53,946 nucleotides of DNA, from positions 1 through 53,946 of the forward strand of contig NZ_JABEQM010000020.1 of NCBI RefSeq assembly GCF_014174155.1. Reading direction: 5' to 3'. Below are positions 1 to 53,946 of the stretch, one piece after another. Under the pieces are notes generated by a model. The model was given only the letters and a program-made list of their open reading frames with translations, was not told where the DNA came from and did not search any database. Numbering within the stretch: the first letter of the stretch is position 1; each line of letters begins with the position of its first letter. The translations under genes were made by a program, and so were the position numbers. The stretch is from Gluconacetobacter tumulisoli (GTDB lineage: Bacteria > Pseudomonadota > Alphaproteobacteria > Acetobacterales > Acetobacteraceae).

Positions 1-33
1 GTCGCCGCCAGGTCTTCCAGTCCACCTAACCAC

Positions 34-110
<77 letters not shown>

Positions 111-139
111 TACGAATTAAGTCTTTGATAAGACAGGAT

Positions 140-165
140 AAAACCCGCCCCAACAGGCGGGTTTT
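140..165 (+). terminator. Rho-independent terminator after the tRNA
   Basis: A perfect 10-bp inverted repeat (AAAACCCGCC paired with GGCGGGTTTT) with a 6-base loop; the 3' arm ends in a T run. Placement just after the tRNA suits tRNA termination. The symmetric A and T ends mean it could also serve the leftward GntR gene ending at 205. Confidence 0.85.
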
Positions 166-204
166 CTGCGTTCCGGCGCCAATCCCCCAACAGATCGAAC
201 GCCC

Positions 205-861
205 CTATCCCAGGCGCGCTATATAGGCTTCAATCTCGGCACCCCCAGTCAGAAGGTCGGCGACGATCGCCTCGCGGGCGGCAGGCCCGTCGTGCCGTTC
301 AAGCGCGTCCAGCGCCGCGCGGTGGGAATCGAAGCCGCCATAATCGGGGCCGACAGTTTCGTGAAACAGCTTGAGGATCGGCCCCATGGACAGCCAGAGA
401 TTCTCAATCTGACGAACCAGCATCGGCAGACGCGATAGCTCGTACAGCCCGAAATGGAAGGCGCGGTTGAGGCGCGCCACGCCCTCATCGCGCGATCGGC
501 TCCAAGCATCTTCATAAGCCCTTTGCGTCGCGCGAAGGCGGGCGATCTCGTCCTCCTGCGCGGTTGCGGCCGCGTGCTCGGCCGCGAGTCCTTCCAGGGC
601 GATCCGGATGACGCGCAGTTCGCGATACCGTTCCAGTGTGACGTCGGGCACCACGACGAATCGACCGGCGCGAAGCTCGAGCCCATGTTCACTGGTCAGG
701 CGCTGGCAGGCCTCGCGTACGGGGGTGATGCTGGTGCCCAGGCGTTCCGCCAGATCGCGCATCAGCAGCCGGGTCCCAGGCCGGAAACCGCCCGCGATCA
801 GTTCCTCGCGCAGGGCGAGATACGCCTGGTTGGAAAGACTGCCCTGGTCGAGACGCCGCAT
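205..861 (-). CDS. GntR-family regulator, FCD (FadR/VanR) type
   Basis: A 218-residue DNA-binding regulator. Residues 8-70 form the GntR winged helix, with the recognition helix region RDLAERLGTSITPVREA. The rest is an all-helical FCD ligand domain with the usual His residues (for example in FHFGLYE), which in this family often bind a metal and an organic acid. It diverges from the kinase gene at 1019. The 157-base gap holds a 23-bp sequence repeated in tandem that is a natural operator for this protein. It probably controls itself and the kinase, aminotransferase and SDR operon; the effector is unknown. Length is normal for the family. Confidence 0.9.
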   Translation of the reverse strand: MRRLDQGSLSNQAYLALREELIAGGFRPGTRLLMRDLAERLGTSITPVREACQRLTSEHGLELRAGRFVVVPDVTLERYRELRVIRIALEGLAAEHAAATAQEDEIARLRATQRAYEDAWSRSRDEGVARLNRAFHFGLYELSRLPMLVRQIENLWLSMGPILKLFHETVGPDYGGFDSHRAALDALERHDGPAAREAIVADLLTGGAEIEAYIARLG

Positions 862-917
862 GGGCCGTTCCTGCCTGTTTCCGTCGCGCCCGGCAAGCGC
901 CGGGAAAAACCCGTTGC

Positions 918-963
918 GATGATCAAATTATAATTTATAAGATGATCAAATTATAATTTATAA
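918..963. promoter_or_regulatory. 23-bp tandem repeat, probable GntR operator pair
   Basis: Two identical, directly abutting 23-bp units (918-940 and 941-963). Each begins GATGATC and contains the 12-bp perfect palindrome AAATTATAATTT. The units are almost pure A/T inside high-GC DNA and lie midway between divergent genes. They may hold the promoters as well as the binding sites. Confidence 0.75.
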
Positions 964-1018
964 ATTGTAACCCGTCACCCCGGATCCTGACGATCGCCAG
1001 AGAACGAGCCTCCCGCCC

Positions 1019-2083
1019 ATGAATCGCGACGACGTATTTTCTATTGCCGTTGCACAACTGAACTCCGTGCCGCCCGCGGTCCCGCCGGACATCGTGCGGC
1101 GTGCCATTGCCGACCAGTATGGACTCGACGTCTCGCTCTCGCCCCTGCCGGGCGAGAGGGACCTGAATTTCCAAGCCACGACGCCGGATGGCACCCGCTT
1201 CGCGCTCAAGATCGTCAATGCGCACGAGACGGCGGAGGAAACCGCGCTCCTGACCGCGATCATGACGCATGTCGATACGGGGGATCTTCCGGTCGCGGTC
1301 GTGAAGCGTGACCGGAACGGGCACGCCGATACGGTGCTGGCGCATGCGGGCGCGACATGGCGAATGCGGCTGGTGGGATGGCTGGACGGCACGCCGCTGG
1401 CCGAAGCACCACCCGCCCTCGCCCTGTGCCGCGATACGGGTCGTCAGATCGCACGCGTGGCACTGCGTTTGCGCTCGCTCGACGCAGGCGCATCTGCGGC
1501 ACGGCGTCGTATCCTGTGGGATTCAAGCCGTATCGACGAACTCGCCGATTTTGCCGCCCACATCGCCGATCCGCAGCGCAGAACCCATGTCCTGGCGTTC
1601 CTCGATCAGTTCACGTCCCTGCGCCGAACCACGATCGACGGGCTGCGCCGTCAGATCATCCATAACGACTACAATGCCTCCAACATAACGGTCATGACGA
1701 CCGATCCCGCGCGCGTCGCGGGGCTGGTGGATTTCGGGGACGCCTGCGAAGCCCCTCTGGTCAACGAACTGGCCGTAGCGGCATCGTATCAGATGCGCGC
1801 ACCTGAAGGACCAATCGCCTCGCTGGCCGCCATGACCGCCGCTTTTCACGCGGTCATTGCGTTGACGGAAACCGAGATCGAGATGCTGGTACCGCTTGTG
1901 CGGGCCCGGCTTGCGACCCGCATCATCCTCAGCGAATGGCGCGCGTCGCTGTTCCCTGGCAATGCCGTCTATATTCGGCGCAATCTCGACAAGGCGGTCG
2001 CCCTGTTCGATCACCTTCACACCTTGTCCGACGGCCCGGCGCAACTGCACGCGGCCCTGGCAACGGAGCACGCCCATCCATGA
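1019..2083 (+). CDS. APH-fold small-molecule kinase (hydroxylysine/homoserine kinase-like)
   Basis: A 354-residue aminoglycoside-phosphotransferase-fold kinase that should transfer the ATP gamma-phosphate to a small hydroxylated substrate. Visible motifs are the nucleotide-binding Lys in FALKIVN (near 68), the catalytic loop HNDYNASNI (near 220) and the metal-binding VDFGD about 20 residues later. Its stop codon overlaps the start of the class III PLP enzyme (ATGA), so the two are translationally coupled. Kinases of this branch beside AGXT2L-type enzymes, as for 5-hydroxylysine or phosphoethanolamine chemistry in other organisms, make the phosphate ester that the PLP enzyme then eliminates. 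The actual substrate here is unknown. Confidence 0.82.
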   Translation: MNRDDVFSIAVAQLNSVPPAVPPDIVRRAIADQYGLDVSLSPLPGERDLNFQATTPDGTRFALKIVNAHETAEETALLTAIMTHVDTGDLPVAVVKRDRNGHADTVLAHAGATWRMRLVGWLDGTPLAEAPPALALCRDTGRQIARVALRLRSLDAGASAARRRILWDSSRIDELADFAAHIADPQRRTHVLAFLDQFTSLRRTTIDGLRRQIIHNDYNASNITVMTTDPARVAGLVDFGDACEAPLVNELAVAASYQMRAPEGPIASLAAMTAAFHAVIALTETEIEMLVPLVRARLATRIILSEWRASLFPGNAVYIRRNLDKAVALFDHLHTLSDGPAQLHAALATEHAHP

Positions 2084-3348
2084 CGTCCAACGCCACCCTC
2101 CTCGCCCGTCGTCGTCGCCTGCTCGGGGCCGCCTACCGCCTGTTCTATGAGGAGCCGGTGCATCTCGTTTCGGGCTCCGGCGTGTGGCTGCGCGACGCCG
2201 ACGGCCGGGACTATCTCGACGCCTATAACAATGTCGCCTCGGTCGGGCATTGTCATCCGTTGGTGGTCGAGGCACTGTCGACGCAGGCGGCCACGCTGAA
2301 CACTCACACACGCTACCTGCACGAAGCCGTCCTGATGTATGCGGAGCGTCTTCTGGAACTGATGCCGGATGCGTTGGGCAACGTGATGTTCACCTGCACC
2401 GGCAGCGAGGCGAACGACCTGGCGTTGCGGGCCGCAAAGGTCTTCACCGGCGGCACGGGCATCATCGTCACGAAACACGCCTATCACGGCGTCACCGAAC
2501 TGACCGCCGGCCTGTCTCCCTCCCTCGGCGCGGGGGCTCCGCCGGCACGCGATGTGTATTACGTCGCCGCCCCCGATCCCCTGCATGACGGCAGCACCGA
2601 CGGCACTATGTTCGCTGCGGACGTCCGTGCCGCGCTGGAACGGATGCGTGCCGACGATGTTGCGCCCTGTGCGCTGCTGGCCGACACCATTTTCTCTTCC
2701 GACGGCATCCAGCCCTTTCCGTTGGGGGCTCTGCGTCTGGCGGCTGAAGAAATCCGGGCCGCAGGTGGCCTGTTCATCGCCGACGAAGTGCAGGCTGGCG
2801 TCGGCCGCACGGGCACACATATGTGGGGTTTCGCCCGCCATGGCGTGGTCCCGGATCTTGTGACCATGGGCAAGCCTCTGGGAGACGGACACCCGATCGG
2901 CGCCGTTGCCGCGCGCCCGCCCATTTTTGATATGTTCGGGGAAAGAGCGCGTTATTTCAATACCTTCGGCGGCAACCCGGTTTCGGCGCGCGTGGGACTC
3001 GCGGTGCTGGACGTGATCCGGGACGAAGGACTGACGGCCAATGCGGCGCAGGTCGGCGCGGCCCTGGAGCAGGCGGTACGGGCCATCCAGTCGCGCACGG
3101 CCTGTATTGCCGATGTGCGGGCCGCCGGCCTCTATCTGGGCGCGGAAATCGTCGATCCGGCAACCGAAGCGCCCGACGCCGCCCGGGCTGCAGCGATCGT
3201 CAACACGATGCGCGCAAAAGGCGTTCTGATCAGCAACAGCGGGCCGGCGGGCAACGTCCTCAAGATCAGGCCGCCGCTTTGCTTCTCCCCGCAAAATGTC
3301 GATATGCTGGCATCGCGTCTTGAAGACAGCATTGCCGCGTCCGCCTGA
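2080..3348 (+). CDS. Class III PLP enzyme, AGXT2L-like phospho-lyase candidate
   Basis: A 422-residue fold-type I PLP protein. The ATG at 2080 overlaps the kinase stop; upstream in-frame codons lie inside the kinase gene and were ignored. Class III features seen are NNVASVGHCHP near the N terminus, CTGSEANDLALRA for phosphate binding, FIADEVQAGVGRTG with the cofactor Asp, and MGKPLGDGHPIGA with the PLP lysine at K265. The GKPxGxGHP form of the lysine loop recalls AGXT2L1/AGXT2L2 phospho-lyases rather than ordinary transaminases. With the coupled kinase, an amino-alcohol phosphorylation and elimination route giving an aldehyde, phosphate and ammonia is the favoured inference. A normal omega-transaminase is the alternative. 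Confidence 0.82.
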   Translation: MTSNATLLARRRRLLGAAYRLFYEEPVHLVSGSGVWLRDADGRDYLDAYNNVASVGHCHPLVVEALSTQAATLNTHTRYLHEAVLMYAERLLELMPDALGNVMFTCTGSEANDLALRAAKVFTGGTGIIVTKHAYHGVTELTAGLSPSLGAGAPPARDVYYVAAPDPLHDGSTDGTMFAADVRAALERMRADDVAPCALLADTIFSSDGIQPFPLGALRLAAEEIRAAGGLFIADEVQAGVGRTGTHMWGFARHGVVPDLVTMGKPLGDGHPIGAVAARPPIFDMFGERARYFNTFGGNPVSARVGLAVLDVIRDEGLTANAAQVGAALEQAVRAIQSRTACIADVRAAGLYLGAEIVDPATEAPDAARAAAIVNTMRAKGVLISNSGPAGNVLKIRPPLCFSPQNVDMLASRLEDSIAASA

Positions 3349-3382
3349 TCCCCGATTCACCGCCTGACCCGGAACCTGCATC

Positions 3383-4141
3383 ATGTCTGATTCATCGTCT
3401 TCTGCGACGCATCGTCCCGTGATGCTGCTGACGGGTGCCAGCCGGGGCATCGGGCATGCCACCGTCAAGCGTTTCCAGGCCGAGGGCTGGCGGATCCTCA
3501 CCGTCTCCCGGCAGCCCTTTTCTGAAGAATGCCGCTGGCCCGACGCGCGCGAAAGCCATCTTCAGGCCAACCTGGACGAGCCCGGGGACGTCGAACGGCT
3601 GATCGAAGAGGTCAAGCGGCGCCTGCCCGAGGGCAAGCTCCACGCATTGGTGAACAATGCGGGCATTTCTCCGAAACTTCCCGGTGGCGGCCGGATGGGC
3701 GTCCTGGACACGACACCCGAGACATGGCTCAGCGTGTTCAACGTCAATCTGTTCGCCATCGCTGCGCTGGGACGGGGACTTTTCCAGGAATTGAAGGCAG
3801 CACAGGGTACGATCGTGAATGTCACCTCGATCGTCGGCAGCCGCGTGCATCCTTTCGCCGGCCCGGCCTATGCCTGCTCAAAGGCGGCTCTGGCGGCACT
3901 CACCCGCGAAATGGCCCATGAATTCGGTGCCCACGGCGTGCGCGTCAACGCCATCGCGCCGGGTGAAATCGCAACCGCGATGCTTTCGCCCGGCACCGAT
4001 GCCATCATCAACCAGCAGATCCCCATGCGCCGTCTCGGCCTGCCGGCCGAAGTGGGCGAGACGATCCTGTTCCTCTGCTCGCCGCAATCCTCCTACATCA
4101 ACGGAGCGGAAATCCACATCAATGGCGGCCAGCATGTCTGA
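3383..4141 (+). CDS. Short-chain dehydrogenase/reductase
   Basis: A 252-residue classical SDR. It has the nucleotide motif TGASRGIG (17-24), NNAG near 92, a Ser in NVTSIVGS, and the catalytic pair Y163/K167 in YACSKAAL. It is the third gene of the rightward operon, 34 bases after the PLP gene. It ends 26 bases before the convergent alcohol dehydrogenase gene. The C-terminal IxGAxIxINGG motif is that of tetrameric SDRs. It might reduce or oxidise the carbonyl product of the upstream kinase and lyase pair; that role is inferred from position only. Confidence 0.88.
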   Translation: MSDSSSSATHRPVMLLTGASRGIGHATVKRFQAEGWRILTVSRQPFSEECRWPDARESHLQANLDEPGDVERLIEEVKRRLPEGKLHALVNNAGISPKLPGGGRMGVLDTTPETWLSVFNVNLFAIAALGRGLFQELKAAQGTIVNVTSIVGSRVHPFAGPAYACSKAALAALTREMAHEFGAHGVRVNAIAPGEIATAMLSPGTDAIINQQIPMRRLGLPAEVGETILFLCSPQSSYINGAEIHINGGQHV

Positions 4142-4167
4142 AAAATGTCACATCCGAGCGGGAAGCA

Positions 4168-5202
4168 TCACGTAAACGGAGAGATCTGCACCTTCAGAAC
4201 CCCAGGCTTATCCTTCAACGCATCAAATGCTAACTGGATGTTGTCGAGGGAAACGATACTGCGGGTAAATGGCTCGACCAGAAACCGATCGTGGGTCAGC
4301 AGCGTCAGCGCGTCATGCATGTCCTCTCCCATTCCTGCAACCGAGCCCTTGATCGAATTTTCCCTGAGGACCATGTCAAGTATCCGGAGCGGTATGCTGT
4401 CGTCGGGGCCGGTGATACCGAAGGCGGCGATGTGGCCGCCCGGCCGTATCAGATCGAACGCCTTGGCATAGAGGGCAGGCGCCCCGATGCTCTCGATGAC
4501 GATGTCGGCCCCCCGGCCGCCTGTCCTGGCCCGCACGATGTCCAGAACCCGCGCGGGATCCGTGATGACGATGTCCGCGCCGGACCGGGCTGCCAGTTCC
4601 GCACGTTCGGGCGAGAGTTCAACCGCGATGATCGGCGCAGCGCCGACCAGGCGCATCATCTGGATGTGCAGGTTTCCGATCGGACCGGCGCCCAGAACGA
4701 CAACGGACTGCCCGAAGCTGACACCGGCCTTGCGCGCTGCCCGAACCACGCAGGCCACGGGTTCGGTCAGCGCCAGCACCTCCGGCGCAACGTCCTCCGG
4801 CGCCGGGATGATCTGACGCGCCGGCACGGAAACATATTGAGCAAATGCGCCGTCCCGATGAATGCCAATCTGACGCATCTCGCGACAATTCAGGATTTCG
4901 TTCCTGCGGCAGAAATAGCAATGCCCACAGCCGATGTTGATGTCGGCCACGACTCTCTGCCCGACCGTCAGGCCACTTACCCTCTCACCCATTCGGTCCA
5001 GCGTTCCGGTGAACTCATGTCCCGGAATGAATGGCAGCCTGTCCGCCGCATAATGCCCGTGAAAGATATGGACGTCCGTTCCGCAAATCCCGCAACGATC
5101 CACCCTGACCAGCACGTCGTCCGGGTCGATCTGCGGTATCGGAACCTCCCTGACTTCAAAACGTCCGGGTTCGAGGAGTACGGCTGCCTGCATGGTCTCC
5201 AT
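4168..5202 (-). CDS. Zinc-dependent medium-chain alcohol/polyol dehydrogenase
   Basis: A 344-residue MDR enzyme of the sorbitol or threonine dehydrogenase type that oxidises a secondary alcohol with NAD(P). Catalytic zinc ligands are in CGICGTD (C40) and GHE (62-63). All four structural-zinc cysteines are present (C92, C95, C98, C106). The Rossmann motif VLGAGPIG lies near 170. The start METMQ at 5202 is preferred to one 30 bases further upstream because GGGAGA lies just 5' of it. It is the last gene of the ABC transporter operon, 19 bases after the permease. It therefore probably acts first on the imported polyol or sugar. Confidence 0.9.
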   Translation of the reverse strand: METMQAAVLLEPGRFEVREVPIPQIDPDDVLVRVDRCGICGTDVHIFHGHYAADRLPFIPGHEFTGTLDRMGERVSGLTVGQRVVADINIGCGHCYFCRRNEILNCREMRQIGIHRDGAFAQYVSVPARQIIPAPEDVAPEVLALTEPVACVVRAARKAGVSFGQSVVVLGAGPIGNLHIQMMRLVGAAPIIAVELSPERAELAARSGADIVITDPARVLDIVRARTGGRGADIVIESIGAPALYAKAFDLIRPGGHIAAFGITGPDDSIPLRILDMVLRENSIKGSVAGMGEDMHDALTLLTHDRFLVEPFTRSIVSLDNIQLAFDALKDKPGVLKVQISPFT

Positions 5203-5221
5203 CTTCGTTCTCCCTGGTCGT

Positions 5222-6148
5222 TTATTTGACAATGCGCAGCTTTGAACGGTCGATTGTCGTCGCGATGGCGACGATCAGAACAAGGCCAAAGAAAATCTGC
5301 TGTCCTGTCGCAGGAATGTTCAGATAGAGCATGCTCGATCTGACGACGGCGACGATCATCGTTCCGATCAGCGTATTGGTCACCCCGCCGACACCGCCCG
5401 TCAGCGGCGTGCCGCCGACGAGGACGGCGACGATCGCCGGCAGCAGAAATCCTTCCGCCAGGGTGGGAGAGCCTCCGGACAGTCTGACGGAGAACATCAG
5501 CCCGGCAATGGCCGCAAACATGCCCGAGAGCGCGAAGGCGAGGATCTTGTACCGTTCCACGCGGATACCAGATGCGACGACCACCGGTTCCGCGGCGCCG
5601 ATTGCCTTGAATGTCCGTCCGGCTGTCATCCGGTTCTGGATAAACCATGCCACTGCAACAATCGCGAGCGCCACGATCAATTCGTGCGGTATGCCTGCGG
5701 TCGTGCCCATTATCCATCCGAACGCGTGCTTTCTCTGTTCGGCATCCATGTGCAGCGCCTGCTGTCCCGAGGCGAACTGTCCCACCGACAGCGCAATCCC
5801 GCCCACAGCGAGTGTCGAGATGAAGGAAGGGACCTTGAGGCGTGCGGTGACCACTCCTGAAATCGCGCCGAACAGAAGACCGGCGGCGATGACAAGAAGT
5901 CCCGAACCGACGCCAAGCGCAGGAAGAGAAATCGTTGTCAGCACCGTCGCCATGTTGGCGATCGACTGGGAGGAAAGATCGATGCTACCGATATAGATTA
6001 CGAGAGTCATTCCGACGGCCATGACAAGCAATGGAACGATGTCGGTGGCCAGGTTCAGGAGATTTTCAGGACTGAGAAAATTGATATCGGTCATTCCGAC
6101 CAGCAGAAGCGCGCTGACGAGCGTGATCCACGGGAAATGACGCCTCAT
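5222..6148 (-). CDS. Ribose-type ABC transporter permease (second)
   Basis: A hydrophobic protein of 308 residues, BPD_transp_2/RbsC family. It has many predicted membrane helices, an early NFLSPENLLNLA, the conserved IGSIDLSSQSIANMATV loop and the ATPase-contacting region near ALSGMFAAIAG. ATG at 6148 has only a tight AAGG in front. A TTG overlapping the ATPase stop codon (near 6178) is an alternative start. With the permease at 7687 it probably forms a heterodimeric channel; many members of this class need only one permease gene. Confidence 0.87.
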   Translation of the reverse strand: MRRHFPWITLVSALLLVGMTDINFLSPENLLNLATDIVPLLVMAVGMTLVIYIGSIDLSSQSIANMATVLTTISLPALGVGSGLLVIAAGLLFGAISGVVTARLKVPSFISTLAVGGIALSVGQFASGQQALHMDAEQRKHAFGWIMGTTAGIPHELIVALAIVAVAWFIQNRMTAGRTFKAIGAAEPVVVASGIRVERYKILAFALSGMFAAIAGLMFSVRLSGGSPTLAEGFLLPAIVAVLVGGTPLTGGVGGVTNTLIGTMIVAVVRSSMLYLNIPATGQQIFFGLVLIVAIATTIDRSKLRIVK

Positions 6149-6174
6149 CCTTTCGGTGTAGGTCAGTCCGCCGT

Positions 6175-7680
6175 TCAAACCATGTGCTGGATGAGGTCGT
6201 AGAGGGAAGGCTTTGCGCCGGGCTGACAGTTGAACCATTTCCTGATCTCTCCGTCCTTGATGACAGCAATGGTGTGACTGAGGCCAATGGCCTCCTCCAG
6301 GGTATCTGCGACCAGAATGATCCCTACGCCGTCGACCGACATGTCCCGGACCATTTCGTAGACGTCTTCCTTCGCCCCGATGTCGAGGCCACGCGTCGGG
6401 TGATCGAGAAGGATGATCTCCGAACCGCCGCTCCGCCATTTTGCCAGTACGACTTTCTGCTGGTTGCCTCCCGAGAGGTTTCCACAATCGACATTCTCGG
6501 ACGCGACCTTGATCGACAGGCGCCTGATCCAGTCGCGCGCCAGTTCGCGCTCGGCCGCGATGTCGAGCATTCCCCCTTTCGAATAGTTTTTCATCTGGGA
6601 AAGCGTCATGTTTTCAAAGACGTTCATGCCGCTTGCGATGCCTTCGATCTTGCGTTCCCGTGGAATATATCCCACGCCGTGCGATACACTCTGCGACGCG
6701 CTGAATGACCGGACAGTCATGCCCCGAATGCTGACGGTGCCTTTCTCGGGCTTCCGCATGCCGAAAATCGTGCGCAGGATGGGCTCCCTTCCCGACCCTT
6801 CGACACCGACAAGCGCCAAGACCTCCCCTGCGTGAAGTTTCAGGGAAACATCATTTTCCCGCCCGGCGACGGTGACATGGTCAAGTTCGAGAAGAACATC
6901 GTCTTTATTGTAGGGAATCTGCCTGTTTTCGCGATAATATTCCCGGTTTATCTCTCTTCCGACCATTTTCTTCTGTATGGTCTCGATCTGGGCCTCGTCG
7001 GCGCTGATGACGTCAACGACGGCACCGTCCTTGAGCACGTAAATGCGATCGGACAGATCGATGATTTCATCCAGACGGTGAGAGACAAAGATGAACGACG
7101 CGCGCCTGCGTAATTCCCTTACCAGACTGAAAAGCAGTTCGATCTCGTCTTTCGACAGAACGGAAGTGGGCTCGTCCAGCAGGATGACGAGCTTTCCGTC
7201 GACTCTCTCTTCCAGGGCCAGAACCTTGGCAAGCTCGACAAGCTGGCGTTGGGAAAAGGTCAGCCTGGATGTAATCGTCGCCGGATTTATATCAAGTTTC
7301 ACCTTCCTGAGCTGCTTTCGCGCCGCCTCACTCATCCTTTTCCAGTTGATCGCGCCGAAGCGGATAAACGGTTTTTCAAATCCCAGAAAGATGTTTTCCA
7401 TGACAGTCAGGTTGGAAATCAGCGACTGCTCCTGATACACCATGCCGACGCCCATCTGCATGGCGTCGCGCGGGGTGCGGAAGTGCACCGGCACCCCATC
7501 AACCAGCACATTGCCGGCGTCGTGCTGGACGGCGCCGTAAATGATTTTCATCAAAGTAGATTTTCCGGCACCGTTCTCACCGACAAGTCCGATGATTTCC
7601 CCGTCCCCGATTTTCAAATCCACGCCCTTGAGAACGTGAACGCCCGGATAGCGTTTTTCGACATTCTGCAATTCGAACAT
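6175..7680 (-). CDS. Sugar ABC transporter ATPase, double NBD (RbsA/MglA type)
   Basis: A 501-residue protein with two tandem ATPase domains. NBD1 has Walker A GENGAGKST (about 34-42), Q-loop YQEQS, a weak signature FSQRQ and Walker B ILLDEPTS. NBD2 begins near 255. Its Walker A is degenerate (GVEGSGREP), as is usual in this family, its signature is NLSGGNQQK, and its Walker B reads LLDHPTRGLD. That puts His where RbsA-like proteins normally have the catalytic Glu. It lies 6 bases after the permease ending at 7687 and drives carbohydrate uptake with the two permeases and the binding protein. Confidence 0.93.
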   Translation of the reverse strand: MFELQNVEKRYPGVHVLKGVDLKIGDGEIIGLVGENGAGKSTLMKIIYGAVQHDAGNVLVDGVPVHFRTPRDAMQMGVGMVYQEQSLISNLTVMENIFLGFEKPFIRFGAINWKRMSEAARKQLRKVKLDINPATITSRLTFSQRQLVELAKVLALEERVDGKLVILLDEPTSVLSKDEIELLFSLVRELRRRASFIFVSHRLDEIIDLSDRIYVLKDGAVVDVISADEAQIETIQKKMVGREINREYYRENRQIPYNKDDVLLELDHVTVAGRENDVSLKLHAGEVLALVGVEGSGREPILRTIFGMRKPEKGTVSIRGMTVRSFSASQSVSHGVGYIPRERKIEGIASGMNVFENMTLSQMKNYSKGGMLDIAAERELARDWIRRLSIKVASENVDCGNLSGGNQQKVVLAKWRSGGSEIILLDHPTRGLDIGAKEDVYEMVRDMSVDGVGIILVADTLEEAIGLSHTIAVIKDGEIRKWFNCQPGAKPSLYDLIQHMV

Positions 7681-7686
7681 GGCACC

Positions 7687-8652
7687 CTACTTTACAAAAG
7701 AGAGAGACCGGCGATCGGTGGACAGATAGACGGCGGCAATAACGAGCAGGCCGAGGACACCGTCCTGAAAGTAATCAGGAAGACCGATGACCACCATTCC
7801 GTTGCCAATGACGTTTACAATCAGGACGCCCACAAGCGTGTTCCATACGCCGCCCGAGCCCCCGCGCAAGGCCGTTCCCCCCACGACGACGGACGTGACG
7901 GACACAAACATGAAGTTGCGTCCCGTTTCGGTCTCGGCGATGCCAAGCCGGGCGACGGCGAAAATCGCACCAAGCGCAAAGAATATGCCAGCCACGACAA
8001 AGCCTGTGATGCGCAATTTCCCGACATTTAGCCCGGACGACCGCGCGAGATCCTCGCCCCCACCGATGGCGTAGAAATTGCGTCCGATCGTCGTATTGTC
8101 CTGGATGAACCAGGCGATCAGAAGGGCGGCCAGTGCCGCATAGGACATCAGCGCGAAGCCCCCGATCCGCAGTGTCAGCAGGGAGCGGAAGATCGGGTCC
8201 TCGATCTGTATCCGATTGCCCCCGGTAATCAGAAGCGACAGGCCTATGCCGACAAATCCAAGGGAAAGGCTCGCCATGAACGACGGAATTTTGAGTTGCA
8301 CATGGATAAGTCCGTTGATTGCGCCCAGGATCGCGCCGACGAAAAGCGTTCCCGGTATCGCCATCCATCCCCAACCGGCGATCGATCCGCCGAGCGCATT
8401 CAGCATGAGGGCGAAGAGGACGGCGCACACGGCGACGGTCCCCTCCATCGACAGGTCAATCGACCCCATCAGGATGACGAAGGTGACGCCCACCGCAACC
8501 ATCAGGGCCGGCGAGGCCGAGATGGCGATTCGGGCGAAATTGCGAAATGACAGGAAATTCGGGTTGACCGCCGTGAAGAACAGCGCAAGCCCGATCAGCA
8601 CCAGGAGGGGGATCCATTTCCTGAAGTTTTCCATGGCCAGAAACTGATTCAT
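7687..8652 (-). CDS. Ribose-type ABC transporter permease (first)
   Basis: A 321-residue integral membrane protein of the RbsC family. The N-terminal helix KWIPLLVLIGLALFFTAV is followed by SFRNFARIA, the family signature GSIDLSMEGTVAVCA, and a C-terminal VVGGTALRGGSGGVWNTL loop. The gene starts 86 bases after the binding-protein gene and ends 6 bases before the ATPase gene, so it sits in the normal operon position. It is only distantly similar to the second permease, which argues for a heterodimer rather than a recent duplication. Confidence 0.9.
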   Translation of the reverse strand: MNQFLAMENFRKWIPLLVLIGLALFFTAVNPNFLSFRNFARIAISASPALMVAVGVTFVILMGSIDLSMEGTVAVCAVLFALMLNALGGSIAGWGWMAIPGTLFVGAILGAINGLIHVQLKIPSFMASLSLGFVGIGLSLLITGGNRIQIEDPIFRSLLTLRIGGFALMSYAALAALLIAWFIQDNTTIGRNFYAIGGGEDLARSSGLNVGKLRITGFVVAGIFFALGAIFAVARLGIAETETGRNFMFVSVTSVVVGGTALRGGSGGVWNTLVGVLIVNVIGNGMVVIGLPDYFQDGVLGLLVIAAVYLSTDRRSLSFVK

Positions 8653-8738
8653 GATCCAGCCTCGTTATGAAAACGAAACGCAGGGAAGGCCTGACGATAC
8701 GGGTTGTCCTTCAGGAAGAAATCCCGTACCCGCGAACG

Positions 8739-9851
8739 TTATGATCTGTACTTGATCTGCCCTTTGCCCAAGGACCAGAAGTCCTTCCAATCGTATGTCG
8801 GATTGGTATCTATGTATTTCGTTTTGAAAACCTGGGCGTCTTTTGTCGTGACCAGTGTCGTTGGACCGTAGAATTCACGATGTTCTTTCGGCTCGGCCGA
8901 AGGCTTGAAGAAGCCCGTTGCGGCATAATAGGCCAGCGCTGCGGTGATTCCGCCGGCCCAATGGGGATTGGTGAACACCGTCGCGAGTATTTTCCCCTTG
9001 GTGACCAGTTCAACCGCCTGCGGGTTGCCGTCATACGATACGATCGGCATGTCCTCTATGCCTTCGGCCCGTAATGCCTCGATCACGCCGTAGGCCATGG
9101 TGTCGCTGGCGCAATGTACGCCCTTGATCGCGTCCCCATAGCGCGTCAGAAAGCCCGACATGACCTGGTTGGCCTTCTGCGTGTCCCAGTCGGCCGCCTG
9201 GACCGCAAGGAATTCTATGTTCGGATAGGCCTTCAGGGCGTTCTTGAAGCCTTCCAGGCGTTCGATCGCCGGGTTGTTCGAGGCGATGCCGCCGAGATGT
9301 ACGACCCCACCTTTCCCACCCATGGCGTCAAACAGCAGGCGCGCCGTCTGCTCGGATGGCCCGACATCGGACCATGTCATGTGCGAGACGTAATTGTCAC
9401 CGAAATCCCATGGATGAAGGTCGTCGGTCTTGTTCCAGATTGTGGAGACATAAGCGCCAGCCCTGCTGACGGCCTCGACTACGGGACGGCAATTGGGCAT
9501 ATCGTTCGGATCGGCGGCCAGCGCGACCTCGCTGCCATAGCGGGAGAGCAGGGACTTGATGTCGGAGAGCGATTTCTCGCTGGAGCCCTCATTGATCAGG
9601 TTGATCAAATCGCTGGTGCTCTTCCCGAGACTCCGGACGAAGGCCTCGCCTCCGGAAACGATCGAGTTCCAATATGGGTTTGTCCGGTCCCGATAACTCC
9701 ATGCGATCTTCGGATTCTGTGCGGCCGCGCGCGCGACGCCCGATCCGAGAGTCGCGGCCGTCGTCATCCCGCAGAGACCGTAGGCCGAGAGTAAAAGCAG
9801 GCTACGACGATTGAGCGTCTGCTGCTCGATATAATTTTTGATGAACGACAT
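8739..9851 (-). CDS. Periplasmic sugar-binding protein (RbsB-like)
   Basis: A 370-residue Periplasmic_binding_4-type protein, the first gene of the importer operon. The N terminus carries NRRSLLLLS followed by a hydrophobic stretch and ARAAAQ. This looks like a Tat-style or Sec signal peptide cleaved near residue 45. The mature part begins KIAWSYRDRTNPYW, the usual first strand of this fold, and contains VLLA-like hinge strands and a DGNPQAVELV motif typical of pentose and hexose binders. The substrate cannot be read from the sequence. An 11-bp palindrome lies 88 bases upstream. Confidence 0.9.
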   Translation of the reverse strand: MSFIKNYIEQQTLNRRSLLLLSAYGLCGMTTAATLGSGVARAAAQNPKIAWSYRDRTNPYWNSIVSGGEAFVRSLGKSTSDLINLINEGSSEKSLSDIKSLLSRYGSEVALAADPNDMPNCRPVVEAVSRAGAYVSTIWNKTDDLHPWDFGDNYVSHMTWSDVGPSEQTARLLFDAMGGKGGVVHLGGIASNNPAIERLEGFKNALKAYPNIEFLAVQAADWDTQKANQVMSGFLTRYGDAIKGVHCASDTMAYGVIEALRAEGIEDMPIVSYDGNPQAVELVTKGKILATVFTNPHWAGGITAALAYYAATGFFKPSAEPKEHREFYGPTTLVTTKDAQVFKTKYIDTNPTYDWKDFWSLGKGQIKYRS

Positions 9852-9938
9852 GTCTGTCTCCGGGACGCCTGTTGTGTGGAATGTCGTGATATTCCGGTTT
9901 TCCTTGCGACATTCCCGGCGCTCTTATTATTGAACTGG

Positions 9939-9949
9939 ATAGTTACTAT
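9939..9949. promoter_or_regulatory. Palindrome upstream of the ABC operon
   Basis: ATAGTTACTAT is a perfect odd-centred palindrome, 88 bases before the binding-protein start, in a short A/T-rich tract within GC-rich DNA. It could be an operator or overlap the promoter. No dedicated regulator is adjacent. Confidence 0.4.
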
Positions 9950-10114
9950 ACTGTGTCTGAAAAGTCAATGATGGAGCAAGTGGCTTCGCCGAGAACTCCA
10001 GTTGCCCCAGGATGGATCAGGCCCCCATCAGAAAGGCGTATCGCGCCCGATACAGCCTGTTCCCCCTGCCGGGTCAGCCCTTTCTCGGCCTCGTCTTCGA
10101 CGTGATGCCCATGC

Positions 10115-11167
10115 CTATGCGGGGAGAGATTGCGGGCAAGCCTGTCTGGCCTGGCCTGGAACGGGCGCGTTTTTCCGCAGCAGTCCGCGATCCTTCAGGT
10201 CATGCCAGAATTCAGCAGGAATGGGATGACTGAACCATCTCAGGTTCTGTTCAAGCTGTTCAACGTTTCGCGTTCCGGCGCAGAATGCGGGTATTGCCGG
10301 ATGAGCGACGACGAACTGAAGGGCCGCTGCCGGAAGCGGGACGTCGTGCGCGCGGCAGACCGCTTCGATTCGGGCCACGCGTTCCATGACTCCGTCAGGG
10401 GCAGGAGAATAATTATACTTGGCACCCGGGATGGCGCCGGTCGCCAGGATGCCGGAATTGAAGCCGCCACCGACGACCACCGCCGCGCCGCGTTCCTCGC
10501 AAAGCGGCAGGAACGTGTCCAGCGCGTCCTGCTCCAGCAATGTATAGCGTCCGGCCAGAAGGAAGCAGTCGAAGTCCCTCTGCCTGAGGGCTTCATAACA
10601 GACTTCCCATTCATTGACGCCGACGCCGATCGCTTTCACGACCCCTTCGGATCGCAATCTTTCCAAGGCACGCCAGCACCCATCCATTGCTTGCCGGAAG
10701 ATTTCAGGCTGATTTTCGCCTTGCGTAAATCTGTCGATGTCGTGGATGAAAAGAATATCGATCCTCTCGAGCGCTAGGCGCTGCAGGGAGTCCTCGAAAG
10801 CGCGCAGCGTTCCGTCGAAGCTGTAGTCAAAATCCATCACGTTGGGGGCGGCATTATTCCAAGGCGAGAAATCGATGTCCTCCCGCCTGCCGGCGCGTAG
10901 GACGCGTCCGACTTTTGAGGCAATCACGAATTCGTCGCGGTTTTTCCAGCGAAGCGACTGGCCGAGGCGGAGTTCCGCAAGGCCATGACCATACATGGGC
11001 GCGGTGTCGTAAAATCGGATACCGGCATTCCACGCATGCTGGATCATGTCGTCGGCCGTTTTTTCGTCGACTTCCCGAAGAAAATTTCCAAGCGGGGCAG
11101 TTCCAAAGGCAAATGCGGTCACATCGAGACCGCTTCGGCCGAACTTACGTTTTTCGTCGGGGGTCAT
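10115..11167 (-). CDS. Aldo/keto reductase (aldose 1-dehydrogenase-like)
   Basis: A 350-residue AKR with a TIM-barrel fold. It has the Asp-Tyr pair region FYDTAPMYGHGLAE (catalytic Tyr near 59), the Lys in VIASKVGRVLR, and HDIDRF in place of the usual His strand. The FGTAPLGNFLREV and VVVGGGFNSGILATG segments are typical of D-threo-aldose or L-fucose 1-dehydrogenases and pyridoxal 4-dehydrogenases. Such enzymes oxidise an aldose to its lactone with NAD(P). It lies between the importer operon and the isomerase operon on the same strand, so oxidation of the imported sugar is plausible. Confidence 0.88.
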   Translation of the reverse strand: MTPDEKRKFGRSGLDVTAFAFGTAPLGNFLREVDEKTADDMIQHAWNAGIRFYDTAPMYGHGLAELRLGQSLRWKNRDEFVIASKVGRVLRAGRREDIDFSPWNNAAPNVMDFDYSFDGTLRAFEDSLQRLALERIDILFIHDIDRFTQGENQPEIFRQAMDGCWRALERLRSEGVVKAIGVGVNEWEVCYEALRQRDFDCFLLAGRYTLLEQDALDTFLPLCEERGAAVVVGGGFNSGILATGAIPGAKYNYSPAPDGVMERVARIEAVCRAHDVPLPAAALQFVVAHPAIPAFCAGTRNVEQLEQNLRWFSHPIPAEFWHDLKDRGLLRKNAPVPGQARQACPQSLPA

Positions 11168-11575
11168 AGCCTGTCATCCTTTTCTTCCTGCCAGGTCATG
11201 TTTGTGCGCTGGCTTGTTTTTCCGGACGGCCGTCATTCCCGAATGAGTCCCTGTTCGATTTTTTGCCGTCTTGCACATCGGCCGGCTATCGGGGAGGGGC
11301 GCTTGTCCTGTGCGTTTTCGCTCTTTCAGGATATTTCAATTGATAGGCTTCGCATAATTTCTCTGTCAGTTCTGGAGCAACTGAAAGAAGGTTTCGGGCC
11401 TGCAGGACACGCGCAGGCATCAAAATGTCTCCTGTCCCTTCGATCCGTTTTGAACGTTGTCTCGGATCGACCGTTCAGTGGCGCTTTGACATCGGCCTCC
11501 CGTTTTCCAGTTCCGCGAGGGTGCGCGGCGCTGCCCCCAATAGTCGAACAGCGCTTTCCCGTGCGCTGATCGGGT
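11168..11575. other. Non-coding spacer, 408 bases
   Basis: No convincing gene. It should hold the leader of the aldo/keto reductase and the end of the isomerase operon. The only structure found is TCAGTT and AACTGA (11366-11384) flanking 7 bases, a perfect 6-bp inverted repeat without a T run. Confidence 0.5.
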
Positions 11576-12433
11576 TCAGCACACCGAACGGAAGCGTTCC
11601 GTCATCACGTCGAGGACTTCGCCGGGGTCACGCTTCCACCAGTTATTGGCCGAAAAGATTTCCACTTCGCAGAAGCCGGCATATCCCGCATCTTCCACGG
11701 CTGAACGGAGTGCCCGGAGATCGGCAACGCCGTCGCCCATCATGCCGCGGTCGAGCAGGACATCCGACGTGCGCGCAAGCCAGTCGCACAGGTGAAACCC
11801 GAAGATGCGGTTGCCGGCGCGGCCCAGCTGACGCGGAAGGTCCGTGTCCCACCAGACATGATAGACGTCGATTGCGACGCCCAGATTATCCGCGTCGATC
11901 AGGTCGCACAGGTCCAGCGCGTCCCGCGTCGTGGTCAGGCAGGACCGATCACCACCGTATACCGGGTGCAACGGCTCCAACGCCAGCCTGACGTCGACCG
12001 CCGCCGCAAAGGGGACGGCGTTCGCCACATATTCCGCGACGATTTTCAGGCTGTCCTTGACCCCTTTCGTGCCGGGTTGAACGCCGCCGGTGACGATCGT
12101 CAGAACGTCGGCCCCGAGTTCGGCCGTCTGGTCGATCGCCCGGCGAAAATCGTCGGCGATGTCGTCATGCCGTTGCGGCGCAAGCGGGCCGACCAGGAAC
12201 GGCGATCGGCATAAGCCGACGACGCTGAGCCCGGCTGCCCGTGCACGGGCGCCGATGGCGCATGCCCGCCCTTCAATTTCCCGCCGCCAGAAGACGATGC
12301 CTGTAATTCCGCGTTCTGCGCACGCATCAATGGTCCGTTCGGGCGACCATCCGGCGCCCGCCCCTGGAACATTGTGGCCAAGCGTCGCGGTGTTCAGGGC
12401 CAGGGCCGAATGATCGTGGCGAAAATCACGCAT
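11576..12433 (-). CDS. Sugar phosphate isomerase/epimerase (xylose isomerase-like TIM barrel)
   Basis: A 285-residue AP_endonuc_2-family barrel. Metal ligands expected in this fold are visible: Glu in LALEPLHP, Asp and His in AIDVYHVWW, His in FGFHLCDW, and Glu in CEVEIFSANNWW. It is the last gene of a three-gene operon, starting 1 base after the DUF993 stop. These proteins isomerise or epimerise ketoses and their acids. Pairing with DUF993 suggests a shared, so far unnamed, sugar route. Confidence 0.85.
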   Translation of the reverse strand: MRDFRHDHSALALNTATLGHNVPGAGAGWSPERTIDACAERGITGIVFWRREIEGRACAIGARARAAGLSVVGLCRSPFLVGPLAPQRHDDIADDFRRAIDQTAELGADVLTIVTGGVQPGTKGVKDSLKIVAEYVANAVPFAAAVDVRLALEPLHPVYGGDRSCLTTTRDALDLCDLIDADNLGVAIDVYHVWWDTDLPRQLGRAGNRIFGFHLCDWLARTSDVLLDRGMMGDGVADLRALRSAVEDAGYAGFCEVEIFSANNWWKRDPGEVLDVMTERFRSVC

Positions 12434-12434
12434 C

Positions 12435-13583
12435 TCATGCCCCGTAGAGCGCGAGGAGGATATTCATGCGACTGACGGCCAGGTCCGGGTCCCGCAGCAG
12501 TCCGCAGCCGTCGGCCAGCCGGAATATTCCGGTGAAATAGGGCAGCGGGCGCATGGCCTGCGCGCCGTTCAGCATAACGAAATGGTCCTGGAAGCCGTTC
12601 AGCCATGCCAGGAACACCACGCCTGTCTTGTAATACTGGGTGGGGGCCCTGAAGATCAGGCGGGCCAGGGGAACCGTGGGGTCGAGCGTGGCACGGAACG
12701 CAGCGACGTCTCCTTCGCCGAGCTTGTTGACCGCGTGCGCGGCGGCAACCGCCAGCGGATCGAAAATCCCGAGGAGCGCGTGGCTGAATCCCCTGTCGTC
12801 ACCCTGGATAAGCTCGGGATAATTGAAATCGTCACCGGTATACATCCGTACGCCTGCCGGCAGGCGGCGACGCAGGACGATCTCCTTGTCCTTGTCCAGG
12901 AGGGAGATCTTGATGCCATCGATTTTGGACAGGTTTTCCTCAATGATCGCCAGGACGGTCTCCAGGGCGGCATCGAAATCCCTGCTCCCCCAATAACCGG
13001 CCAGCGCGGGGTCGAACATCTCGCCCAGCCAGTGCAGAATGACCGGCTGGTCGCAACGCGACAGAACGGTCCGGTAGACTTTGCGGTATTCCCCGGGTGT
13101 TTTTGCGACCTGGACAAGGGCGCGGCTGGCCATGAGAATGAGCCGTCCGCCAACAGCCTGGATGGCCTCGGCCTGCTCGAGATAGGCGCCGGTGACCTGA
13201 TCGATCGAACTGGCGTCGCGCGGGTCGAGCTGGTCCGTCCCGCAGCCGTTGCCGATCAGCGCATCGGGCAATTCGGCCCGGGTCCTTCGGATCAGCTCGA
13301 GGGACCGGGGCCAGTCGAGCCCCATGCCACGCTGCGCCGTGTCCATGGCCTCGGCAATTCCCAGCCCAAGCCCTGCCAGATACCGGCGAAACGCAAGTGT
13401 CCTGTCCCAGTCAACGGCAGCCTGGCCGGACGGGTCCGTCGCGGTGAACGGGTCCGCGACGACATGTGCCGCGGAATAGACGACGCGCGCGGGATTGGGG
13501 GGAAGAACCGTCAGGGGAAGCGGGATTCCGGTCAGAAGGTAATCCACCTTCCGTCCTGTCTGGTCGGGCAGCTTGATTTTCAT
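12435..13583 (-). CDS. DUF993 protein (dihydrodipicolinate synthase-like)
   Basis: A 382-residue protein that I recognise as the DUF993 family, a divergent branch of class I DHDPS/NAL-type aldolases. A (beta/alpha)8 layout is suggested by AEAMDTAQRGMGLDW, LIGNGCGTDQLD, PVILHWLGEMFD, IDGIKISLLDKD and MYTGDDFNYPELI. The Lys of IDGIKIS sits where the Schiff-base lysine of the superfamily would be. No reaction has been assigned to DUF993 as far as I know. It lies between an SDR and a TIM-barrel isomerase in one operon, as expected for aldol cleavage of a ketose acid or a deoxy-keto acid. Confidence 0.83.
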   Translation of the reverse strand: MKIKLPDQTGRKVDYLLTGIPLPLTVLPPNPARVVYSAAHVVADPFTATDPSGQAAVDWDRTLAFRRYLAGLGLGIAEAMDTAQRGMGLDWPRSLELIRRTRAELPDALIGNGCGTDQLDPRDASSIDQVTGAYLEQAEAIQAVGGRLILMASRALVQVAKTPGEYRKVYRTVLSRCDQPVILHWLGEMFDPALAGYWGSRDFDAALETVLAIIEENLSKIDGIKISLLDKDKEIVLRRRLPAGVRMYTGDDFNYPELIQGDDRGFSHALLGIFDPLAVAAAHAVNKLGEGDVAAFRATLDPTVPLARLIFRAPTQYYKTGVVFLAWLNGFQDHFVMLNGAQAMRPLPYFTGIFRLADGCGLLRDPDLAVSRMNILLALYGA

Positions 13584-13591
13584 GGCTGTTC

Positions 13592-14359
13592 TCAGAAACG
13601 GGGGACCAGCATCCCGGCGTCGGCCGAGATAACCTGTCCCGTCGTGTAGGGCAGTTTTCCAGATGCGAGTGTCGCGATGATGTTGCCCATGTCATCAGGT
13701 TCCCCGACGCGGGGTATCAGGGTCAAACCCTCGGCGGCACGCTGGCGATACATTTCGATCACCGGCGCCGTCATGTCCGTGGCGATGAGGCCGGGCTGCA
13801 CGTCATAGACGGCGATATTCTCGGGACCGAGGCGCACGGCGAGGGCTTTTGACACCATGGCGGCGGCCGCCTTGGACGCGCAATATTCCGCGCGCTGGAC
13901 AGCCACGGCAACCGCGTTCGAGGAGGTGACGTTCACGATGGAATGAAACAGGCCGGCCGGGCGTTCCCTGGCCAGAAGGCAGCGCGCAAAGGCCTGGGAC
14001 AGAAAGAACAGCGCCCGGGCATTGATGGCCAGGCAGCGATCCCAGCTTGCCTCCGTGACCTCCAGAAGGTCGCCTCGCTGCAGGACACCCACGCCGGCAT
14101 TGTTGACCAGCGTCGTCAGCGGCCCAAGCGTGTCCTCGATCCGGGCCAGGACCGTGGAATGCAGGCGGACATCGCCGACATCGAAGGGCACGGCCGTGAC
14201 GGCCCCCCCCAGTGCCTCCACGCGCCGAACGGCGCCGCGGAGCTCTTCATCCTCGACGGGTCCGTTGATCGCCACAGCGAACCCCGCCCGCGCAAGAGCT
14301 TCCGCAGTCGCAAGACCGATCCCACGGGAGGAGCCGGTAATGAGCGCGACCTGCTTCAT
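13592..14359 (-). CDS. Short-chain dehydrogenase/reductase
   Basis: A 255-residue classical SDR with TGSSRGIG (8-15), NNAG near 89, NVTSSN and the catalytic YCASK. It is the first gene of the leftward operon, 8 bases before DUF993. The specificity loop after the active site, VQPGLIATDMTA, fits 3-ketoacyl reductase-like sugar dehydrogenases. It would oxidise or reduce the substrate that DUF993 and the isomerase then process. Confidence 0.9.
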   Translation of the reverse strand: MKQVALITGSSRGIGLATAEALARAGFAVAINGPVEDEELRGAVRRVEALGGAVTAVPFDVGDVRLHSTVLARIEDTLGPLTTLVNNAGVGVLQRGDLLEVTEASWDRCLAINARALFFLSQAFARCLLARERPAGLFHSIVNVTSSNAVAVAVQRAEYCASKAAAAMVSKALAVRLGPENIAVYDVQPGLIATDMTAPVIEMYRQRAAEGLTLIPRVGEPDDMGNIIATLASGKLPYTTGQVISADAGMLVPRF

Positions 14360-14809
14360 GTCCAGGTGCCTTTTTCATAAGAACCCGCACGACGATCATG
14401 TGCTGGATCTGGGTTTTATTTGTCGGATTCGCATAGTTCGACGTCTTGCCGCGGCCACTCGACCTCGAATTCACGAATATGAGCCGAATTATGGCGGACT
14501 TGCCGCCGTGTCTGCCGTCCGCGGCAAACCTCAACTGCCGCAGAATGCACCCGCGGTTGCGCGACATGGACGTCCTTCGCCCTGTCCGCCCGAGGCGCGG
14601 CGATCCCGATACGGGGCTTGTCCGGCACGCGCTTTCTTATGTTGAAGCGATGTCCGGTTTCCCGGGACGCGACCGTCACCATCCTTGTCGCGGGTCGGAA
14701 CCTCGGTTTCGGGATGGATGACCTTGCTGCTGAAAGCCCGGGCGGTGTCCCGCGCGGGTTCCCGTGCCTCATTCAGATACATGCCGGCAGTTCCTGCTCT
14801 CGTATGCAC

Positions 14810-14819
14810 TAACTGGTTA
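14810..14819. promoter_or_regulatory. TAAC-N2-GTTA inverted repeat
   Basis: A short symmetric site in an A/T-rich tract about 450 bases upstream of the SDR gene. It is partly similar to the palindromic tract upstream of the ABC operon (both contain AACTGG and GTTAC). This may be a common operator, but both sites are short. Confidence 0.3.
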
Positions 14820-15438
14820 CATATATTTTTCGTCAGGCGCGATCAAGGACAAAGAGAGCCTTTTTTGAAGCGCGGCGGGTGTTTCGGAAATTGTGATCAA
14901 AGGCGGGCGTGCGCGTGACCCGACTTCCGCAGGGCGCGTCGTCATCGGCTTCAGCGGAACGGGTTATCCGTTGATATGAAAATCTATTATCGGATTGCCG
15001 CGAGATGCGGGCGATCAGGCAGTCTTTGCCGCAGGTCCGGATATATCACGGGAACGTGTATTACCGCCCCCGGTGGGACGCTCTATGAAATAGGTAACCA
15101 GATGGTGCGTCTGGAGATGTCGCTCTAAAAGCAAGTGCCGTCAAAAAAGACAAACAAGGCACAAATCAAAAATGCAAGGCATCGACATATGGAAAAATTT
15201 CAAGGCTTGCGACAGGCGATGCGTGTACGACGGCGCATCGGTGCCTCTGTCCTGCAATCGGGGAACCGCGTGGTGAAGCCGCAGGCACAAGTCGGTATTC
15301 GCGCCTGACCAGGCGCACGCCATTCGTTGCATCCCACGTGAAATTCCACGAAATGACCGCCTGTTCATTCGTTTTCCGAGTGCGGATGCCAGAGCATTTG
15401 CATCGACCACGTCGATTCAATCACCTGATCACATATTC

Positions 15439-15448
15439 CCCACGTGGG
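15439..15448. promoter_or_regulatory. CCCACGTGGG palindrome upstream of the aldehyde dehydrogenase
   Basis: A perfect 10-bp palindrome ending 34 bases before the preferred ATG at 15483. It overlaps a possible GTG start at 15444, which is one reason for preferring the ATG. It is a possible operator. Confidence 0.4.
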
Positions 15449-15482
15449 TAACGCGCGGGTAGAAATCACGGAGAAGCTGCCA

Positions 15483-16982
15483 ATGGACGAGATGGCACAT
15501 GGTGTAGCGTTACCGGAAACCCCTCGCGAATTCGGGTTTTTTATCGATGGGGAGTGGCGCAAGGGCCGGGACATGTTCGAACGGAACTCTCCCAGCCACG
15601 ACGTGACGGTCACGCGAACGGCCCGTTGCACGCCGGACGATCTCGATCAGGCCGTCGCGGCGGCTCGCCGTGCCTTTGACGATCGTCGCTGGGCGGGCCT
15701 GCCCGGCGCGGAGCGGGCGGGTGTCCTGCTGCGAACCGCCGAGGGATTGCGGTGGCATCGGGAAGAGATCGCCCGTTGGGAAGTTCTTGAAAACGGCAAG
15801 CCGATTTCCCAGGCAAGGGGAGAAATCGATCATTGCATCGCATGTTTCGAAACGGCCGCCGGTGCCGCCAGACTTCTTCATGGCGACAGCTTCAACAATC
15901 TGGGCGACGGCCTGTTCGGCATGACGCTGCGCGAACCCGTCGGCGTCGTCGGCCTGATCACGCCGTGGAATTTTCCGTTCCTCATTCTCTGTGAACGGGT
16001 CCCTTTCATTCTGGCGTCCGGTTGCACCCTGGTGGTCAAACCGGCGGAAGTGACAAGCGCAACAACGCTGATCCTTGCGGACATTCTCGCGGAGGCAGGC
16101 CTGCCGGCGGGTGTCTATAACGTCGTGACAGGATCCGGGCGCAGCATCGGTCAGGCGCTGACGGAGCATGCTGGCATCGACATGCTGTCATTCACCGGAT
16201 CGACGGCGGTCGGGCGTTCATGCGTTCACGCGTCAGCCGACAGTAATCTGAAGAAGCTCGGTCTTGAACTGGGTGGCAAGAATCCGATCATTGTCTTCGC
16301 AGATGCCGATCTCGAAGACGCAGCTGATGGCGCGGCGTTCGGCATCAGCTTCAACACGGGGCAATGTTGCGTTTCATCAAGCCGCCTGATTGTCGAACGA
16401 TCGGTCGCCGCCGAATTCGAGCGCATTCTTGCCGAAAAGATGAAGAAAATCCGTGTTGGCGACCCCTTTGACCCGGAAACCCAGGTCGGTGCGATCACCA
16501 CGGCATCGCAGAACGAGACCATTCTGGGCTATATCGCCAAGGGAAAGGCCGAAGGTGCCACGCTCCTGGTCGGTGGCGAGCCCCTGGAAAGCGATTGCGG
16601 GCGATATATCCAGCCGACGCTGTTCTCGGGCGTGACGCCCTCCATGTCCATCGCGCGCGAGGAAATCTTCGGACCTGTCCTGTCGTCGTTCCACTTCGAT
16701 ACGCAGGACGAGGCGATCGTGCTGGCCAATGACACGGTCTACGGGCTGGCGGCTTCCGTCTGGTCAAAGAATATCGACAAGGCCCTGACCGTCACACGCC
16801 GTGTCCAGGCCGGTCGCTTCTGGGTCAACACCATCATGGCAGGGGGGCCGGAAACCCCGACGGGTGGCTTCAGGCAGTCCGGCTGGGGAAGGGAAACGGG
16901 CCTCCTCGGGGTGGAGGAATACACGCAGGTGAAATCCGTCCATATCGAAATCGGCAGACGTTCGCATTGGATCTCGTCATGA
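15483..16982 (+). CDS. Aldehyde dehydrogenase (NAD(P)-dependent)
   Basis: A 499-residue ALDH-superfamily enzyme that oxidises an aldehyde to its acid. It has GFFIDGEWRKG at the N terminus, the cofactor region TPWNFPFLI, FTGSTAVGRS, the general base in LELGGKNP (E near 261) and the catalytic Cys in FNTGQCC (near 295). ATG at 15483 is chosen because GGAG lies 9 bases before it; a GTG 39 bases upstream would add 13 residues. The stop overlaps the GMC gene start (ATGA). An alcohol-oxidising flavoprotein coupled to an aldehyde dehydrogenase gives a two-step alcohol-to-acid module. Confidence 0.93.
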   Translation: MDEMAHGVALPETPREFGFFIDGEWRKGRDMFERNSPSHDVTVTRTARCTPDDLDQAVAAARRAFDDRRWAGLPGAERAGVLLRTAEGLRWHREEIARWEVLENGKPISQARGEIDHCIACFETAAGAARLLHGDSFNNLGDGLFGMTLREPVGVVGLITPWNFPFLILCERVPFILASGCTLVVKPAEVTSATTLILADILAEAGLPAGVYNVVTGSGRSIGQALTEHAGIDMLSFTGSTAVGRSCVHASADSNLKKLGLELGGKNPIIVFADADLEDAADGAAFGISFNTGQCCVSSSRLIVERSVAAEFERILAEKMKKIRVGDPFDPETQVGAITTASQNETILGYIAKGKAEGATLLVGGEPLESDCGRYIQPTLFSGVTPSMSIAREEIFGPVLSSFHFDTQDEAIVLANDTVYGLAASVWSKNIDKALTVTRRVQAGRFWVNTIMAGGPETPTGGFRQSGWGRETGLLGVEEYTQVKSVHIEIGRRSHWISS

Positions 16983-18574
16983 AGGCGGCCTTCGACTATA
17001 TCATCGTCGGCGGTGGCTCGGCCGGCTGCGTCCTGGCGGCCCATCTGTCCGAGAACCCGTCTGCGCGCGTCTGCCTGATCGAGGCCGGCAGGCGCGACAC
17101 CAACCCCCTTATCCACATGCCGATCGGCTTTGCCAAGATGACGACCGGTCCGTTGACATGGGGGTTGACGACCACGCCACAGAAGCATGCCAACAACCGG
17201 CAGATTCCCTACGTCCAGGCCAAGGTCCTCGGCGGAGGATCCTCGATCAACGCAGAGGTTTTCACCCGCGGTCACCCGTCCGACTACGACCGCTGGGCCG
17301 AGGAAGGCGCCGAGGGCTGGAGTTTCCAGGAAGTTCAGAAATACATGCTGCGTTCGGAGGGAAACACCATTCTTTCCGGGGCCTGGCACGGGACCGATGG
17401 ACCGCTGGGCGTGTCCAGCCTTTGCGCGCCCAATGCCGTCACCCGCGCATTCGTGCAGAGCTGCCAGGAACTCGGGATGCCGTACAACCCCGACTTCAAT
17501 GGCGCTTCCCAGGAGGGCACGGGTATCTACCAGATGACCATCAGGGACAACCGTCGCTGCTCCGCCGCCGTTGCCTATCTACGTCCTGCCCTGAAGCGCA
17601 GCAACCTTCATGTCATCACGGGCGCGCAGGTTCTGCGGATCGTATTTAACGGCTCCCGCGCCACCGGTGTGGAATATGCCGCCCGGGGTTCCGTGCAGAC
17701 CGCCCGTGCGGGTCAGGAAATCATCGTCAGCTCGGGCGCCATCGGCACACCGAAGCTGCTCATGCTGTCCGGCGTCGGTCCCGCCGCCCATCTCCGGCAG
17801 CATGATATTCCCGTTGTGCGGGACCTGCCGGGTGTAGGACAGAATCTGCAGGACCATTTCGGCGTCGACATCGTAGCGGAACTGAAGAGCCATGACAGTT
17901 TCGATAAATATAACAAGATGCATTGGATGTTCTGGGCCGGGCTTCAGTATGCCATGTTCAAGACGGGGCCCGTGACTTCCAACGTGGTTGAAGGCGGCGC
18001 GTTCTGGCATGCTGACAAGCGGACGTCGCGCCCCGACCTGCAATTCCATTTTCTCGCCGGGGCCGGGGCCGAGGCCGGCGTCGCCTCCGTCCCCCGCGGA
18101 GTGTCCGGCGTGACGTTGAACAGCTATACCCTGCGTCCCAGGTCACGGGGATCGGTGACCTTGCAGTCGTCCGATCCGCGCAAGGCGCCTCTTGTGGACC
18201 CGAATTTTCTGGCGGACCCCGACGACCTCCGGACTTCTGCCGATGGCGTCAAGATCAGTCTCGATATATTCACTCAGCATTCTCTGAGCAAATATATAAG
18301 GAAAATCAACTTTTTTGACGGTAGTGCCCCGACTTCTGCGACGTTCGAGGCCTATGCGCGGCAACATGGTCGGACATCGTATCATCCGACCTGCACCTGC
18401 AAGATGGGACAGGACACAATGTCCGTGGTCGATCCGCAATTGCGCGTCTACGGTCTGGACGGCATACGCATCTGCGACAGTTCCGTGATGCCGTCGATTA
18501 TCGGATCCAATACGAATGCGCCCACCATCATGATCGCGGAGCGTGCAGCCGATCTCATTCGGGGCAACGCATGA
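16979..18574 (+). CDS. GMC-family FAD-dependent alcohol/polyol dehydrogenase
   Basis: A 531-residue GMC oxidoreductase, choline dehydrogenase-like. The FAD motif is IIVGGGSAGCVLAAHL (9-24) with the distal Glu in LIEAGR. The second signature is SSGAIGTPKLLMLSGVGP. The C-terminal active-site His is in YHPTCTCKMG, and SNTNAPTIMIAERAA has Asn at the second catalytic position. No signal peptide is visible, so a cytosolic or inner-face location is likely. ATG at 16979 overlaps the aldehyde dehydrogenase stop. Substrate unknown; the neighbours suggest a sugar alcohol or related primary alcohol. Confidence 0.92.
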   Translation: MKAAFDYIIVGGGSAGCVLAAHLSENPSARVCLIEAGRRDTNPLIHMPIGFAKMTTGPLTWGLTTTPQKHANNRQIPYVQAKVLGGGSSINAEVFTRGHPSDYDRWAEEGAEGWSFQEVQKYMLRSEGNTILSGAWHGTDGPLGVSSLCAPNAVTRAFVQSCQELGMPYNPDFNGASQEGTGIYQMTIRDNRRCSAAVAYLRPALKRSNLHVITGAQVLRIVFNGSRATGVEYAARGSVQTARAGQEIIVSSGAIGTPKLLMLSGVGPAAHLRQHDIPVVRDLPGVGQNLQDHFGVDIVAELKSHDSFDKYNKMHWMFWAGLQYAMFKTGPVTSNVVEGGAFWHADKRTSRPDLQFHFLAGAGAEAGVASVPRGVSGVTLNSYTLRPRSRGSVTLQSSDPRKAPLVDPNFLADPDDLRTSADGVKISLDIFTQHSLSKYIRKINFFDGSAPTSATFEAYARQHGRTSYHPTCTCKMGQDTMSVVDPQLRVYGLDGIRICDSSVMPSIIGSNTNAPTIMIAERAADLIRGNA

Positions 18575-18907
18575 ACGTGGAAAGAAGATCTCGCGGATTC
18601 GCGAAAAAGTCAGGAAAAAAAGACTTTGTCGAAAGATAAGGAAAGTCGGTTATTTGCGTTCCTAATGACCATCTTGCTGGTATGTAAATGCGAAGCCGAA
18701 TCGATGTTGTATTCTTTCCGGCGAACATGCCTGACCGTTTGATGCGCAGGTTGTATTTATAATAGTTCTCGTCTTTCCCTCCGATTTCATTGAGCCTGGG
18801 ATTGATGCATTGTCCCAGAAGAGGGATGTTTTTTATAAATATTTACCCTCCGGATTTTTCTCCGCTTGGTCTCATACTTATAAAAATAATAATTTGTGGA
18901 GACTCAG
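18575..18907. other. Leader region before the porin gene
   Basis: A 333-base spacer that becomes A/T-rich toward the porin. Just after the GMC stop is TCGCG-GATT-CGCGA followed by five A, a small hairpin, then a weak AAAGTC/GACTTT repeat. Neither is a strong terminator. The A/T-rich end near 18830-18890 probably holds a separate porin promoter. Confidence 0.45.
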
Positions 18908-20452
18908 ATGGTACATGAGATGCGCCAGATTTACGAGGAGCGCGAACCGGGTTTTATTTTTCACATAATATACAAATCTGTAGTAACATTCATGCTTTTA
19001 ATGAAATTAATATTCCCTAATTACGCATATGCAAGCGTGGCGGGCCCTCCGGAGCAGAGTTCTCCGCAATCTCGCCCTTCCGGCGGCCGTGCCGCTCTCG
19101 GCGCCATTCGCCAGCCCGAGAAAAAATCCCCGCCTCCAGAATTCTATGTCGCGGAACCGACGGGGGGATCCTTTTTTCCGTCAAGCTTCGCGGAATGGAA
19201 CAAGCAGGATTCCATGATCGGCGGTCTGGGCGGACTGCGAAAGCGGCTTGAGGCGCAGGGCGTTGTCCTCAAAGGACGTTATCTTGAAGATACTTCGGGT
19301 AATCCGATCGGGGGTAAATCCCAGGGCGTGCGATATGCACATGAATTTGCGCTTGGAACCGATATAAATTTTCTGAAACTGACCGGTCATGACATAGGTA
19401 CTCTTCATTTCCTGGTGACGGAGCGCGCCGGCCTGAGCCTGGCGACGTCGATTCTGCCGGCCATCAGTTCCGTGCAGGAGATATTCGGCTCCGGTGAAAC
19501 GGTGCGTCTGACGCGTCTTACCCTTGAACATCATTTCGGCCGCTACGCGACCATGGAGGCAGGCTGGTTCAGCACCGAAAATGACTTCGCCGAATCCAGT
19601 ATCCACTGGAACCTGTATGTTTATTGCGAATTCCAGAGCAATGCCATTTGCGGCATGCCGCAGTCCCTGGCCTTCAACTCGGGCTATGGCTGGTACCCGA
19701 CCGCCCATCCCGGCAGCTACCTGAAACTATATCCATTCGGAAACAGGAACTTCCTGATTTCCGGTGGACTCTACAATGTGGATAATACCATTTCAAATAC
19801 CCATAACGGGTGGAAGCTTGGCTTGAACAACACCACCGGTTCCTATCTTCCCTTCCAGTTGGGATGGATTCACGGAGGGACGGATGAAAATGGTACACTG
19901 CCCGGCAACGTGAGGATCGGCGGTTACTGGGATACATCGCAGGTCAAAATCGTCACGACCCAGATCGCCCAGTTCGAGCCCTCTTCGGTCCGTCTCATCG
20001 ACCTGCCTCAGGATTCCGTTCGCGGGCGTTATGGTGGCTGGGTGGAAGTCGACCAGATGTTGCAGCGTGATCATGAGGGAAGCCCCAGAGGTACCCTTCT
20101 CTTCGTCAGTTTCATATGGGGGGATCCGCGTACGGCCTTTTCGCCCTATTTCGCGACATGGGGCCTTATACGCAAAGGCACGTTTCCCGGCAGGCCGAAT
20201 GACACGGTCAATTTTGGCGGAAAGATACTCGTGCTCAACCCGAAGCTGACGCATTATGCGGAATATCTTCAGTCGCTCGGTGAAAAAGCCTACAGGCCGA
20301 CCGAAGAGAATTCCTTCGAGCTGAATTACGGCTGGCGTCCCAATCCATGGGCGACGGTCCGGCCTGGCCTGCAATATCTCTGGCACCCGGGGGGCACAAG
20401 CCGCTATCCGAACGCTCTGATCCTGGACTTCGAAGTCGGCTTCACGTTCTAA
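18908..20452 (+). CDS. OprB-family carbohydrate-selective porin
   Basis: A 514-residue outer-membrane beta-barrel protein. A long N terminus contains the hydrophobic stretch SVVTFMLLMKLIFPNYAYAS, which ends in a likely signal-peptidase site. The barrel begins near LGGLRKRLEAQGVVLKGRY and shows the alternating amphipathic strands and WxxG turns of OprB (for example SGGLYNVDNT, GGYWDTSQ). The last residues, DFEVGFTF, end in Phe as porins do. ATG at 18908 follows GGAG by 6 bases; a GTG 12 bases upstream is less likely. It would admit the substrate of the oxidation module or of the ABC importer. Confidence 0.88.
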   Translation: MVHEMRQIYEEREPGFIFHIIYKSVVTFMLLMKLIFPNYAYASVAGPPEQSSPQSRPSGGRAALGAIRQPEKKSPPPEFYVAEPTGGSFFPSSFAEWNKQDSMIGGLGGLRKRLEAQGVVLKGRYLEDTSGNPIGGKSQGVRYAHEFALGTDINFLKLTGHDIGTLHFLVTERAGLSLATSILPAISSVQEIFGSGETVRLTRLTLEHHFGRYATMEAGWFSTENDFAESSIHWNLYVYCEFQSNAICGMPQSLAFNSGYGWYPTAHPGSYLKLYPFGNRNFLISGGLYNVDNTISNTHNGWKLGLNNTTGSYLPFQLGWIHGGTDENGTLPGNVRIGGYWDTSQVKIVTTQIAQFEPSSVRLIDLPQDSVRGRYGGWVEVDQMLQRDHEGSPRGTLLFVSFIWGDPRTAFSPYFATWGLIRKGTFPGRPNDTVNFGGKILVLNPKLTHYAEYLQSLGEKAYRPTEENSFELNYGWRPNPWATVRPGLQYLWHPGGTSRYPNALILDFEVGFTF

Positions 20453-20498
20453 CGGCCTTCCTGGTCGGGAGCCGGCGCGCCTGTCGCGGCCAAAGGAT

Positions 20499-21743
20499 TT
20501 ATTGCATCGTGGCGCGCTCCAGCAGGCAGTCGGGACCGATCTCTTCCAGCGAAGCGAGACCGAGCTGGGCCATGTCCAGATCGATCTCGCGGCGCAGCAG
20601 CGCCGCCGCATGGCGCAGGCCGGGTTCGCCGGCCAGGGCGGCGGCATACAGGAACGGACGGCCGATCAGCACGAAGTCCGCCCCCAGCGCGAGGGCTTTC
20701 AGGATATCGCCGCCGCGACGGAAGCCGCTGTCGACCAGAACCGCCATGTCGCCGCTTTCGTCGCGGATCGCGCCCAGAACGTCCATCGGCGACGCGGCGC
20801 CGTCCAGCTGGCGGCCGCCATGGTTCGAAACGACGATGCCGTCCACGCCATGCTGCCGTGCGAGGCGGGCGTCCGCTGGCGAGAGAATCCCCTTCAGGAC
20901 CAGCGTTCCCTGCCATGACCGCCGGATCTGCCGCACGTGATCCCAGGTGAAGGCACCATCCCCGCCGATGAAGCTGACCTGGCGCGAGAACAGGCCCGGC
21001 CCGCCGCGCGGCTGGATGTTGGAGATGACCGGCACCCCCTGGCGCGCCACGGTGCGGGCCGCGGTACCCAGCAGCCAGTGGGGGTGCGTGATTCCGTCGG
21101 CGATCAAGCGCGGGGTCAGGCGTATGGGCATCGTGTAGCCATTCCGCCGCTCGGCCTCGCGGTTCGATCCCGCGGGGACGTCGGCGGTCACCACCAGCAC
21201 CCTGACGCCGGCGGCGGCAACACGGGCCAGCATGCCTTCGATATGGGCCGGATCGGGCGGCAGGTAGGCGGCGAACCAGATATCGGGATTCACCGCCGTC
21301 ACGGCTTCCATCGGCGTGATGGAATTCGCGCTGAGCACGAACGGCAGGTTGGCTGCCCGTGCGGCCCGCGCCATCCGCAGATCGGCGTCGAAGGCCGCCA
21401 CCGCCGAGGCGCCCATGGGCGCGATCCCGAACGGCACGTCATAGCGATGGCCGAACAGGGTGCGGGCCGGCGTGCGCGACGCCACGTCGCGCAGGATCCG
21501 CGTGACGAAATGCCAGCGGCCGAAGACGTCGCGATTGCTGCGGATCGCCCCGCCATCCGCCGCGCCGCCGCTGGCATAGCCGTAGATGGCGTGGGGCAGG
21601 CGACGGCGGGCGGCGGCCTCGAAATCGTCAAGGTTGAGGTAACGCCCCCACAGGCGCGGGATCGGCGCGGACGCCGGCACGGGCGATACCGCGGGCGAGG
21701 AAGTGTCCGTAGGACGTGTCGGCACGATGGACAGGGCGGTCAT
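20499..21743 (-). CDS. FMN-dependent 2-hydroxyacid dehydrogenase (LldD/mandelate dehydrogenase-like)
   Basis: An alpha-hydroxyacid oxidase of about 414 residues that oxidises a 2-hydroxy acid to the 2-oxo acid through FMN. It has the N-terminal NLDDFEAAARRRLP, IAPMGASAV, the active-site His in VVSNHGGRQLDGA, and the phosphate-binding DSGFRRGGDILKALALGA with GRPFLYA. It is the last gene of the tetrose operon, 30 bases after an MFS gene. This suggests that it acts on a sugar acid such as a tetronate rather than lactate; that is inference. A TTG at 21758 would add five residues. Electrons may go to the quinone pool. Confidence 0.87.
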   Translation of the reverse strand: MTALSIVPTRPTDTSSPAVSPVPASAPIPRLWGRYLNLDDFEAAARRRLPHAIYGYASGGAADGGAIRSNRDVFGRWHFVTRILRDVASRTPARTLFGHRYDVPFGIAPMGASAVAAFDADLRMARAARAANLPFVLSANSITPMEAVTAVNPDIWFAAYLPPDPAHIEGMLARVAAAGVRVLVVTADVPAGSNREAERRNGYTMPIRLTPRLIADGITHPHWLLGTAARTVARQGVPVISNIQPRGGPGLFSRQVSFIGGDGAFTWDHVRQIRRSWQGTLVLKGILSPADARLARQHGVDGIVVSNHGGRQLDGAASPMDVLGAIRDESGDMAVLVDSGFRRGGDILKALALGADFVLIGRPFLYAAALAGEPGLRHAAALLRREIDLDMAQLGLASLEEIGPDCLLERATMQ

Positions 21744-21756
21744 TCTGTTTATCCAC

Positions 21757-21805
21757 AATCGGGGTCCAGGGCCTCAGGCCCGGGTGGGTTCGGGCAAGGC
21801 CCGAT
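21757..21805. repeat. Dispersed GC-rich intergenic repeat, copy A
   Basis: One of six related copies. It contains CGGGGTCCAGGGCCTCAGG followed by GGGTTCGGGCAAGGCCCGA. Each half can fold into a hairpin. It overlaps the last codons and stop of the MFS gene ending at 21774. Confidence 0.75.
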
Positions 21806-23102
21806 CCGTCATCGGGTTCCGCGGGTTCCTCGGGGCCAGCGGCGGCAGCGGGGCGATCGGTCCCACGACGAACAGATAGGTCAGGGCTCCCAGCACGCAG
21901 AACCCGCCGGTGACGCACAGCGGCGCGATGAACGAGCCGCCGGTGAGCTTCAGGATGACGCCGGTCATCGTCGCGGTCAGGATGCCCGACAGGTTCGCCG
22001 CCCCGTTCTGAATGCCGCTGAGCGAGGCGACATGCGCCGCGCTGGGCGCCACGTCGGCGGGCAGCGACCAGATATTGGCGCCGGCGAAGGCGATGCCTGC
22101 GTAGGCCGTGGTGAAGAATGTCAGGCACAGCGCGTCGCTGCGCGTGAAGGCCGACAGCGTGATGATCGACGACAGCAGCATGCCGCCGACCAGGCAGGTC
22201 TTGCGCGCGGCGGTCAGGCTCCAGCCCGCGCGGTACAGCCGGTCCGACGTCCAGCCCCCGATCCAGGCGGATGGAACCGCCGCCAGGCCCGGCAGCATGC
22301 CCAGAACGCCCAGTTGATGCAGCGAGAAATTGCGTGCCTGCACCAGGTAGGTCGGAAACCAGGTGGTATAGAAATAGAAGACGAAATTCAGGCAGAAGAA
22401 GCCGATCATCATCCCCCAGACCGTCCTGTAGCGGAACAGGGCGCGGAACGGCACCGTCCCCTTTGCCCCGGCCCCCGACGTCTGCACCGCGGGCTGTGCC
22501 GCCCGCAATGCGGCCAGTTCCGCCGGGGTGACGCCGGAATGGCGATCCGGATCGCGATAGAGCAGCAGCCATGCCGCCACCCACACGACCCCCACCAGCC
22601 CCGTGACGACGAAGGCGAGGCGCCAGCCGGTAAAGCTGATCAGCAGTGCGATCAGCGGCATCGACAGCGCCGAACCGGCGCGCGACCCGCTGTCGAAGAT
22701 GCCCGAGGCCAGGCCGCGCTCACGGGTGGGGAACCATTGGGCCGCGACCTTGGTGTTGCAGGGATAGCTGCCGGCCTCGCCGATGCCCAGCGCGAAGCGG
22801 CAGCCGAACAGCAGCGCCGCGCTGTTGACGATCGACGTGATGGCCGTGAAGAACGACCACCATAATACGGCGACGGTGTAGGTCAGGCGCGGGCCCAGCC
22901 GGTCGACCACCAGGCCCGCCGGCACCTGCATGAACGCATAGGTCCAGAAAAATCCGCTGAGCACCACGCCCAGCACGGCGGGGCCCAGATGCAGATCGCG
23001 CGCGATGAAGGGGGCCGCGACCGACACGGTCGCCCGGTCGATATAATTGATCGTCGTAGCTGCGAAGCACAGGATGACCATGATCCATCGTAACCGTGGC
23101 AT
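21774..23102 (-). CDS. MFS transporter, anion:cation symporter (ACS) family
   Basis: A 442-residue, 12-helix major facilitator. ACS hallmarks are INYIDRATVSVA in helix 1, LVVDRLGPR between helices 2 and 3, and LGIGEAGSYPCNTKVAAQWFPTRERG in the helix 4-5 region. Family members move organic anions such as hexuronates, glucarate, tartrate or phthalate with protons. Within a tetrulose and tetronate operon the likely cargo is a sugar acid. The C-terminal residues (ALPEPTRA) are encoded by repeat copy A, so the tail may have been extended or replaced by repeat insertion. Confidence 0.9.
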   Translation of the reverse strand: MPRLRWIMVILCFAATTINYIDRATVSVAAPFIARDLHLGPAVLGVVLSGFFWTYAFMQVPAGLVVDRLGPRLTYTVAVLWWSFFTAITSIVNSAALLFGCRFALGIGEAGSYPCNTKVAAQWFPTRERGLASGIFDSGSRAGSALSMPLIALLISFTGWRLAFVVTGLVGVVWVAAWLLLYRDPDRHSGVTPAELAALRAAQPAVQTSGAGAKGTVPFRALFRYRTVWGMMIGFFCLNFVFYFYTTWFPTYLVQARNFSLHQLGVLGMLPGLAAVPSAWIGGWTSDRLYRAGWSLTAARKTCLVGGMLLSSIITLSAFTRSDALCLTFFTTAYAGIAFAGANIWSLPADVAPSAAHVASLSGIQNGAANLSGILTATMTGVILKLTGGSFIAPLCVTGGFCVLGALTYLFVVGPIAPLPPLAPRNPRNPMTDRALPEPTRA

Positions 23103-23147
23103 GGTACGATACTCCGAACGGAGAGGGGGAGGGGCGCCGGCTGGTGC

Positions 23148-23963
23148 CTATGGCTCCGGACGTGGCGCGGCCAGGGTACGGGAAGCAGTGCGCGCCAGGG
23201 TGGCGTACCCCTCGGCGGTCCAGGCGGCGCGGCCCACGAACAGGCCGTCGATGTCGGCCAGCGCGGCATAGGGCGCCGCGTTTTCCAGGTTCACGCTGCC
23301 GCCGTACAGCAGCGGCGGGGACACGCCCGGGGCGCCGGCGGCGCGGTCGAGTTCCTGCCGGATGCCGGCAGCCGCCTGCGCCACCAGTTCGGGCGGAGCG
23401 GGGCGTCCGGCCTCGCCGATCGCCCAGACGGGTTCGTAGGCGAACATCACGCGGCCGGCCTGCGCCGCCGTCAGTCCATGCAGTGCCAGGCGCACCTGGC
23501 GGGCCAGGATCAGGTCGGCGACGTTTCCGTCCCGTTCGGCCTGCGTCTCGCCGATGCAGACCAGCGGGGTCAGCCCATGGCGCAACGCGGCATGGATTTT
23601 CCAATTGACGGTTTCGTCGGTCTCGCCGAAATGCCGGCGTCGCTCGGAATGGCCCAGCTCGACCATCGTCGCGCCGCACTGGCGCAGCATCGGCGCCGAG
23701 ATCTCGCCGGTCCAGGATCCGGACTCGTCCCAATGCATGTTCTGCCCGCCGACCTGCACCGCGCTGCCGTGCAGCAGGCGCGCGACATCAGCCAGGACGG
23801 TGAAGGGCGGCATGACGAAGGGACGGATGCCATGCCAGTCGTCCACCGCCGCGATGCGTTCGGCATAGCGCCGGGCGTCGTCCGGCAGGCCGTTCATCTT
23901 CCAGCTGGTGCCCACCCAGAAGGGCCGGCCGGGCTTGGGGTTGGATGTCGCGGATGCGGACAT
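23148..23963 (-). CDS. lerI: L-erythrulose 1-phosphate isomerase-like TIM (LerI/EryH type)
   Basis: A 271-residue triosephosphate-isomerase homologue. Catalytic residues are all present: Lys in GTSWKMN, His in ELGHSERR, Glu in AYEPVWAIG, and the phosphate loop YGGSVN. The N-terminal GTSWKMN in place of the usual GNWKMN, and QNMHWDESGSWTGEIS, match the tetrulose branch known as EryH in Brucella and LerI in mycobacteria. That branch converts L-erythrulose 1-phosphate to D-erythrulose 4-phosphate. The gene is 5 bases after an HCDH-family dehydrogenase and in the same operon as an RpiB homologue, which supports this reading over glycolytic TpiA. Confidence 0.82.
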   Translation of the reverse strand: MSASATSNPKPGRPFWVGTSWKMNGLPDDARRYAERIAAVDDWHGIRPFVMPPFTVLADVARLLHGSAVQVGGQNMHWDESGSWTGEISAPMLRQCGATMVELGHSERRRHFGETDETVNWKIHAALRHGLTPLVCIGETQAERDGNVADLILARQVRLALHGLTAAQAGRVMFAYEPVWAIGEAGRPAPPELVAQAAAGIRQELDRAAGAPGVSPPLLYGGSVNLENAAPYAALADIDGLFVGRAAWTAEGYATLARTASRTLAAPRPEP

Positions 23964-23968
23964 GGCGC

Positions 23969-24940
23969 CTAGTCCTTCCGCTGGAGGGGGGAGGGGCCGA
24001 GTTCCTGCAGAAGCTGGCCCATCCGCGCATAGGCCTTGTTGCGATAGGCGATCAGCGCGTCAGTCTGCGTCTTGTCGAAGCTGCCGGAATAGCCGGCGCC
24101 CGATTTGGTGCCGAACTTGCCTTCGGCCACCAGGGCGGTCAGCGAGGCCGGGGTGGCCAGGCGGGAGCCGAACGCGTCCTCGAACGTGCGGAAGCAATTG
24201 GCGTAGACGTCCAGCCCCGCCATGTCGGCAATGGCGAACGGGCCGAAGAACGGCAGCCGGAACCCGAAGGTGGTGCTGACCAGCGTATCCACGTCCTCGG
24301 GCGTGGCGACGCCTTCCTCGACGATCAGGGTCGCCTCCTTCAGCAGGACATACTGCAACCGGTTAAGCACGAAGCCCGGCGTGTCGGCGACCTGCGCGCA
24401 GCGCCGCCCGGCGCGGGCCAGCAGGTCGCGGATCGCCGGCACGATCGCGGGATCGGTATCCCTGCCGCAGACCAGCTCGACGCCGGGGATGAATGGTGCC
24501 GGGTTGCTGAAATGCACCGTCAGGAAGCGGCGGGGATGGCGCACGGCGTCGGCCAGCGTGTGGACCGGCAAGGTCGAGGTGTTGGTCGCGATGATCGCAT
24601 CGGGTCGCGCCGCGTCCGAGATCTGGCCCAGCACGTCGCGCTTCAGCGCCGGGATCTCGGGCACTGCCTCCTCGATGAAATCGGCGTCGGCCACCGCCTC
24701 GGCGATCGAATCGGCAGCGCGGAGATTGTCGGCGATCAAGGCCGCCGCGCCAGCCGGAAACAGACCCTGGCGCTCGAAGGCCAGGGCCTCGTCGTGCAGG
24801 CGGCGCAGCGCCGCTGTCGTGGCGTCGGGCGAGGCATCCGCCAGCGTGACCCTGACCCCCGCCAGGGCCAGCGACTGGGCGATACCGCCCCCCATGTATC
24901 CCGCGCCGATGACGGCGACAGTTCTGATCTGGATCGTCAT
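23969..24940 (-). CDS. 3-hydroxyacyl-CoA dehydrogenase-family NAD(P) dehydrogenase
   Basis: A 323-residue two-domain protein. The Rossmann motif is VAVIGAGYMGGGIAQSLALAG, the catalytic His is in TVHFSNPAPFIPGVELV, and the dimer domain starts at DTPGFVLNRLQYVLLKEA. ATG at 24940 is the first sensible start. The fold is used for fatty-acid 3-hydroxyacyl-CoA and for sugar acids (L-gulonate) or carnitine. No thiolase, hydratase or ligase is nearby, and the neighbours are tetrose enzymes. A hydroxy-acid or tetronate substrate is therefore more likely than an acyl-CoA. Confidence 0.82.
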   Translation of the reverse strand: MTIQIRTVAVIGAGYMGGGIAQSLALAGVRVTLADASPDATTAALRRLHDEALAFERQGLFPAGAAALIADNLRAADSIAEAVADADFIEEAVPEIPALKRDVLGQISDAARPDAIIATNTSTLPVHTLADAVRHPRRFLTVHFSNPAPFIPGVELVCGRDTDPAIVPAIRDLLARAGRRCAQVADTPGFVLNRLQYVLLKEATLIVEEGVATPEDVDTLVSTTFGFRLPFFGPFAIADMAGLDVYANCFRTFEDAFGSRLATPASLTALVAEGKFGTKSGAGYSGSFDKTQTDALIAYRNKAYARMGQLLQELGPSPLQRKD

Positions 24941-24977
24941 GTCGTGTTCCTGCTTTCGTCTGGCGGCGGTCGCCTCC

Positions 24978-25060
24978 GGCCTGCCCTGAAACCCGCCGAA
25001 CTGGTGATTCATGATCGGGGTCCAGGACCTCGGGCCCTGACGGGTTCGGACAAGGCCGAT
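24978..25060. repeat. Dispersed GC-rich intergenic repeat, copy B
   Basis: It lies between the derI-like gene and the dehydrogenase gene, inside an apparent operon. The 3' half (25013-25060) runs GATCGGGGTCCAGG to GGTTCGGACAAGGCCGAT. The 5' half contains CCTGCCCTGAAACCCGCCG, which is shared with copy C. It may form processing or attenuation hairpins in the operon mRNA. Confidence 0.75.
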
Positions 25061-25077
25061 TTGTCCGCCGGTTGGTC

Positions 25078-25569
25078 TTACAGCGCGTGGGCGGGGGCCG
25101 GTTCGTAGCTGCAGATGGCGGCCACCTTCGCCGCCGACGCGGATTGCCGGTCGAAGCGATAGCCCAGCCATTCCCGGACCAGCATCCGCGCCAGTTCCAG
25201 CCCGATCACCCGTTCGCCCATGCACAGGATCTGCGCGTCGTTGCTCAGGACGCCGCGCTGGACCGAATAGGAATCATGGGCGGTGACGGCGCGGATGCCC
25301 GGGACCTTGTTGGCGCTGATCGCCACCCCCAGCCCGGTCCCGCAGATCAGCAGGCCCCGGTCCGCCCGGCCGTCGGCGATCATGCGGGCGGCCCGGACGG
25401 CGACGTGGGGATAATCGGTATGTTCGTCGTCGCCGACGCCGATATCGATGACTTCGGCGACCCGTGGATCCTGCCGCAGGTCGCGGGCCAGGGCGGCGCG
25501 ATAGTGCAGGCCGGCATCGTCACTGCCGATGACGATCCGCAATGTGCGCGGGGTGTCAGACATTTTCAT
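25078..25569 (-). CDS. derI: RpiB/LacAB-type isomerase, D-erythrulose 4-phosphate isomerase-like (DerI/EryI)
   Basis: A 163-residue RpiB-fold isomerase. The N-terminal [16 protein letters not shown] has SDDAG where ordinary ribose 5-phosphate isomerase B has SDHAG. The catalytic Cys is in [19 protein letters not shown]. The SDDAG form and longer C terminus fit the tetrose branch that converts D-erythrulose 4-phosphate to D-erythrose 4-phosphate. Its start overlaps the kinase stop by 14 bases (or 8 if the second Met at 25563 is used), so the two are coupled. With lerI it would feed the pentose phosphate pathway. Confidence 0.84.
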
Positions 25570-27268
25570 GCTCCATCATCTTCAGGATCGTGCGGGCGCA
25601 CAGCGCCAGCGACACCGCGCCGGCGTCGGGATGGCCCTTGCTGCGCGCCGCCAGCGGGCGGGCGCGTCCGATGCGCGGCAGCAGGTCGGCCGTGCGGTCG
25701 GCGGCAGTGGTGGCCACCTGGACGGCCGCGTGCCAGGCCCGGGCCAGCGTGGCGCCGTTCGCGCTTTCGCGCTCCAGCGTCTCGACGAACGGCAGCAGCG
25801 CGTCGACCAGCGTCTTGTCACCCGGGCGGGCGCCCCCCAGGCGCATGACGGCATCCAGGGCGGTGCGCGCGGCGTGGGCTACATCGACGGCCGAGGGATC
25901 GCCCTGGTTACCGATCGCCCGGCCGGCGCTCTGCAGCCCCAGGCCCCACAACGCCCCCGACGTGCCGCCCGCCCGGTGGGCCCAGGCATCGGCCGCCGCC
26001 GTCAGCACGTCGCCGGCCCCGGCCCCGCCCGTCGCGGCGTCCCGGGCCGCGCGGGCGCCGGCCGCCGACCCGCAGGCCATTCCCCGGCCGTGATCGCCGT
26101 CGCCGGCGCGTGCGTCGATCCGGCCGAGCTCCGCCTCGGCCCCGTCCAGCGTCGCCGCCAGCAGGCTCATCGCCTCGGCCACCGCGCGTCCGGCGGAGCG
26201 CGACGCGGGGGATGACGGCGCCCAGGCGGCGGCCTGGTCGGCGGCTTCCTCGACCCGAGGGGCCGGCGTGGTCGGAATGGTCGGACCGCGCGTCAGGGCG
26301 GCGCTCTCGCATGGCGCGGTCCAGAGCGGTTCCAGCGTGTCATCCAGCCAGGTCAGCGACAGCGAACATCCTTCCATGTCCAGGCTGGTGATGAATTCGC
26401 CCACCTCGGGCCGGATAGATTCCAGGCCGGCATTGCGCAGGCCGGCCGCGACGGACGTCCACAGCACGAACAATTCTTCCTGCTTGGTGCCGCCCAGCCC
26501 GTTCAGGACCGCCGCGACATGCGTGCCCGCGCCGGCCGGCATGTCGTCCAGCAGCCGGCCGACCAGCAGGGTCGCCAGGTCGCCGGCCCGCAGGATCGCG
26601 ACCTCGTCGATGCCGGGCTCGCCATGGATGCCCAGGCCCAGCGCCATATGACCCGCCGGAACCGAGAACAGGGGGGCCTCGGCGCCCGGCAGGGTGCAGC
26701 CGCCGAACGCGACACCGAACGAGCGCGTACGGTCGTTGGCGTGGCGGGCGATCCGCGCGACCTCGTCCAGCGGCTGGCCGGCTTCGGCCGCGGCCGCCGC
26801 CAGCTTCAGCACCAGCAGGTCGCCCGCGATGCCTCGACGCCTGGCCGGTTCGCGCGCACTGGCGATGTCGTCGGTGATCGCCACGATGCGCGTGTCGATC
26901 CCTTCGCGGCGCAGGCGCTCGGCGGCGATGTTGAAGTTCAGCACGTCGCCGGCATAATTGCCGAACATCAGCAGCACGCCGCCGCCGCGATCCGCCCGTT
27001 TGCAGACATCGTAGACGGCCTTGGCCGAGGGCGACGCGAAGACGTCGCCGGCCACGGCCGCATCGGCCAGGCCAGGCCCGACATAGCCGGCGAAGGCCGG
27101 GTAATGGCCGCTGCCGCCACCGATGACGACGGCGACCTTGCCGTCCGGCGTGGCGGTGGCCCGCATCACCCCGCTGCGGATGCGCTGCACAAGGTGGGCG
27201 TGAACGTCGCAGAACCCGTCGAGCGCCGTCGCCGCGAAGCCGTCCGCCCCGTTATGGATATGCGTCAT
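25556..27268 (-). CDS. Dihydroxyacetone-kinase-family protein, probable erythrulose kinase
   Basis: A 570-residue single-chain ATP-dependent kinase. The DhaK domain (1 to about 330) has [25 protein letters not shown] and the substrate-binding His in GIHGEPG (H215). The DhaL domain (about 355-565) has [13 protein letters not shown] for Mg-ATP and [10 protein letters not shown]. No PTS partner (DhaM) is present, which fits the ATP-dependent form. The coupled RpiB-like gene and the nearby EryC-like and LerI-like genes point to a tetrulose rather than dihydroxyacetone. L- or D-erythrulose is the expected substrate. Confidence 0.87.
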
Positions 27269-27304
27269 GTCGAGTGTACTCCTGGCGTTTTCCGTGATGC
27301 GTCT

Positions 27305-28243
27305 TCAGCGCGGCAGGATGCGGCGCAGGTATTCGCGGTTGGTGGCGCTGACGCTCAGCCCGTCGCCGCCGTAATGTTCGACCAGGAAGGCGCTGCGAAA
27401 CCCGTGCTCCAGCGCCTTGCGGATCGCGGCCCGATAGCTGATGACGCCGAATTCCAGCGGCGCCGGCGCGGTGACGATCAGCCCCGTGGTCTCGTCCTCG
27501 GTGCGGAAATAATTCTTCACGTGCCAGTAGCGGGCGAAGGGCGCGACCTTCTCCATCATGGCCTGCCAATGTTCGACGGGGCGGTGCAGGCGCACCAGAT
27601 TTCCCAGATCGGCATTCAGGCCCACGTTCGGCAGGTCGATGTCGGTGACGAAGCGTACCGCGCTGTCGGCGGTGCCCAGATACGTGTCCTCGTACATCTC
27701 CAGCGACAGTTCGATACCGGCATCGGCGGCGTGGCGGCCCAGTTCGCGCAGGCGGCGGACGGCCAGGTCCCATGTCGCCCGGTCATCGGGGTCGCGGTAG
27801 CCATCGATCGTCCAGAACCACAGCGCGCGCTTCTGTTCGGGCGTCAGGGCCTGGAACAGGCCGAAGGACACGGCCCCGGCGCCGATTTCCGCCGCCACGT
27901 CGATCAGGCGGTGGGAATATTCCAGATATTCCTCGCCATGCTGCGCGTCGATCACGCTGCGCCGCGCGGTCGAGATGGCAGGGATCGTCAGGCCGGCGTC
28001 GCGTACCACGCCCATGAATTCATTCAGTCGGCTGCGGCCAAGATCGGCGATCCGCAGCCAGGAATCGGTGGGATCAAGGTCGGTGAAGCCCGCGTCCGCG
28101 ACATCGGCCAGGGTCGCGGCCCAGTTTTCGGCCGGTAGGTCCTGCACGCACCGCCCGTCGGGCAGGATGTTCGGATACTGGATCATCGCGGCCGCGATCG
28201 GCCAGTTATGGCGATTCCAGGATGGGGAGGCGATTCCGGTCAT
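27305..28243 (-). CDS. Sugar phosphate isomerase/epimerase, EryC-like candidate
   Basis: A 312-residue AP_endonuc_2 TIM barrel. Expected metal ligands are Glu in ELSLEMYED, Asp in VGLNADLGN, His in WHVKNYF and Glu in FLVEHYGGD. ATG at 28243 (MTGIASPSW) is chosen; the open frame continues far upstream but overlaps the MFS gene. Brucella EryC, the tetrulose-phosphate 3-epimerase, is a protein of this fold and similar size. This gene sits with kinase, LerI-like and DerI-like genes as eryC does. Direct evidence for the epimerase reaction is lacking. Confidence 0.78.
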   Translation of the reverse strand: MTGIASPSWNRHNWPIAAAMIQYPNILPDGRCVQDLPAENWAATLADVADAGFTDLDPTDSWLRIADLGRSRLNEFMGVVRDAGLTIPAISTARRSVIDAQHGEEYLEYSHRLIDVAAEIGAGAVSFGLFQALTPEQKRALWFWTIDGYRDPDDRATWDLAVRRLRELGRHAADAGIELSLEMYEDTYLGTADSAVRFVTDIDLPNVGLNADLGNLVRLHRPVEHWQAMMEKVAPFARYWHVKNYFRTEDETTGLIVTAPAPLEFGVISYRAAIRKALEHGFRSAFLVEHYGGDGLSVSATNREYLRRILPR

Positions 28244-28284
28244 CGTATGATTCTCCTGCGTGGAAAACATGGTTTCAGGAATGG

Positions 28285-29733
28285 TCAGGGGACGGAGGCA
28301 CGTGCCCCCAGGGGCACGGAGCGGGTACCGTCCGGAGGACCGGCCGCCGGGATGCTGTCGGCCGGCGGAAGATCCGTCGCCGCGATCACCCGGCGTCCCC
28401 GGGCAGGCAGCAGCATTGCCAGCCCGATTCCCAGCAATGCCGCGATGCTGAGCGCATGCAGGCCGGCGGTGGGGGAAAGAAAGATGCGGTCGGCCGCCGC
28501 CCGCAGGTTCGGGGCGACGAACCCGCCGAGATTGCCCAGCGAATTGATCACCGCGATCGAACCCGCGGCCGCCGTGCCGCCGAAGCGGTCGGTCGGAAAG
28601 GTCCAGAAGATAGCCTGGGCCGAGATGATGCCGGCCGCAGCCAGGCACAGCATGATGATGGCGACCTGCGGCGGCGCATGGGCCGACACCAGGATCCCGC
28701 CTGCAATGCACAGCAGGGTGACGATGAAGAAGGCACGCGGCCGGTTGACGCGCGAGGCCAGGGGCGGCCAGAAGGCGGTGAAGAACACGGCGCACAGCCA
28801 CGGCAGGGCGGACACCAGGCTGACCTTCAGCCCGATCGCCACGCCCAGAAGCTGGCTGACCTGGTCGGGCAGGTAGAACGCGACGCCGTAGCTGCCGATC
28901 TGCATCAGGAAATAGATGGTGGTGAACAGAAGCAGCCACGGATCGCGCAGCGCATGCAGGAAGCTCGAGGCGCCCTCGGCCTCTTTCTGCCGGGTCTCGC
29001 GGGCCAGCACCGTCGACAGGGCCAGCTTTTCCTCGTCGTTCAGCCACGTGACATCGGCCGGCCGGTCGGGCAGCACGAACAGCGTGACGATGCCCACCAC
29101 CGAGGCCATCAGCCCTTCGATCAGGAACATCCATTGCCAGCCGGCCAGGCCGCCGATCCGGTCCATCCCCAGCAGCAGGCCCGACAACGGCGTGCCCAGC
29201 ACCAGCGCCAGAGCATAGCCGAAATAGAAACGGCCGATGACGCGTCCGCGTTCTTCCGGCGGGAACCAGTAGGTCAGATACAGGATCACGCCCGGAAAGA
29301 ACCCGGCCTCGGCGATGCCCAGCACGAAGCGCAGGGCGACGAACGACGTGCCGCCCTGGACGAACATGGTGCAGGCGGCGACTAGCCCCCAGGTGACCAT
29401 GATGCGCGCCATCCAGCGCCGTGCGCCGACGCGGTGGAGGATCAGGTTGCTGGGGACCTCGCACAGCGCATAGCCGATGAAGAAGATGCCGGCCCCCAGT
29501 GCGAACGCGGCGGGCGACAGGCCGATGGCGCCGGCCAGCGCCTGCTTGGCCATGCCGACATTGGCGCGGTCCAGGAATGCCAGCATGTACATCAGGATCA
29601 GAAAGGGGACGAGGCGGACGCGCGCCTTGCGGATGGCGTTCTGCAGCGGCGTCGGGATCGGCGCGGCGGGCCGCGACGCGACGCCCGGCGCCCGGCCGGC
29701 CCCGAGGCCGGCCCTGGAGAGGATGATGCTCAT
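28285..29733 (-). CDS. MFS transporter, ACS family
   Basis: A 482-residue major facilitator with 12 predicted helices and a basic N-terminal tail. It shows AFLDRANVGMAKQAL in helix 1, CEVPSNLILHRVGARRW after helix 2 and LRFVLGIAEAGFFPGVILYLTYWFPPEERG, all classic for tartrate- and phthalate-type ACS carriers. It is the second gene of the tetrose operon, 66 bases after denD and 41 before the EryC-like gene. Import of erythronate, threonate or a related acid is the likely role. Confidence 0.9.
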   Translation of the reverse strand: MSIILSRAGLGAGRAPGVASRPAAPIPTPLQNAIRKARVRLVPFLILMYMLAFLDRANVGMAKQALAGAIGLSPAAFALGAGIFFIGYALCEVPSNLILHRVGARRWMARIMVTWGLVAACTMFVQGGTSFVALRFVLGIAEAGFFPGVILYLTYWFPPEERGRVIGRFYFGYALALVLGTPLSGLLLGMDRIGGLAGWQWMFLIEGLMASVVGIVTLFVLPDRPADVTWLNDEEKLALSTVLARETRQKEAEGASSFLHALRDPWLLLFTTIYFLMQIGSYGVAFYLPDQVSQLLGVAIGLKVSLVSALPWLCAVFFTAFWPPLASRVNRPRAFFIVTLLCIAGGILVSAHAPPQVAIIMLCLAAAGIISAQAIFWTFPTDRFGGTAAAGSIAVINSLGNLGGFVAPNLRAAADRIFLSPTAGLHALSIAALLGIGLAMLLPARGRRVIAATDLPPADSIPAAGPPDGTRSVPLGARASVP

Positions 29734-29799
29734 GTCAGACTGTCTCCGGCCCCTTTCCGGGGCAAGACGGGTTGAATCCCGTTCTGTGGTCGGAAAGCG

Positions 29800-30801
29800 T
29801 CAGGAGGCGCGGCGCAGGCCCGGTTGTTCGCCGCCCAGTTCGTCATCGATATGGGCCTGGATGATGTCCTCGAACGCTGCCTCGGCGACGAAGCCCAGGG
29901 CCCGTGCGCGCGCCGGGTCGAAGGCCCGCGCCCAGCCCGTGACGATGCGCTGGATCAGCGGGTCGGGTTCGCGGCGGATCAACGCCACCGCCCGTGGGCC
30001 GGCGATCTTGCGCAGGGCCTCGATCTGTTCGCCGACGGTGACCGACAGGCCGGGCATCGTCAGGTTCGGGCGACCGCCCAGCGCGGCGGGGTCCAGCGTC
30101 GCCGCATGCAGGAAGAAGGACACCGCCGAACGCGGGCTGGTCATCCAGTGGCGCACGTCCTCGCCGACCGGCAGGATCGCCTCCTGCCCCACCAGCGGTT
30201 CGCGAATGATGTTCGAGAAGAATCCGGACGCCGCCAGGTTGGGCTTGCCCGGCCGCACGCAGATCGTCGGCAGGCGCAGGCCGATGCCGTCCAGCAGGCC
30301 CCGGCGGGTATAGTCCGCCAGCAGCAGTTCGCACATCGCCTTCTGCGTGCCGTAGCTGGTCTGCGGGGTCAGCAGGTAATCGTCACCGATCACATCAGGC
30401 ATGTCGCCGCCGAACACCGCGTTGGTGGACGCGAAGATCACCTTTGGCCGGGCACCGTCCGCCCCGTTCAGCCGCAGCGCGTCGAACAGCGCGCGCGTGC
30501 CGTCCAGATTGATGCGGTAGCCCTTTTCCAGATTGGCCTCGGCATCGCCCGAGACGATGGCCGCCAGATGGAAGACCACGTCGGGCCGCAATGCCGCCAT
30601 GCGCGCGGCCTCGCCGGGCTGGCCCAGGTCGGCGATGAGGCAGTCGGTGCGGTCTTCCAGCCCCGGCGGGGCGGCGGGCAGGACGACGTCGGCCAGGGTC
30701 AGGCGGGTGATGCCATGCGACCCGACGACGGGCGTCCGGCCGAGGGCTTCGGCCAGCTTGCGCCCGATCATGCCGGCCGCGCCAAGAATCAGCACATGCA
30801 T
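29800..30801 (-). CDS. denD: D-erythronate dehydrogenase-like extended SDR (DenD)
   Basis: A 333-residue extended SDR. It has ILGAAGMIGRKLAE for NAD binding and the catalytic YGTQK. The stretch RLPTICVRPGKPNLAASGF, followed by REPLVGQEA, is characteristic of DenD, which oxidises D-erythronate to 2-oxo-D-erythronate. It leads the leftward operon whose later genes process tetrulose phosphates. The 2-oxo-tetronate isomerase, kinase and decarboxylase that would follow are at 34255-37052. Function is assigned by remembered family motifs. Confidence 0.84.
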   Translation of the reverse strand: MHVLILGAAGMIGRKLAEALGRTPVVGSHGITRLTLADVVLPAAPPGLEDRTDCLIADLGQPGEAARMAALRPDVVFHLAAIVSGDAEANLEKGYRINLDGTRALFDALRLNGADGARPKVIFASTNAVFGGDMPDVIGDDYLLTPQTSYGTQKAMCELLLADYTRRGLLDGIGLRLPTICVRPGKPNLAASGFFSNIIREPLVGQEAILPVGEDVRHWMTSPRSAVSFFLHAATLDPAALGGRPNLTMPGLSVTVGEQIEALRKIAGPRAVALIRREPDPLIQRIVTGWARAFDPARARALGFVAEAAFEDIIQAHIDDELGGEQPGLRRAS

Positions 30802-30897
30802 AGGATGCTTTCCCCTGCCTGTCGGGCGACTGAAGTCGGCTGTCGCATCCGCAGGCTTTGTTGTTGCTGTTGGGGTTATCCTTTCGCGGGGCGCGGA

Positions 30898-30940
30898 CGA
30901 TTACAAATCGAGTTTTGGGAAGGGCCGATTACGAAATCCG
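30898..30940. promoter_or_regulatory. Repeated CGATTAC motifs upstream of denD
   Basis: CGATTACAAATCG (30898-30910, itself a CGATT/AATCG inverted repeat) and CGATTACGAAATCCG (30926-30940) are arranged in direct repeat 28 bases apart. They lie 97-139 bases before the denD start. The form suits a two-site regulator such as the adjacent LysR protein. Confidence 0.45.
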
Positions 30941-31026
30941 ATCACGCGAACCCATGCGCGCAATCGGGCGTTGCTCCTTGGCGGGTTTCAGGTCGGCGCC
31001 CCGAGGCGTGACGCTTAAAATTCGCT

Positions 31027-31959
31027 TCAGTCGCCCGTTTCGTCCCCGGCCGCGCCGGCGCGCAGCAGGGCCATCATGCGGGTCAGTGCGTTGCCTGCCG
31101 GACGATTGCGCAAGGTCACCAGCGCGTAGGGGCGCAGGATGCGCGGCAGCTGGACCGGCAGTTCCGCGATGGCGCCATGACGAACGAAGAACGCGCTGAT
31201 CCTGTGCGGCAGCACCGCGATCAGCGATGTTTCCGCCAGCATGCAGATCGTCGCGGTCACCGAAGCGGATTCGACCGGATGCGGCGGAAACGACAGGCGT
31301 TCGACGGTGAACGCCGCCTCGATCGCCCGCCGCATCGGGCTGGTGCCCGGCTGCAGCAGCCAGCGTTCGCCCACCAGGTCCCGCAGGCTCAGGTCCTGGC
31401 GCGCCAGCAGCGGATGACCCGGACTCACGACGATTCGCAGATCCTCGTCCTCCAGCGTTTCGACGTTCAAATCCTCGTTCTCGACAATGCTGATCGGTCG
31501 TCCGACCATCAAATCGATCCGGCCGTTCTGCAATTCCACCAGCAGGACGTCGCTGTTGTCCGTCGTCAGCGAAATCGACACCCGCGGATTTTCGCCGATG
31601 ATCCGGCCGACGGCGGGGGCGACCAGGTCCGGCATGGCGGCGACCACCGTGCCGATGCGCACCACGCCGGAAATGCCGGTCCGCAATTCGTCAATGTCCT
31701 GCTGAAGCCGTCCGATGTCGCTGAGCATCAGGCGGGCATGGCGTGCCACCAGCGAACCGAAGGGTGTCGGTATCATCCCCTTGGGCCGGCGCTCGAACAG
31801 CGGCACGCCCAGCGTATGCTCGATTTCCTGCAGCAATTTCGTCGCCGTCGGCTGCGACATGTTCAGAAGTTCCGACGTGCGGTGCAGGTTGCAGCTTTCC
31901 TCCAGGCTGAGGACAAGCGTCAGGTGACGAAATTTCAATCGCGTGAGCAGATGCCGCAT
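31027..31959 (-). CDS. LysR-family regulator (GbpR-like)
   Basis: A 310-residue LTTR. The winged helix (about 8-67) reads FRHLTLVLSLEES, then SQPTATKLLQEIE, then GVPLFERRPKGMIPTPFG. The periplasmic-binding-like effector domain follows. It resembles the galactose-binding regulator GbpR class in its N-terminal LKFRHL. ATG at 31959 is preferred to a GTG 24 bases upstream that lacks a ribosome site. It lies upstream of and in line with denD and divergent from the MFS gene at 32323, so it probably controls both. The effector is probably a tetronate or tetrulose. Confidence 0.88.
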   Translation of the reverse strand: MRHLLTRLKFRHLTLVLSLEESCNLHRTSELLNMSQPTATKLLQEIEHTLGVPLFERRPKGMIPTPFGSLVARHARLMLSDIGRLQQDIDELRTGISGVVRIGTVVAAMPDLVAPAVGRIIGENPRVSISLTTDNSDVLLVELQNGRIDLMVGRPISIVENEDLNVETLEDEDLRIVVSPGHPLLARQDLSLRDLVGERWLLQPGTSPMRRAIEAAFTVERLSFPPHPVESASVTATICMLAETSLIAVLPHRISAFFVRHGAIAELPVQLPRILRPYALVTLRNRPAGNALTRMMALLRAGAAGDETGD

Positions 31960-32038
31960 CTGTCTTCTGTGCCTCGCAGTCACTAACCCATATTGTGAAA
32001 TGTGACGACTTGGAATGGGGAATCGTCCTGGTCTGCCT

Positions 32039-32142
32039 CAGGGGGCTGCCCCGAAACCCGCCGGTTGCCTTTGGAAACCCGTTTGTCGATCCATGATCGG
32101 GGGCCAGGACCCCAGGCCTGGCGGGTTCGGGCAAAGCCCGAT
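32039..32142. repeat. Dispersed GC-rich intergenic repeat, copy C
   Basis: The fullest copy together with E. A first part contains AGGGGGCTGCCCCGAAACCC and TTTGGAAACCC. The second part (32095-32142) starts GATCGGGGGCCAGGACC and ends GGGTTCGGGCAAAGCCCGAT. It stands in the lysR promoter region. Confidence 0.75.
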
Positions 32143-32186
32143 CATTTCTGTAAATGTTGCATTGCATGCATCGTTTTGCATGAATC

Positions 32187-32209
32187 GAACGGATCTCATG
32201 CATCCGTTC
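32187..32209. promoter_or_regulatory. 8-bp inverted repeat, probable operator
   Basis: GAACGGAT and ATCCGTTC are separated by CTCATGC. This is a perfect dyad 114 bases before the MFS start, without a following T run, so an operator is more likely than a terminator. Confidence 0.5.
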
Positions 32210-32322
32210 TGTTGGCAATGCGTTGCGATCCGGGATGTGACGTCATCGCACCGTAACGTCGACGGGTGGCGTCAGATCCCCCATAAGCCGGCGACACGTC
32301 CGGCAGGCAAGGAAGAACGGTC

Positions 32323-33756
32323 ATGAAAAGCCGCCCGCCTCCCGCTGCACACGCAGGGGATCCTCACGATATTGTTCGGGGCGATGCCATGCCCCCGCCA
32401 CCGGGAATGGGGGTGCGAACGCCCCGCATCGCACGGACCGGACGCCTCGCGCTGGTCCTGCTGGTGGCCAGTGGCGCGTTGAATTATGTGGACCGTGCCA
32501 CCCTGGCTGTCGCGAATCCGCTGATCCGTCACGATCTGGGCATTTCGGTTGCGGGAATGGGGGCCTTGCTGTCGGCCTTCCTGTGGGCCTATGCCCTGGC
32601 GCAATTGCCCGCCGGTCTGCTGGTGGACCGGCTGGGGCCGCGGCGGGTGCTGTCGGTGGGCCTCGCGATCTGGTCGATGGCGCAATGCCTGGGCGGCCTG
32701 GTGACCAGTTTCGGGGCGATGTTCGCCACGCGGCTGTTGCTGGGCGCGGGGGAATCGCCGCAATCCCCCGCCAGTGCGCGGGTGGTGCGGGACTGGTTCG
32801 CCGTTCCGGCGCGCGGCACGGCGACGGGGATCTGGAATTCGGCGTCGACGCTGGGTTCGGCGATCTCGGTGCCGCTTCTGACGATATTGATGCTGTCGTT
32901 CGGCTGGCGCTGGATGTTCGGAATCATGGGGGTGGCGGGGCTGGTCTTTTCCGGACTGTTCTGGCTGCTGCATCGCGATCCGGCGGACATCGCCCTGACG
33001 GCCAACGAACGCGATTATCTGCGCGACGACATGAACGCGGGCACGCGCGGCCCGGTCAGCCTGCGCGAATGGCGCCGGCTGTTCGCCTTCCGGACGACCT
33101 GGGGCATGATGGCCGGGTATTTCGGCTGCATCTATGTCCTGTGGATCTATAACGCATGGCTGCCGGGCTATCTGGAAATGGACCGGCACATGAGTGTCGC
33201 GCGCACCGGATGGATCGCGGCCATTCCCTTCCTGTTCGGGATCGCGGGCAGCCTGTGCGGCGGCCGGCTGGTCGATATGCTGGTCAGGCATGGCGTCTCG
33301 CCGGTCGGCAGCCGGAAATATCCGATGATCGCGGCATTGCTGGGCACCGCCCTGGCTACGGTCCTGGCGGCCGAGGTCACCAGCAACGCGGTCGCCGTCG
33401 GCTGCATCAGCATGGCGATGTTCCTGCTGTATGTCTGCACCGCGACGGCCTGGGCGATGGCGCCCGTCGCGGCGCCGGGGCGGTGCACGGCATCGATCGG
33501 GGCGATGCAGAATTGCGGCGGCTATATCGGTGGCGCCTTCGCCCCCTTTGTGACCGGTCTGCTGGGCCAGGCCACCGGATCGTTCCGGACCGCGCTGTGG
33601 GCTGGGGCCGGCGTCGCGATCCTGGCTGCATTGGCTTATGGATTCCTCATCGGCGATCCGATCGACGAAGCCGCGCTGGCAACCGAAACGTCAGGCCATC
33701 CCCGCATGCAGACGGGGGACGAGAAGGCATGGAACCCTAGCATATCGGGCGCCTGA
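32323..33756 (+). CDS. MFS transporter, ACS family
   Basis: A 477-residue major facilitator. After a 40-residue Pro-rich cytoplasmic tail come GALNYVDRATLAVANPLI, LVDRLGPRRVL and LGAGESPQSPASARVVRDWFAVPARG, the ACS signature. AAGGAAG lies 8 bases before the ATG. It stands alone on the plus strand, divergent from lysR, and is followed by a strong terminator. It is the third ACS carrier in the block; probable cargo is another sugar acid. Confidence 0.9.
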   Translation: MKSRPPPAAHAGDPHDIVRGDAMPPPPGMGVRTPRIARTGRLALVLLVASGALNYVDRATLAVANPLIRHDLGISVAGMGALLSAFLWAYALAQLPAGLLVDRLGPRRVLSVGLAIWSMAQCLGGLVTSFGAMFATRLLLGAGESPQSPASARVVRDWFAVPARGTATGIWNSASTLGSAISVPLLTILMLSFGWRWMFGIMGVAGLVFSGLFWLLHRDPADIALTANERDYLRDDMNAGTRGPVSLREWRRLFAFRTTWGMMAGYFGCIYVLWIYNAWLPGYLEMDRHMSVARTGWIAAIPFLFGIAGSLCGGRLVDMLVRHGVSPVGSRKYPMIAALLGTALATVLAAEVTSNAVAVGCISMAMFLLYVCTATAWAMAPVAAPGRCTASIGAMQNCGGYIGGAFAPFVTGLLGQATGSFRTALWAGAGVAILAALAYGFLIGDPIDEAALATETSGHPRMQTGDEKAWNPSISGA

Positions 33757-33808
33757 AGCGTTGCAGGCCTGCGTCGCAGGCAAGGACAAGCGGTGTCATC
33801 GCGCACAT

Positions 33809-33842
33809 CTCCAGGGGGAGGCTTGCCTCCCCCTGGAGTTTT
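33809..33842. terminator. Bidirectional-looking terminator hairpin
   Basis: A 14-bp perfect stem (33809-33822 with 33825-33838) with a two-base TT loop, followed by TTTT. It lies between the rightward MFS gene and the leftward DUF1272 gene. The first arm reads CTCCAGGGGGAGGC. Confidence 0.85.
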
Positions 33843-33856
33843 GGAAATCGACGATT

Positions 33857-34108
33857 TCAGCCGGATGACGCCGCGCATCCTTCCGGTTTCAGGACACGCA
33901 CCGTCGATGCAGGTAATTTTTCCAGGAAACGAGCGGCGCGGGTCGGTCTTGTGACCAGGTTTCCCCCGCAATTGGGGCAGCGTCCACCCAACCTGTCTTC
34001 CGCGCATTTGACGCAAAAGGTGCATTCGAAAGAGCAGATCCGTGCAGCTGTATCCGAAGGGGGCAGGTCCCTGTCGCAACATTCGCAGTTCGGCCGCATC
34101 TCCAGCAT
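33857..34108 (-). CDS. DUF1272 small zinc-binding protein
   Basis: An 83-residue protein with paired Cys motifs (CECC near 8-11, CSFECTFCVKC and CPNCGG) that should bind zinc. MLEMRPNCECCDRDLP and the ARICSFECTFC run are characteristic of DUF1272. The start at 34108 follows GGGAGG by 7 bases. It is the last gene on the strand after otnI, separated by repeat copy F, so a link to tetronate use is not implied. The role of the family is unknown; a regulator or a metal store is possible. Confidence 0.88.
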   Translation of the reverse strand: MLEMRPNCECCDRDLPPSDTAARICSFECTFCVKCAEDRLGGRCPNCGGNLVTRPTRAARFLEKLPASTVRVLKPEGCAASSG

Positions 34109-34186
34109 CTCGTTTCCCTCCCGCGAGCGCAGGGAGGAACACTGGCAGTGATCCGGATGTTCGTAAATGCTGTTGCGTGTCGGCGA

Positions 34187-34219
34187 CAGGCCCCTGGCTG
34201 GTTCGGGCCGAAGCCCGAG
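34187..34219. repeat. Dispersed GC-rich intergenic repeat, copy F (short)
   Basis: CAGGCCCCTGGCTGG followed by TTCGGGCCGAAGCCCGAG. It keeps only the 3' half of the repeat. It lies between otnI and the DUF1272 gene. Confidence 0.6.
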
Positions 34220-34254
34220 CCATGCTGCCAAAATGCGTCTGTGGATAATGGGCA

Positions 34255-35064
34255 CTACTGATCGCCGGTCGTTTCCGGGGCGCTTTGTCCCCGCCAGGGC
34301 TCGATCCAGCCCAGGCCCGCGCGCATCGTTCCACGGGGACGGTATTCGCATCCTACCCACCCGGCATAGCCAAGCGTGTCCAGCAGGCGGAACAGATACG
34401 GGTAGGCCAGTTCTCCGTCATCGGGTTCGTGGCGGTCGGGCACGCCGGCCGCCTGGATATGGCCGATCACCGGCATCAGCGCGCGCAGGCGGGTGGTGAC
34501 GTCGCCCTGCATGATCTGGGCGTGATAGAGGTCGAACTGGACCCGGACATTATCCGCGCCGACAGCGGCGCAGACCCCCGCGGCGTCTTCCTGCCGGGTC
34601 AGGAAATATCCGGGCATATCGCGGGTGTTGATCGCTTCCAGTACGATCGTCACGCCGGCGTCGCGCGCCTGGCGGGCGGCATAGGCGATGTTGTTCACAT
34701 AGACGTCGTGATACCGGTTGCGCGCATCCGGATCGGGGCAGAGGCCGGCCATCACATGCAGGCGCCGGTTGCCCAGGACGCCGGCATAGGCCAGCGCGGT
34801 CTCGATCGTACGGCGGAACTCGTCCTCGCGCCCCGGCAGGGCGGCCAGACCGCGTTCGCCGGCCGCCCAGTCCCCCGGCGGGGCATTGAACAGCGCCAGT
34901 GTCAGGTCGTTGTCGCGCAGGCGGGCCTGGATGTCGGAAGCAGGATGCGCGTAGGGAAAGAGGAACTCGACACCGCGAAACCCGTCCGCCGCCGCGGCGG
35001 CGAAACGGTCCAGGAAATCGCATTCGACGTAATTCATTGTCAGGTTGGCGGCGAAGGCAGGCAT
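34255..35064 (-). CDS. otnI: 2-oxo-tetronate isomerase-like (OtnI, hydroxypyruvate isomerase family)
   Basis: A 269-residue TIM barrel. It starts [21 protein letters not shown] (shown here from 35064) like Hyi and OtnI proteins, and has metal ligands in [15 protein letters not shown] (Glu), [11 protein letters not shown] (Asp, His), GHIQ and GCEYRPRG (Glu). OtnI converts 2-oxo-tetronate to 3-oxo-tetronate. It lies 36 bases after otnC in the ltnD-otnK-otnC-otnI order seen in known tetronate loci, which favours OtnI over glyoxylate-pathway Hyi. A GTG 27 bases upstream is an alternative start. Confidence 0.86.
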
Positions 35065-35100
35065 GGCAGGGGATATCCTTGCTGTCGGCACACGGAATGA

Positions 35101-35745
35101 TCAGGGCCAGGTCACGCCGAAGGTCCGGCACAGGTCCGCAACCTGTTCCGGCTCCAGCGGGGCGGGGCGCGGGGCGGTCATCAGCCACAGGCGCGCCGTT
35201 TCCTCCAGTTCTTCCAGCGCGTCCGCCGCCTGGGTGACGCTGGCCCCCCACATGACCGGCCCCAGGCGTTCCAGCATCACGCCGCGGACCTGCTTCGCGA
35301 TCGCCCCGACCTGCTCGGCCACCGCAGGCGCCCCGGGCCGGTCGTAGGCGATCAGCGGAATCCGCCCGACTTTCATCACCTGATAGGGCGTGATCGGCGG
35401 CAGGATCGCGTCGGGCGCGTGCACGCCCGCCAGCGTCAGCGCCACCAGATGGGTGGAGTGGGTGTGGATCACGCCGTGGCAGTCGGGACGATTTTCGTAG
35501 ATTCGCCTATGCAGCGCCAGCGTCTTGGACGGGCGGTCGCCGGAAATCCAGTCCCCATTGGACGAAATCCGCGCGATCGCGGCCGGATCGAGCCGCCCGA
35601 GGCAGGCATCGGTCGGCGTCATCAGCCAGCCGTCTTCGAGGCGTACGCTGATATTGCCGGAACTGCCGGCCGTATAGCCACGCCGGTACAGGTTCCACCC
35701 GATCAGGCAGATCTCCTCGCGCCGCATGCTTTCCACGCTCATCAT
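35101..35745 (-). CDS. OtnC-like class II aldolase (3-oxo-tetronate 4-phosphate decarboxylase homologue), divergent active site
   Basis: A 214-residue class II aldolase-fold protein with TAGSSGNISVR, MTPTDACLG and the zinc pair H94/H96 in VIHTHSTHL. Its start overlaps the otnK stop (ATGATGA). By place and length it is OtnC, which would release CO2 and give dihydroxyacetone phosphate. However, two residues expected from FucA and OtnC are absent. The catalytic Glu after PSK is Thr (T75), and the third zinc His of the NHGP motif is Leu (L161 in LERLGPV). It may use other ligands, or its chemistry may differ. Confidence 0.78.
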   Translation of the reverse strand: MMSVESMRREEICLIGWNLYRRGYTAGSSGNISVRLEDGWLMTPTDACLGRLDPAAIARISSNGDWISGDRPSKTLALHRRIYENRPDCHGVIHTHSTHLVALTLAGVHAPDAILPPITPYQVMKVGRIPLIAYDRPGAPAVAEQVGAIAKQVRGVMLERLGPVMWGASVTQAADALEELEETARLWLMTAPRPAPLEPEQVADLCRTFGVTWP

Positions 35746-37052
35746 TCCGCCCCCGTCGCGGCCGCTTTTTCCGATCCTGCCAGCGCCGCCACGGCCTCGG
35801 CAAAGAAATCCGGACCGCCGAAATTGCCCGATTTCAGGGCAAAGCCCATCCGGTCCGTCCCCAGGCTGACGGTGGCCGGTACGCCCGGCGCGATCGGCGC
35901 CCCGATCTGCAGCATGTCCACCCCCAGCGCCAGGACCACGGCGCCCGAGGTCTCGCCGCCGGCGACCACGAAATGCCGTACACCCTGTTCGCGCAGTCCC
36001 CGGGCCAGGTCGCCCATCGCCTCCTCGATCATCGCGCCGGCGGCCTGCACCCCCAGGCGGCGCTGCACCGCGGCGACGTCGTCGGCCGGGCCCGTGGCGT
36101 AGATCAGGGGCGTGCCGATGCTGCGTTGCGCGAAGGCCAGGGCGCGGGCCACGACCGGTTCGCCCGCCGCCAGCAGCATCGGATCGATCCGGAAGGCCGG
36201 CCGGCCGTCCTGGATCCAGCGCGCGACCTGCCGGTTCGTCATCTCGGACGCGCTGCCGGCCAGCACGGCGCAACGGCCCGCGATGCGGGGCAGCACCGTG
36301 GCGTCCTGCGCCGGCAGCAGGCCCTGCCGGCGGAAATTGGCGGGCAGGCCCATCGCCATGCCCGACCCGCCGGTCACCAGCGGGTGGTCGGCGCAGGCCT
36401 CGCCCAGCACCAGCAGTTCCTCGTCGTCCAGCGCGTCGGCGATGGCCATGCCGATGCCCTCGGCCCGTAATTGCGCGATGCGCGCCCGCACGGCATCGGC
36501 ACCCCGCGCCACCACCTGGTGCGCGATCAGCCCCACCGCCGCATCGGTCTGGGCCTGCAGCACCCGCACCAGGCTGGGGTCGCGCATTGGCGTCAGGGGA
36601 TGGTTGCGCATGCCGCTCTCGCTCAGCAGGACGTCCCCCACGAACAGATAACCCTTGTAGACCGTGCGCTGATTGGCGGGAAAGGCCGGGCAGGCGATGG
36701 CCAACGGCGTCTCCGTGGCCGCCATCAGGGCCTGGGTCACCGGGCCGATGTTCCCATCCGGTGTCGAATCGAACGTCGAGCAATATTTGAAGAAGATTTG
36801 CCCGCATCCCCGGGCGCGCAGCCAGGCATGGGCGGCCAGCGATTGTTCGACGGCCTCGCGCGCCGGAACGGTCCGGGTCTTGAGCGCCACGACGATCGCA
36901 TCGGCCGCGATATCGGCCAGCTTCGCATCGTCCTGTACCCCGATCGTCTGCACCGTGCGCATCCCGCCCGCCACCAGCGTGCTGGCCAGATCGGTGGCGC
37001 CGGTGAAATCGTCGGCGATGCAGCCCAGAAGGGGCCCCTGTGCCTGCGTCAT
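35742..37052 (-). CDS. otnK: 3-oxo-tetronate kinase (OtnK, DUF1537 family)
   Basis: A 436-residue DUF1537 kinase. The N-terminal acid-binding domain opens GCIADDFTGATDLASTL and has FKYCSTFDSTPDGNIG and PAFPANQRTVYKGYLF. The C-terminal ATP domain has AGSASEMTNRQV, VVAGGETSGAVVLALG and LKSGNFGGPDFF. The family includes kinases for threonate, erythronate and 3-oxo-tetronate; the otnC and otnI partners choose OtnK. ATG at 37052 overlaps the ltnD stop, and its own stop overlaps otnC, so the set is translationally coupled. The open frame continues upstream but lies within ltnD. Confidence 0.9.
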   Translation of the reverse strand: MTQAQGPLLGCIADDFTGATDLASTLVAGGMRTVQTIGVQDDAKLADIAADAIVVALKTRTVPAREAVEQSLAAHAWLRARGCGQIFFKYCSTFDSTPDGNIGPVTQALMAATETPLAIACPAFPANQRTVYKGYLFVGDVLLSESGMRNHPLTPMRDPSLVRVLQAQTDAAVGLIAHQVVARGADAVRARIAQLRAEGIGMAIADALDDEELLVLGEACADHPLVTGGSGMAMGLPANFRRQGLLPAQDATVLPRIAGRCAVLAGSASEMTNRQVARWIQDGRPAFRIDPMLLAAGEPVVARALAFAQRSIGTPLIYATGPADDVAAVQRRLGVQAAGAMIEEAMGDLARGLREQGVRHFVVAGGETSGAVVLALGVDMLQIGAPIAPGVPATVSLGTDRMGFALKSGNFGGPDFFAEAVAALAGSEKAAATGAE

Positions 37053-37978
37053 GACGCCGCTCCCCCCGTGCTGTCGTTCCCGGCCGGTCGGTTCATGCCC
37101 GGAAGCGTTATTCCCGGAAAGATCTTGATGACGGCGGAATCGTCCTCGCGCCCCAGCCCGGCGGCGGCGGCCTGAAGGAACATCTGATGCGCGGCCGAGG
37201 CCAGCGGCAGGGGAAAGCGCGCGGCCCGCGCGGTGTCCAGCACCAGGCCCAGATCCTTGACGAAGATGTCGACCGCCGACAGCGGCGTATAATCCCCCGC
37301 CAGCACATGGGCCATGCGGTTCTCGAACATCCAGGAATTGCCGGCACTGTTGGTGATGATGTCGTACACGGTGTTCGGGTCGGCCCCTTCGCGCAGGCCC
37401 AGCGCCATGGCCTCGGCCGCCGCGGCGATGTGTACCCCCGCCAGCAACTGGTTGATGATCTTGATCCGCGTGCCCAGCCCCACCCGGTCGCCGACGCGAT
37501 AGACGCGGCCGGCGATCGCCGGCAGCACGTCCCGCGCCCTGTCGTAGGCCTCCGGCGGTCCGGAGGTCATCAGCGTCATCTCGCCGGTCGCGGCCTTCGC
37601 CGCCCCGCCCGACATCGGTGCGTCCAGCAGCCAGATGTCCCCGGCCCGCAGGCGCGTTTCCAGCGCCTCGATCGCGGCGGGGGCGACGGTCGCGCAGGCG
37701 ATGACCAGGCCGCCCGGCCGCATGGCGGGGAATGCGCCGCCGGGGCCGAACAGCACGGCGTCGGTCTGCGCGGCGTTCACCACCAGGATGACGATGATGT
37801 CGCATGCCTCGGCCACATCGGCGGGGGTGGCGCTGGCCGTTCCCCCTTGGGCGGCGAAGGCCTCCAGCACCTCGGGCCGGATGTCGTAGGCATGCACGGC
37901 ATATCCCGCGCGCAGCAGCGAACGCGCGACGCCCAGCCCCATGGCGCCCAGGCCGATGACCCCGATGGAGGGTTTCAT
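37049..37978 (-). CDS. ltnD: L-threonate dehydrogenase-like (LtnD, 3-hydroxyisobutyrate dehydrogenase family)
   Basis: A 309-residue beta-hydroxyacid dehydrogenase with GVIGLGAMGLGVARSL for NAD, LDAPMSGGAAKAATGEMT for substrate binding and the catalytic Lys in RIKIINQLLAGVHIA. LtnD oxidises L-threonate at C2 to 2-oxo-tetronate, the OtnI substrate, and the coupled downstream otnK supports this. ATG at 37978 follows AAGGA; a GTG 24 bases upstream is possible. Tartronate semialdehyde reductase is a related alternative function. Confidence 0.87.
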   Translation of the reverse strand: MKPSIGVIGLGAMGLGVARSLLRAGYAVHAYDIRPEVLEAFAAQGGTASATPADVAEACDIIVILVVNAAQTDAVLFGPGGAFPAMRPGGLVIACATVAPAAIEALETRLRAGDIWLLDAPMSGGAAKAATGEMTLMTSGPPEAYDRARDVLPAIAGRVYRVGDRVGLGTRIKIINQLLAGVHIAAAAEAMALGLREGADPNTVYDIITNSAGNSWMFENRMAHVLAGDYTPLSAVDIFVKDLGLVLDTARAARFPLPLASAAHQMFLQAAAAGLGREDDSAVIKIFPGITLPGMNRPAGNDSTGGAAS

Positions 37979-38027
37979 GATGTGGTGTCCTTCCTGTTTC
38001 ACGATGGGCCTGCCTTGCGACCGGCGT

Positions 38028-39386
38028 CTACATCGTGGCCTTGCTGCGATCCGTCATCAGGCTCAGCGCCACCGCCGCGACGATCCCGCCGAAGACCAGA
38101 TACCCCGCGACCGCGTAGCCGCTGCCCGACCAGGCCAGCAGGGCCGCCGCGACCAGCGGCGCGGGGCCGCCCGCGACCAGAGAGGACATCTGGTAGCCCA
38201 GGCCCGCACCCGAATATCGGATGTTGACTGGAAATTGCTCGGAAATCAGGGACGCCTGCGCCCCGTACTGCAGCGCATGCGGCAGCAGCGACAGCGCGAT
38301 GGCGATGAAGATCAGCGTGGTATTGCCGGAATTCAGGACCCAGAAATAGGGAAAGGCCATCAGCACCAGCACGGCGCAGCCGATGTAGTACATCCGGCGC
38401 CGGCCGACGCGATCGGCGGCGACGGCGCAGACCGGCAGCAGGATCATGTCGATTACCGCCGCCACCAGCGTCGCCGACAGCACGAAGGTGCGGGTGACAT
38501 GCGCGGTGGTGGTCGCATAATCGAAGATAAAGGCAGTGAAGATATAAAACGGCATCTGCTCGGACATGCGCAGGAACGCGATCATGATGATTTCGCGCCA
38601 GTACCCGCGCAGCACCGTGCCCACCGGGCTGTCCTCGATCCGTTTCTCCTGCAAGGCCTGGGCGAATGACGGTGTCTCACGGATCGACAGCCGCACCAGC
38701 AGGCCGATGATGACGAGGATCCCCGACAGCAGGAACGGAATGCGCCACCCGCCCACCAGGAAATCGGGGCCGGTCAGCATGCTGGCGCCCATCACCGCCG
38801 ATGTGGACAGGATCAACCCGATCGAAGTGCCGACCTGCGGCCAGGCCCCGGCGGCCCCGCGCCGGTTCTGCTCGCCCCATTCCAGCGACATCAGCGCAGC
38901 CCCGCCCCATTCCCCGCCGACGCCGAAGCCCTGGACGATCCGCAGCATTACCAGCAGCCCCGGCGCCCACAGGCCGATCCGGTCGTAGGACGGCAGGACA
39001 CCGATCAGGAAGGTCGCCAACCCACTGAGGGTCAGGGTGACGATCAGGGTCGTCTTGCGGCCCACCCGGTCGCCGAAATGCCCGAAGACCGCGGCGCCGA
39101 TCGGACGGATGACGAACGCGACGCCGAACGAGGCGAAGGACAGCATCAGCGATACCAGCCGGTTGTGGCTGGGAAAGAACAGATGCGGGAACACCAGGGC
39201 CGCCGTGGCGCCATAGATGTAATATTCATACCATTCGATGGTGGTGCCGATCAGGCTTCCGATCGATGCCCGGCGCCGTTGCTGCCGGGCATCGGGCGCC
39301 TGCGCCATGCGCTGGATATCCGCGCCGGAATCGGAAACGGGTGGGGCGCCAATGCCGGCGCCGGGTGACATCGTCAAATCGGTCAT
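38028..39386 (-). CDS. MFS transporter, metabolite:H+ symporter (MHS) family
   Basis: A 452-residue carrier with 12 helices. Diagnostic MHS segments are SLIGTTIEWYEYYIYGATAALVF, VIRPIGAAVFGHFGDRVGRK and LRIVQGFGVGGEWGGAALMSLEW. MHS members carry alpha-ketoglutarate, citrate, shikimate or sugar acids. The gene is 49 bases upstream of ltnD and probably imports the tetronate for the otn enzymes. The 48-residue N-terminal tail before the first helix is long and Pro/Ala-rich. Confidence 0.9.
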   Translation of the reverse strand: MTDLTMSPGAGIGAPPVSDSGADIQRMAQAPDARQQRRRASIGSLIGTTIEWYEYYIYGATAALVFPHLFFPSHNRLVSLMLSFASFGVAFVIRPIGAAVFGHFGDRVGRKTTLIVTLTLSGLATFLIGVLPSYDRIGLWAPGLLVMLRIVQGFGVGGEWGGAALMSLEWGEQNRRGAAGAWPQVGTSIGLILSTSAVMGASMLTGPDFLVGGWRIPFLLSGILVIIGLLVRLSIRETPSFAQALQEKRIEDSPVGTVLRGYWREIIMIAFLRMSEQMPFYIFTAFIFDYATTTAHVTRTFVLSATLVAAVIDMILLPVCAVAADRVGRRRMYYIGCAVLVLMAFPYFWVLNSGNTTLIFIAIALSLLPHALQYGAQASLISEQFPVNIRYSGAGLGYQMSSLVAGGPAPLVAAALLAWSGSGYAVAGYLVFGGIVAAVALSLMTDRSKATM

Positions 39387-39486
39387 GTTCAGATTCCTTC
39401 GACAATTTTTTTGTACCGTGGGAGGCGGCTTGTTTTTATCTGTCGTCGGCGCGGGCCATCGGCCCTTGGGAATAGTCTATCGAATA

Positions 39487-39529
39487 GGATCCGGGGCATC
39501 AGGCCCGGATGGGTTCGGGCAAGGCCCGA
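39487..39529. repeat. Dispersed GC-rich intergenic repeat, copy D
   Basis: GGATCCGGGGCATCAGGCC followed by GGGTTCGGGCAAGGCCCGA, between the lambda-crystallin-type gene and the MHS transporter gene. It could separate their transcripts or modulate readthrough. Confidence 0.7.
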
Positions 39530-39539
39530 CGAAGGGGGA

Positions 39540-40484
39540 TCACTCCTGATCCTGCACGATCTCCTTCTTCGCGCGCACCAGCCGGGCCAGGCACCGGTCC
39601 CGCCAGGCCTTGCGGGCATCCAGATCCGAGGCCGGCGTTCTGGCGCGGCGCGCGTCCTCGACGCGGGCAATCAATGCCTCGCCCCAGGGACGCGGATCGG
39701 CCTGTTCCCGCGCCAGATCGTAGTACATCGGACCCAGCTTGCGGCAATAATCGGCGATCCCGCCCTGGGCGTTCAGGTCGATGGTCTCGAACGGGCCCAT
39801 GAAGAACCAGCGCAGTCCCAGCCCGTCCGACATCGCCGCATCCACGTCATTGGGCGAGCAGATCCCGTCCTCGACCAGGCGAAAGGCCTCGGCCAGGACG
39901 GCGCTTTGCAGGCGGTTGACCACGAAGCCGGGGATTTCGCGGCTCAGCTGGATGGGGACCTGGCCCACCGCCTGCATCAGGGCATGGGTGCGCGCCACGA
40001 CCGATGGATCGGTCCAGGGGGCGGGAATGATTTCGACCAGAGGGATCAGGTGGGGCGGGTTGATCGGATGCGCGACGACGCAGCGCGCCCGGCCCGGGAT
40101 CTCCGCCGTGAAGGCGGATGCCGGCAGCCCCGAGGTGGAACTGGCGATCACCGCGTCGGGTCCCGCCGCCACGGCCAGGTCGCGATAGAGCTCCTGCTTC
40201 ACCGCCAGGCGTTCGGGCGCGCTTTCCTGGATATAGTCGGCATTCCTCACCGCCTCGGCCAGTGACGGGGCGGCGTGCAGGCGCGCCAGCACGTCCTCGA
40301 CACGCTCGGCGTGCAGCAGGTCCTGCCGGGCCAGCGTTTCCGCGGCATCGCGCGCCACGTCCAGTGCGGTCTGCACGGCGGCGGGGGAGGGATCGTACAA
40401 TGTGACGTCGAAGCCGGCCCGACTGAAGACCAGGGCCCATGAGCCCCCGACCAGGCCGCATCCGACAAGTGCGATGTTCTTCAT
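39540..40484 (-). CDS. L-gulonate 3-dehydrogenase / lambda-crystallin (CRYL1)-like dehydrogenase
   Basis: A 314-residue NAD-dependent 3-hydroxyacid dehydrogenase. It follows the CRYL1 pattern throughout: IALVGCGLVGGSWALVFSRAG, IQESAPERLAVKQ, SSTSGLPAS, VAHPINPPHLIPLVEIIP with the catalytic His, GFVVNRLQSAVLAEAFRLVE, DGLGLRWFFMGPFETIDLNA and RKAWRDRCLARL. Known relatives oxidise L-gulonate at C3. In this operon a tetronate would give 3-oxo-tetronate directly. It is the first gene leftward of the divergent gntR and probably belongs to the otn transcription unit, with repeat D after it. Confidence 0.84.
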   Translation of the reverse strand: MKNIALVGCGLVGGSWALVFSRAGFDVTLYDPSPAAVQTALDVARDAAETLARQDLLHAERVEDVLARLHAAPSLAEAVRNADYIQESAPERLAVKQELYRDLAVAAGPDAVIASSTSGLPASAFTAEIPGRARCVVAHPINPPHLIPLVEIIPAPWTDPSVVARTHALMQAVGQVPIQLSREIPGFVVNRLQSAVLAEAFRLVEDGICSPNDVDAAMSDGLGLRWFFMGPFETIDLNAQGGIADYCRKLGPMYYDLAREQADPRPWGEALIARVEDARRARTPASDLDARKAWRDRCLARLVRAKKEIVQDQE

Positions 40485-40550
40485 GTGGTGCTTCCCGAAT
40501 TCGATGACTCGATAGTGGCGCGACCATTCTTTTTTATTTTAGCAGATCCG

Positions 40551-40562
40551 ATCCGATCGGAT
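40551..40562. promoter_or_regulatory. ATCCGATCGGAT palindrome, probable GntR operator
   Basis: A perfect 12-bp palindrome in the 123-base gap between the divergent dehydrogenase and gntR genes, next to a run of T (40530-40540). Position between regulator and target supports autoregulation. Confidence 0.55.
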
Positions 40563-40607
40563 ATACGATGTGGGGACGTTGCTGATGACAGAGGGGCATG
40601 TCAAGAA

Positions 40608-41345
40608 ATGTTTGCGAGACCACCGCGACGTGATCCGTTGTCGTCCTTGGCCCCGCAGGGTGGACAGGATGCCGCGGCCCTGCCGGCCGGCCCTGTGGCG
40701 CGCCCGGTCCGCCTGGCCGGCGAGGTCTACGAGATCCTGCTGAAACGCCTGATGGCGCTGGAGATCGAACCGGGGGAACGCATCGGCGTCGATGCCCTGG
40801 TCCGTGAACTGGAAGTATCGCAGACACCGATCCGCGAGGCGCTGGGCCGGCTGGAAACCCAGGGCCTGGTCGTCAAGGTGCATCTGTCGGGATATCGGGC
40901 GGCCCCGCAACTGACGCGCAAGCAGTTCAGCGACCTGTCGGAACTGCGCCTGGTGATCGAGCCCGCCGCCGCCGCCAAGGCCGCCCTGCTGATGTCCGAC
41001 GACGAACGCGATGCGATCGCCGCGATCGCCGACAGCATGGGCCAGCGTTTCAGCACGGACACGCAGGTGGCCTATAACCGGTTCGCCGAGGAAGACACCC
41101 GTTTCCACGCCGCGATCGCGAAGGCCAGCCAGAACGAATTGTACTATGACATCCTGGTGCAGCAGGCGGTCCATGTGCGCCTGTTCCGCCTGCGGCTGTC
41201 CGCGCGGGTCACGACGGATGCATTGGTGGAACACGCATGCATCATGGAGGCTTTCCATGCCCGTGACCCGGATGCCGTGGCGGCGGCGATGCGGACGCAT
41301 TTGGAAAACGCCTATGCCCGTTTCGTGGGGATCTACGATTCGTGA
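40608..41345 (+). CDS. GntR-family regulator, FCD type
   Basis: A 245-residue regulator. A 30-residue variable N terminus is followed by the winged helix (YEILLKRLMALEIEPGERIGVD, SQTPIREALGRLETQGLV) and an FCD domain with the metal-binding Asp and His pattern (EEDTRFHAAIAKAS, LVEHACIMEAF). ATG at 40608 is used; the open frame upstream runs through the promoter region. It is divergent from the tetronate operon and is its obvious local regulator, probably a repressor released by a tetronate. Confidence 0.9.
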   Translation: MFARPPRRDPLSSLAPQGGQDAAALPAGPVARPVRLAGEVYEILLKRLMALEIEPGERIGVDALVRELEVSQTPIREALGRLETQGLVVKVHLSGYRAAPQLTRKQFSDLSELRLVIEPAAAAKAALLMSDDERDAIAAIADSMGQRFSTDTQVAYNRFAEEDTRFHAAIAKASQNELYYDILVQQAVHVRLFRLRLSARVTTDALVEHACIMEAFHARDPDAVAAAMRTHLENAYARFVGIYDS

Positions 41346-41356
41346 TGGTAAAGCCA

Positions 41357-41469
41357 AGGGGGTGCCCTTGACCCACCAAGGGCATAGCCCCCTCTGGAAA
41401 CCCCAGACGTTATAAAACGAATGGGATGCAAGGGCCGAGGCCCTTGCCGGGTTCGGGCGGAGCCCGAGA
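41357..41469. repeat. Dispersed GC-rich intergenic repeat, copy E (two-part)
   Basis: It begins with a long hairpin at 41357-41393 (TGCCCTTG/CAAGGGCA extended by AGGGGG/CCCCCT with a 3-base bulge), then CTCTGGAAACCCC. The second hairpin is GCAAGGGCCGAGGCCCTTGC, followed by GGGTTCGGGCGGAGCCCGAG. It lies between convergent gntR and the PhnD-like gene, where it could terminate both. Confidence 0.75.
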
Positions 41470-41477
41470 CCTACCTT

Positions 41478-42269
41478 TCAGTGCTGGGCCATGACGTGGC
41501 CCAGCCGCGCTGCGGTGGCCGGGTCCAGGGCGGCGGCGCGGATATAGGGAATGCCGGGGCTGCGTGCCGTCCAGCCGACGACATGCAGGTCCTGTGCGGC
41601 GGGTTCGTGCTGGCGGGCCAGGAACCAGCTGCGGCAATCGATCGCGGCGAAATCCGCCTGACCCTCCGCGACCGCGCGGATCGAGGCGCGGTGCGCCCCG
41701 GTCGCCCGATGCCCGCCGAACAGATCCATCCCCGGGCCTTCGGCCGTCAGGTCGCGACGCAGGCCCATATAGCCGGACATGGAATGGGGCTCGTTAAAGG
41801 CCAGGACCCGGCCCCGGAACAGTTCCAGCGGCAGGACCGCCCGGCCGTCGGCGGACGGGGCGGCGGCCAGGCCGTCCGCGCGCCGCGCCACGATGGCGCT
41901 GCAGTAATCCGGGCCGGCCCCGCCCTCGAACGGGCCGTAATCGCTCTGACCCACGACCGTGACGTGCGGGGCCAGGCCGTGCGCCAGCGGGCCCCAGCAG
42001 GTCTCGGCGAACAGCAGCGCGGGATGGCGCCACAGGACCGCCAGATCGAACCCGTCAGGCGGCAGGCTGGCCGGATCCGGCGCCAGGATGGTGCCGTCGG
42101 CGGCCCGGATGCCGCCGGGCACGGCGGGCATGTCGGCGTTCCGCCGAACCAGCGCGTCGGGGGCGGCGATGCCCGCCGATCGCATCCGGTCGCGCAGGAC
42201 GGCCCAGCGCCGGTCGACCTGCGCGCGCTCCTCGGGCCAGTCGTACATCGGCAGGGCGGCGATCAGCAT
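41478..42269 (-). CDS. PhnD-like substrate-binding-domain protein, no signal peptide
   Basis: A 263-residue PhnD/SsuA/transferrin-type binding fold. The first strand LIAALPMYDWP comes directly after the initiator Met, so no export signal is present. Later segments are LAVLWRHPALLFAETCWGPLAH, VVGQSDYGPFEG, LAFNEPHSMSGYMGLRRDL and FAAIDCRSWFLA, the lobes of a periplasmic binding fold. ATG at 42269 overlaps the desaturase stop by 7 bases. There is no ABC permease or ATPase nearby. It might be a cytoplasmic ligand binder or an enzyme of this fold; the ligand is unknown. Confidence 0.75.
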   Translation of the reverse strand: MLIAALPMYDWPEERAQVDRRWAVLRDRMRSAGIAAPDALVRRNADMPAVPGGIRAADGTILAPDPASLPPDGFDLAVLWRHPALLFAETCWGPLAHGLAPHVTVVGQSDYGPFEGGAGPDYCSAIVARRADGLAAAPSADGRAVLPLELFRGRVLAFNEPHSMSGYMGLRRDLTAEGPGMDLFGGHRATGAHRASIRAVAEGQADFAAIDCRSWFLARQHEPAAQDLHVVGWTARSPGIPYIRAAALDPATAARLGHVMAQH

Positions 42270-43240
42270 GATCCGTTTTCCATCGGCTGGGCCGCATGGG
42301 GCGGCCGGGGGACGGGCACCAGCGGCAGGTGCGGCGCGGGATGGGGCAGGGGCTCCTTGCGGCGCAGCAGATAGCGCCAGGCGATCTCCCAATAGCCGCG
42401 ATAGACATACCCGCCGTTCAGGGCATGCCAGTATGCGCGGTCCGCCCGGTAGGTGCGCGGCAGGCGGTACCAGGGAATGCCCGGCCGGCTGTGATGCACG
42501 ATATGCAGATTGTTATACAGGAACAGGAACGACAGGACCGAATGCTGGACCAGGATCGTCCGGCAGGACGGCTGCTCGGCCCAGCGATGCTCGCAATAGG
42601 ACCGGATGCCGATCAGCGCCGTGCCGGCGTAGGCGGGCCCGAACAGATAGAGCCAGAAGGGCATGCCGAACACCCGCGTGACCACCCAGACGACCGGTAC
42701 AAGGGACAGGGCATGGATGACCCAGGCCACCAGGATCACCCGGTCGCCTGCCGCGATCCGCCGCATGTCCGACAGGAAGAAGCTGACGGAACCGATGAGG
42801 GGGCCGAGAATCACGCGGCCGAGGAACGTGTTGTTCGCCTCCAGCAGCCAGCGTCGGGCGCGCGGCAGGCGGGCCCAGCGTGCCGGGTGGTGGTAATAGG
42901 TCTCCGGATCCTCGTCGGGATCGGTCAGCAATTCGTCGCGATGGTGGTCGAGATGCGTGGTCCGGTAGCGGCGGAACGGGTAGAAGAGCCCGACCGGCAG
43001 GCCGACCAGGATTTCGTTCAACCGGTCCGACGATGTCGGATGACGGTGCAACGCCTCGTGCTGCAGCGAGGAATGAAAGGCGACGACCAGCGCCAGGACG
43101 GCAAGGCTGAGCAGATGGCTTGTGCCATACAGAAATGTTCCCGCCAGGATCCACACCCCATAGCAGGATGCGATGGCAAGAAAAGTCGGCCATTCGACCT
43201 CGCGCTGTCGCGCGGAATGTCCAGCAGGTGCCGGCGACAT
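42263..43240 (-). CDS. Membrane fatty acid desaturase/hydroxylase
   Basis: A 325-residue di-iron membrane enzyme. The histidine boxes are HEALH (61-65), HLDHH (96-100) and HIVHH near 250, with hydrophobic helix pairs between them. A further conserved-looking CEHRW lies before the last box. Substrates in this superfamily include acyl lipids, carotenoids and sphingoid bases; none can be chosen here. It is first in a two-gene leftward operon with the PhnD-like gene and divergent from the XRE regulator, which probably controls it. Confidence 0.86.
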   Translation of the reverse strand: MSPAPAGHSARQREVEWPTFLAIASCYGVWILAGTFLYGTSHLLSLAVLALVVAFHSSLQHEALHRHPTSSDRLNEILVGLPVGLFYPFRRYRTTHLDHHRDELLTDPDEDPETYYHHPARWARLPRARRWLLEANNTFLGRVILGPLIGSVSFFLSDMRRIAAGDRVILVAWVIHALSLVPVVWVVTRVFGMPFWLYLFGPAYAGTALIGIRSYCEHRWAEQPSCRTILVQHSVLSFLFLYNNLHIVHHSRPGIPWYRLPRTYRADRAYWHALNGGYVYRGYWEIAWRYLLRRKEPLPHPAPHLPLVPVPRPPHAAQPMENGSC

Positions 43241-43317
43241 CGACTGCTCTCTCCCTAATAATATCGTAATTTACAATATACTTAAGTAGAAACAACGTTT
43301 CTTCAGGAAAGTGTTGT

Positions 43318-43329
43318 TGACAATTGTCA
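43318..43329. promoter_or_regulatory. TGACAATTGTCA palindrome between desaturase and XRE genes
   Basis: A perfect 12-bp palindrome 42 bases before the XRE start and 78 before the divergent desaturase start. It overlaps a possible -35-like TTGACA. It is a strong candidate XRE operator. Confidence 0.6.
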
Positions 43330-43370
43330 CCAATCGCAGAACATATTTGTGGTTGTAAACAGGCTGTTCC

Positions 43371-44273
43371 ATGGACAAACGCACCGTTGCCCGCATCTTC
43401 CGCTCCCGGCTGCTGACGCTGATCGCACGCTCGCGGCAGAACCGTTCCAGTTTCGCCATGGAGGTGGGAATCGATCGCTCCGCGTTGTCGCAGCTTCTGT
43501 CCGAGGATGCCGTCCGCCTGCCGCGCGCGGATACGCTGGTGCAGATCGCGCGGCATCACGGCGTTTCGGTGGACTGGCTGCTGGGTATGTCCGAGGGGGG
43601 GGAGGCGGAGCGTCCGGACGCCGCGCCGGATGTTCCGGGGCTGGAGATCGCCGAAAGCGGCACCTACCATAACGTGCCCCTGCTGACGCACTGGCATGCC
43701 GAAGCCACGGGCACCAAGATCCGCTATGTTCCCCACCGTCTGCCTGACATGCTGCGCACGCCCGAGATCGTCGCCTATGAATTGCGGGATGCCGAGGACG
43801 GCGCGGCCCAGGCCGCCGGGGAGATTGCCCGCAACCTCGATTTCAAGCGCCGTCCGGGAACGGACATGGAGGTCTGCATGTCCGTGCAGGCGCTGGACGC
43901 GCTGGTCACGGGCGCCTTTCCGTGGGACGGCCTGTCCCGTTCGGTCCGGCAGGTGCAGATCCGGCACATGGCCCGCCTGGTCGAGGATCTGTATCCGTCA
44001 TTCCGGATCTTCCTGTTCGACGAACGGGCGCGGCATTCCGTGCCTTATACGATCTTCGGCAGTCAGCGCGTCGCGATCTATGCCGGCAGCATGTACCTCG
44101 TGCTCAACGCGCCGGAAACCATCATGCGGATGCAGCGCCATTTCGAACAGCTGATTCGGCATGCGACGGTTCATCCCCATGATGTGGCCGCCTATTTCCG
44201 CCGGCAGGAACGGCGATTGGACATTGCTCTGGACACAGGCCAGATCATCGTACCGCCTGGTTGCGTGTCGTAG
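43371..44273 (+). CDS. XRE-family regulator with large C-terminal domain
   Basis: A 300-residue protein. Residues 8-72 form a Cro/CI helix-turn-helix (SSFAMEVGIDRSALSQLLS, then ADTLVQIARHHGVSVDWLLGM). The remaining 220 residues match no domain I know and contain RRPGTDMEVCMSVQALDALV, VRQVQIRHMARLVEDLYP and a globular C-terminal part that may bind a ligand. It is divergent from the desaturase and PhnD-like operon across a 130-base gap with a palindrome. Regulation by a lipid-related or anion signal is a guess from the neighbours. Confidence 0.84.
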   Translation: MDKRTVARIFRSRLLTLIARSRQNRSSFAMEVGIDRSALSQLLSEDAVRLPRADTLVQIARHHGVSVDWLLGMSEGGEAERPDAAPDVPGLEIAESGTYHNVPLLTHWHAEATGTKIRYVPHRLPDMLRTPEIVAYELRDAEDGAAQAAGEIARNLDFKRRPGTDMEVCMSVQALDALVTGAFPWDGLSRSVRQVQIRHMARLVEDLYPSFRIFLFDERARHSVPYTIFGSQRVAIYAGSMYLVLNAPETIMRMQRHFEQLIRHATVHPHDVAAYFRRQERRLDIALDTGQIIVPPGCVS

Positions 44274-44355
44274 GGGACAGGAATTCATGCTGAGGGTGCA
44301 GCCTCACCGGATGGATCCGGGGATGGATGTCTTGGAGGTCGTTTGAGAAAGGCAG

Positions 44356-45888
44356 CTATAGCGCTGCCGTGATACGCTCCGATACGTATCGCGCCATCGC
44401 GCGCAGCCTGTGTTTCCCGAGTGCAGCCCCGGAGAGAGGCGGGGCATTTTTTTCAAGGCGGTCGATAACGAAGGCCGTTGCTGCAGCCAGATCAGAAAAT
44501 CTGTAAGCATCGAACAGGCGCGAAAAAAATTCCGGATCTGATGAAGTGTCGGTGTCGGGGATTGCGAGATCTTCGATCAAATATTCCGGAAAATATTCGG
44601 GTATCGATTCAAGGCCGGCCTGCAAGGCGACCCATGGTCCCGGACGGGTCTTGATGGTTCTTGTATTGGAATGAATAATGCCGGGCGTGTCTGTCAGCCA
44701 TCCGATCTTATGTTGTACCGTGCCGTGATGGCATATGTAAAAATTGACATGATGGGAAATAAATATCGAATCGATTATATCAAACCCGCACGCATTGATA
44801 ATTCTTCCGTTCGTCGGGATGGAATTGGCAGCTTGCAACCTTTCCATAAGATCGTTGAAGACGCCGGCATCGCGTTTGGCATTTTCCTCGATCCCTATGC
44901 CGGCGTAATTAATATTCCCTGCCAAGTCGTGCGGGAGAGATGTCCCATCGATAATGATGACGGCCCGCCTGTGAAGTGAAAATATGGATGTGCAGATCGA
45001 ATCCAGAAAATCCAACTGGTTGTGCGCCGTCCGATTGACGCTGCGGATACTTATCCAGACAACAGGATATCCATGGGCGCAGGCACGACCCGCCACCCAT
45101 CCTCTGGAAGAAGTCGATTTCAGCGAATAATCATAAATTCTTTTCTTTATTGATTCCCGTACGACCATCCCGCCCGGCGCGACAATGACTTTGCGGGGAT
45201 TGTTCAGGTGCTCCGGAATCGTCGTTGAAACCCACCGTATGGGCCAGTTTGCGAAACCTGGAATTAATTTGTCCAGAGAACCCAGAGGTTGATGTGAGAC
45301 ATAAATAGGAACTGGTCTGCGCGAACCGCGAAGTTCGCAGGCGGCTTCCAATGCTCCGAGTTGGTTCCATGCGTGATGAGCAAAATTCGAATCGCCGGTG
45401 AGGATTTCGACCTCATCCGTGGGGCACGGCGTTTTCCACGCAGGCGTATCAAGTATGGCAAGAACATGCTGGATATGTTGATTGGCGATTCCCCAAATGC
45501 GTTCTTCCATTTTTATGAAAACGCCAAGATCAACAAGGATTACGGCAACAATGGGGTATCCGCGGCCAAGATTGGAAGAGGCGAGCAGCAACCGTGGTTC
45601 TTCGGGAAACCGGAAGAAAATTTCCCGCGTGGGCATAATGATTGACGCGCCCGAACGCAGCAGTTCGCCGGTGTAGGGCGAAGGTACGACAAAGGAGCCG
45701 GCAGTGATGATATCGGCCTGGAACCAACGAAGGATAGCTTCGCGCGTAGGCTTGCCGGCAGCGTCGGTAACAATCTGCTTTTGATGAATATAGGCGATGG
45801 TACTGCGAAGATGGGGGGCTTTGGAACACGTTCCGCTATATCGATCAGAATCGAGGTCGTCTTCAAATATGTCTTCAAAATGCCTCAT
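44356..45888 (-). CDS. Hypothetical protein in a polysaccharide locus
   Basis: A 510-residue protein that I do not recognise. It has no signal peptide or clear membrane helix. Noticeable segments are LGRGYPIVAVILVDLG, FAHHAWNQLGALEAACEL, VPIYVSHQPLGSLDKL, VIIIDGTSLPHDLAG and INACGFDIIDSIFISHHVNFYICHHGTVQHKIGWLTD. The alternating strands and the His-Gly pair near the C terminus recall glycosyltransferase GT-B folds or GT61-like proteins, but no signature is complete. Its GC content is clearly below that of the genes to the left, suggesting transfer with the polysaccharide locus. A 188-base gap precedes it. Confidence 0.7.
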   Translation of the reverse strand: MRHFEDIFEDDLDSDRYSGTCSKAPHLRSTIAYIHQKQIVTDAAGKPTREAILRWFQADIITAGSFVVPSPYTGELLRSGASIIMPTREIFFRFPEEPRLLLASSNLGRGYPIVAVILVDLGVFIKMEERIWGIANQHIQHVLAILDTPAWKTPCPTDEVEILTGDSNFAHHAWNQLGALEAACELRGSRRPVPIYVSHQPLGSLDKLIPGFANWPIRWVSTTIPEHLNNPRKVIVAPGGMVVRESIKKRIYDYSLKSTSSRGWVAGRACAHGYPVVWISIRSVNRTAHNQLDFLDSICTSIFSLHRRAVIIIDGTSLPHDLAGNINYAGIGIEENAKRDAGVFNDLMERLQAANSIPTNGRIINACGFDIIDSIFISHHVNFYICHHGTVQHKIGWLTDTPGIIHSNTRTIKTRPGPWVALQAGLESIPEYFPEYLIEDLAIPDTDTSSDPEFFSRLFDAYRFSDLAAATAFVIDRLEKNAPPLSGAALGKHRLRAMARYVSERITAAL

Positions 45889-46076
45889 CGGTGTTCCTGA
45901 CAGGTATCGCGGGAGAACAATCCTGTTCCGGTTTTACGAAAAGGACCGTTTGGATTGAGATGGTTATCGATCCTTTCGTGGTCCGGCCGAAGCATGGGGG
46001 AGGTCTGAACGGGACTGGTCCCCGGAAGAAAGGCTCATCCAGGATCTCTCCGCTGTTCAATTGTGTCCAAAATTTC

Positions 46077-47534
46077 TTATGTCGGGAACAGTCGTCTCAC
46101 GGCACGCAAAGGTCTCGTCATGCGCCACGAGGTCGAGTGCAAAAGCGACCGAATTTCAAGCTGGGCAGAGGCGTAGGCGTCTTTGAGCGTTCGGACGGCT
46201 GCGTTGGTCGCGTCAAGTTCGACACGAAGGGTGGAAAGACGCGTTTCCAAGGCCACGATACGATCTTGCCCAGTGCAAATCTGGTTTCGGAGGCCCGGAA
46301 GTTGAGCCAGCTCCGACACGTGGCGACTGACTTGGCTCCGCAGGGTGGCATTGGCAGCAGTCAATCTGGCGGATTCGGCTTCTTTATGCGCGACCTGTGC
46401 CCTTGTCTTTTCCAGTTCGTCTCTTTCGTTCGAAAGTTGCTGACGTACCCTCTTCAGGGCCTCTTGTTGCGATTGATATTCGCGCCTCAGGCGGAGGATA
46501 AGATTGCCATCCGTCATTTTCTCGGGTTGAGGAGGTTGGGTACCATCATCTATGGGCAGTAGTTCGACCACGTTGCTACGTAGGGAAAAGAGGGCCCCCC
46601 GGACCTCGTCCAGTTCATTTTTTCTGTTCGCCAGGGAGTCATCCTGTTGGGCAATTTTCGCTTCGGGGTCATCGATCAGGAGTCTGTTGTTCGGGAATGC
46701 GTCGGCTGCCGAGAACAGACTTGCGCGGCCGTGTTCCACGGTTTTCAGGCGCGGAAGATCCGTACCGCCCGTAATCCATCTTTCGGCTATTGTGGCGAGA
46801 TCGGCCTCTTCGAGGCCTCGTGCCGACGCACGGTGGGGACGCCAGTGGTTCAGGATCGCAGAGAGCCAGGCCGCAGGGTGAATTTTTGCCAGCGGGCCGT
46901 CCATCGCATTGACCGGAAACCGATCATAGACGGCGCTTTCCTCTCGCACGAAGACAAGAGCATTTTGAGCGTACCACCAATCGACCTGGGGACAAGACCA
47001 CATCGGCTGCCTCAGTATGTCGAAGCACTTGAAACCCCGATTGCGGAATAAAAGCGCCCAGAATTCGGGCCATTGTTCGTTGATATGCCCCGTTCCGTAT
47101 TGATATGGAACAGCTGCGGAAAACAGGACAACGTCTCCAAGTCGCGTGAGGTCATCCACGAAACTTTCGGAACGATCGAAGGGAAGATGTTCCGCAACTT
47201 CCAGACTGATAACAAGTCCAAAGCGGCCGTCGGTTTTGCTGGAAATGGTTGTAAAGAGATCTGGCTGAGAGAGATCCGCAGGACAAAATTGATCCGGTGA
47301 GATCAACAGTTGCTCCCGGCGAACGTAATCGCCATCGACTCCAAGACCCCGTGGCACGCCGAGTTCCAGGGCGGTGCGAAGCCATGGGCCAACCCCACAT
47401 CCAACATCGATGACAGAGTCCGGCCGATAGTAACGGAATAACTCAGGCAATACATGGCGAGCGGATTCGAGGCTGGCCTCTGCCTGGGCCGCATAAAACG
47501 CCTGATCATAGAGAGTGATGGACGGATCAGCCAT
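46077..47534 (-). CDS. SAM-dependent methyltransferase with C-terminal coiled coil
   Basis: A 485-residue two-part protein. The first 200 residues are a class I methyltransferase with motif I VIDVGCGVGPWL (41-52), a second acidic residue in GLGVDGDY, and VISLEVAEHLP in the motif IV position. Residues from about 300 to 460 form a coiled coil rich in Glu, Gln, Arg and Leu. The C-terminal tail contains STSWRMTRPLR. ATG at 47534 overlaps the GT2 stop by 8 bases. Methylation or capping of a surface glycan is the expected role; the coiled coil may measure chain length or dock the complex. Confidence 0.84.
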   Translation of the reverse strand: MADPSITLYDQAFYAAQAEASLESARHVLPELFRYYRPDSVIDVGCGVGPWLRTALELGVPRGLGVDGDYVRREQLLISPDQFCPADLSQPDLFTTISSKTDGRFGLVISLEVAEHLPFDRSESFVDDLTRLGDVVLFSAAVPYQYGTGHINEQWPEFWALLFRNRGFKCFDILRQPMWSCPQVDWWYAQNALVFVREESAVYDRFPVNAMDGPLAKIHPAAWLSAILNHWRPHRASARGLEEADLATIAERWITGGTDLPRLKTVEHGRASLFSAADAFPNNRLLIDDPEAKIAQQDDSLANRKNELDEVRGALFSLRSNVVELLPIDDGTQPPQPEKMTDGNLILRLRREYQSQQEALKRVRQQLSNERDELEKTRAQVAHKEAESARLTAANATLRSQVSRHVSELAQLPGLRNQICTGQDRIVALETRLSTLRVELDATNAAVRTLKDAYASAQLEIRSLLHSTSWRMTRPLRAVRRLFPT

Positions 47535-48564
47535 TTTTGCGCGCCATTGTCTGCAGCCCGTATTCCGTGAGTGCCCCCGACCTTGGCGGCCGGGCGGGGC
47601 GACCATCGGACGCAAGCGAATCTATGACGCCCTTTGCTCTGGAGAGAAAAAATGACTTTTTGTAGGCGAAATCGAGGCGTTCCTGCAATTCCCGATGGAC
47701 CGGTTGGCCGGTGGCCTGGCGCGCGATGGTTAAGGTTTCCAGTTTTCGCGTCCATTGGAGAAGTCGCGCGTAATGCGACCATTCAGATTGCCAGGCTTCC
47801 TCTGCTTTGTCGATTTCGCAATATTCGCGAATGATCAAGTCCGTATGGAGTTTGGAGAAAAGATATTGCGAACGCCCTTGACGATAGGAGCGGTTGCAAA
47901 ACTGATCGAAAGTGACATTCCGGATCATTTTTGCGCAGGCATCGGGTTCATATATCACCCGGAGACCTTGACGGGACAGGCGCCAGCCCAGCTCGATATC
48001 CTCACATCCGAAGCGGAAATCGGGATGGAACACGCCATGGCGGACGAGCAGGGACCTCTTGCAGGAACTGCGTCCGCCCCAGAATTCGCGAAATCCCAGT
48101 ACCTGATGCGGCTTGATCCATTTATAAGAGAACAGCTGGCCTCCGACCTCCGTCACGTGCCGCATGAGCGGAAATTCCGCGATTTCCGGCGCGAGGACGG
48201 TCCTGCTCAGTACCGCGGTTGCAATGTCTGGCTGGGCGAGATGCACAGCAAGGTGCGTCGTCAGAAAACCGGGCAGGACGACATCGTCGTCGTCCAGGAA
48301 AACGATCACGGGCGCCTTTGCGACAAATACCCCCAGGTTCTTTGCTGCCGCAAGACCGGCCGCGCGCTGCTTGAAGACGCGCATGGGCAGGCGGTTGGAC
48401 CACGCTGTCAGAACATTCTGGGTATCGTCGCTGGATCCGTCATCAACAACGACGATCTCGAAACGCTCCGGATCGAGATGCTGCTGCCGCAATCCTTCCA
48501 GCACGTGGGGAAGGAGCGCGGCACGATTATGGGTTATGAGTATGGCCGAGATCTGAAGGGTCAT
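47527..48564 (-). CDS. GT2-family glycosyltransferase
   Basis: A 345-residue GT-A enzyme. It has SAILITHNRAALL at the N terminus, VVVDDGSSDDT for nucleotide-sugar binding, the metal-binding acidic run FLDDDDVVLPGF and the acceptor region FGCEDIELGWRL with the catalytic ED. Helical residues fill the C-terminal third. The start overlaps the preceding transferase stop by ATGA. It transfers a hexose or similar sugar during glycan assembly; specificity is unknown. Confidence 0.9.
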   Translation of the reverse strand: MTLQISAILITHNRAALLPHVLEGLRQQHLDPERFEIVVVDDGSSDDTQNVLTAWSNRLPMRVFKQRAAGLAAAKNLGVFVAKAPVIVFLDDDDVVLPGFLTTHLAVHLAQPDIATAVLSRTVLAPEIAEFPLMRHVTEVGGQLFSYKWIKPHQVLGFREFWGGRSSCKRSLLVRHGVFHPDFRFGCEDIELGWRLSRQGLRVIYEPDACAKMIRNVTFDQFCNRSYRQGRSQYLFSKLHTDLIIREYCEIDKAEEAWQSEWSHYARLLQWTRKLETLTIARQATGQPVHRELQERLDFAYKKSFFLSRAKGVIDSLASDGRPARPPRSGALTEYGLQTMARKNG

Positions 48565-49265
48565 TCTGGGTAAATTTCGAGAATCGTGAATGCTTCTTCC
48601 TGCGTCAAATACGGCCGGGTAGCCAGCATCCGATACATATCGAGATGAGCAGCCGCATGGCTGTAATGCTCGGCCGGCCTTCTGATGCGATGCGCCATTG
48701 TCACGCCGTCGATGATGCCCATGCGCAAGCCGAATTTTTCCATGACGACCGGCCAGACAAAATCAAGCCCCCATCCCATCCTGCATTGCTCGCCGAATGG
48801 CAAAAGCAGTTCCGCGGCATCGCGCCGTATGCAAATGAACGGGCCGATTTCCACGAAGCGTGTACGACGCGCCGTCAAACCAGGCAAAACCTGGACCAGA
48901 GGATGGTCGGTGAAGCTGTCCAGCGTGCGTGCAGGCTGACACAATGCAAAATCGCAACTCTTCGCCAGGCAGAGCAGCCGGTCGATCGCACCTTCTTCGA
49001 ATTCGATATCATCGTCGCTGATAATGATCCAGTCGAAGTCCTGAGCGTCTGCCAGAAGGCGATCGAGAAGGGGGAATTTGGGCTCGGGGGTGGAGATGAC
49101 CATGCTGGTCATGGGATGAGAGTAATCACCTCTGCCATTGGGGGCTATGGCGATCCATCTTTGCGTAATATCGTATTTTCGAGCTGACGCCAGGCAAAGG
49201 CTTACATGTGCCACCGTACTCGGTCGGTCGGCCATGTAAATTCCAACGGCAAGCACCCTATCCAT
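48561..49265 (-). CDS. Glycosyltransferase-like protein (GT-A, DDD motif)
   Basis: A 234-residue protein. It begins MDRVLAVGIYMADRPSTVAHV and has the metal site in DWIIISDDDIEFEEGAIDRL followed by CIRRDAAELLLPFG and MGWGLDFVWPVVM, a layout of small GT-A transferases. ATG at 49265 overlaps the upstream gene's stop by 8 bases; the longer open frame upstream is ignored. It is coupled on both sides to glycosyltransferase genes. Confidence 0.8.
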   Translation of the reverse strand: MDRVLAVGIYMADRPSTVAHVSLCLASARKYDITQRWIAIAPNGRGDYSHPMTSMVISTPEPKFPLLDRLLADAQDFDWIIISDDDIEFEEGAIDRLLCLAKSCDFALCQPARTLDSFTDHPLVQVLPGLTARRTRFVEIGPFICIRRDAAELLLPFGEQCRMGWGLDFVWPVVMEKFGLRMGIIDGVTMAHRIRRPAEHYSHAAAHLDMYRMLATRPYLTQEEAFTILEIYPE

Positions 49266-50871
49266 TAAATATGTCCATGAGTGCGTTTTTGACGACAGGG
49301 CGAGACAGTGTGTGTTCGATATGCACGCGGCCAGACCGTGAGAGTGTCGTCCACAATTCATCGTCGCGTAGCAGCTGGATCACGGCGTCCGCAAACGCTT
49401 GTGGTTCATCTGCGACGAGAATGTTCGTTCCGTTGGTAAGGTCCATCCCTTCAGCGCCGACCGTCGTCGCGACGACGGGAAGGCCGCAGGCGAGACTTTG
49501 CCCAACTTTTCCTTTCATGCCAGCGCCGTAGCGGAGGGGTGCGACGAAAACCCGATGCCGGTCGAGCACGGGGCCGACTTCGGGAACGTAGCCGACGACC
49601 TCGATCCCGGGCACTGCGCCAAGAGCCAGAATGTCGTTTCCCATGTTGCTTCCCGCGATCGTGAACGTAGCCTCTGGAGCATCCTTCCTTATGAGCGGCC
49701 AGACATGTTCCACGAACCATAGGACACCGTCCCCGTTGGGGGCATGCCAAAAGCCTCCGATGAAAAACAAGCCTGTGCGATTAAGGAGGTCTGGCGGAGA
49801 GCGGTCGGGAATATCGAAGACATTGGGAAGTACCTTCACGCATGCGAGGGGAGCATGGGTAAGCAGCTTGTCTCTTTCCTCACCCGTAACGGCCAAGGTG
49901 ACATCCGCCGCGCATGCCAGGCCAACCTCAAGATCGCGCATGCGGCTGGCTTCGGCGAGTTTGACGGGATCGTCCTGAAGCAGCGCCTCACGTTCCTGGC
50001 GAAGTCCATGGAAGTCGACCATATCGAAGGCGACAAGGGCGTTGGGGAAACGTGCCCGCACCAATGGCATGATTGCGTTGGCAACAGCAGGAAAAGACAG
50101 AAATGCACCGTCGATTCGCGTTTCGGTTTCGTTAAGAAACTGATCGATCTCGGTCATTCCATACAGAATGCGCTCGACGCCATGCTTGTGCAGGGCTTCC
50201 TCGTAACGGAGCTTGCCCTTTGCGGACGTGACGGAATCCGGGAGGTCCTGCCATGGCGAGAATGATCCGAAGTTGATCGACCAACCCGATTCGGCCAGCA
50301 TGCCGATCAAGGTGAGAAGGCGGAGGCCGCCACTGTGCTGGTCGTAGAGCGGCGGCATGTCGGCGGCTACGAACAGGCTGCGCCGTCCCGTTGGCAGGGG
50401 GGCGGCAATCATGCACGCTTCGGATAGTACTGTGGTGGGCATAGGAAGAGGCAACGGCAGGGGCAATGGTGCGGGAACGGGCGGCGCCGGGGCGGGGGCG
50501 CCGCGCAGGAGTATGCTTAACGTGCGTACCGGCCCGGTTAATTTCCAGGATCGTGACGTGTAAAGTGCGGCGATATGGGCACGAAGGGCGGAAATTTCGT
50601 CTTGTTGGCGTTGCGTCCGTTCCTCTGCTGCTTCCGTCTTCTGGCTCAAGGTCTGGATCAGCGCGAGTTGCTCGTCATTCAGGTTTTCCAGGACGCGATT
50701 GCGCGCTTCGTAATTGGTCGCCTGGGCCCGGAGGCTGTCCCGCTCACGCATGAGTCGCGCAATTTCGTGACGAAGAATTGCCTCTCGTGGCGTTATTCCG
50801 TTGGTACAATCCGATTTTCCCGGGCTGGAAGCTTGATCGGATAGATTAAGATGGTTCACGTTCTGTTCCAT
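49258..50871 (-). CDS. GT4-like glycosyltransferase with N-terminal coiled coil
   Basis: A 537-residue protein. Residues 30-100 are a coiled coil, followed by SRSWKLTGPVR (106-116), then a Pro/Leu/Ala-rich linker (125-144). The GT-B region starts near 165 with SLFVAADMPPLYDQHSGGLR and ends with LFFIGGFWHAPNGDGVLWF, VGYVPEVGPVLDRHRVFVAPLRYGAGMKGKV and ACGLPVVATTVGAEG, the usual donor-binding C-terminal half. ATG at 50871 is used; a TTG just before it is possible, and no clear ribosome site is seen. The motif after the coil is shared with two other genes in the locus. Confidence 0.86.
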   Translation of the reverse strand: MEQNVNHLNLSDQASSPGKSDCTNGITPREAILRHEIARLMRERDSLRAQATNYEARNRVLENLNDEQLALIQTLSQKTEAAEERTQRQQDEISALRAHIAALYTSRSWKLTGPVRTLSILLRGAPAPAPPVPAPLPLPLPLPMPTTVLSEACMIAAPLPTGRRSLFVAADMPPLYDQHSGGLRLLTLIGMLAESGWSINFGSFSPWQDLPDSVTSAKGKLRYEEALHKHGVERILYGMTEIDQFLNETETRIDGAFLSFPAVANAIMPLVRARFPNALVAFDMVDFHGLRQEREALLQDDPVKLAEASRMRDLEVGLACAADVTLAVTGEERDKLLTHAPLACVKVLPNVFDIPDRSPPDLLNRTGLFFIGGFWHAPNGDGVLWFVEHVWPLIRKDAPEATFTIAGSNMGNDILALGAVPGIEVVGYVPEVGPVLDRHRVFVAPLRYGAGMKGKVGQSLACGLPVVATTVGAEGMDLTNGTNILVADEPQAFADAVIQLLRDDELWTTLSRSGRVHIEHTLSRPVVKNALMDIFNG

Positions 50872-51132
50872 CAAGGTGATTTTAGATTCAGGGGCCTTGG
50901 TAAACTGATCTTTGCGTAAAAAGTTGCGTCTGGCAAACGTTGAAAACCATATGCGCGCATTACATCCTATGTCTTGAATAAATAAACCCTTGCTGCAACG
51001 GATCTGGTTCGTTTCGCGTTTCGGATTGAGGAGCGTGGGGAATTATTGTGGGATTGGATTCAGTAATCCATACCATTTAAAAATAAACGAAAATTCTATT
51101 TTCATGGAAGAGTGATGGTCTCGGCCATGTCG

Positions 51133-51906
51133 TTATATCCTCAGCCATGGATGCCGCATGATCATCTGCGTGCGGATCTGCTCCTCGGATATGGTGCTTT
51201 CTGTGCGCATCATCGACGTTCCATGGACGCGGTAGCGGCAGAGCATTTCGGGCACATAGGCCCCGGTCATGCCGGCCTCGACGAATTTGCACCAGAAATC
51301 GTAATCCTCCCAACCGCCCTGGATGTGGCTGTATCCCCCGACTTCGGCCCATGAGGCGCGCGAGACCAGGGCCATGGCATCGACATAATTGCCGTAACGG
51401 AAAATCTCCTTGTCCCACACGTCGGCGTAGCCCGGCCGCCGCGCCTCGCCGAACAGTTCCAATTGCGTATAGGCGACGTCGTAGTCCCGATGGGCGACGA
51501 ATTCGTGCAGGCGTGCCAGGGCGCGTGGATAGATCAAATTATCGGCATCCATCACGAAGACCGGGTCCGTGCGGGCATGCAGGAAGGCGGTATTGCGGGT
51601 TTCCGCCAGCCCCTGGTTGCGGCGGTGGCGCAGCAGGGTCGCCCTGGCGAAGCGGCGGTGATGCGTCTTCATCCAGTCGGTGGTGACCGTGACGGCGGCA
51701 TCGGCCGTGGAATGGTCGTCGACCACGATCAGGTCGAGGGCCTGGTGAGTCTGCTCCGCGATCGACGACAGGCATTCCGGGATAAAGGCGGCGTAATTGT
51801 AAAGGCTGACCGCGACCGTGATCGTGTCAGGTGGCGGCAGGGGGGCCGCACATGCCTCGAACAGGGTGTCGCAGACGATGTTGCGGGGTGTCGTCCGCTG
51901 GAACAT
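51133..51906 (-). CDS. GT2-family glycosyltransferase
   Basis: A 257-residue GT-A transferase. It has ITVAVSLYNYAAFIPECLSS (shown partly), LIVVDDHSTADA, VFVMDADNLIYP for the metal site and GGWEDYDFWCKFVEAG with the catalytic acid. It starts where the preceding gene stops (TGATG). The upstream open frame is a reading-frame extension within that neighbour and is not used. Colinear with the GT1-type gene, it is likely to add the next sugar of the same repeat unit. Confidence 0.88.
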   Translation of the reverse strand: MFQRTTPRNIVCDTLFEACAAPLPPPDTITVAVSLYNYAAFIPECLSSIAEQTHQALDLIVVDDHSTADAAVTVTTDWMKTHHRRFARATLLRHRRNQGLAETRNTAFLHARTDPVFVMDADNLIYPRALARLHEFVAHRDYDVAYTQLELFGEARRPGYADVWDKEIFRYGNYVDAMALVSRASWAEVGGYSHIQGGWEDYDFWCKFVEAGMTGAYVPEMLCRYRVHGTSMMRTESTISEEQIRTQMIMRHPWLRI

Positions 51907-53216
51907 CAGCCCTCCTCGTGCAGATGCGACAGCATGAAATTCACCGCCCTGCCGGCGGCGGCGCGGCGCGGGGCCGGACTGCAGGCCGCGTCCCGGCCGT
52001 TGCGCGCGACCTGGGCCGCCTGCCGCCGCCCTTCCGGATCGCGCAGAAGCCAGTCCACCAGGTTCGGGATGTGTCTGGCATCGTCCTGGAAATAATGGAC
52101 GCCCGGCTGGAATCGCGGATGCGGCAGGCAGGGGTCGGTCACGACGACCGCCCCCATGGCCATGCCCTGGCAGACCATGCGATGCCATTCGAAATAGCAG
52201 AATTCGTCGCGATGGATGTTCAGGCTGATTTTCGCCTGCTGCGTGATATAGCGGGACAGGCGGGTCAGGGACCGTTCCTCGAATCGTGTGCCGACGGGTC
52301 CCAACGCCTGCCTGCGATAATGGATGCAGGTCTGGTACGACGAAAGCGGCGCGGCCAGATACGCCAGGATGTCGTCCCGACGGGGGCTGTTTGTTCCGAA
52401 GAAACACAAATCGATCGGCCGCTCCTGCCATCGGGCATGGTCTCGCCCGTCGCGCGCACCCGGCGGCAAGGTCCTGAACAGCGGATGCATGCGGTCGAAT
52501 TCGTCCGGGGCAGGGGGCTGGCCGTCCAGTCCCGGTTCCCAATGCATGGCGGGGATGCCCGCCTGCGCGAACAGACAGGCGGGTTGATAGGCGATGTCGA
52601 AAATCCCCCGTGCCAGCATGAGCATGGGAAGGGCGCTGGTGAACCAGGGGCTGGGAATCTGTTCGGTATTGTACATGAATCCGTTGCGGACAGTACGATC
52701 CCGCAACCATGCCCGGCCTTGCCCCATCGAGAAGAATTCATGCGGCGCGACATAGATCGCAATGGCGTCGGTATCCTCGGGATCCGATGTCTCGTCGAGA
52801 ATGCGGGTGGGAATGCCCAGTTCGCTGATATTCATGGCGAGATCGCTGGCGATTTCGGTCATGAATACATTGCCCAGGGAACTGGCGTAGATCGTGATGC
52901 CCCGCGCCGACAGCCGGTTCAGTTCGTCGTCGGCGAGCAGCGGCGGATACGCCCTGTCCGTCGGGGTCGTCGAGACCAGGGCGCGGGCGATCCTGTCCTT
53001 CCGGAAGAGCTTCCGACCTTCGCCCACGCCCCATAGCAACGCATGTTCCGCGGCATTGTGGACGATGTCCTTGTGCAGGCCGTAATAATCCTCGTCCGAG
53101 AAATAGGCGAGTTTTTCCAGCCTGGAGACGGCGCGCGCCAGAAGGTCGGTCTGGATGTGGGGAAAGAAGGGATTCGTCAGCGTCCCGTGCGCGGGATCGG
53201 TGCCGCCTGACGTCAT
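51906..53216 (-). CDS. Glycosyltransferase-like protein (GT1/GT4, Glyco_trans_1_2 type)
   Basis: A 436-residue protein. The N-terminal half contains a nucleotide-fold-like ITIYASSLGNVF and VAPHEFFSMGQGRAWL. The C-terminal half has IDLCFFGTNSPRRDDIL and LNIHRDEFCYFEWHRMVCQGMAMGAVVVTDPCLPHP (described in parts), the usual donor-loop pattern of spore-maturation-like glycosyltransferases. It overlaps the coiled-coil gene by four bases at its start (ATGA) and the GT2 gene by one base at its end. Substrate unknown. Confidence 0.8.
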   Translation of the reverse strand: MTSGGTDPAHGTLTNPFFPHIQTDLLARAVSRLEKLAYFSDEDYYGLHKDIVHNAAEHALLWGVGEGRKLFRKDRIARALVSTTPTDRAYPPLLADDELNRLSARGITIYASSLGNVFMTEIASDLAMNISELGIPTRILDETSDPEDTDAIAIYVAPHEFFSMGQGRAWLRDRTVRNGFMYNTEQIPSPWFTSALPMLMLARGIFDIAYQPACLFAQAGIPAMHWEPGLDGQPPAPDEFDRMHPLFRTLPPGARDGRDHARWQERPIDLCFFGTNSPRRDDILAYLAAPLSSYQTCIHYRRQALGPVGTRFEERSLTRLSRYITQQAKISLNIHRDEFCYFEWHRMVCQGMAMGAVVVTDPCLPHPRFQPGVHYFQDDARHIPNLVDWLLRDPEGRRQAAQVARNGRDAACSPAPRRAAAGRAVNFMLSHLHEEG

Positions 53217-53689
53217 GACGGCCTGTTCCGACGGAAGGCGTCTGGTGCCGCGGGCCGAAGGACGCGGACGAGGCGGCGGAGCGGTCCCGTCACGCGCCAG
53301 GAGGTCGAGGACCGGAGGTCGCCGATCTCCTGTTCCAGGAGGGAGATCCTGCGTTCCAGCGCGGAGATCTGATTGGCACGGCCGATCAGGTCCTGCTCCA
53401 GAGCCGGTATCCGCTCTTTGCGGGTTGCCGCGTCCTGCTGCAACTGGTGTATTTCGGTGCGGGCGCTGGAAAGCGCGTCGCGCAGGGTTTCCCGCTCGGT
53501 GGCGAAGCGCTGGTCCAGCAACGTCCTGCGTTCCAGTTCCTCCGAGAATACCTGGCGTTGCAGCTCCATCTGGCGATTGAGTTGAATGCGCCGTTGCGTT
53601 TCCCGCTCCAGTGCCGTCCGCACGTCGGCCAGCGCCTGTTCCATCTGGGCTGGATCGTCAGGTTGCGACGCGGTGGATGTGGAGAGCAT
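53213..53689 (-). CDS. Stand-alone coiled-coil protein with SWRxTxP motif
   Basis: A 158-residue protein with no catalytic domain. Residues 15-125 are an uninterrupted heptad-rich helix, then STSWRVTGPLRRL (128-140) and a basic, Pro-containing tail. The start at 53689 follows an AGAGAAA sequence; a start 45 bases upstream is less likely. The same coil-plus-motif appears fused to a methyltransferase and to a glycosyltransferase in this locus. It may be a scaffold or length regulator of glycan assembly, or the separated N-terminal part of a former fusion with the next gene. Confidence 0.78.
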   Translation of the reverse strand: MLSTSTASQPDDPAQMEQALADVRTALERETQRRIQLNRQMELQRQVFSEELERRTLLDQRFATERETLRDALSSARTEIHQLQQDAATRKERIPALEQDLIGRANQISALERRISLLEQEIGDLRSSTSWRVTGPLRRLVRVLRPAAPDAFRRNRPS

Positions 53690-53804
53690 CGACGTTTCTC
53701 TTTGCGAAAAAATCAGGACCATCGTTTCTGGCAAGGCGCGATGGATCCGGACTCTGGTTCCTCGGGACGCGGGGCGAAAGTGTGGCCTGCCCTGAATGGT
53801 GGCG

Positions 53805-53946
53805 TTAGCTGATTGCCTCCTGGGCTAGAATTGTAGCGACCGTCCTTGCGACGCTGTTCTGCCAGTGTGGCAGTCGGATGCCGAAGACCTGTTCCAGCCT
53901 GGCGCAGTCCAGGCGGGAATCCTGCGGGCGGGGGGCGGGGGTGGGC
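53805..53946 (-). CDS. rfbD: dTDP-4-dehydrorhamnose reductase, C-terminal fragment (cut by window edge)
   Basis: The last 46 residues of a leftward gene, read to a TAA at 53805-53807. PRPQDSRLDCARLEQVFGI followed by RLPHWQ is the typical C terminus of RfbD/RmlD, the final NADPH-dependent step of dTDP-L-rhamnose synthesis. The rest lies beyond the window. It indicates that the neighbouring glycan contains rhamnose. The short remaining piece extends a little past the usual RfbD end. Confidence 0.82.
   Translation of the reverse strand, partial: PTPAPRPQDSRLDCARLEQVFGIRLPHWQNSVARTVATILAQEAIS

Follow-up and report, generated by a model that had tools for sequence, protein, structure and literature searches.

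Two adjacent putative sugar-acid modules in Gluconacetobacter tumulisoli, one of them possibly leading through erythrulose to erythrose 4-phosphate

Introduction

The tetronate route LtnD/DenD-OtnI-OtnK-OtnC is attributed to Zhang et al. 2016 in the available part of PMC12540250, and the otn operon of Brucella, according to the accessible text of PMC10580937, works together with the erythritol pathway. On the tetrulose side, EryC is presented as a D-erythrulose 1-phosphate 3-epimerase, with LerK, LerI and DerI acting downstream (PMC10733421, in the part available), and acetic acid bacteria convert erythritol to L-erythrulose (PMC9171043, in the part available). Here we analyze a stretch of 53,946 nucleotides (hereinafter, the window) of the vinegar-type bacterium Gluconacetobacter tumulisoli, in which a block of approximately 21 kb (20499-41345) combines homologs of enzymes from both of these routes. 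A search of open-licence papers, covering titles and the beginnings of abstracts, found none dealing with this locus. A sequence-only reading of the block had suggested that a single four-carbon source is split there between a ketose branch and an acid branch.

Results

All 18 genes of the block are open frames (Table 1). Over the 40 kb compared, the window shares with G. johannae only the segment from 20.5 to 41.3 kb, and therefore the borders of the block are natural. In a search with the right flank, three other Gluconacetobacter showed a stretch of 67-72% identity, and two further genomes (G123 and G174) showed nothing beyond short repeat matches. Profile searches confirmed the four MFS carriers, two 3HCDH dehydrogenases, the FMN dehydrogenase and two regulators (LysR and GntR/FCD) listed in the sequence-only reading, and the homologs of denD, ltnD, otnI, otnC and otnK that it named all score above the curated NCBIfam cut-offs. 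The data also agree with its statement that eryA is absent: rhizobial EryA gives no tblastn match in the window at 1e-5, and neither do rhizobial EryB and EryC. The carrier MFSa is conserved in the vicinity of g7 among further acetic acid bacteria.

Table 1. Genes of the 20499-41345 block, with model scores given against their cut-offs
Gene	Product	Coordinates	Strand	Basis
g1	FMN-dependent alpha-hydroxyacid dehydrogenase	20499..21743	-	PF01070; member of conserved g7 cassette
g2	MFSa carrier	21774..23102	-	closest model D-galactonate transporter, score under cut-off
g3	TIM-family isomerase, candidate L-erythrulose-1-phosphate isomerase	23148..23963	-	EryH/LerI side of tree
g4	HCDH1, 3HCDH family, candidate C3 dehydrogenase of a sugar acid	23969..24940	-	
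g5	RpiB-family isomerase, actinobacterial type, candidate D-erythrulose-4-phosphate isomerase	25078..25563	-	model, tree
g6	DAK-type ketose kinase (DhaK-DhaL fused; Dak1+Dak2), candidate erythrulose kinase	25556..27268	-	models, tree
g7	PF01261 TIM-barrel enzyme ('eryC' of the sequence-only reading)	27305..28243	-	
g8	MFSb carrier, HpaX / D-galactonate group	28285..29733	-	under cut-offs; kept in cassette
g9	DenD, D-erythronate dehydrogenase family	29800..30801	-	NF043036, 363 vs 325
g10	LysR regulator	31027..31983	-	profile matches
g11	MFSc carrier	32323..33756	+	model match
g12	OtnI, 2-oxo-tetronate isomerase	34255..35091	-	NF043033, 393 vs 325
	OtnC	35101..35745	-	NF043034, 273 vs 250
g14	OtnK, 3-oxo-tetronate kinase	35742..37052	-	NF043035, 608 vs 350
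g15	LtnD, L-threonate dehydrogenase	37049..37978	-	NF043037, 459 vs 350
g16	MFS carrier, metabolite/H+ symporter type	38028..39386	-	model match
g17	HCDH2, second 3HCDH-family dehydrogenase	39540..40484	-	PRK06129, 441 vs 347
g18	GntR/FCD regulator	40485..41345	+	profile matches

With LtnD, OtnI, OtnK and OtnC each above threshold, the segment 34255-41345 (module C) is predicted to encode the complete enzyme set of the standard four-step tetronate (L-threonate) route. Following the steps given in the available text of PMC12540250, LtnD would oxidize L-threonate, OtnI would move the keto group, OtnK would phosphorylate the product, and OtnC would decarboxylate it to dihydroxyacetone phosphate (DHAP). 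This route is ordinary in the family because OtnK is present in 159 of the 249 genomes. The position of DenD is less clear-cut than the sequence-only reading, which assigned it to the tetronate route, had it: denD lies inside the otn operon of Brucella (PMC10580937, in the part available), but in relatives of G. tumulisoli it stands in the g7 cassette, and nine sampled genomes have it there yet yield no OtnK at E<=1e-80. The D-erythronate model is passed by DenD of the window and by three orthologs encoded in g7 cassettes. Given that DenD is kept with the second module in relatives, it may serve either route.

Pfam places g7 only in the broad superfamily PF01261, and neither NCBIfam nor Pfam names a reaction for it. 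The identification as EryC is rejected on sequence grounds: pairwise BLASTP against two EryC proteins, picked by their position beside EryB, EryH and EryI homologs of ery loci, gives E values of 0.26 and 0.039. A search of the window's genome for EryC homologs (E<=1e-10) was negative, and four genomes with g7 have a close EryC homolog as a separate gene. OiaC is likewise rejected by sequence, there being no detectable sequence similarity between g7 and the TIM-barrel protein that occupies the OiaC place in Pantoea. By eye only, the motif order of g7 and OiaC is alike. A solved structure from Mycobacterium smegmatis (PDB 5tnv), 51% identical to g7 over 301 alignment columns, belongs to the same family and is titled 'xylose isomerase-like TIM barrel protein', a title that names no function. 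The assigned folds nearest to the g7 model are ketose C3 epimerases, not decarboxylases.

From the tetrulose phosphate set of the sequence-only reading, the kinase, the TIM and the RpiB stand, whereas 'eryC' does not. In the tree, g3 groups with the tetrulose-phosphate isomerases EryH and LerI, split with 100/100 support from seven TIMs classed here as housekeeping; the EryH/LerI-side group comprises 19 rows, and the assignment of g3 is to the group rather than to a place within it. The NCBIfam triose-phosphate isomerase model, which g3 passes (334 vs 293), cannot decide the matter because it also accepts the controls EryH (436) and LerI (424). A second TIM of the same genome, on contig C6, is 46% identical to g3. 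The proposed derI/eryI gene, g5, does belong to the RpiB family but falls below the cut-off of the rhizobial D-erythrulose-4-phosphate isomerase (DerI) model (151 vs 240); it passes the actinobacterial RpiB model (201 vs 168) and, in a tree with long branches, groups outside the rhizobial DerI, with RpiBs of other g7 operons. Such operons include RpiB in the window, Arthrobacter, Streptomyces and one further genome (G009). The kinase g6 passes the 'dihydroxyacetone kinase family' model (716 vs 492), is 62% identical to the Shinella kinase encoded beside g7 and 52% identical to the Pantoea kinase, and is a candidate erythrulose kinase. A class-wide search with the DerI and OiaK models gave matches in 2 and 1 of 190 genomes, respectively, none above cut-off.

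A tblastn search of public genomes (E<=1e-3) identified 378 stretches encoding a g7 relative, from which 80 loci were fetched with flanks of up to 10 kb. The neighbors of g7 are acid dehydrogenases (PdxA, HCDH1, DenD, FMN) and acid-type carriers: among the 80 fetched loci, a DAK kinase is present in 65, a PdxA-type dehydrogenase in 60 and a TTT carboxylate transporter in 56. An EryC homolog was found in none of the 80, and eryA-like and eryB-like genes in two and one, respectively, as weak matches (29-30%). LerI and DerI occur together near g7-DAK in three loci, in addition to G. johannae, which carries the window's own TIM and RpiB. The gene order is GntR-PdxA-TctC-(196-aa frame)-TctA-g7-DAK-LerI-DerI in Ensifer LCM4579 and GntR-g7-DAK-RpiB-HCDH1-MFS-LerI on an Arthrobacter plasmid, which indicates that PdxA with TTT and HCDH1 with MFS swap around the same g7-DAK-isomerase core. 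In Asaia and G009, an extra gene lies between g7 and DAK, for which NCBIfam and Pfam scans gave no family.

Within the family, HCDH1 (E<=1e-95) was found in 19 of the 249 genomes, all of them among the 21 g7 carriers (by genus, in 13 of 102, all inside the 14 with g7), in protein searches that scored at most 8-9 first-look candidates per genome, so that divergent copies may escape; the association was assessed by Fisher tests that ignore kinship. The two g7 genomes in which HCDH1 was not found are G179 and G227. Neighborhood comparison in Acetobacteraceae recovered g7 cassettes in relatives, but the two halves of the block are apart in most genomes seen, so that their adjacency says little about a common substrate. 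In one genome (G071), DAK-TIM-HCDH1 and LysR-DenD-MFSb-g7-FMN reside on different contigs (C12 and C18), and the window unites both sets. Eleven Acetobacteraceae genomes contain a g7 cassette devoid of DAK, TIM and RpiB, each having at least two DAK and at least two TIM matches in the genome.

Discussion

We give about an even chance to the reading that the block consists of two sugar-acid modules side by side, the second of which converts a sugar acid via erythrulose to erythrose 4-phosphate. From the observed gene families, associations and tree positions, we infer its substrate, order of steps and g7 chemistry as follows. In the second module (20499-30801 and the LysR gene g10), a sugar acid would enter through the MFS carriers and be oxidized to a keto acid by HCDH1, DenD and/or the FMN enzyme; the keto acid would lose CO2, the DAK kinase would phosphorylate the resulting tetrulose, and TIM and RpiB would take the tetrulose phosphate to erythrose 4-phosphate, with g7 as the putative enzyme common to all versions of the route. 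The substrate is probably a C5 sugar acid: if the ketose is erythrulose, the acid has five carbons (a pentonate or a branched isomer). OiaC decarboxylates a 3-oxo acid in the D-apionate route, and by analogy the same role appears most likely for g7, with C3 epimerization of erythrulose or erythrulose 1-phosphate close behind. Several observations sit uneasily with this scheme: the eleven cassettes that lack DAK, TIM and RpiB, the rarity of LerI with DerI, the two genomes in which HCDH1 was not found, the C3 epimerase folds nearest to g7 and the position of g5 outside the DerI group. Moreover, the model passed by DenD is one for a C4 acid, and relatives of PdxA are known to act on such acids, which leaves room for a C4 substrate with dihydroxyacetone as the ketose.

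Such a tetronate route in which phosphorylation comes last, with g7 isomerizing or decarboxylating the oxidized C4 acid to free dihydroxyacetone, DAK producing DHAP and the TIM acting as triose-phosphate isomerase, is unlikely in our judgment. It would accommodate the D-erythronate matches of DenD and its three orthologs, the family-model matches of g6 and g3, and the Shinella PdxA, which scores far under the cut-off of the D-threonate 4-phosphate dehydrogenase model (204 vs 583); but it leaves RpiB without a task in four g7 operons and g3 on the wrong side of the tree, away from the housekeeping TIMs. Entry at erythrulose, as the sequence-only reading implied, following periplasmic oxidation of erythritol or threitol, with g7 an EryC by function rather than descent (a D-erythrulose 1-phosphate epimerase), we consider unlikely. 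The production of L-erythrulose by acetic acid bacteria, the known reaction of EryC and the fold neighbors of g7 all agree with it; however, what accompanies g7 in its loci is not eryA/eryB but acid dehydrogenases and carboxylate transporters, four genomes hold g7 alongside a separate EryC homolog, and HCDH1 would be without a task. A sugar acid feeding into the tetrulose branch is a better fit than erythritol or erythrulose as the entry point, and the idea of one C4 source divided between two branches is weakened by the same neighborhoods.

That the block encodes a D-apionate pathway of the OiaC or OiaK type is very improbable. Clusters in which annotation or models identify OiaX, OiaK or ApnL also contain DAK, a LerI-type TIM and RpiB, OtnK is distantly related to OiaK, an ApnO homolog occurs elsewhere in 4 of the 21 g7 genomes, and OiaX is present in one of the 80 g7 loci. 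Nevertheless, g7 is not OiaC, and OtnK of the window passes its own cut-off but not that of OiaK (125 vs 700). ApnO is the defining oxidoisomerase of this route, and D-apionate as the substrate is disfavored because the window's genome yielded no ApnO homolog at E<=1e-10.

Returning to the route through erythrulose, we tentatively propose that g7 might catalyze a step new to science in a widespread pathway from linear pentonates via erythrulose to erythrose 4-phosphate, in which interchangeable dehydrogenases (HCDH1, PdxA-like, DenD-like) would perform oxidation at C3. If so, pentonic acids would be linked by decarboxylation to the pentose phosphate pathway, in a manner distinct from dehydratase routes such as those of Weimberg and Dahms. 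The g7 family has a solved structure and 378 matching stretches, and the operons in which it occurs suggest only a few substrates and steps. Should the proposed route be right, acetic acid bacteria and rhizobia convert sugar acids to erythrose 4-phosphate in a way missed by present annotation.

Among described systems, the plan of the second module resembles the locus of Pantoea sp. At-9b, which has the order DAK-TIM-(TIM-barrel protein)-ApnO homolog with RpiB nearby and which we take to be a D-apionate/OiaC route, the TIM-barrel protein standing in the OiaC place; both include an NAD-type dehydrogenase, but where Pantoea has ApnO, the block has HCDH1 (or, elsewhere, PdxA). LtnD, OtnI, OtnK and OtnC are as in the LtnD/DenD-OtnI-OtnK-OtnC route, whereas the block puts DenD in the other module, and module C adds HCDH2 and an MHS-type carrier. 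The Brucella otn locus has the same five tetronate enzymes and an MFS carrier but is a single operon that contains denD and has a DeoR-type regulator, and the available part of its description does not include g7, HCDH1 or the DAK module (PMC10580937). Compared with EryABC-EryH-EryI, the block has acid dehydrogenases and acid-type carriers in place of polyol entry enzymes, in a genome without a detected EryC homolog; with that system and with LerK-LerI-DerI, as described in the available text of PMC10733421, it has in common a DAK-type kinase, a TIM of the EryH/LerI side and an RpiB.

Extent and distribution of the block

The block comprises 18 genes (g1-g18) on contig C20 of a 3.96-Mb genome assembled in 49 contigs. 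When 40 kb of a Gluconacetobacter johannae contig were compared with the window by BLASTN, the matches were confined to 20523-41348, so the borders drawn in the sequence-only reading are natural, being those of a conserved unit. The G+C content is 65-72% within the block (3-kb windows) and 54-62% in the two windows adjoining it on either side. Among the six genomes of the genus sampled, g7 (a PF01261 protein), OtnK and the HCDH-family protein HCDH1 are all present in the window's genome (G000) and G. johannae (G123) and all absent, at the thresholds used, from the other four (G042, G174, G215, G247); the block is therefore accessory. The closest named relatives of g7 come from Gluconacetobacter azotocaptans (96%) and G. 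johannae (94%), a ranking that may not include entries from the genome carrying the window. The genes directly left of the block have no counterpart in the compared 40-kb G. johannae stretch. The window contains one copy of the repeat at the block's right edge; G. johannae has 42 matches to it, G042 and G174 carry additional copies, and G215 and G247 have a single short copy each.

Features of the window and of loci around g7 relatives
Stretch	Positions	Content
Window	6175-14359	Sugar ABC transporter (ATPase, permease, binding protein), aldo-keto reductase, sugar isomerase-like and SDR genes; by eye a separate sugar locus
Window	15444-20452	Aldehyde dehydrogenase (by eye), GMC oxidoreductase and OprB porin genes, directly left of the block
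Window	20499-41345	Block
Window	34255-41345	Tetronate half of the block
Window	41363-41467	Stem-loop-rich element of ~105 bases; dispersed repeat
Window	46077-53734	Right of the block; genes resembling glycosyltransferases and methyltransferases, by eye a surface-polysaccharide island
L148 (Rhizobium sp. Root1203)	3940-7725	g7 with aldo-keto reductase and split DhaK and DhaL subunits (by eye)
L053	7490-8590	329-366-aa protein between g7 and DAK (G009, an Asaia genome), DenD near
L060	18114-19103	As L053

Identity and gene company of g7

The earlier designation of g7 as EryC has to be abandoned. The sole Pfam match of g7 is the broad superfamily PF01261, no NCBIfam model was matched above its own cut-off, and pairwise BLASTP against EryC of Rhizobium leguminosarum and Marivivens yielded E values of 0.26 and 0.039, which rules out EryC by sequence; the references were TIM-barrel proteins of plasmid loci that also encode EryB, EryH and EryI homologues, in records without ery names. 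Four of the 21 genomes with g7 encode a close EryC homologue (72-80% identity to Shinella EryC), with one additional weak match of 29%; in G025 the homologue sits in an EryA-EryB-EryC-LerI cluster, and none was found in the window's genome at E<=1e-10. OiaC is likewise rejected, since the Pantoea At-9b protein that occupies the OiaC position showed no similarity to g7. Four residues, E182, D212, H241 and E289, are invariant in 21 aligned g7 sequences and presumably form the metal site typical of this superfamily; by eye, the surrounding motifs look nearer to Pantoea OiaC than to EryC, which is suggestive only.

The best 80 of the 378 genome_contigs stretches encoding a g7 relative were taken with flanks of at most 10 kb (truncated in some by contig ends), and their gene content was scored by tblastn at 1e-12. 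Among these best 80, a DAK kinase was detected in 65, a PdxA-type dehydrogenase and a matching GntR regulator in 60 each, a tripartite tricarboxylate transporter in 56, DenD in 16, and HCDH1 in 10, all with DenD; weak matches to EryA and EryB appeared in two and one, respectively, and an EryC homologue in none. None of the PdxA and PdxA2 cut-offs is reached by the Shinella PdxA. Three Rhizobiaceae loci (L141, L151, L153) combine PdxA-g7-DAK with nearby LerI and DerI homologues, an Arthrobacter plasmid has the order GntR-g7-DAK-RpiB-HCDH1-MFS-LerI, and a Streptomyces plasmid carries g7-DAK-RpiB and, farther along, an LtnD-like dehydrogenase (36%). By eye, the Root1203 locus is another version of the g7-DAK pair.

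Two layouts recur in Acetobacteraceae: LysR-DenD-MFSb-g7-MFSa-FMN, with HCDH1 mostly divergent, and g7-DAK with HCDH1, joined by a TIM or RpiB in G086, G056 and G009 but not in G217, the fourth case. The window has the former, with DAK-RpiB-HCDH1-TIM inserted between g7 and MFSa; in G071 its parts (all except RpiB compared) are distributed over two contigs. The 329-366-aa protein between g7 and DAK could not be placed in a Pfam or NCBIfam family with the thresholds applied.

Across 249 Acetobacteraceae genomes, g7 is found in 21 (14 of 102 genera) and HCDH1 (E<=1e-95) in 19 (13 genera), all 19 within those 21; G179 and G227 have g7 without HCDH1. The Fisher probabilities of this co-occurrence, ~1.5e-26 by genome and ~1.5e-15 by genus, ignore kinship and overstate the surprise.

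In the trees, g3 (TIM) falls on the EryH/LerI side, split (100/100) from seven TIMs classed as housekeeping, the genome's own included; the NCBIfam triose-phosphate isomerase model is passed by g3 and by the EryH and LerI controls alike and does not separate the two kinds. The DAK kinase g6 belongs to an eight-row Acetobacteraceae group (96/98), six of whose members come from g7 operons, and the RpiB g5 clusters at 100/100, in a tree flagged for long branches, with its counterparts from four other g7 operons (Arthrobacter, Streptomyces, G009 and G. johannae). The common g7-DAK-RpiB order suggests transfer between phyla.

A putative sugar-acid route

All functional assignments in the block are putative and derive from sequence and context. 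A scheme in which a sugar acid would be oxidized to a keto acid, lose CO2 to give a ketose, and pass through the ketose phosphate to erythrose 4-phosphate fits because interchangeable acid dehydrogenases and acid-type carriers surround the g7-DAK core, with tetrulose-phosphate isomerases added in several lineages. Since decarboxylation would leave a C4 ketose, the acid would be C5; conversion of 3-oxopentonate to erythrulose would be simple chemistry. Two precedents are available: L-gulonate 3-dehydrogenase, an HCDH-family member, acts on an aldonate at C3, and OiaC is a PF01261 decarboxylase. We tentatively favor a decarboxylase role for g7, at a little under even chances. A C3 epimerase is a somewhat less probable candidate, to which the predicted model of g7 (mean pLDDT 82) lends structural support: after 5tnv, the best g7 relative of solved structure (51%), the top-ranking folds of assigned function are those of UlaE and D-tagatose/D-psicose 3-epimerases. 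A keto-acid isomerase appears improbable. A course from a C4 acid to dihydroxyacetone is a possible alternative to the C5 scheme.

The tetronate half and DenD

The sequence-only reading envisaged a single C4 source divided between tetrulose-phosphate and tetronate branches. Its tetronate set held: LtnD, OtnI, OtnK, OtnC and DenD each exceed their own curated NCBIfam cut-off. This half is ordinary, with OtnK in 159 of the 249 genomes (E<=1e-80); PMC12540250 describes how L-threonate is converted stepwise to DHAP. OtnK also occurs in 9 of the 21 g7 genomes. In three of these nine, the window's genome, G. johannae and G048, one retrieved stretch contains both g7 and OtnK, at a distance of ~16 kb in G048; some of the stretches compared were short (20 kb in G219, 8 kb in G227). 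Both are present in G. azotocaptans (L093), and among the other loci of the best 80 of 378, L172 has OtnC and OtnK near g7. Adjacency of g7 and OtnK is thus uncommon in the genomes and loci examined and therefore weak evidence for one common substrate, and the single-source hypothesis is not supported. The locus is real: one half is ordinary, and the other is a putative, unassigned sugar-acid route of known style with a new enzyme at its center.

The assignment of DenD to the tetronate route is weakened. DenD passes its cut-off, but in nine sampled genomes (G008, G009, G022, G025, G071, G085, G149, G192 and G228) a DenD belongs to the g7 cassette, adjacent to g7 or one gene away; no OtnK was found in these nine at E<=1e-80, so their DenD cannot feed the OtnK route. 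The window's DenD may serve either route. In Brucella, according to PMC10580937, denD belongs to the otn operon, unlike the g7-cassette DenD of these nine Acetobacteraceae.
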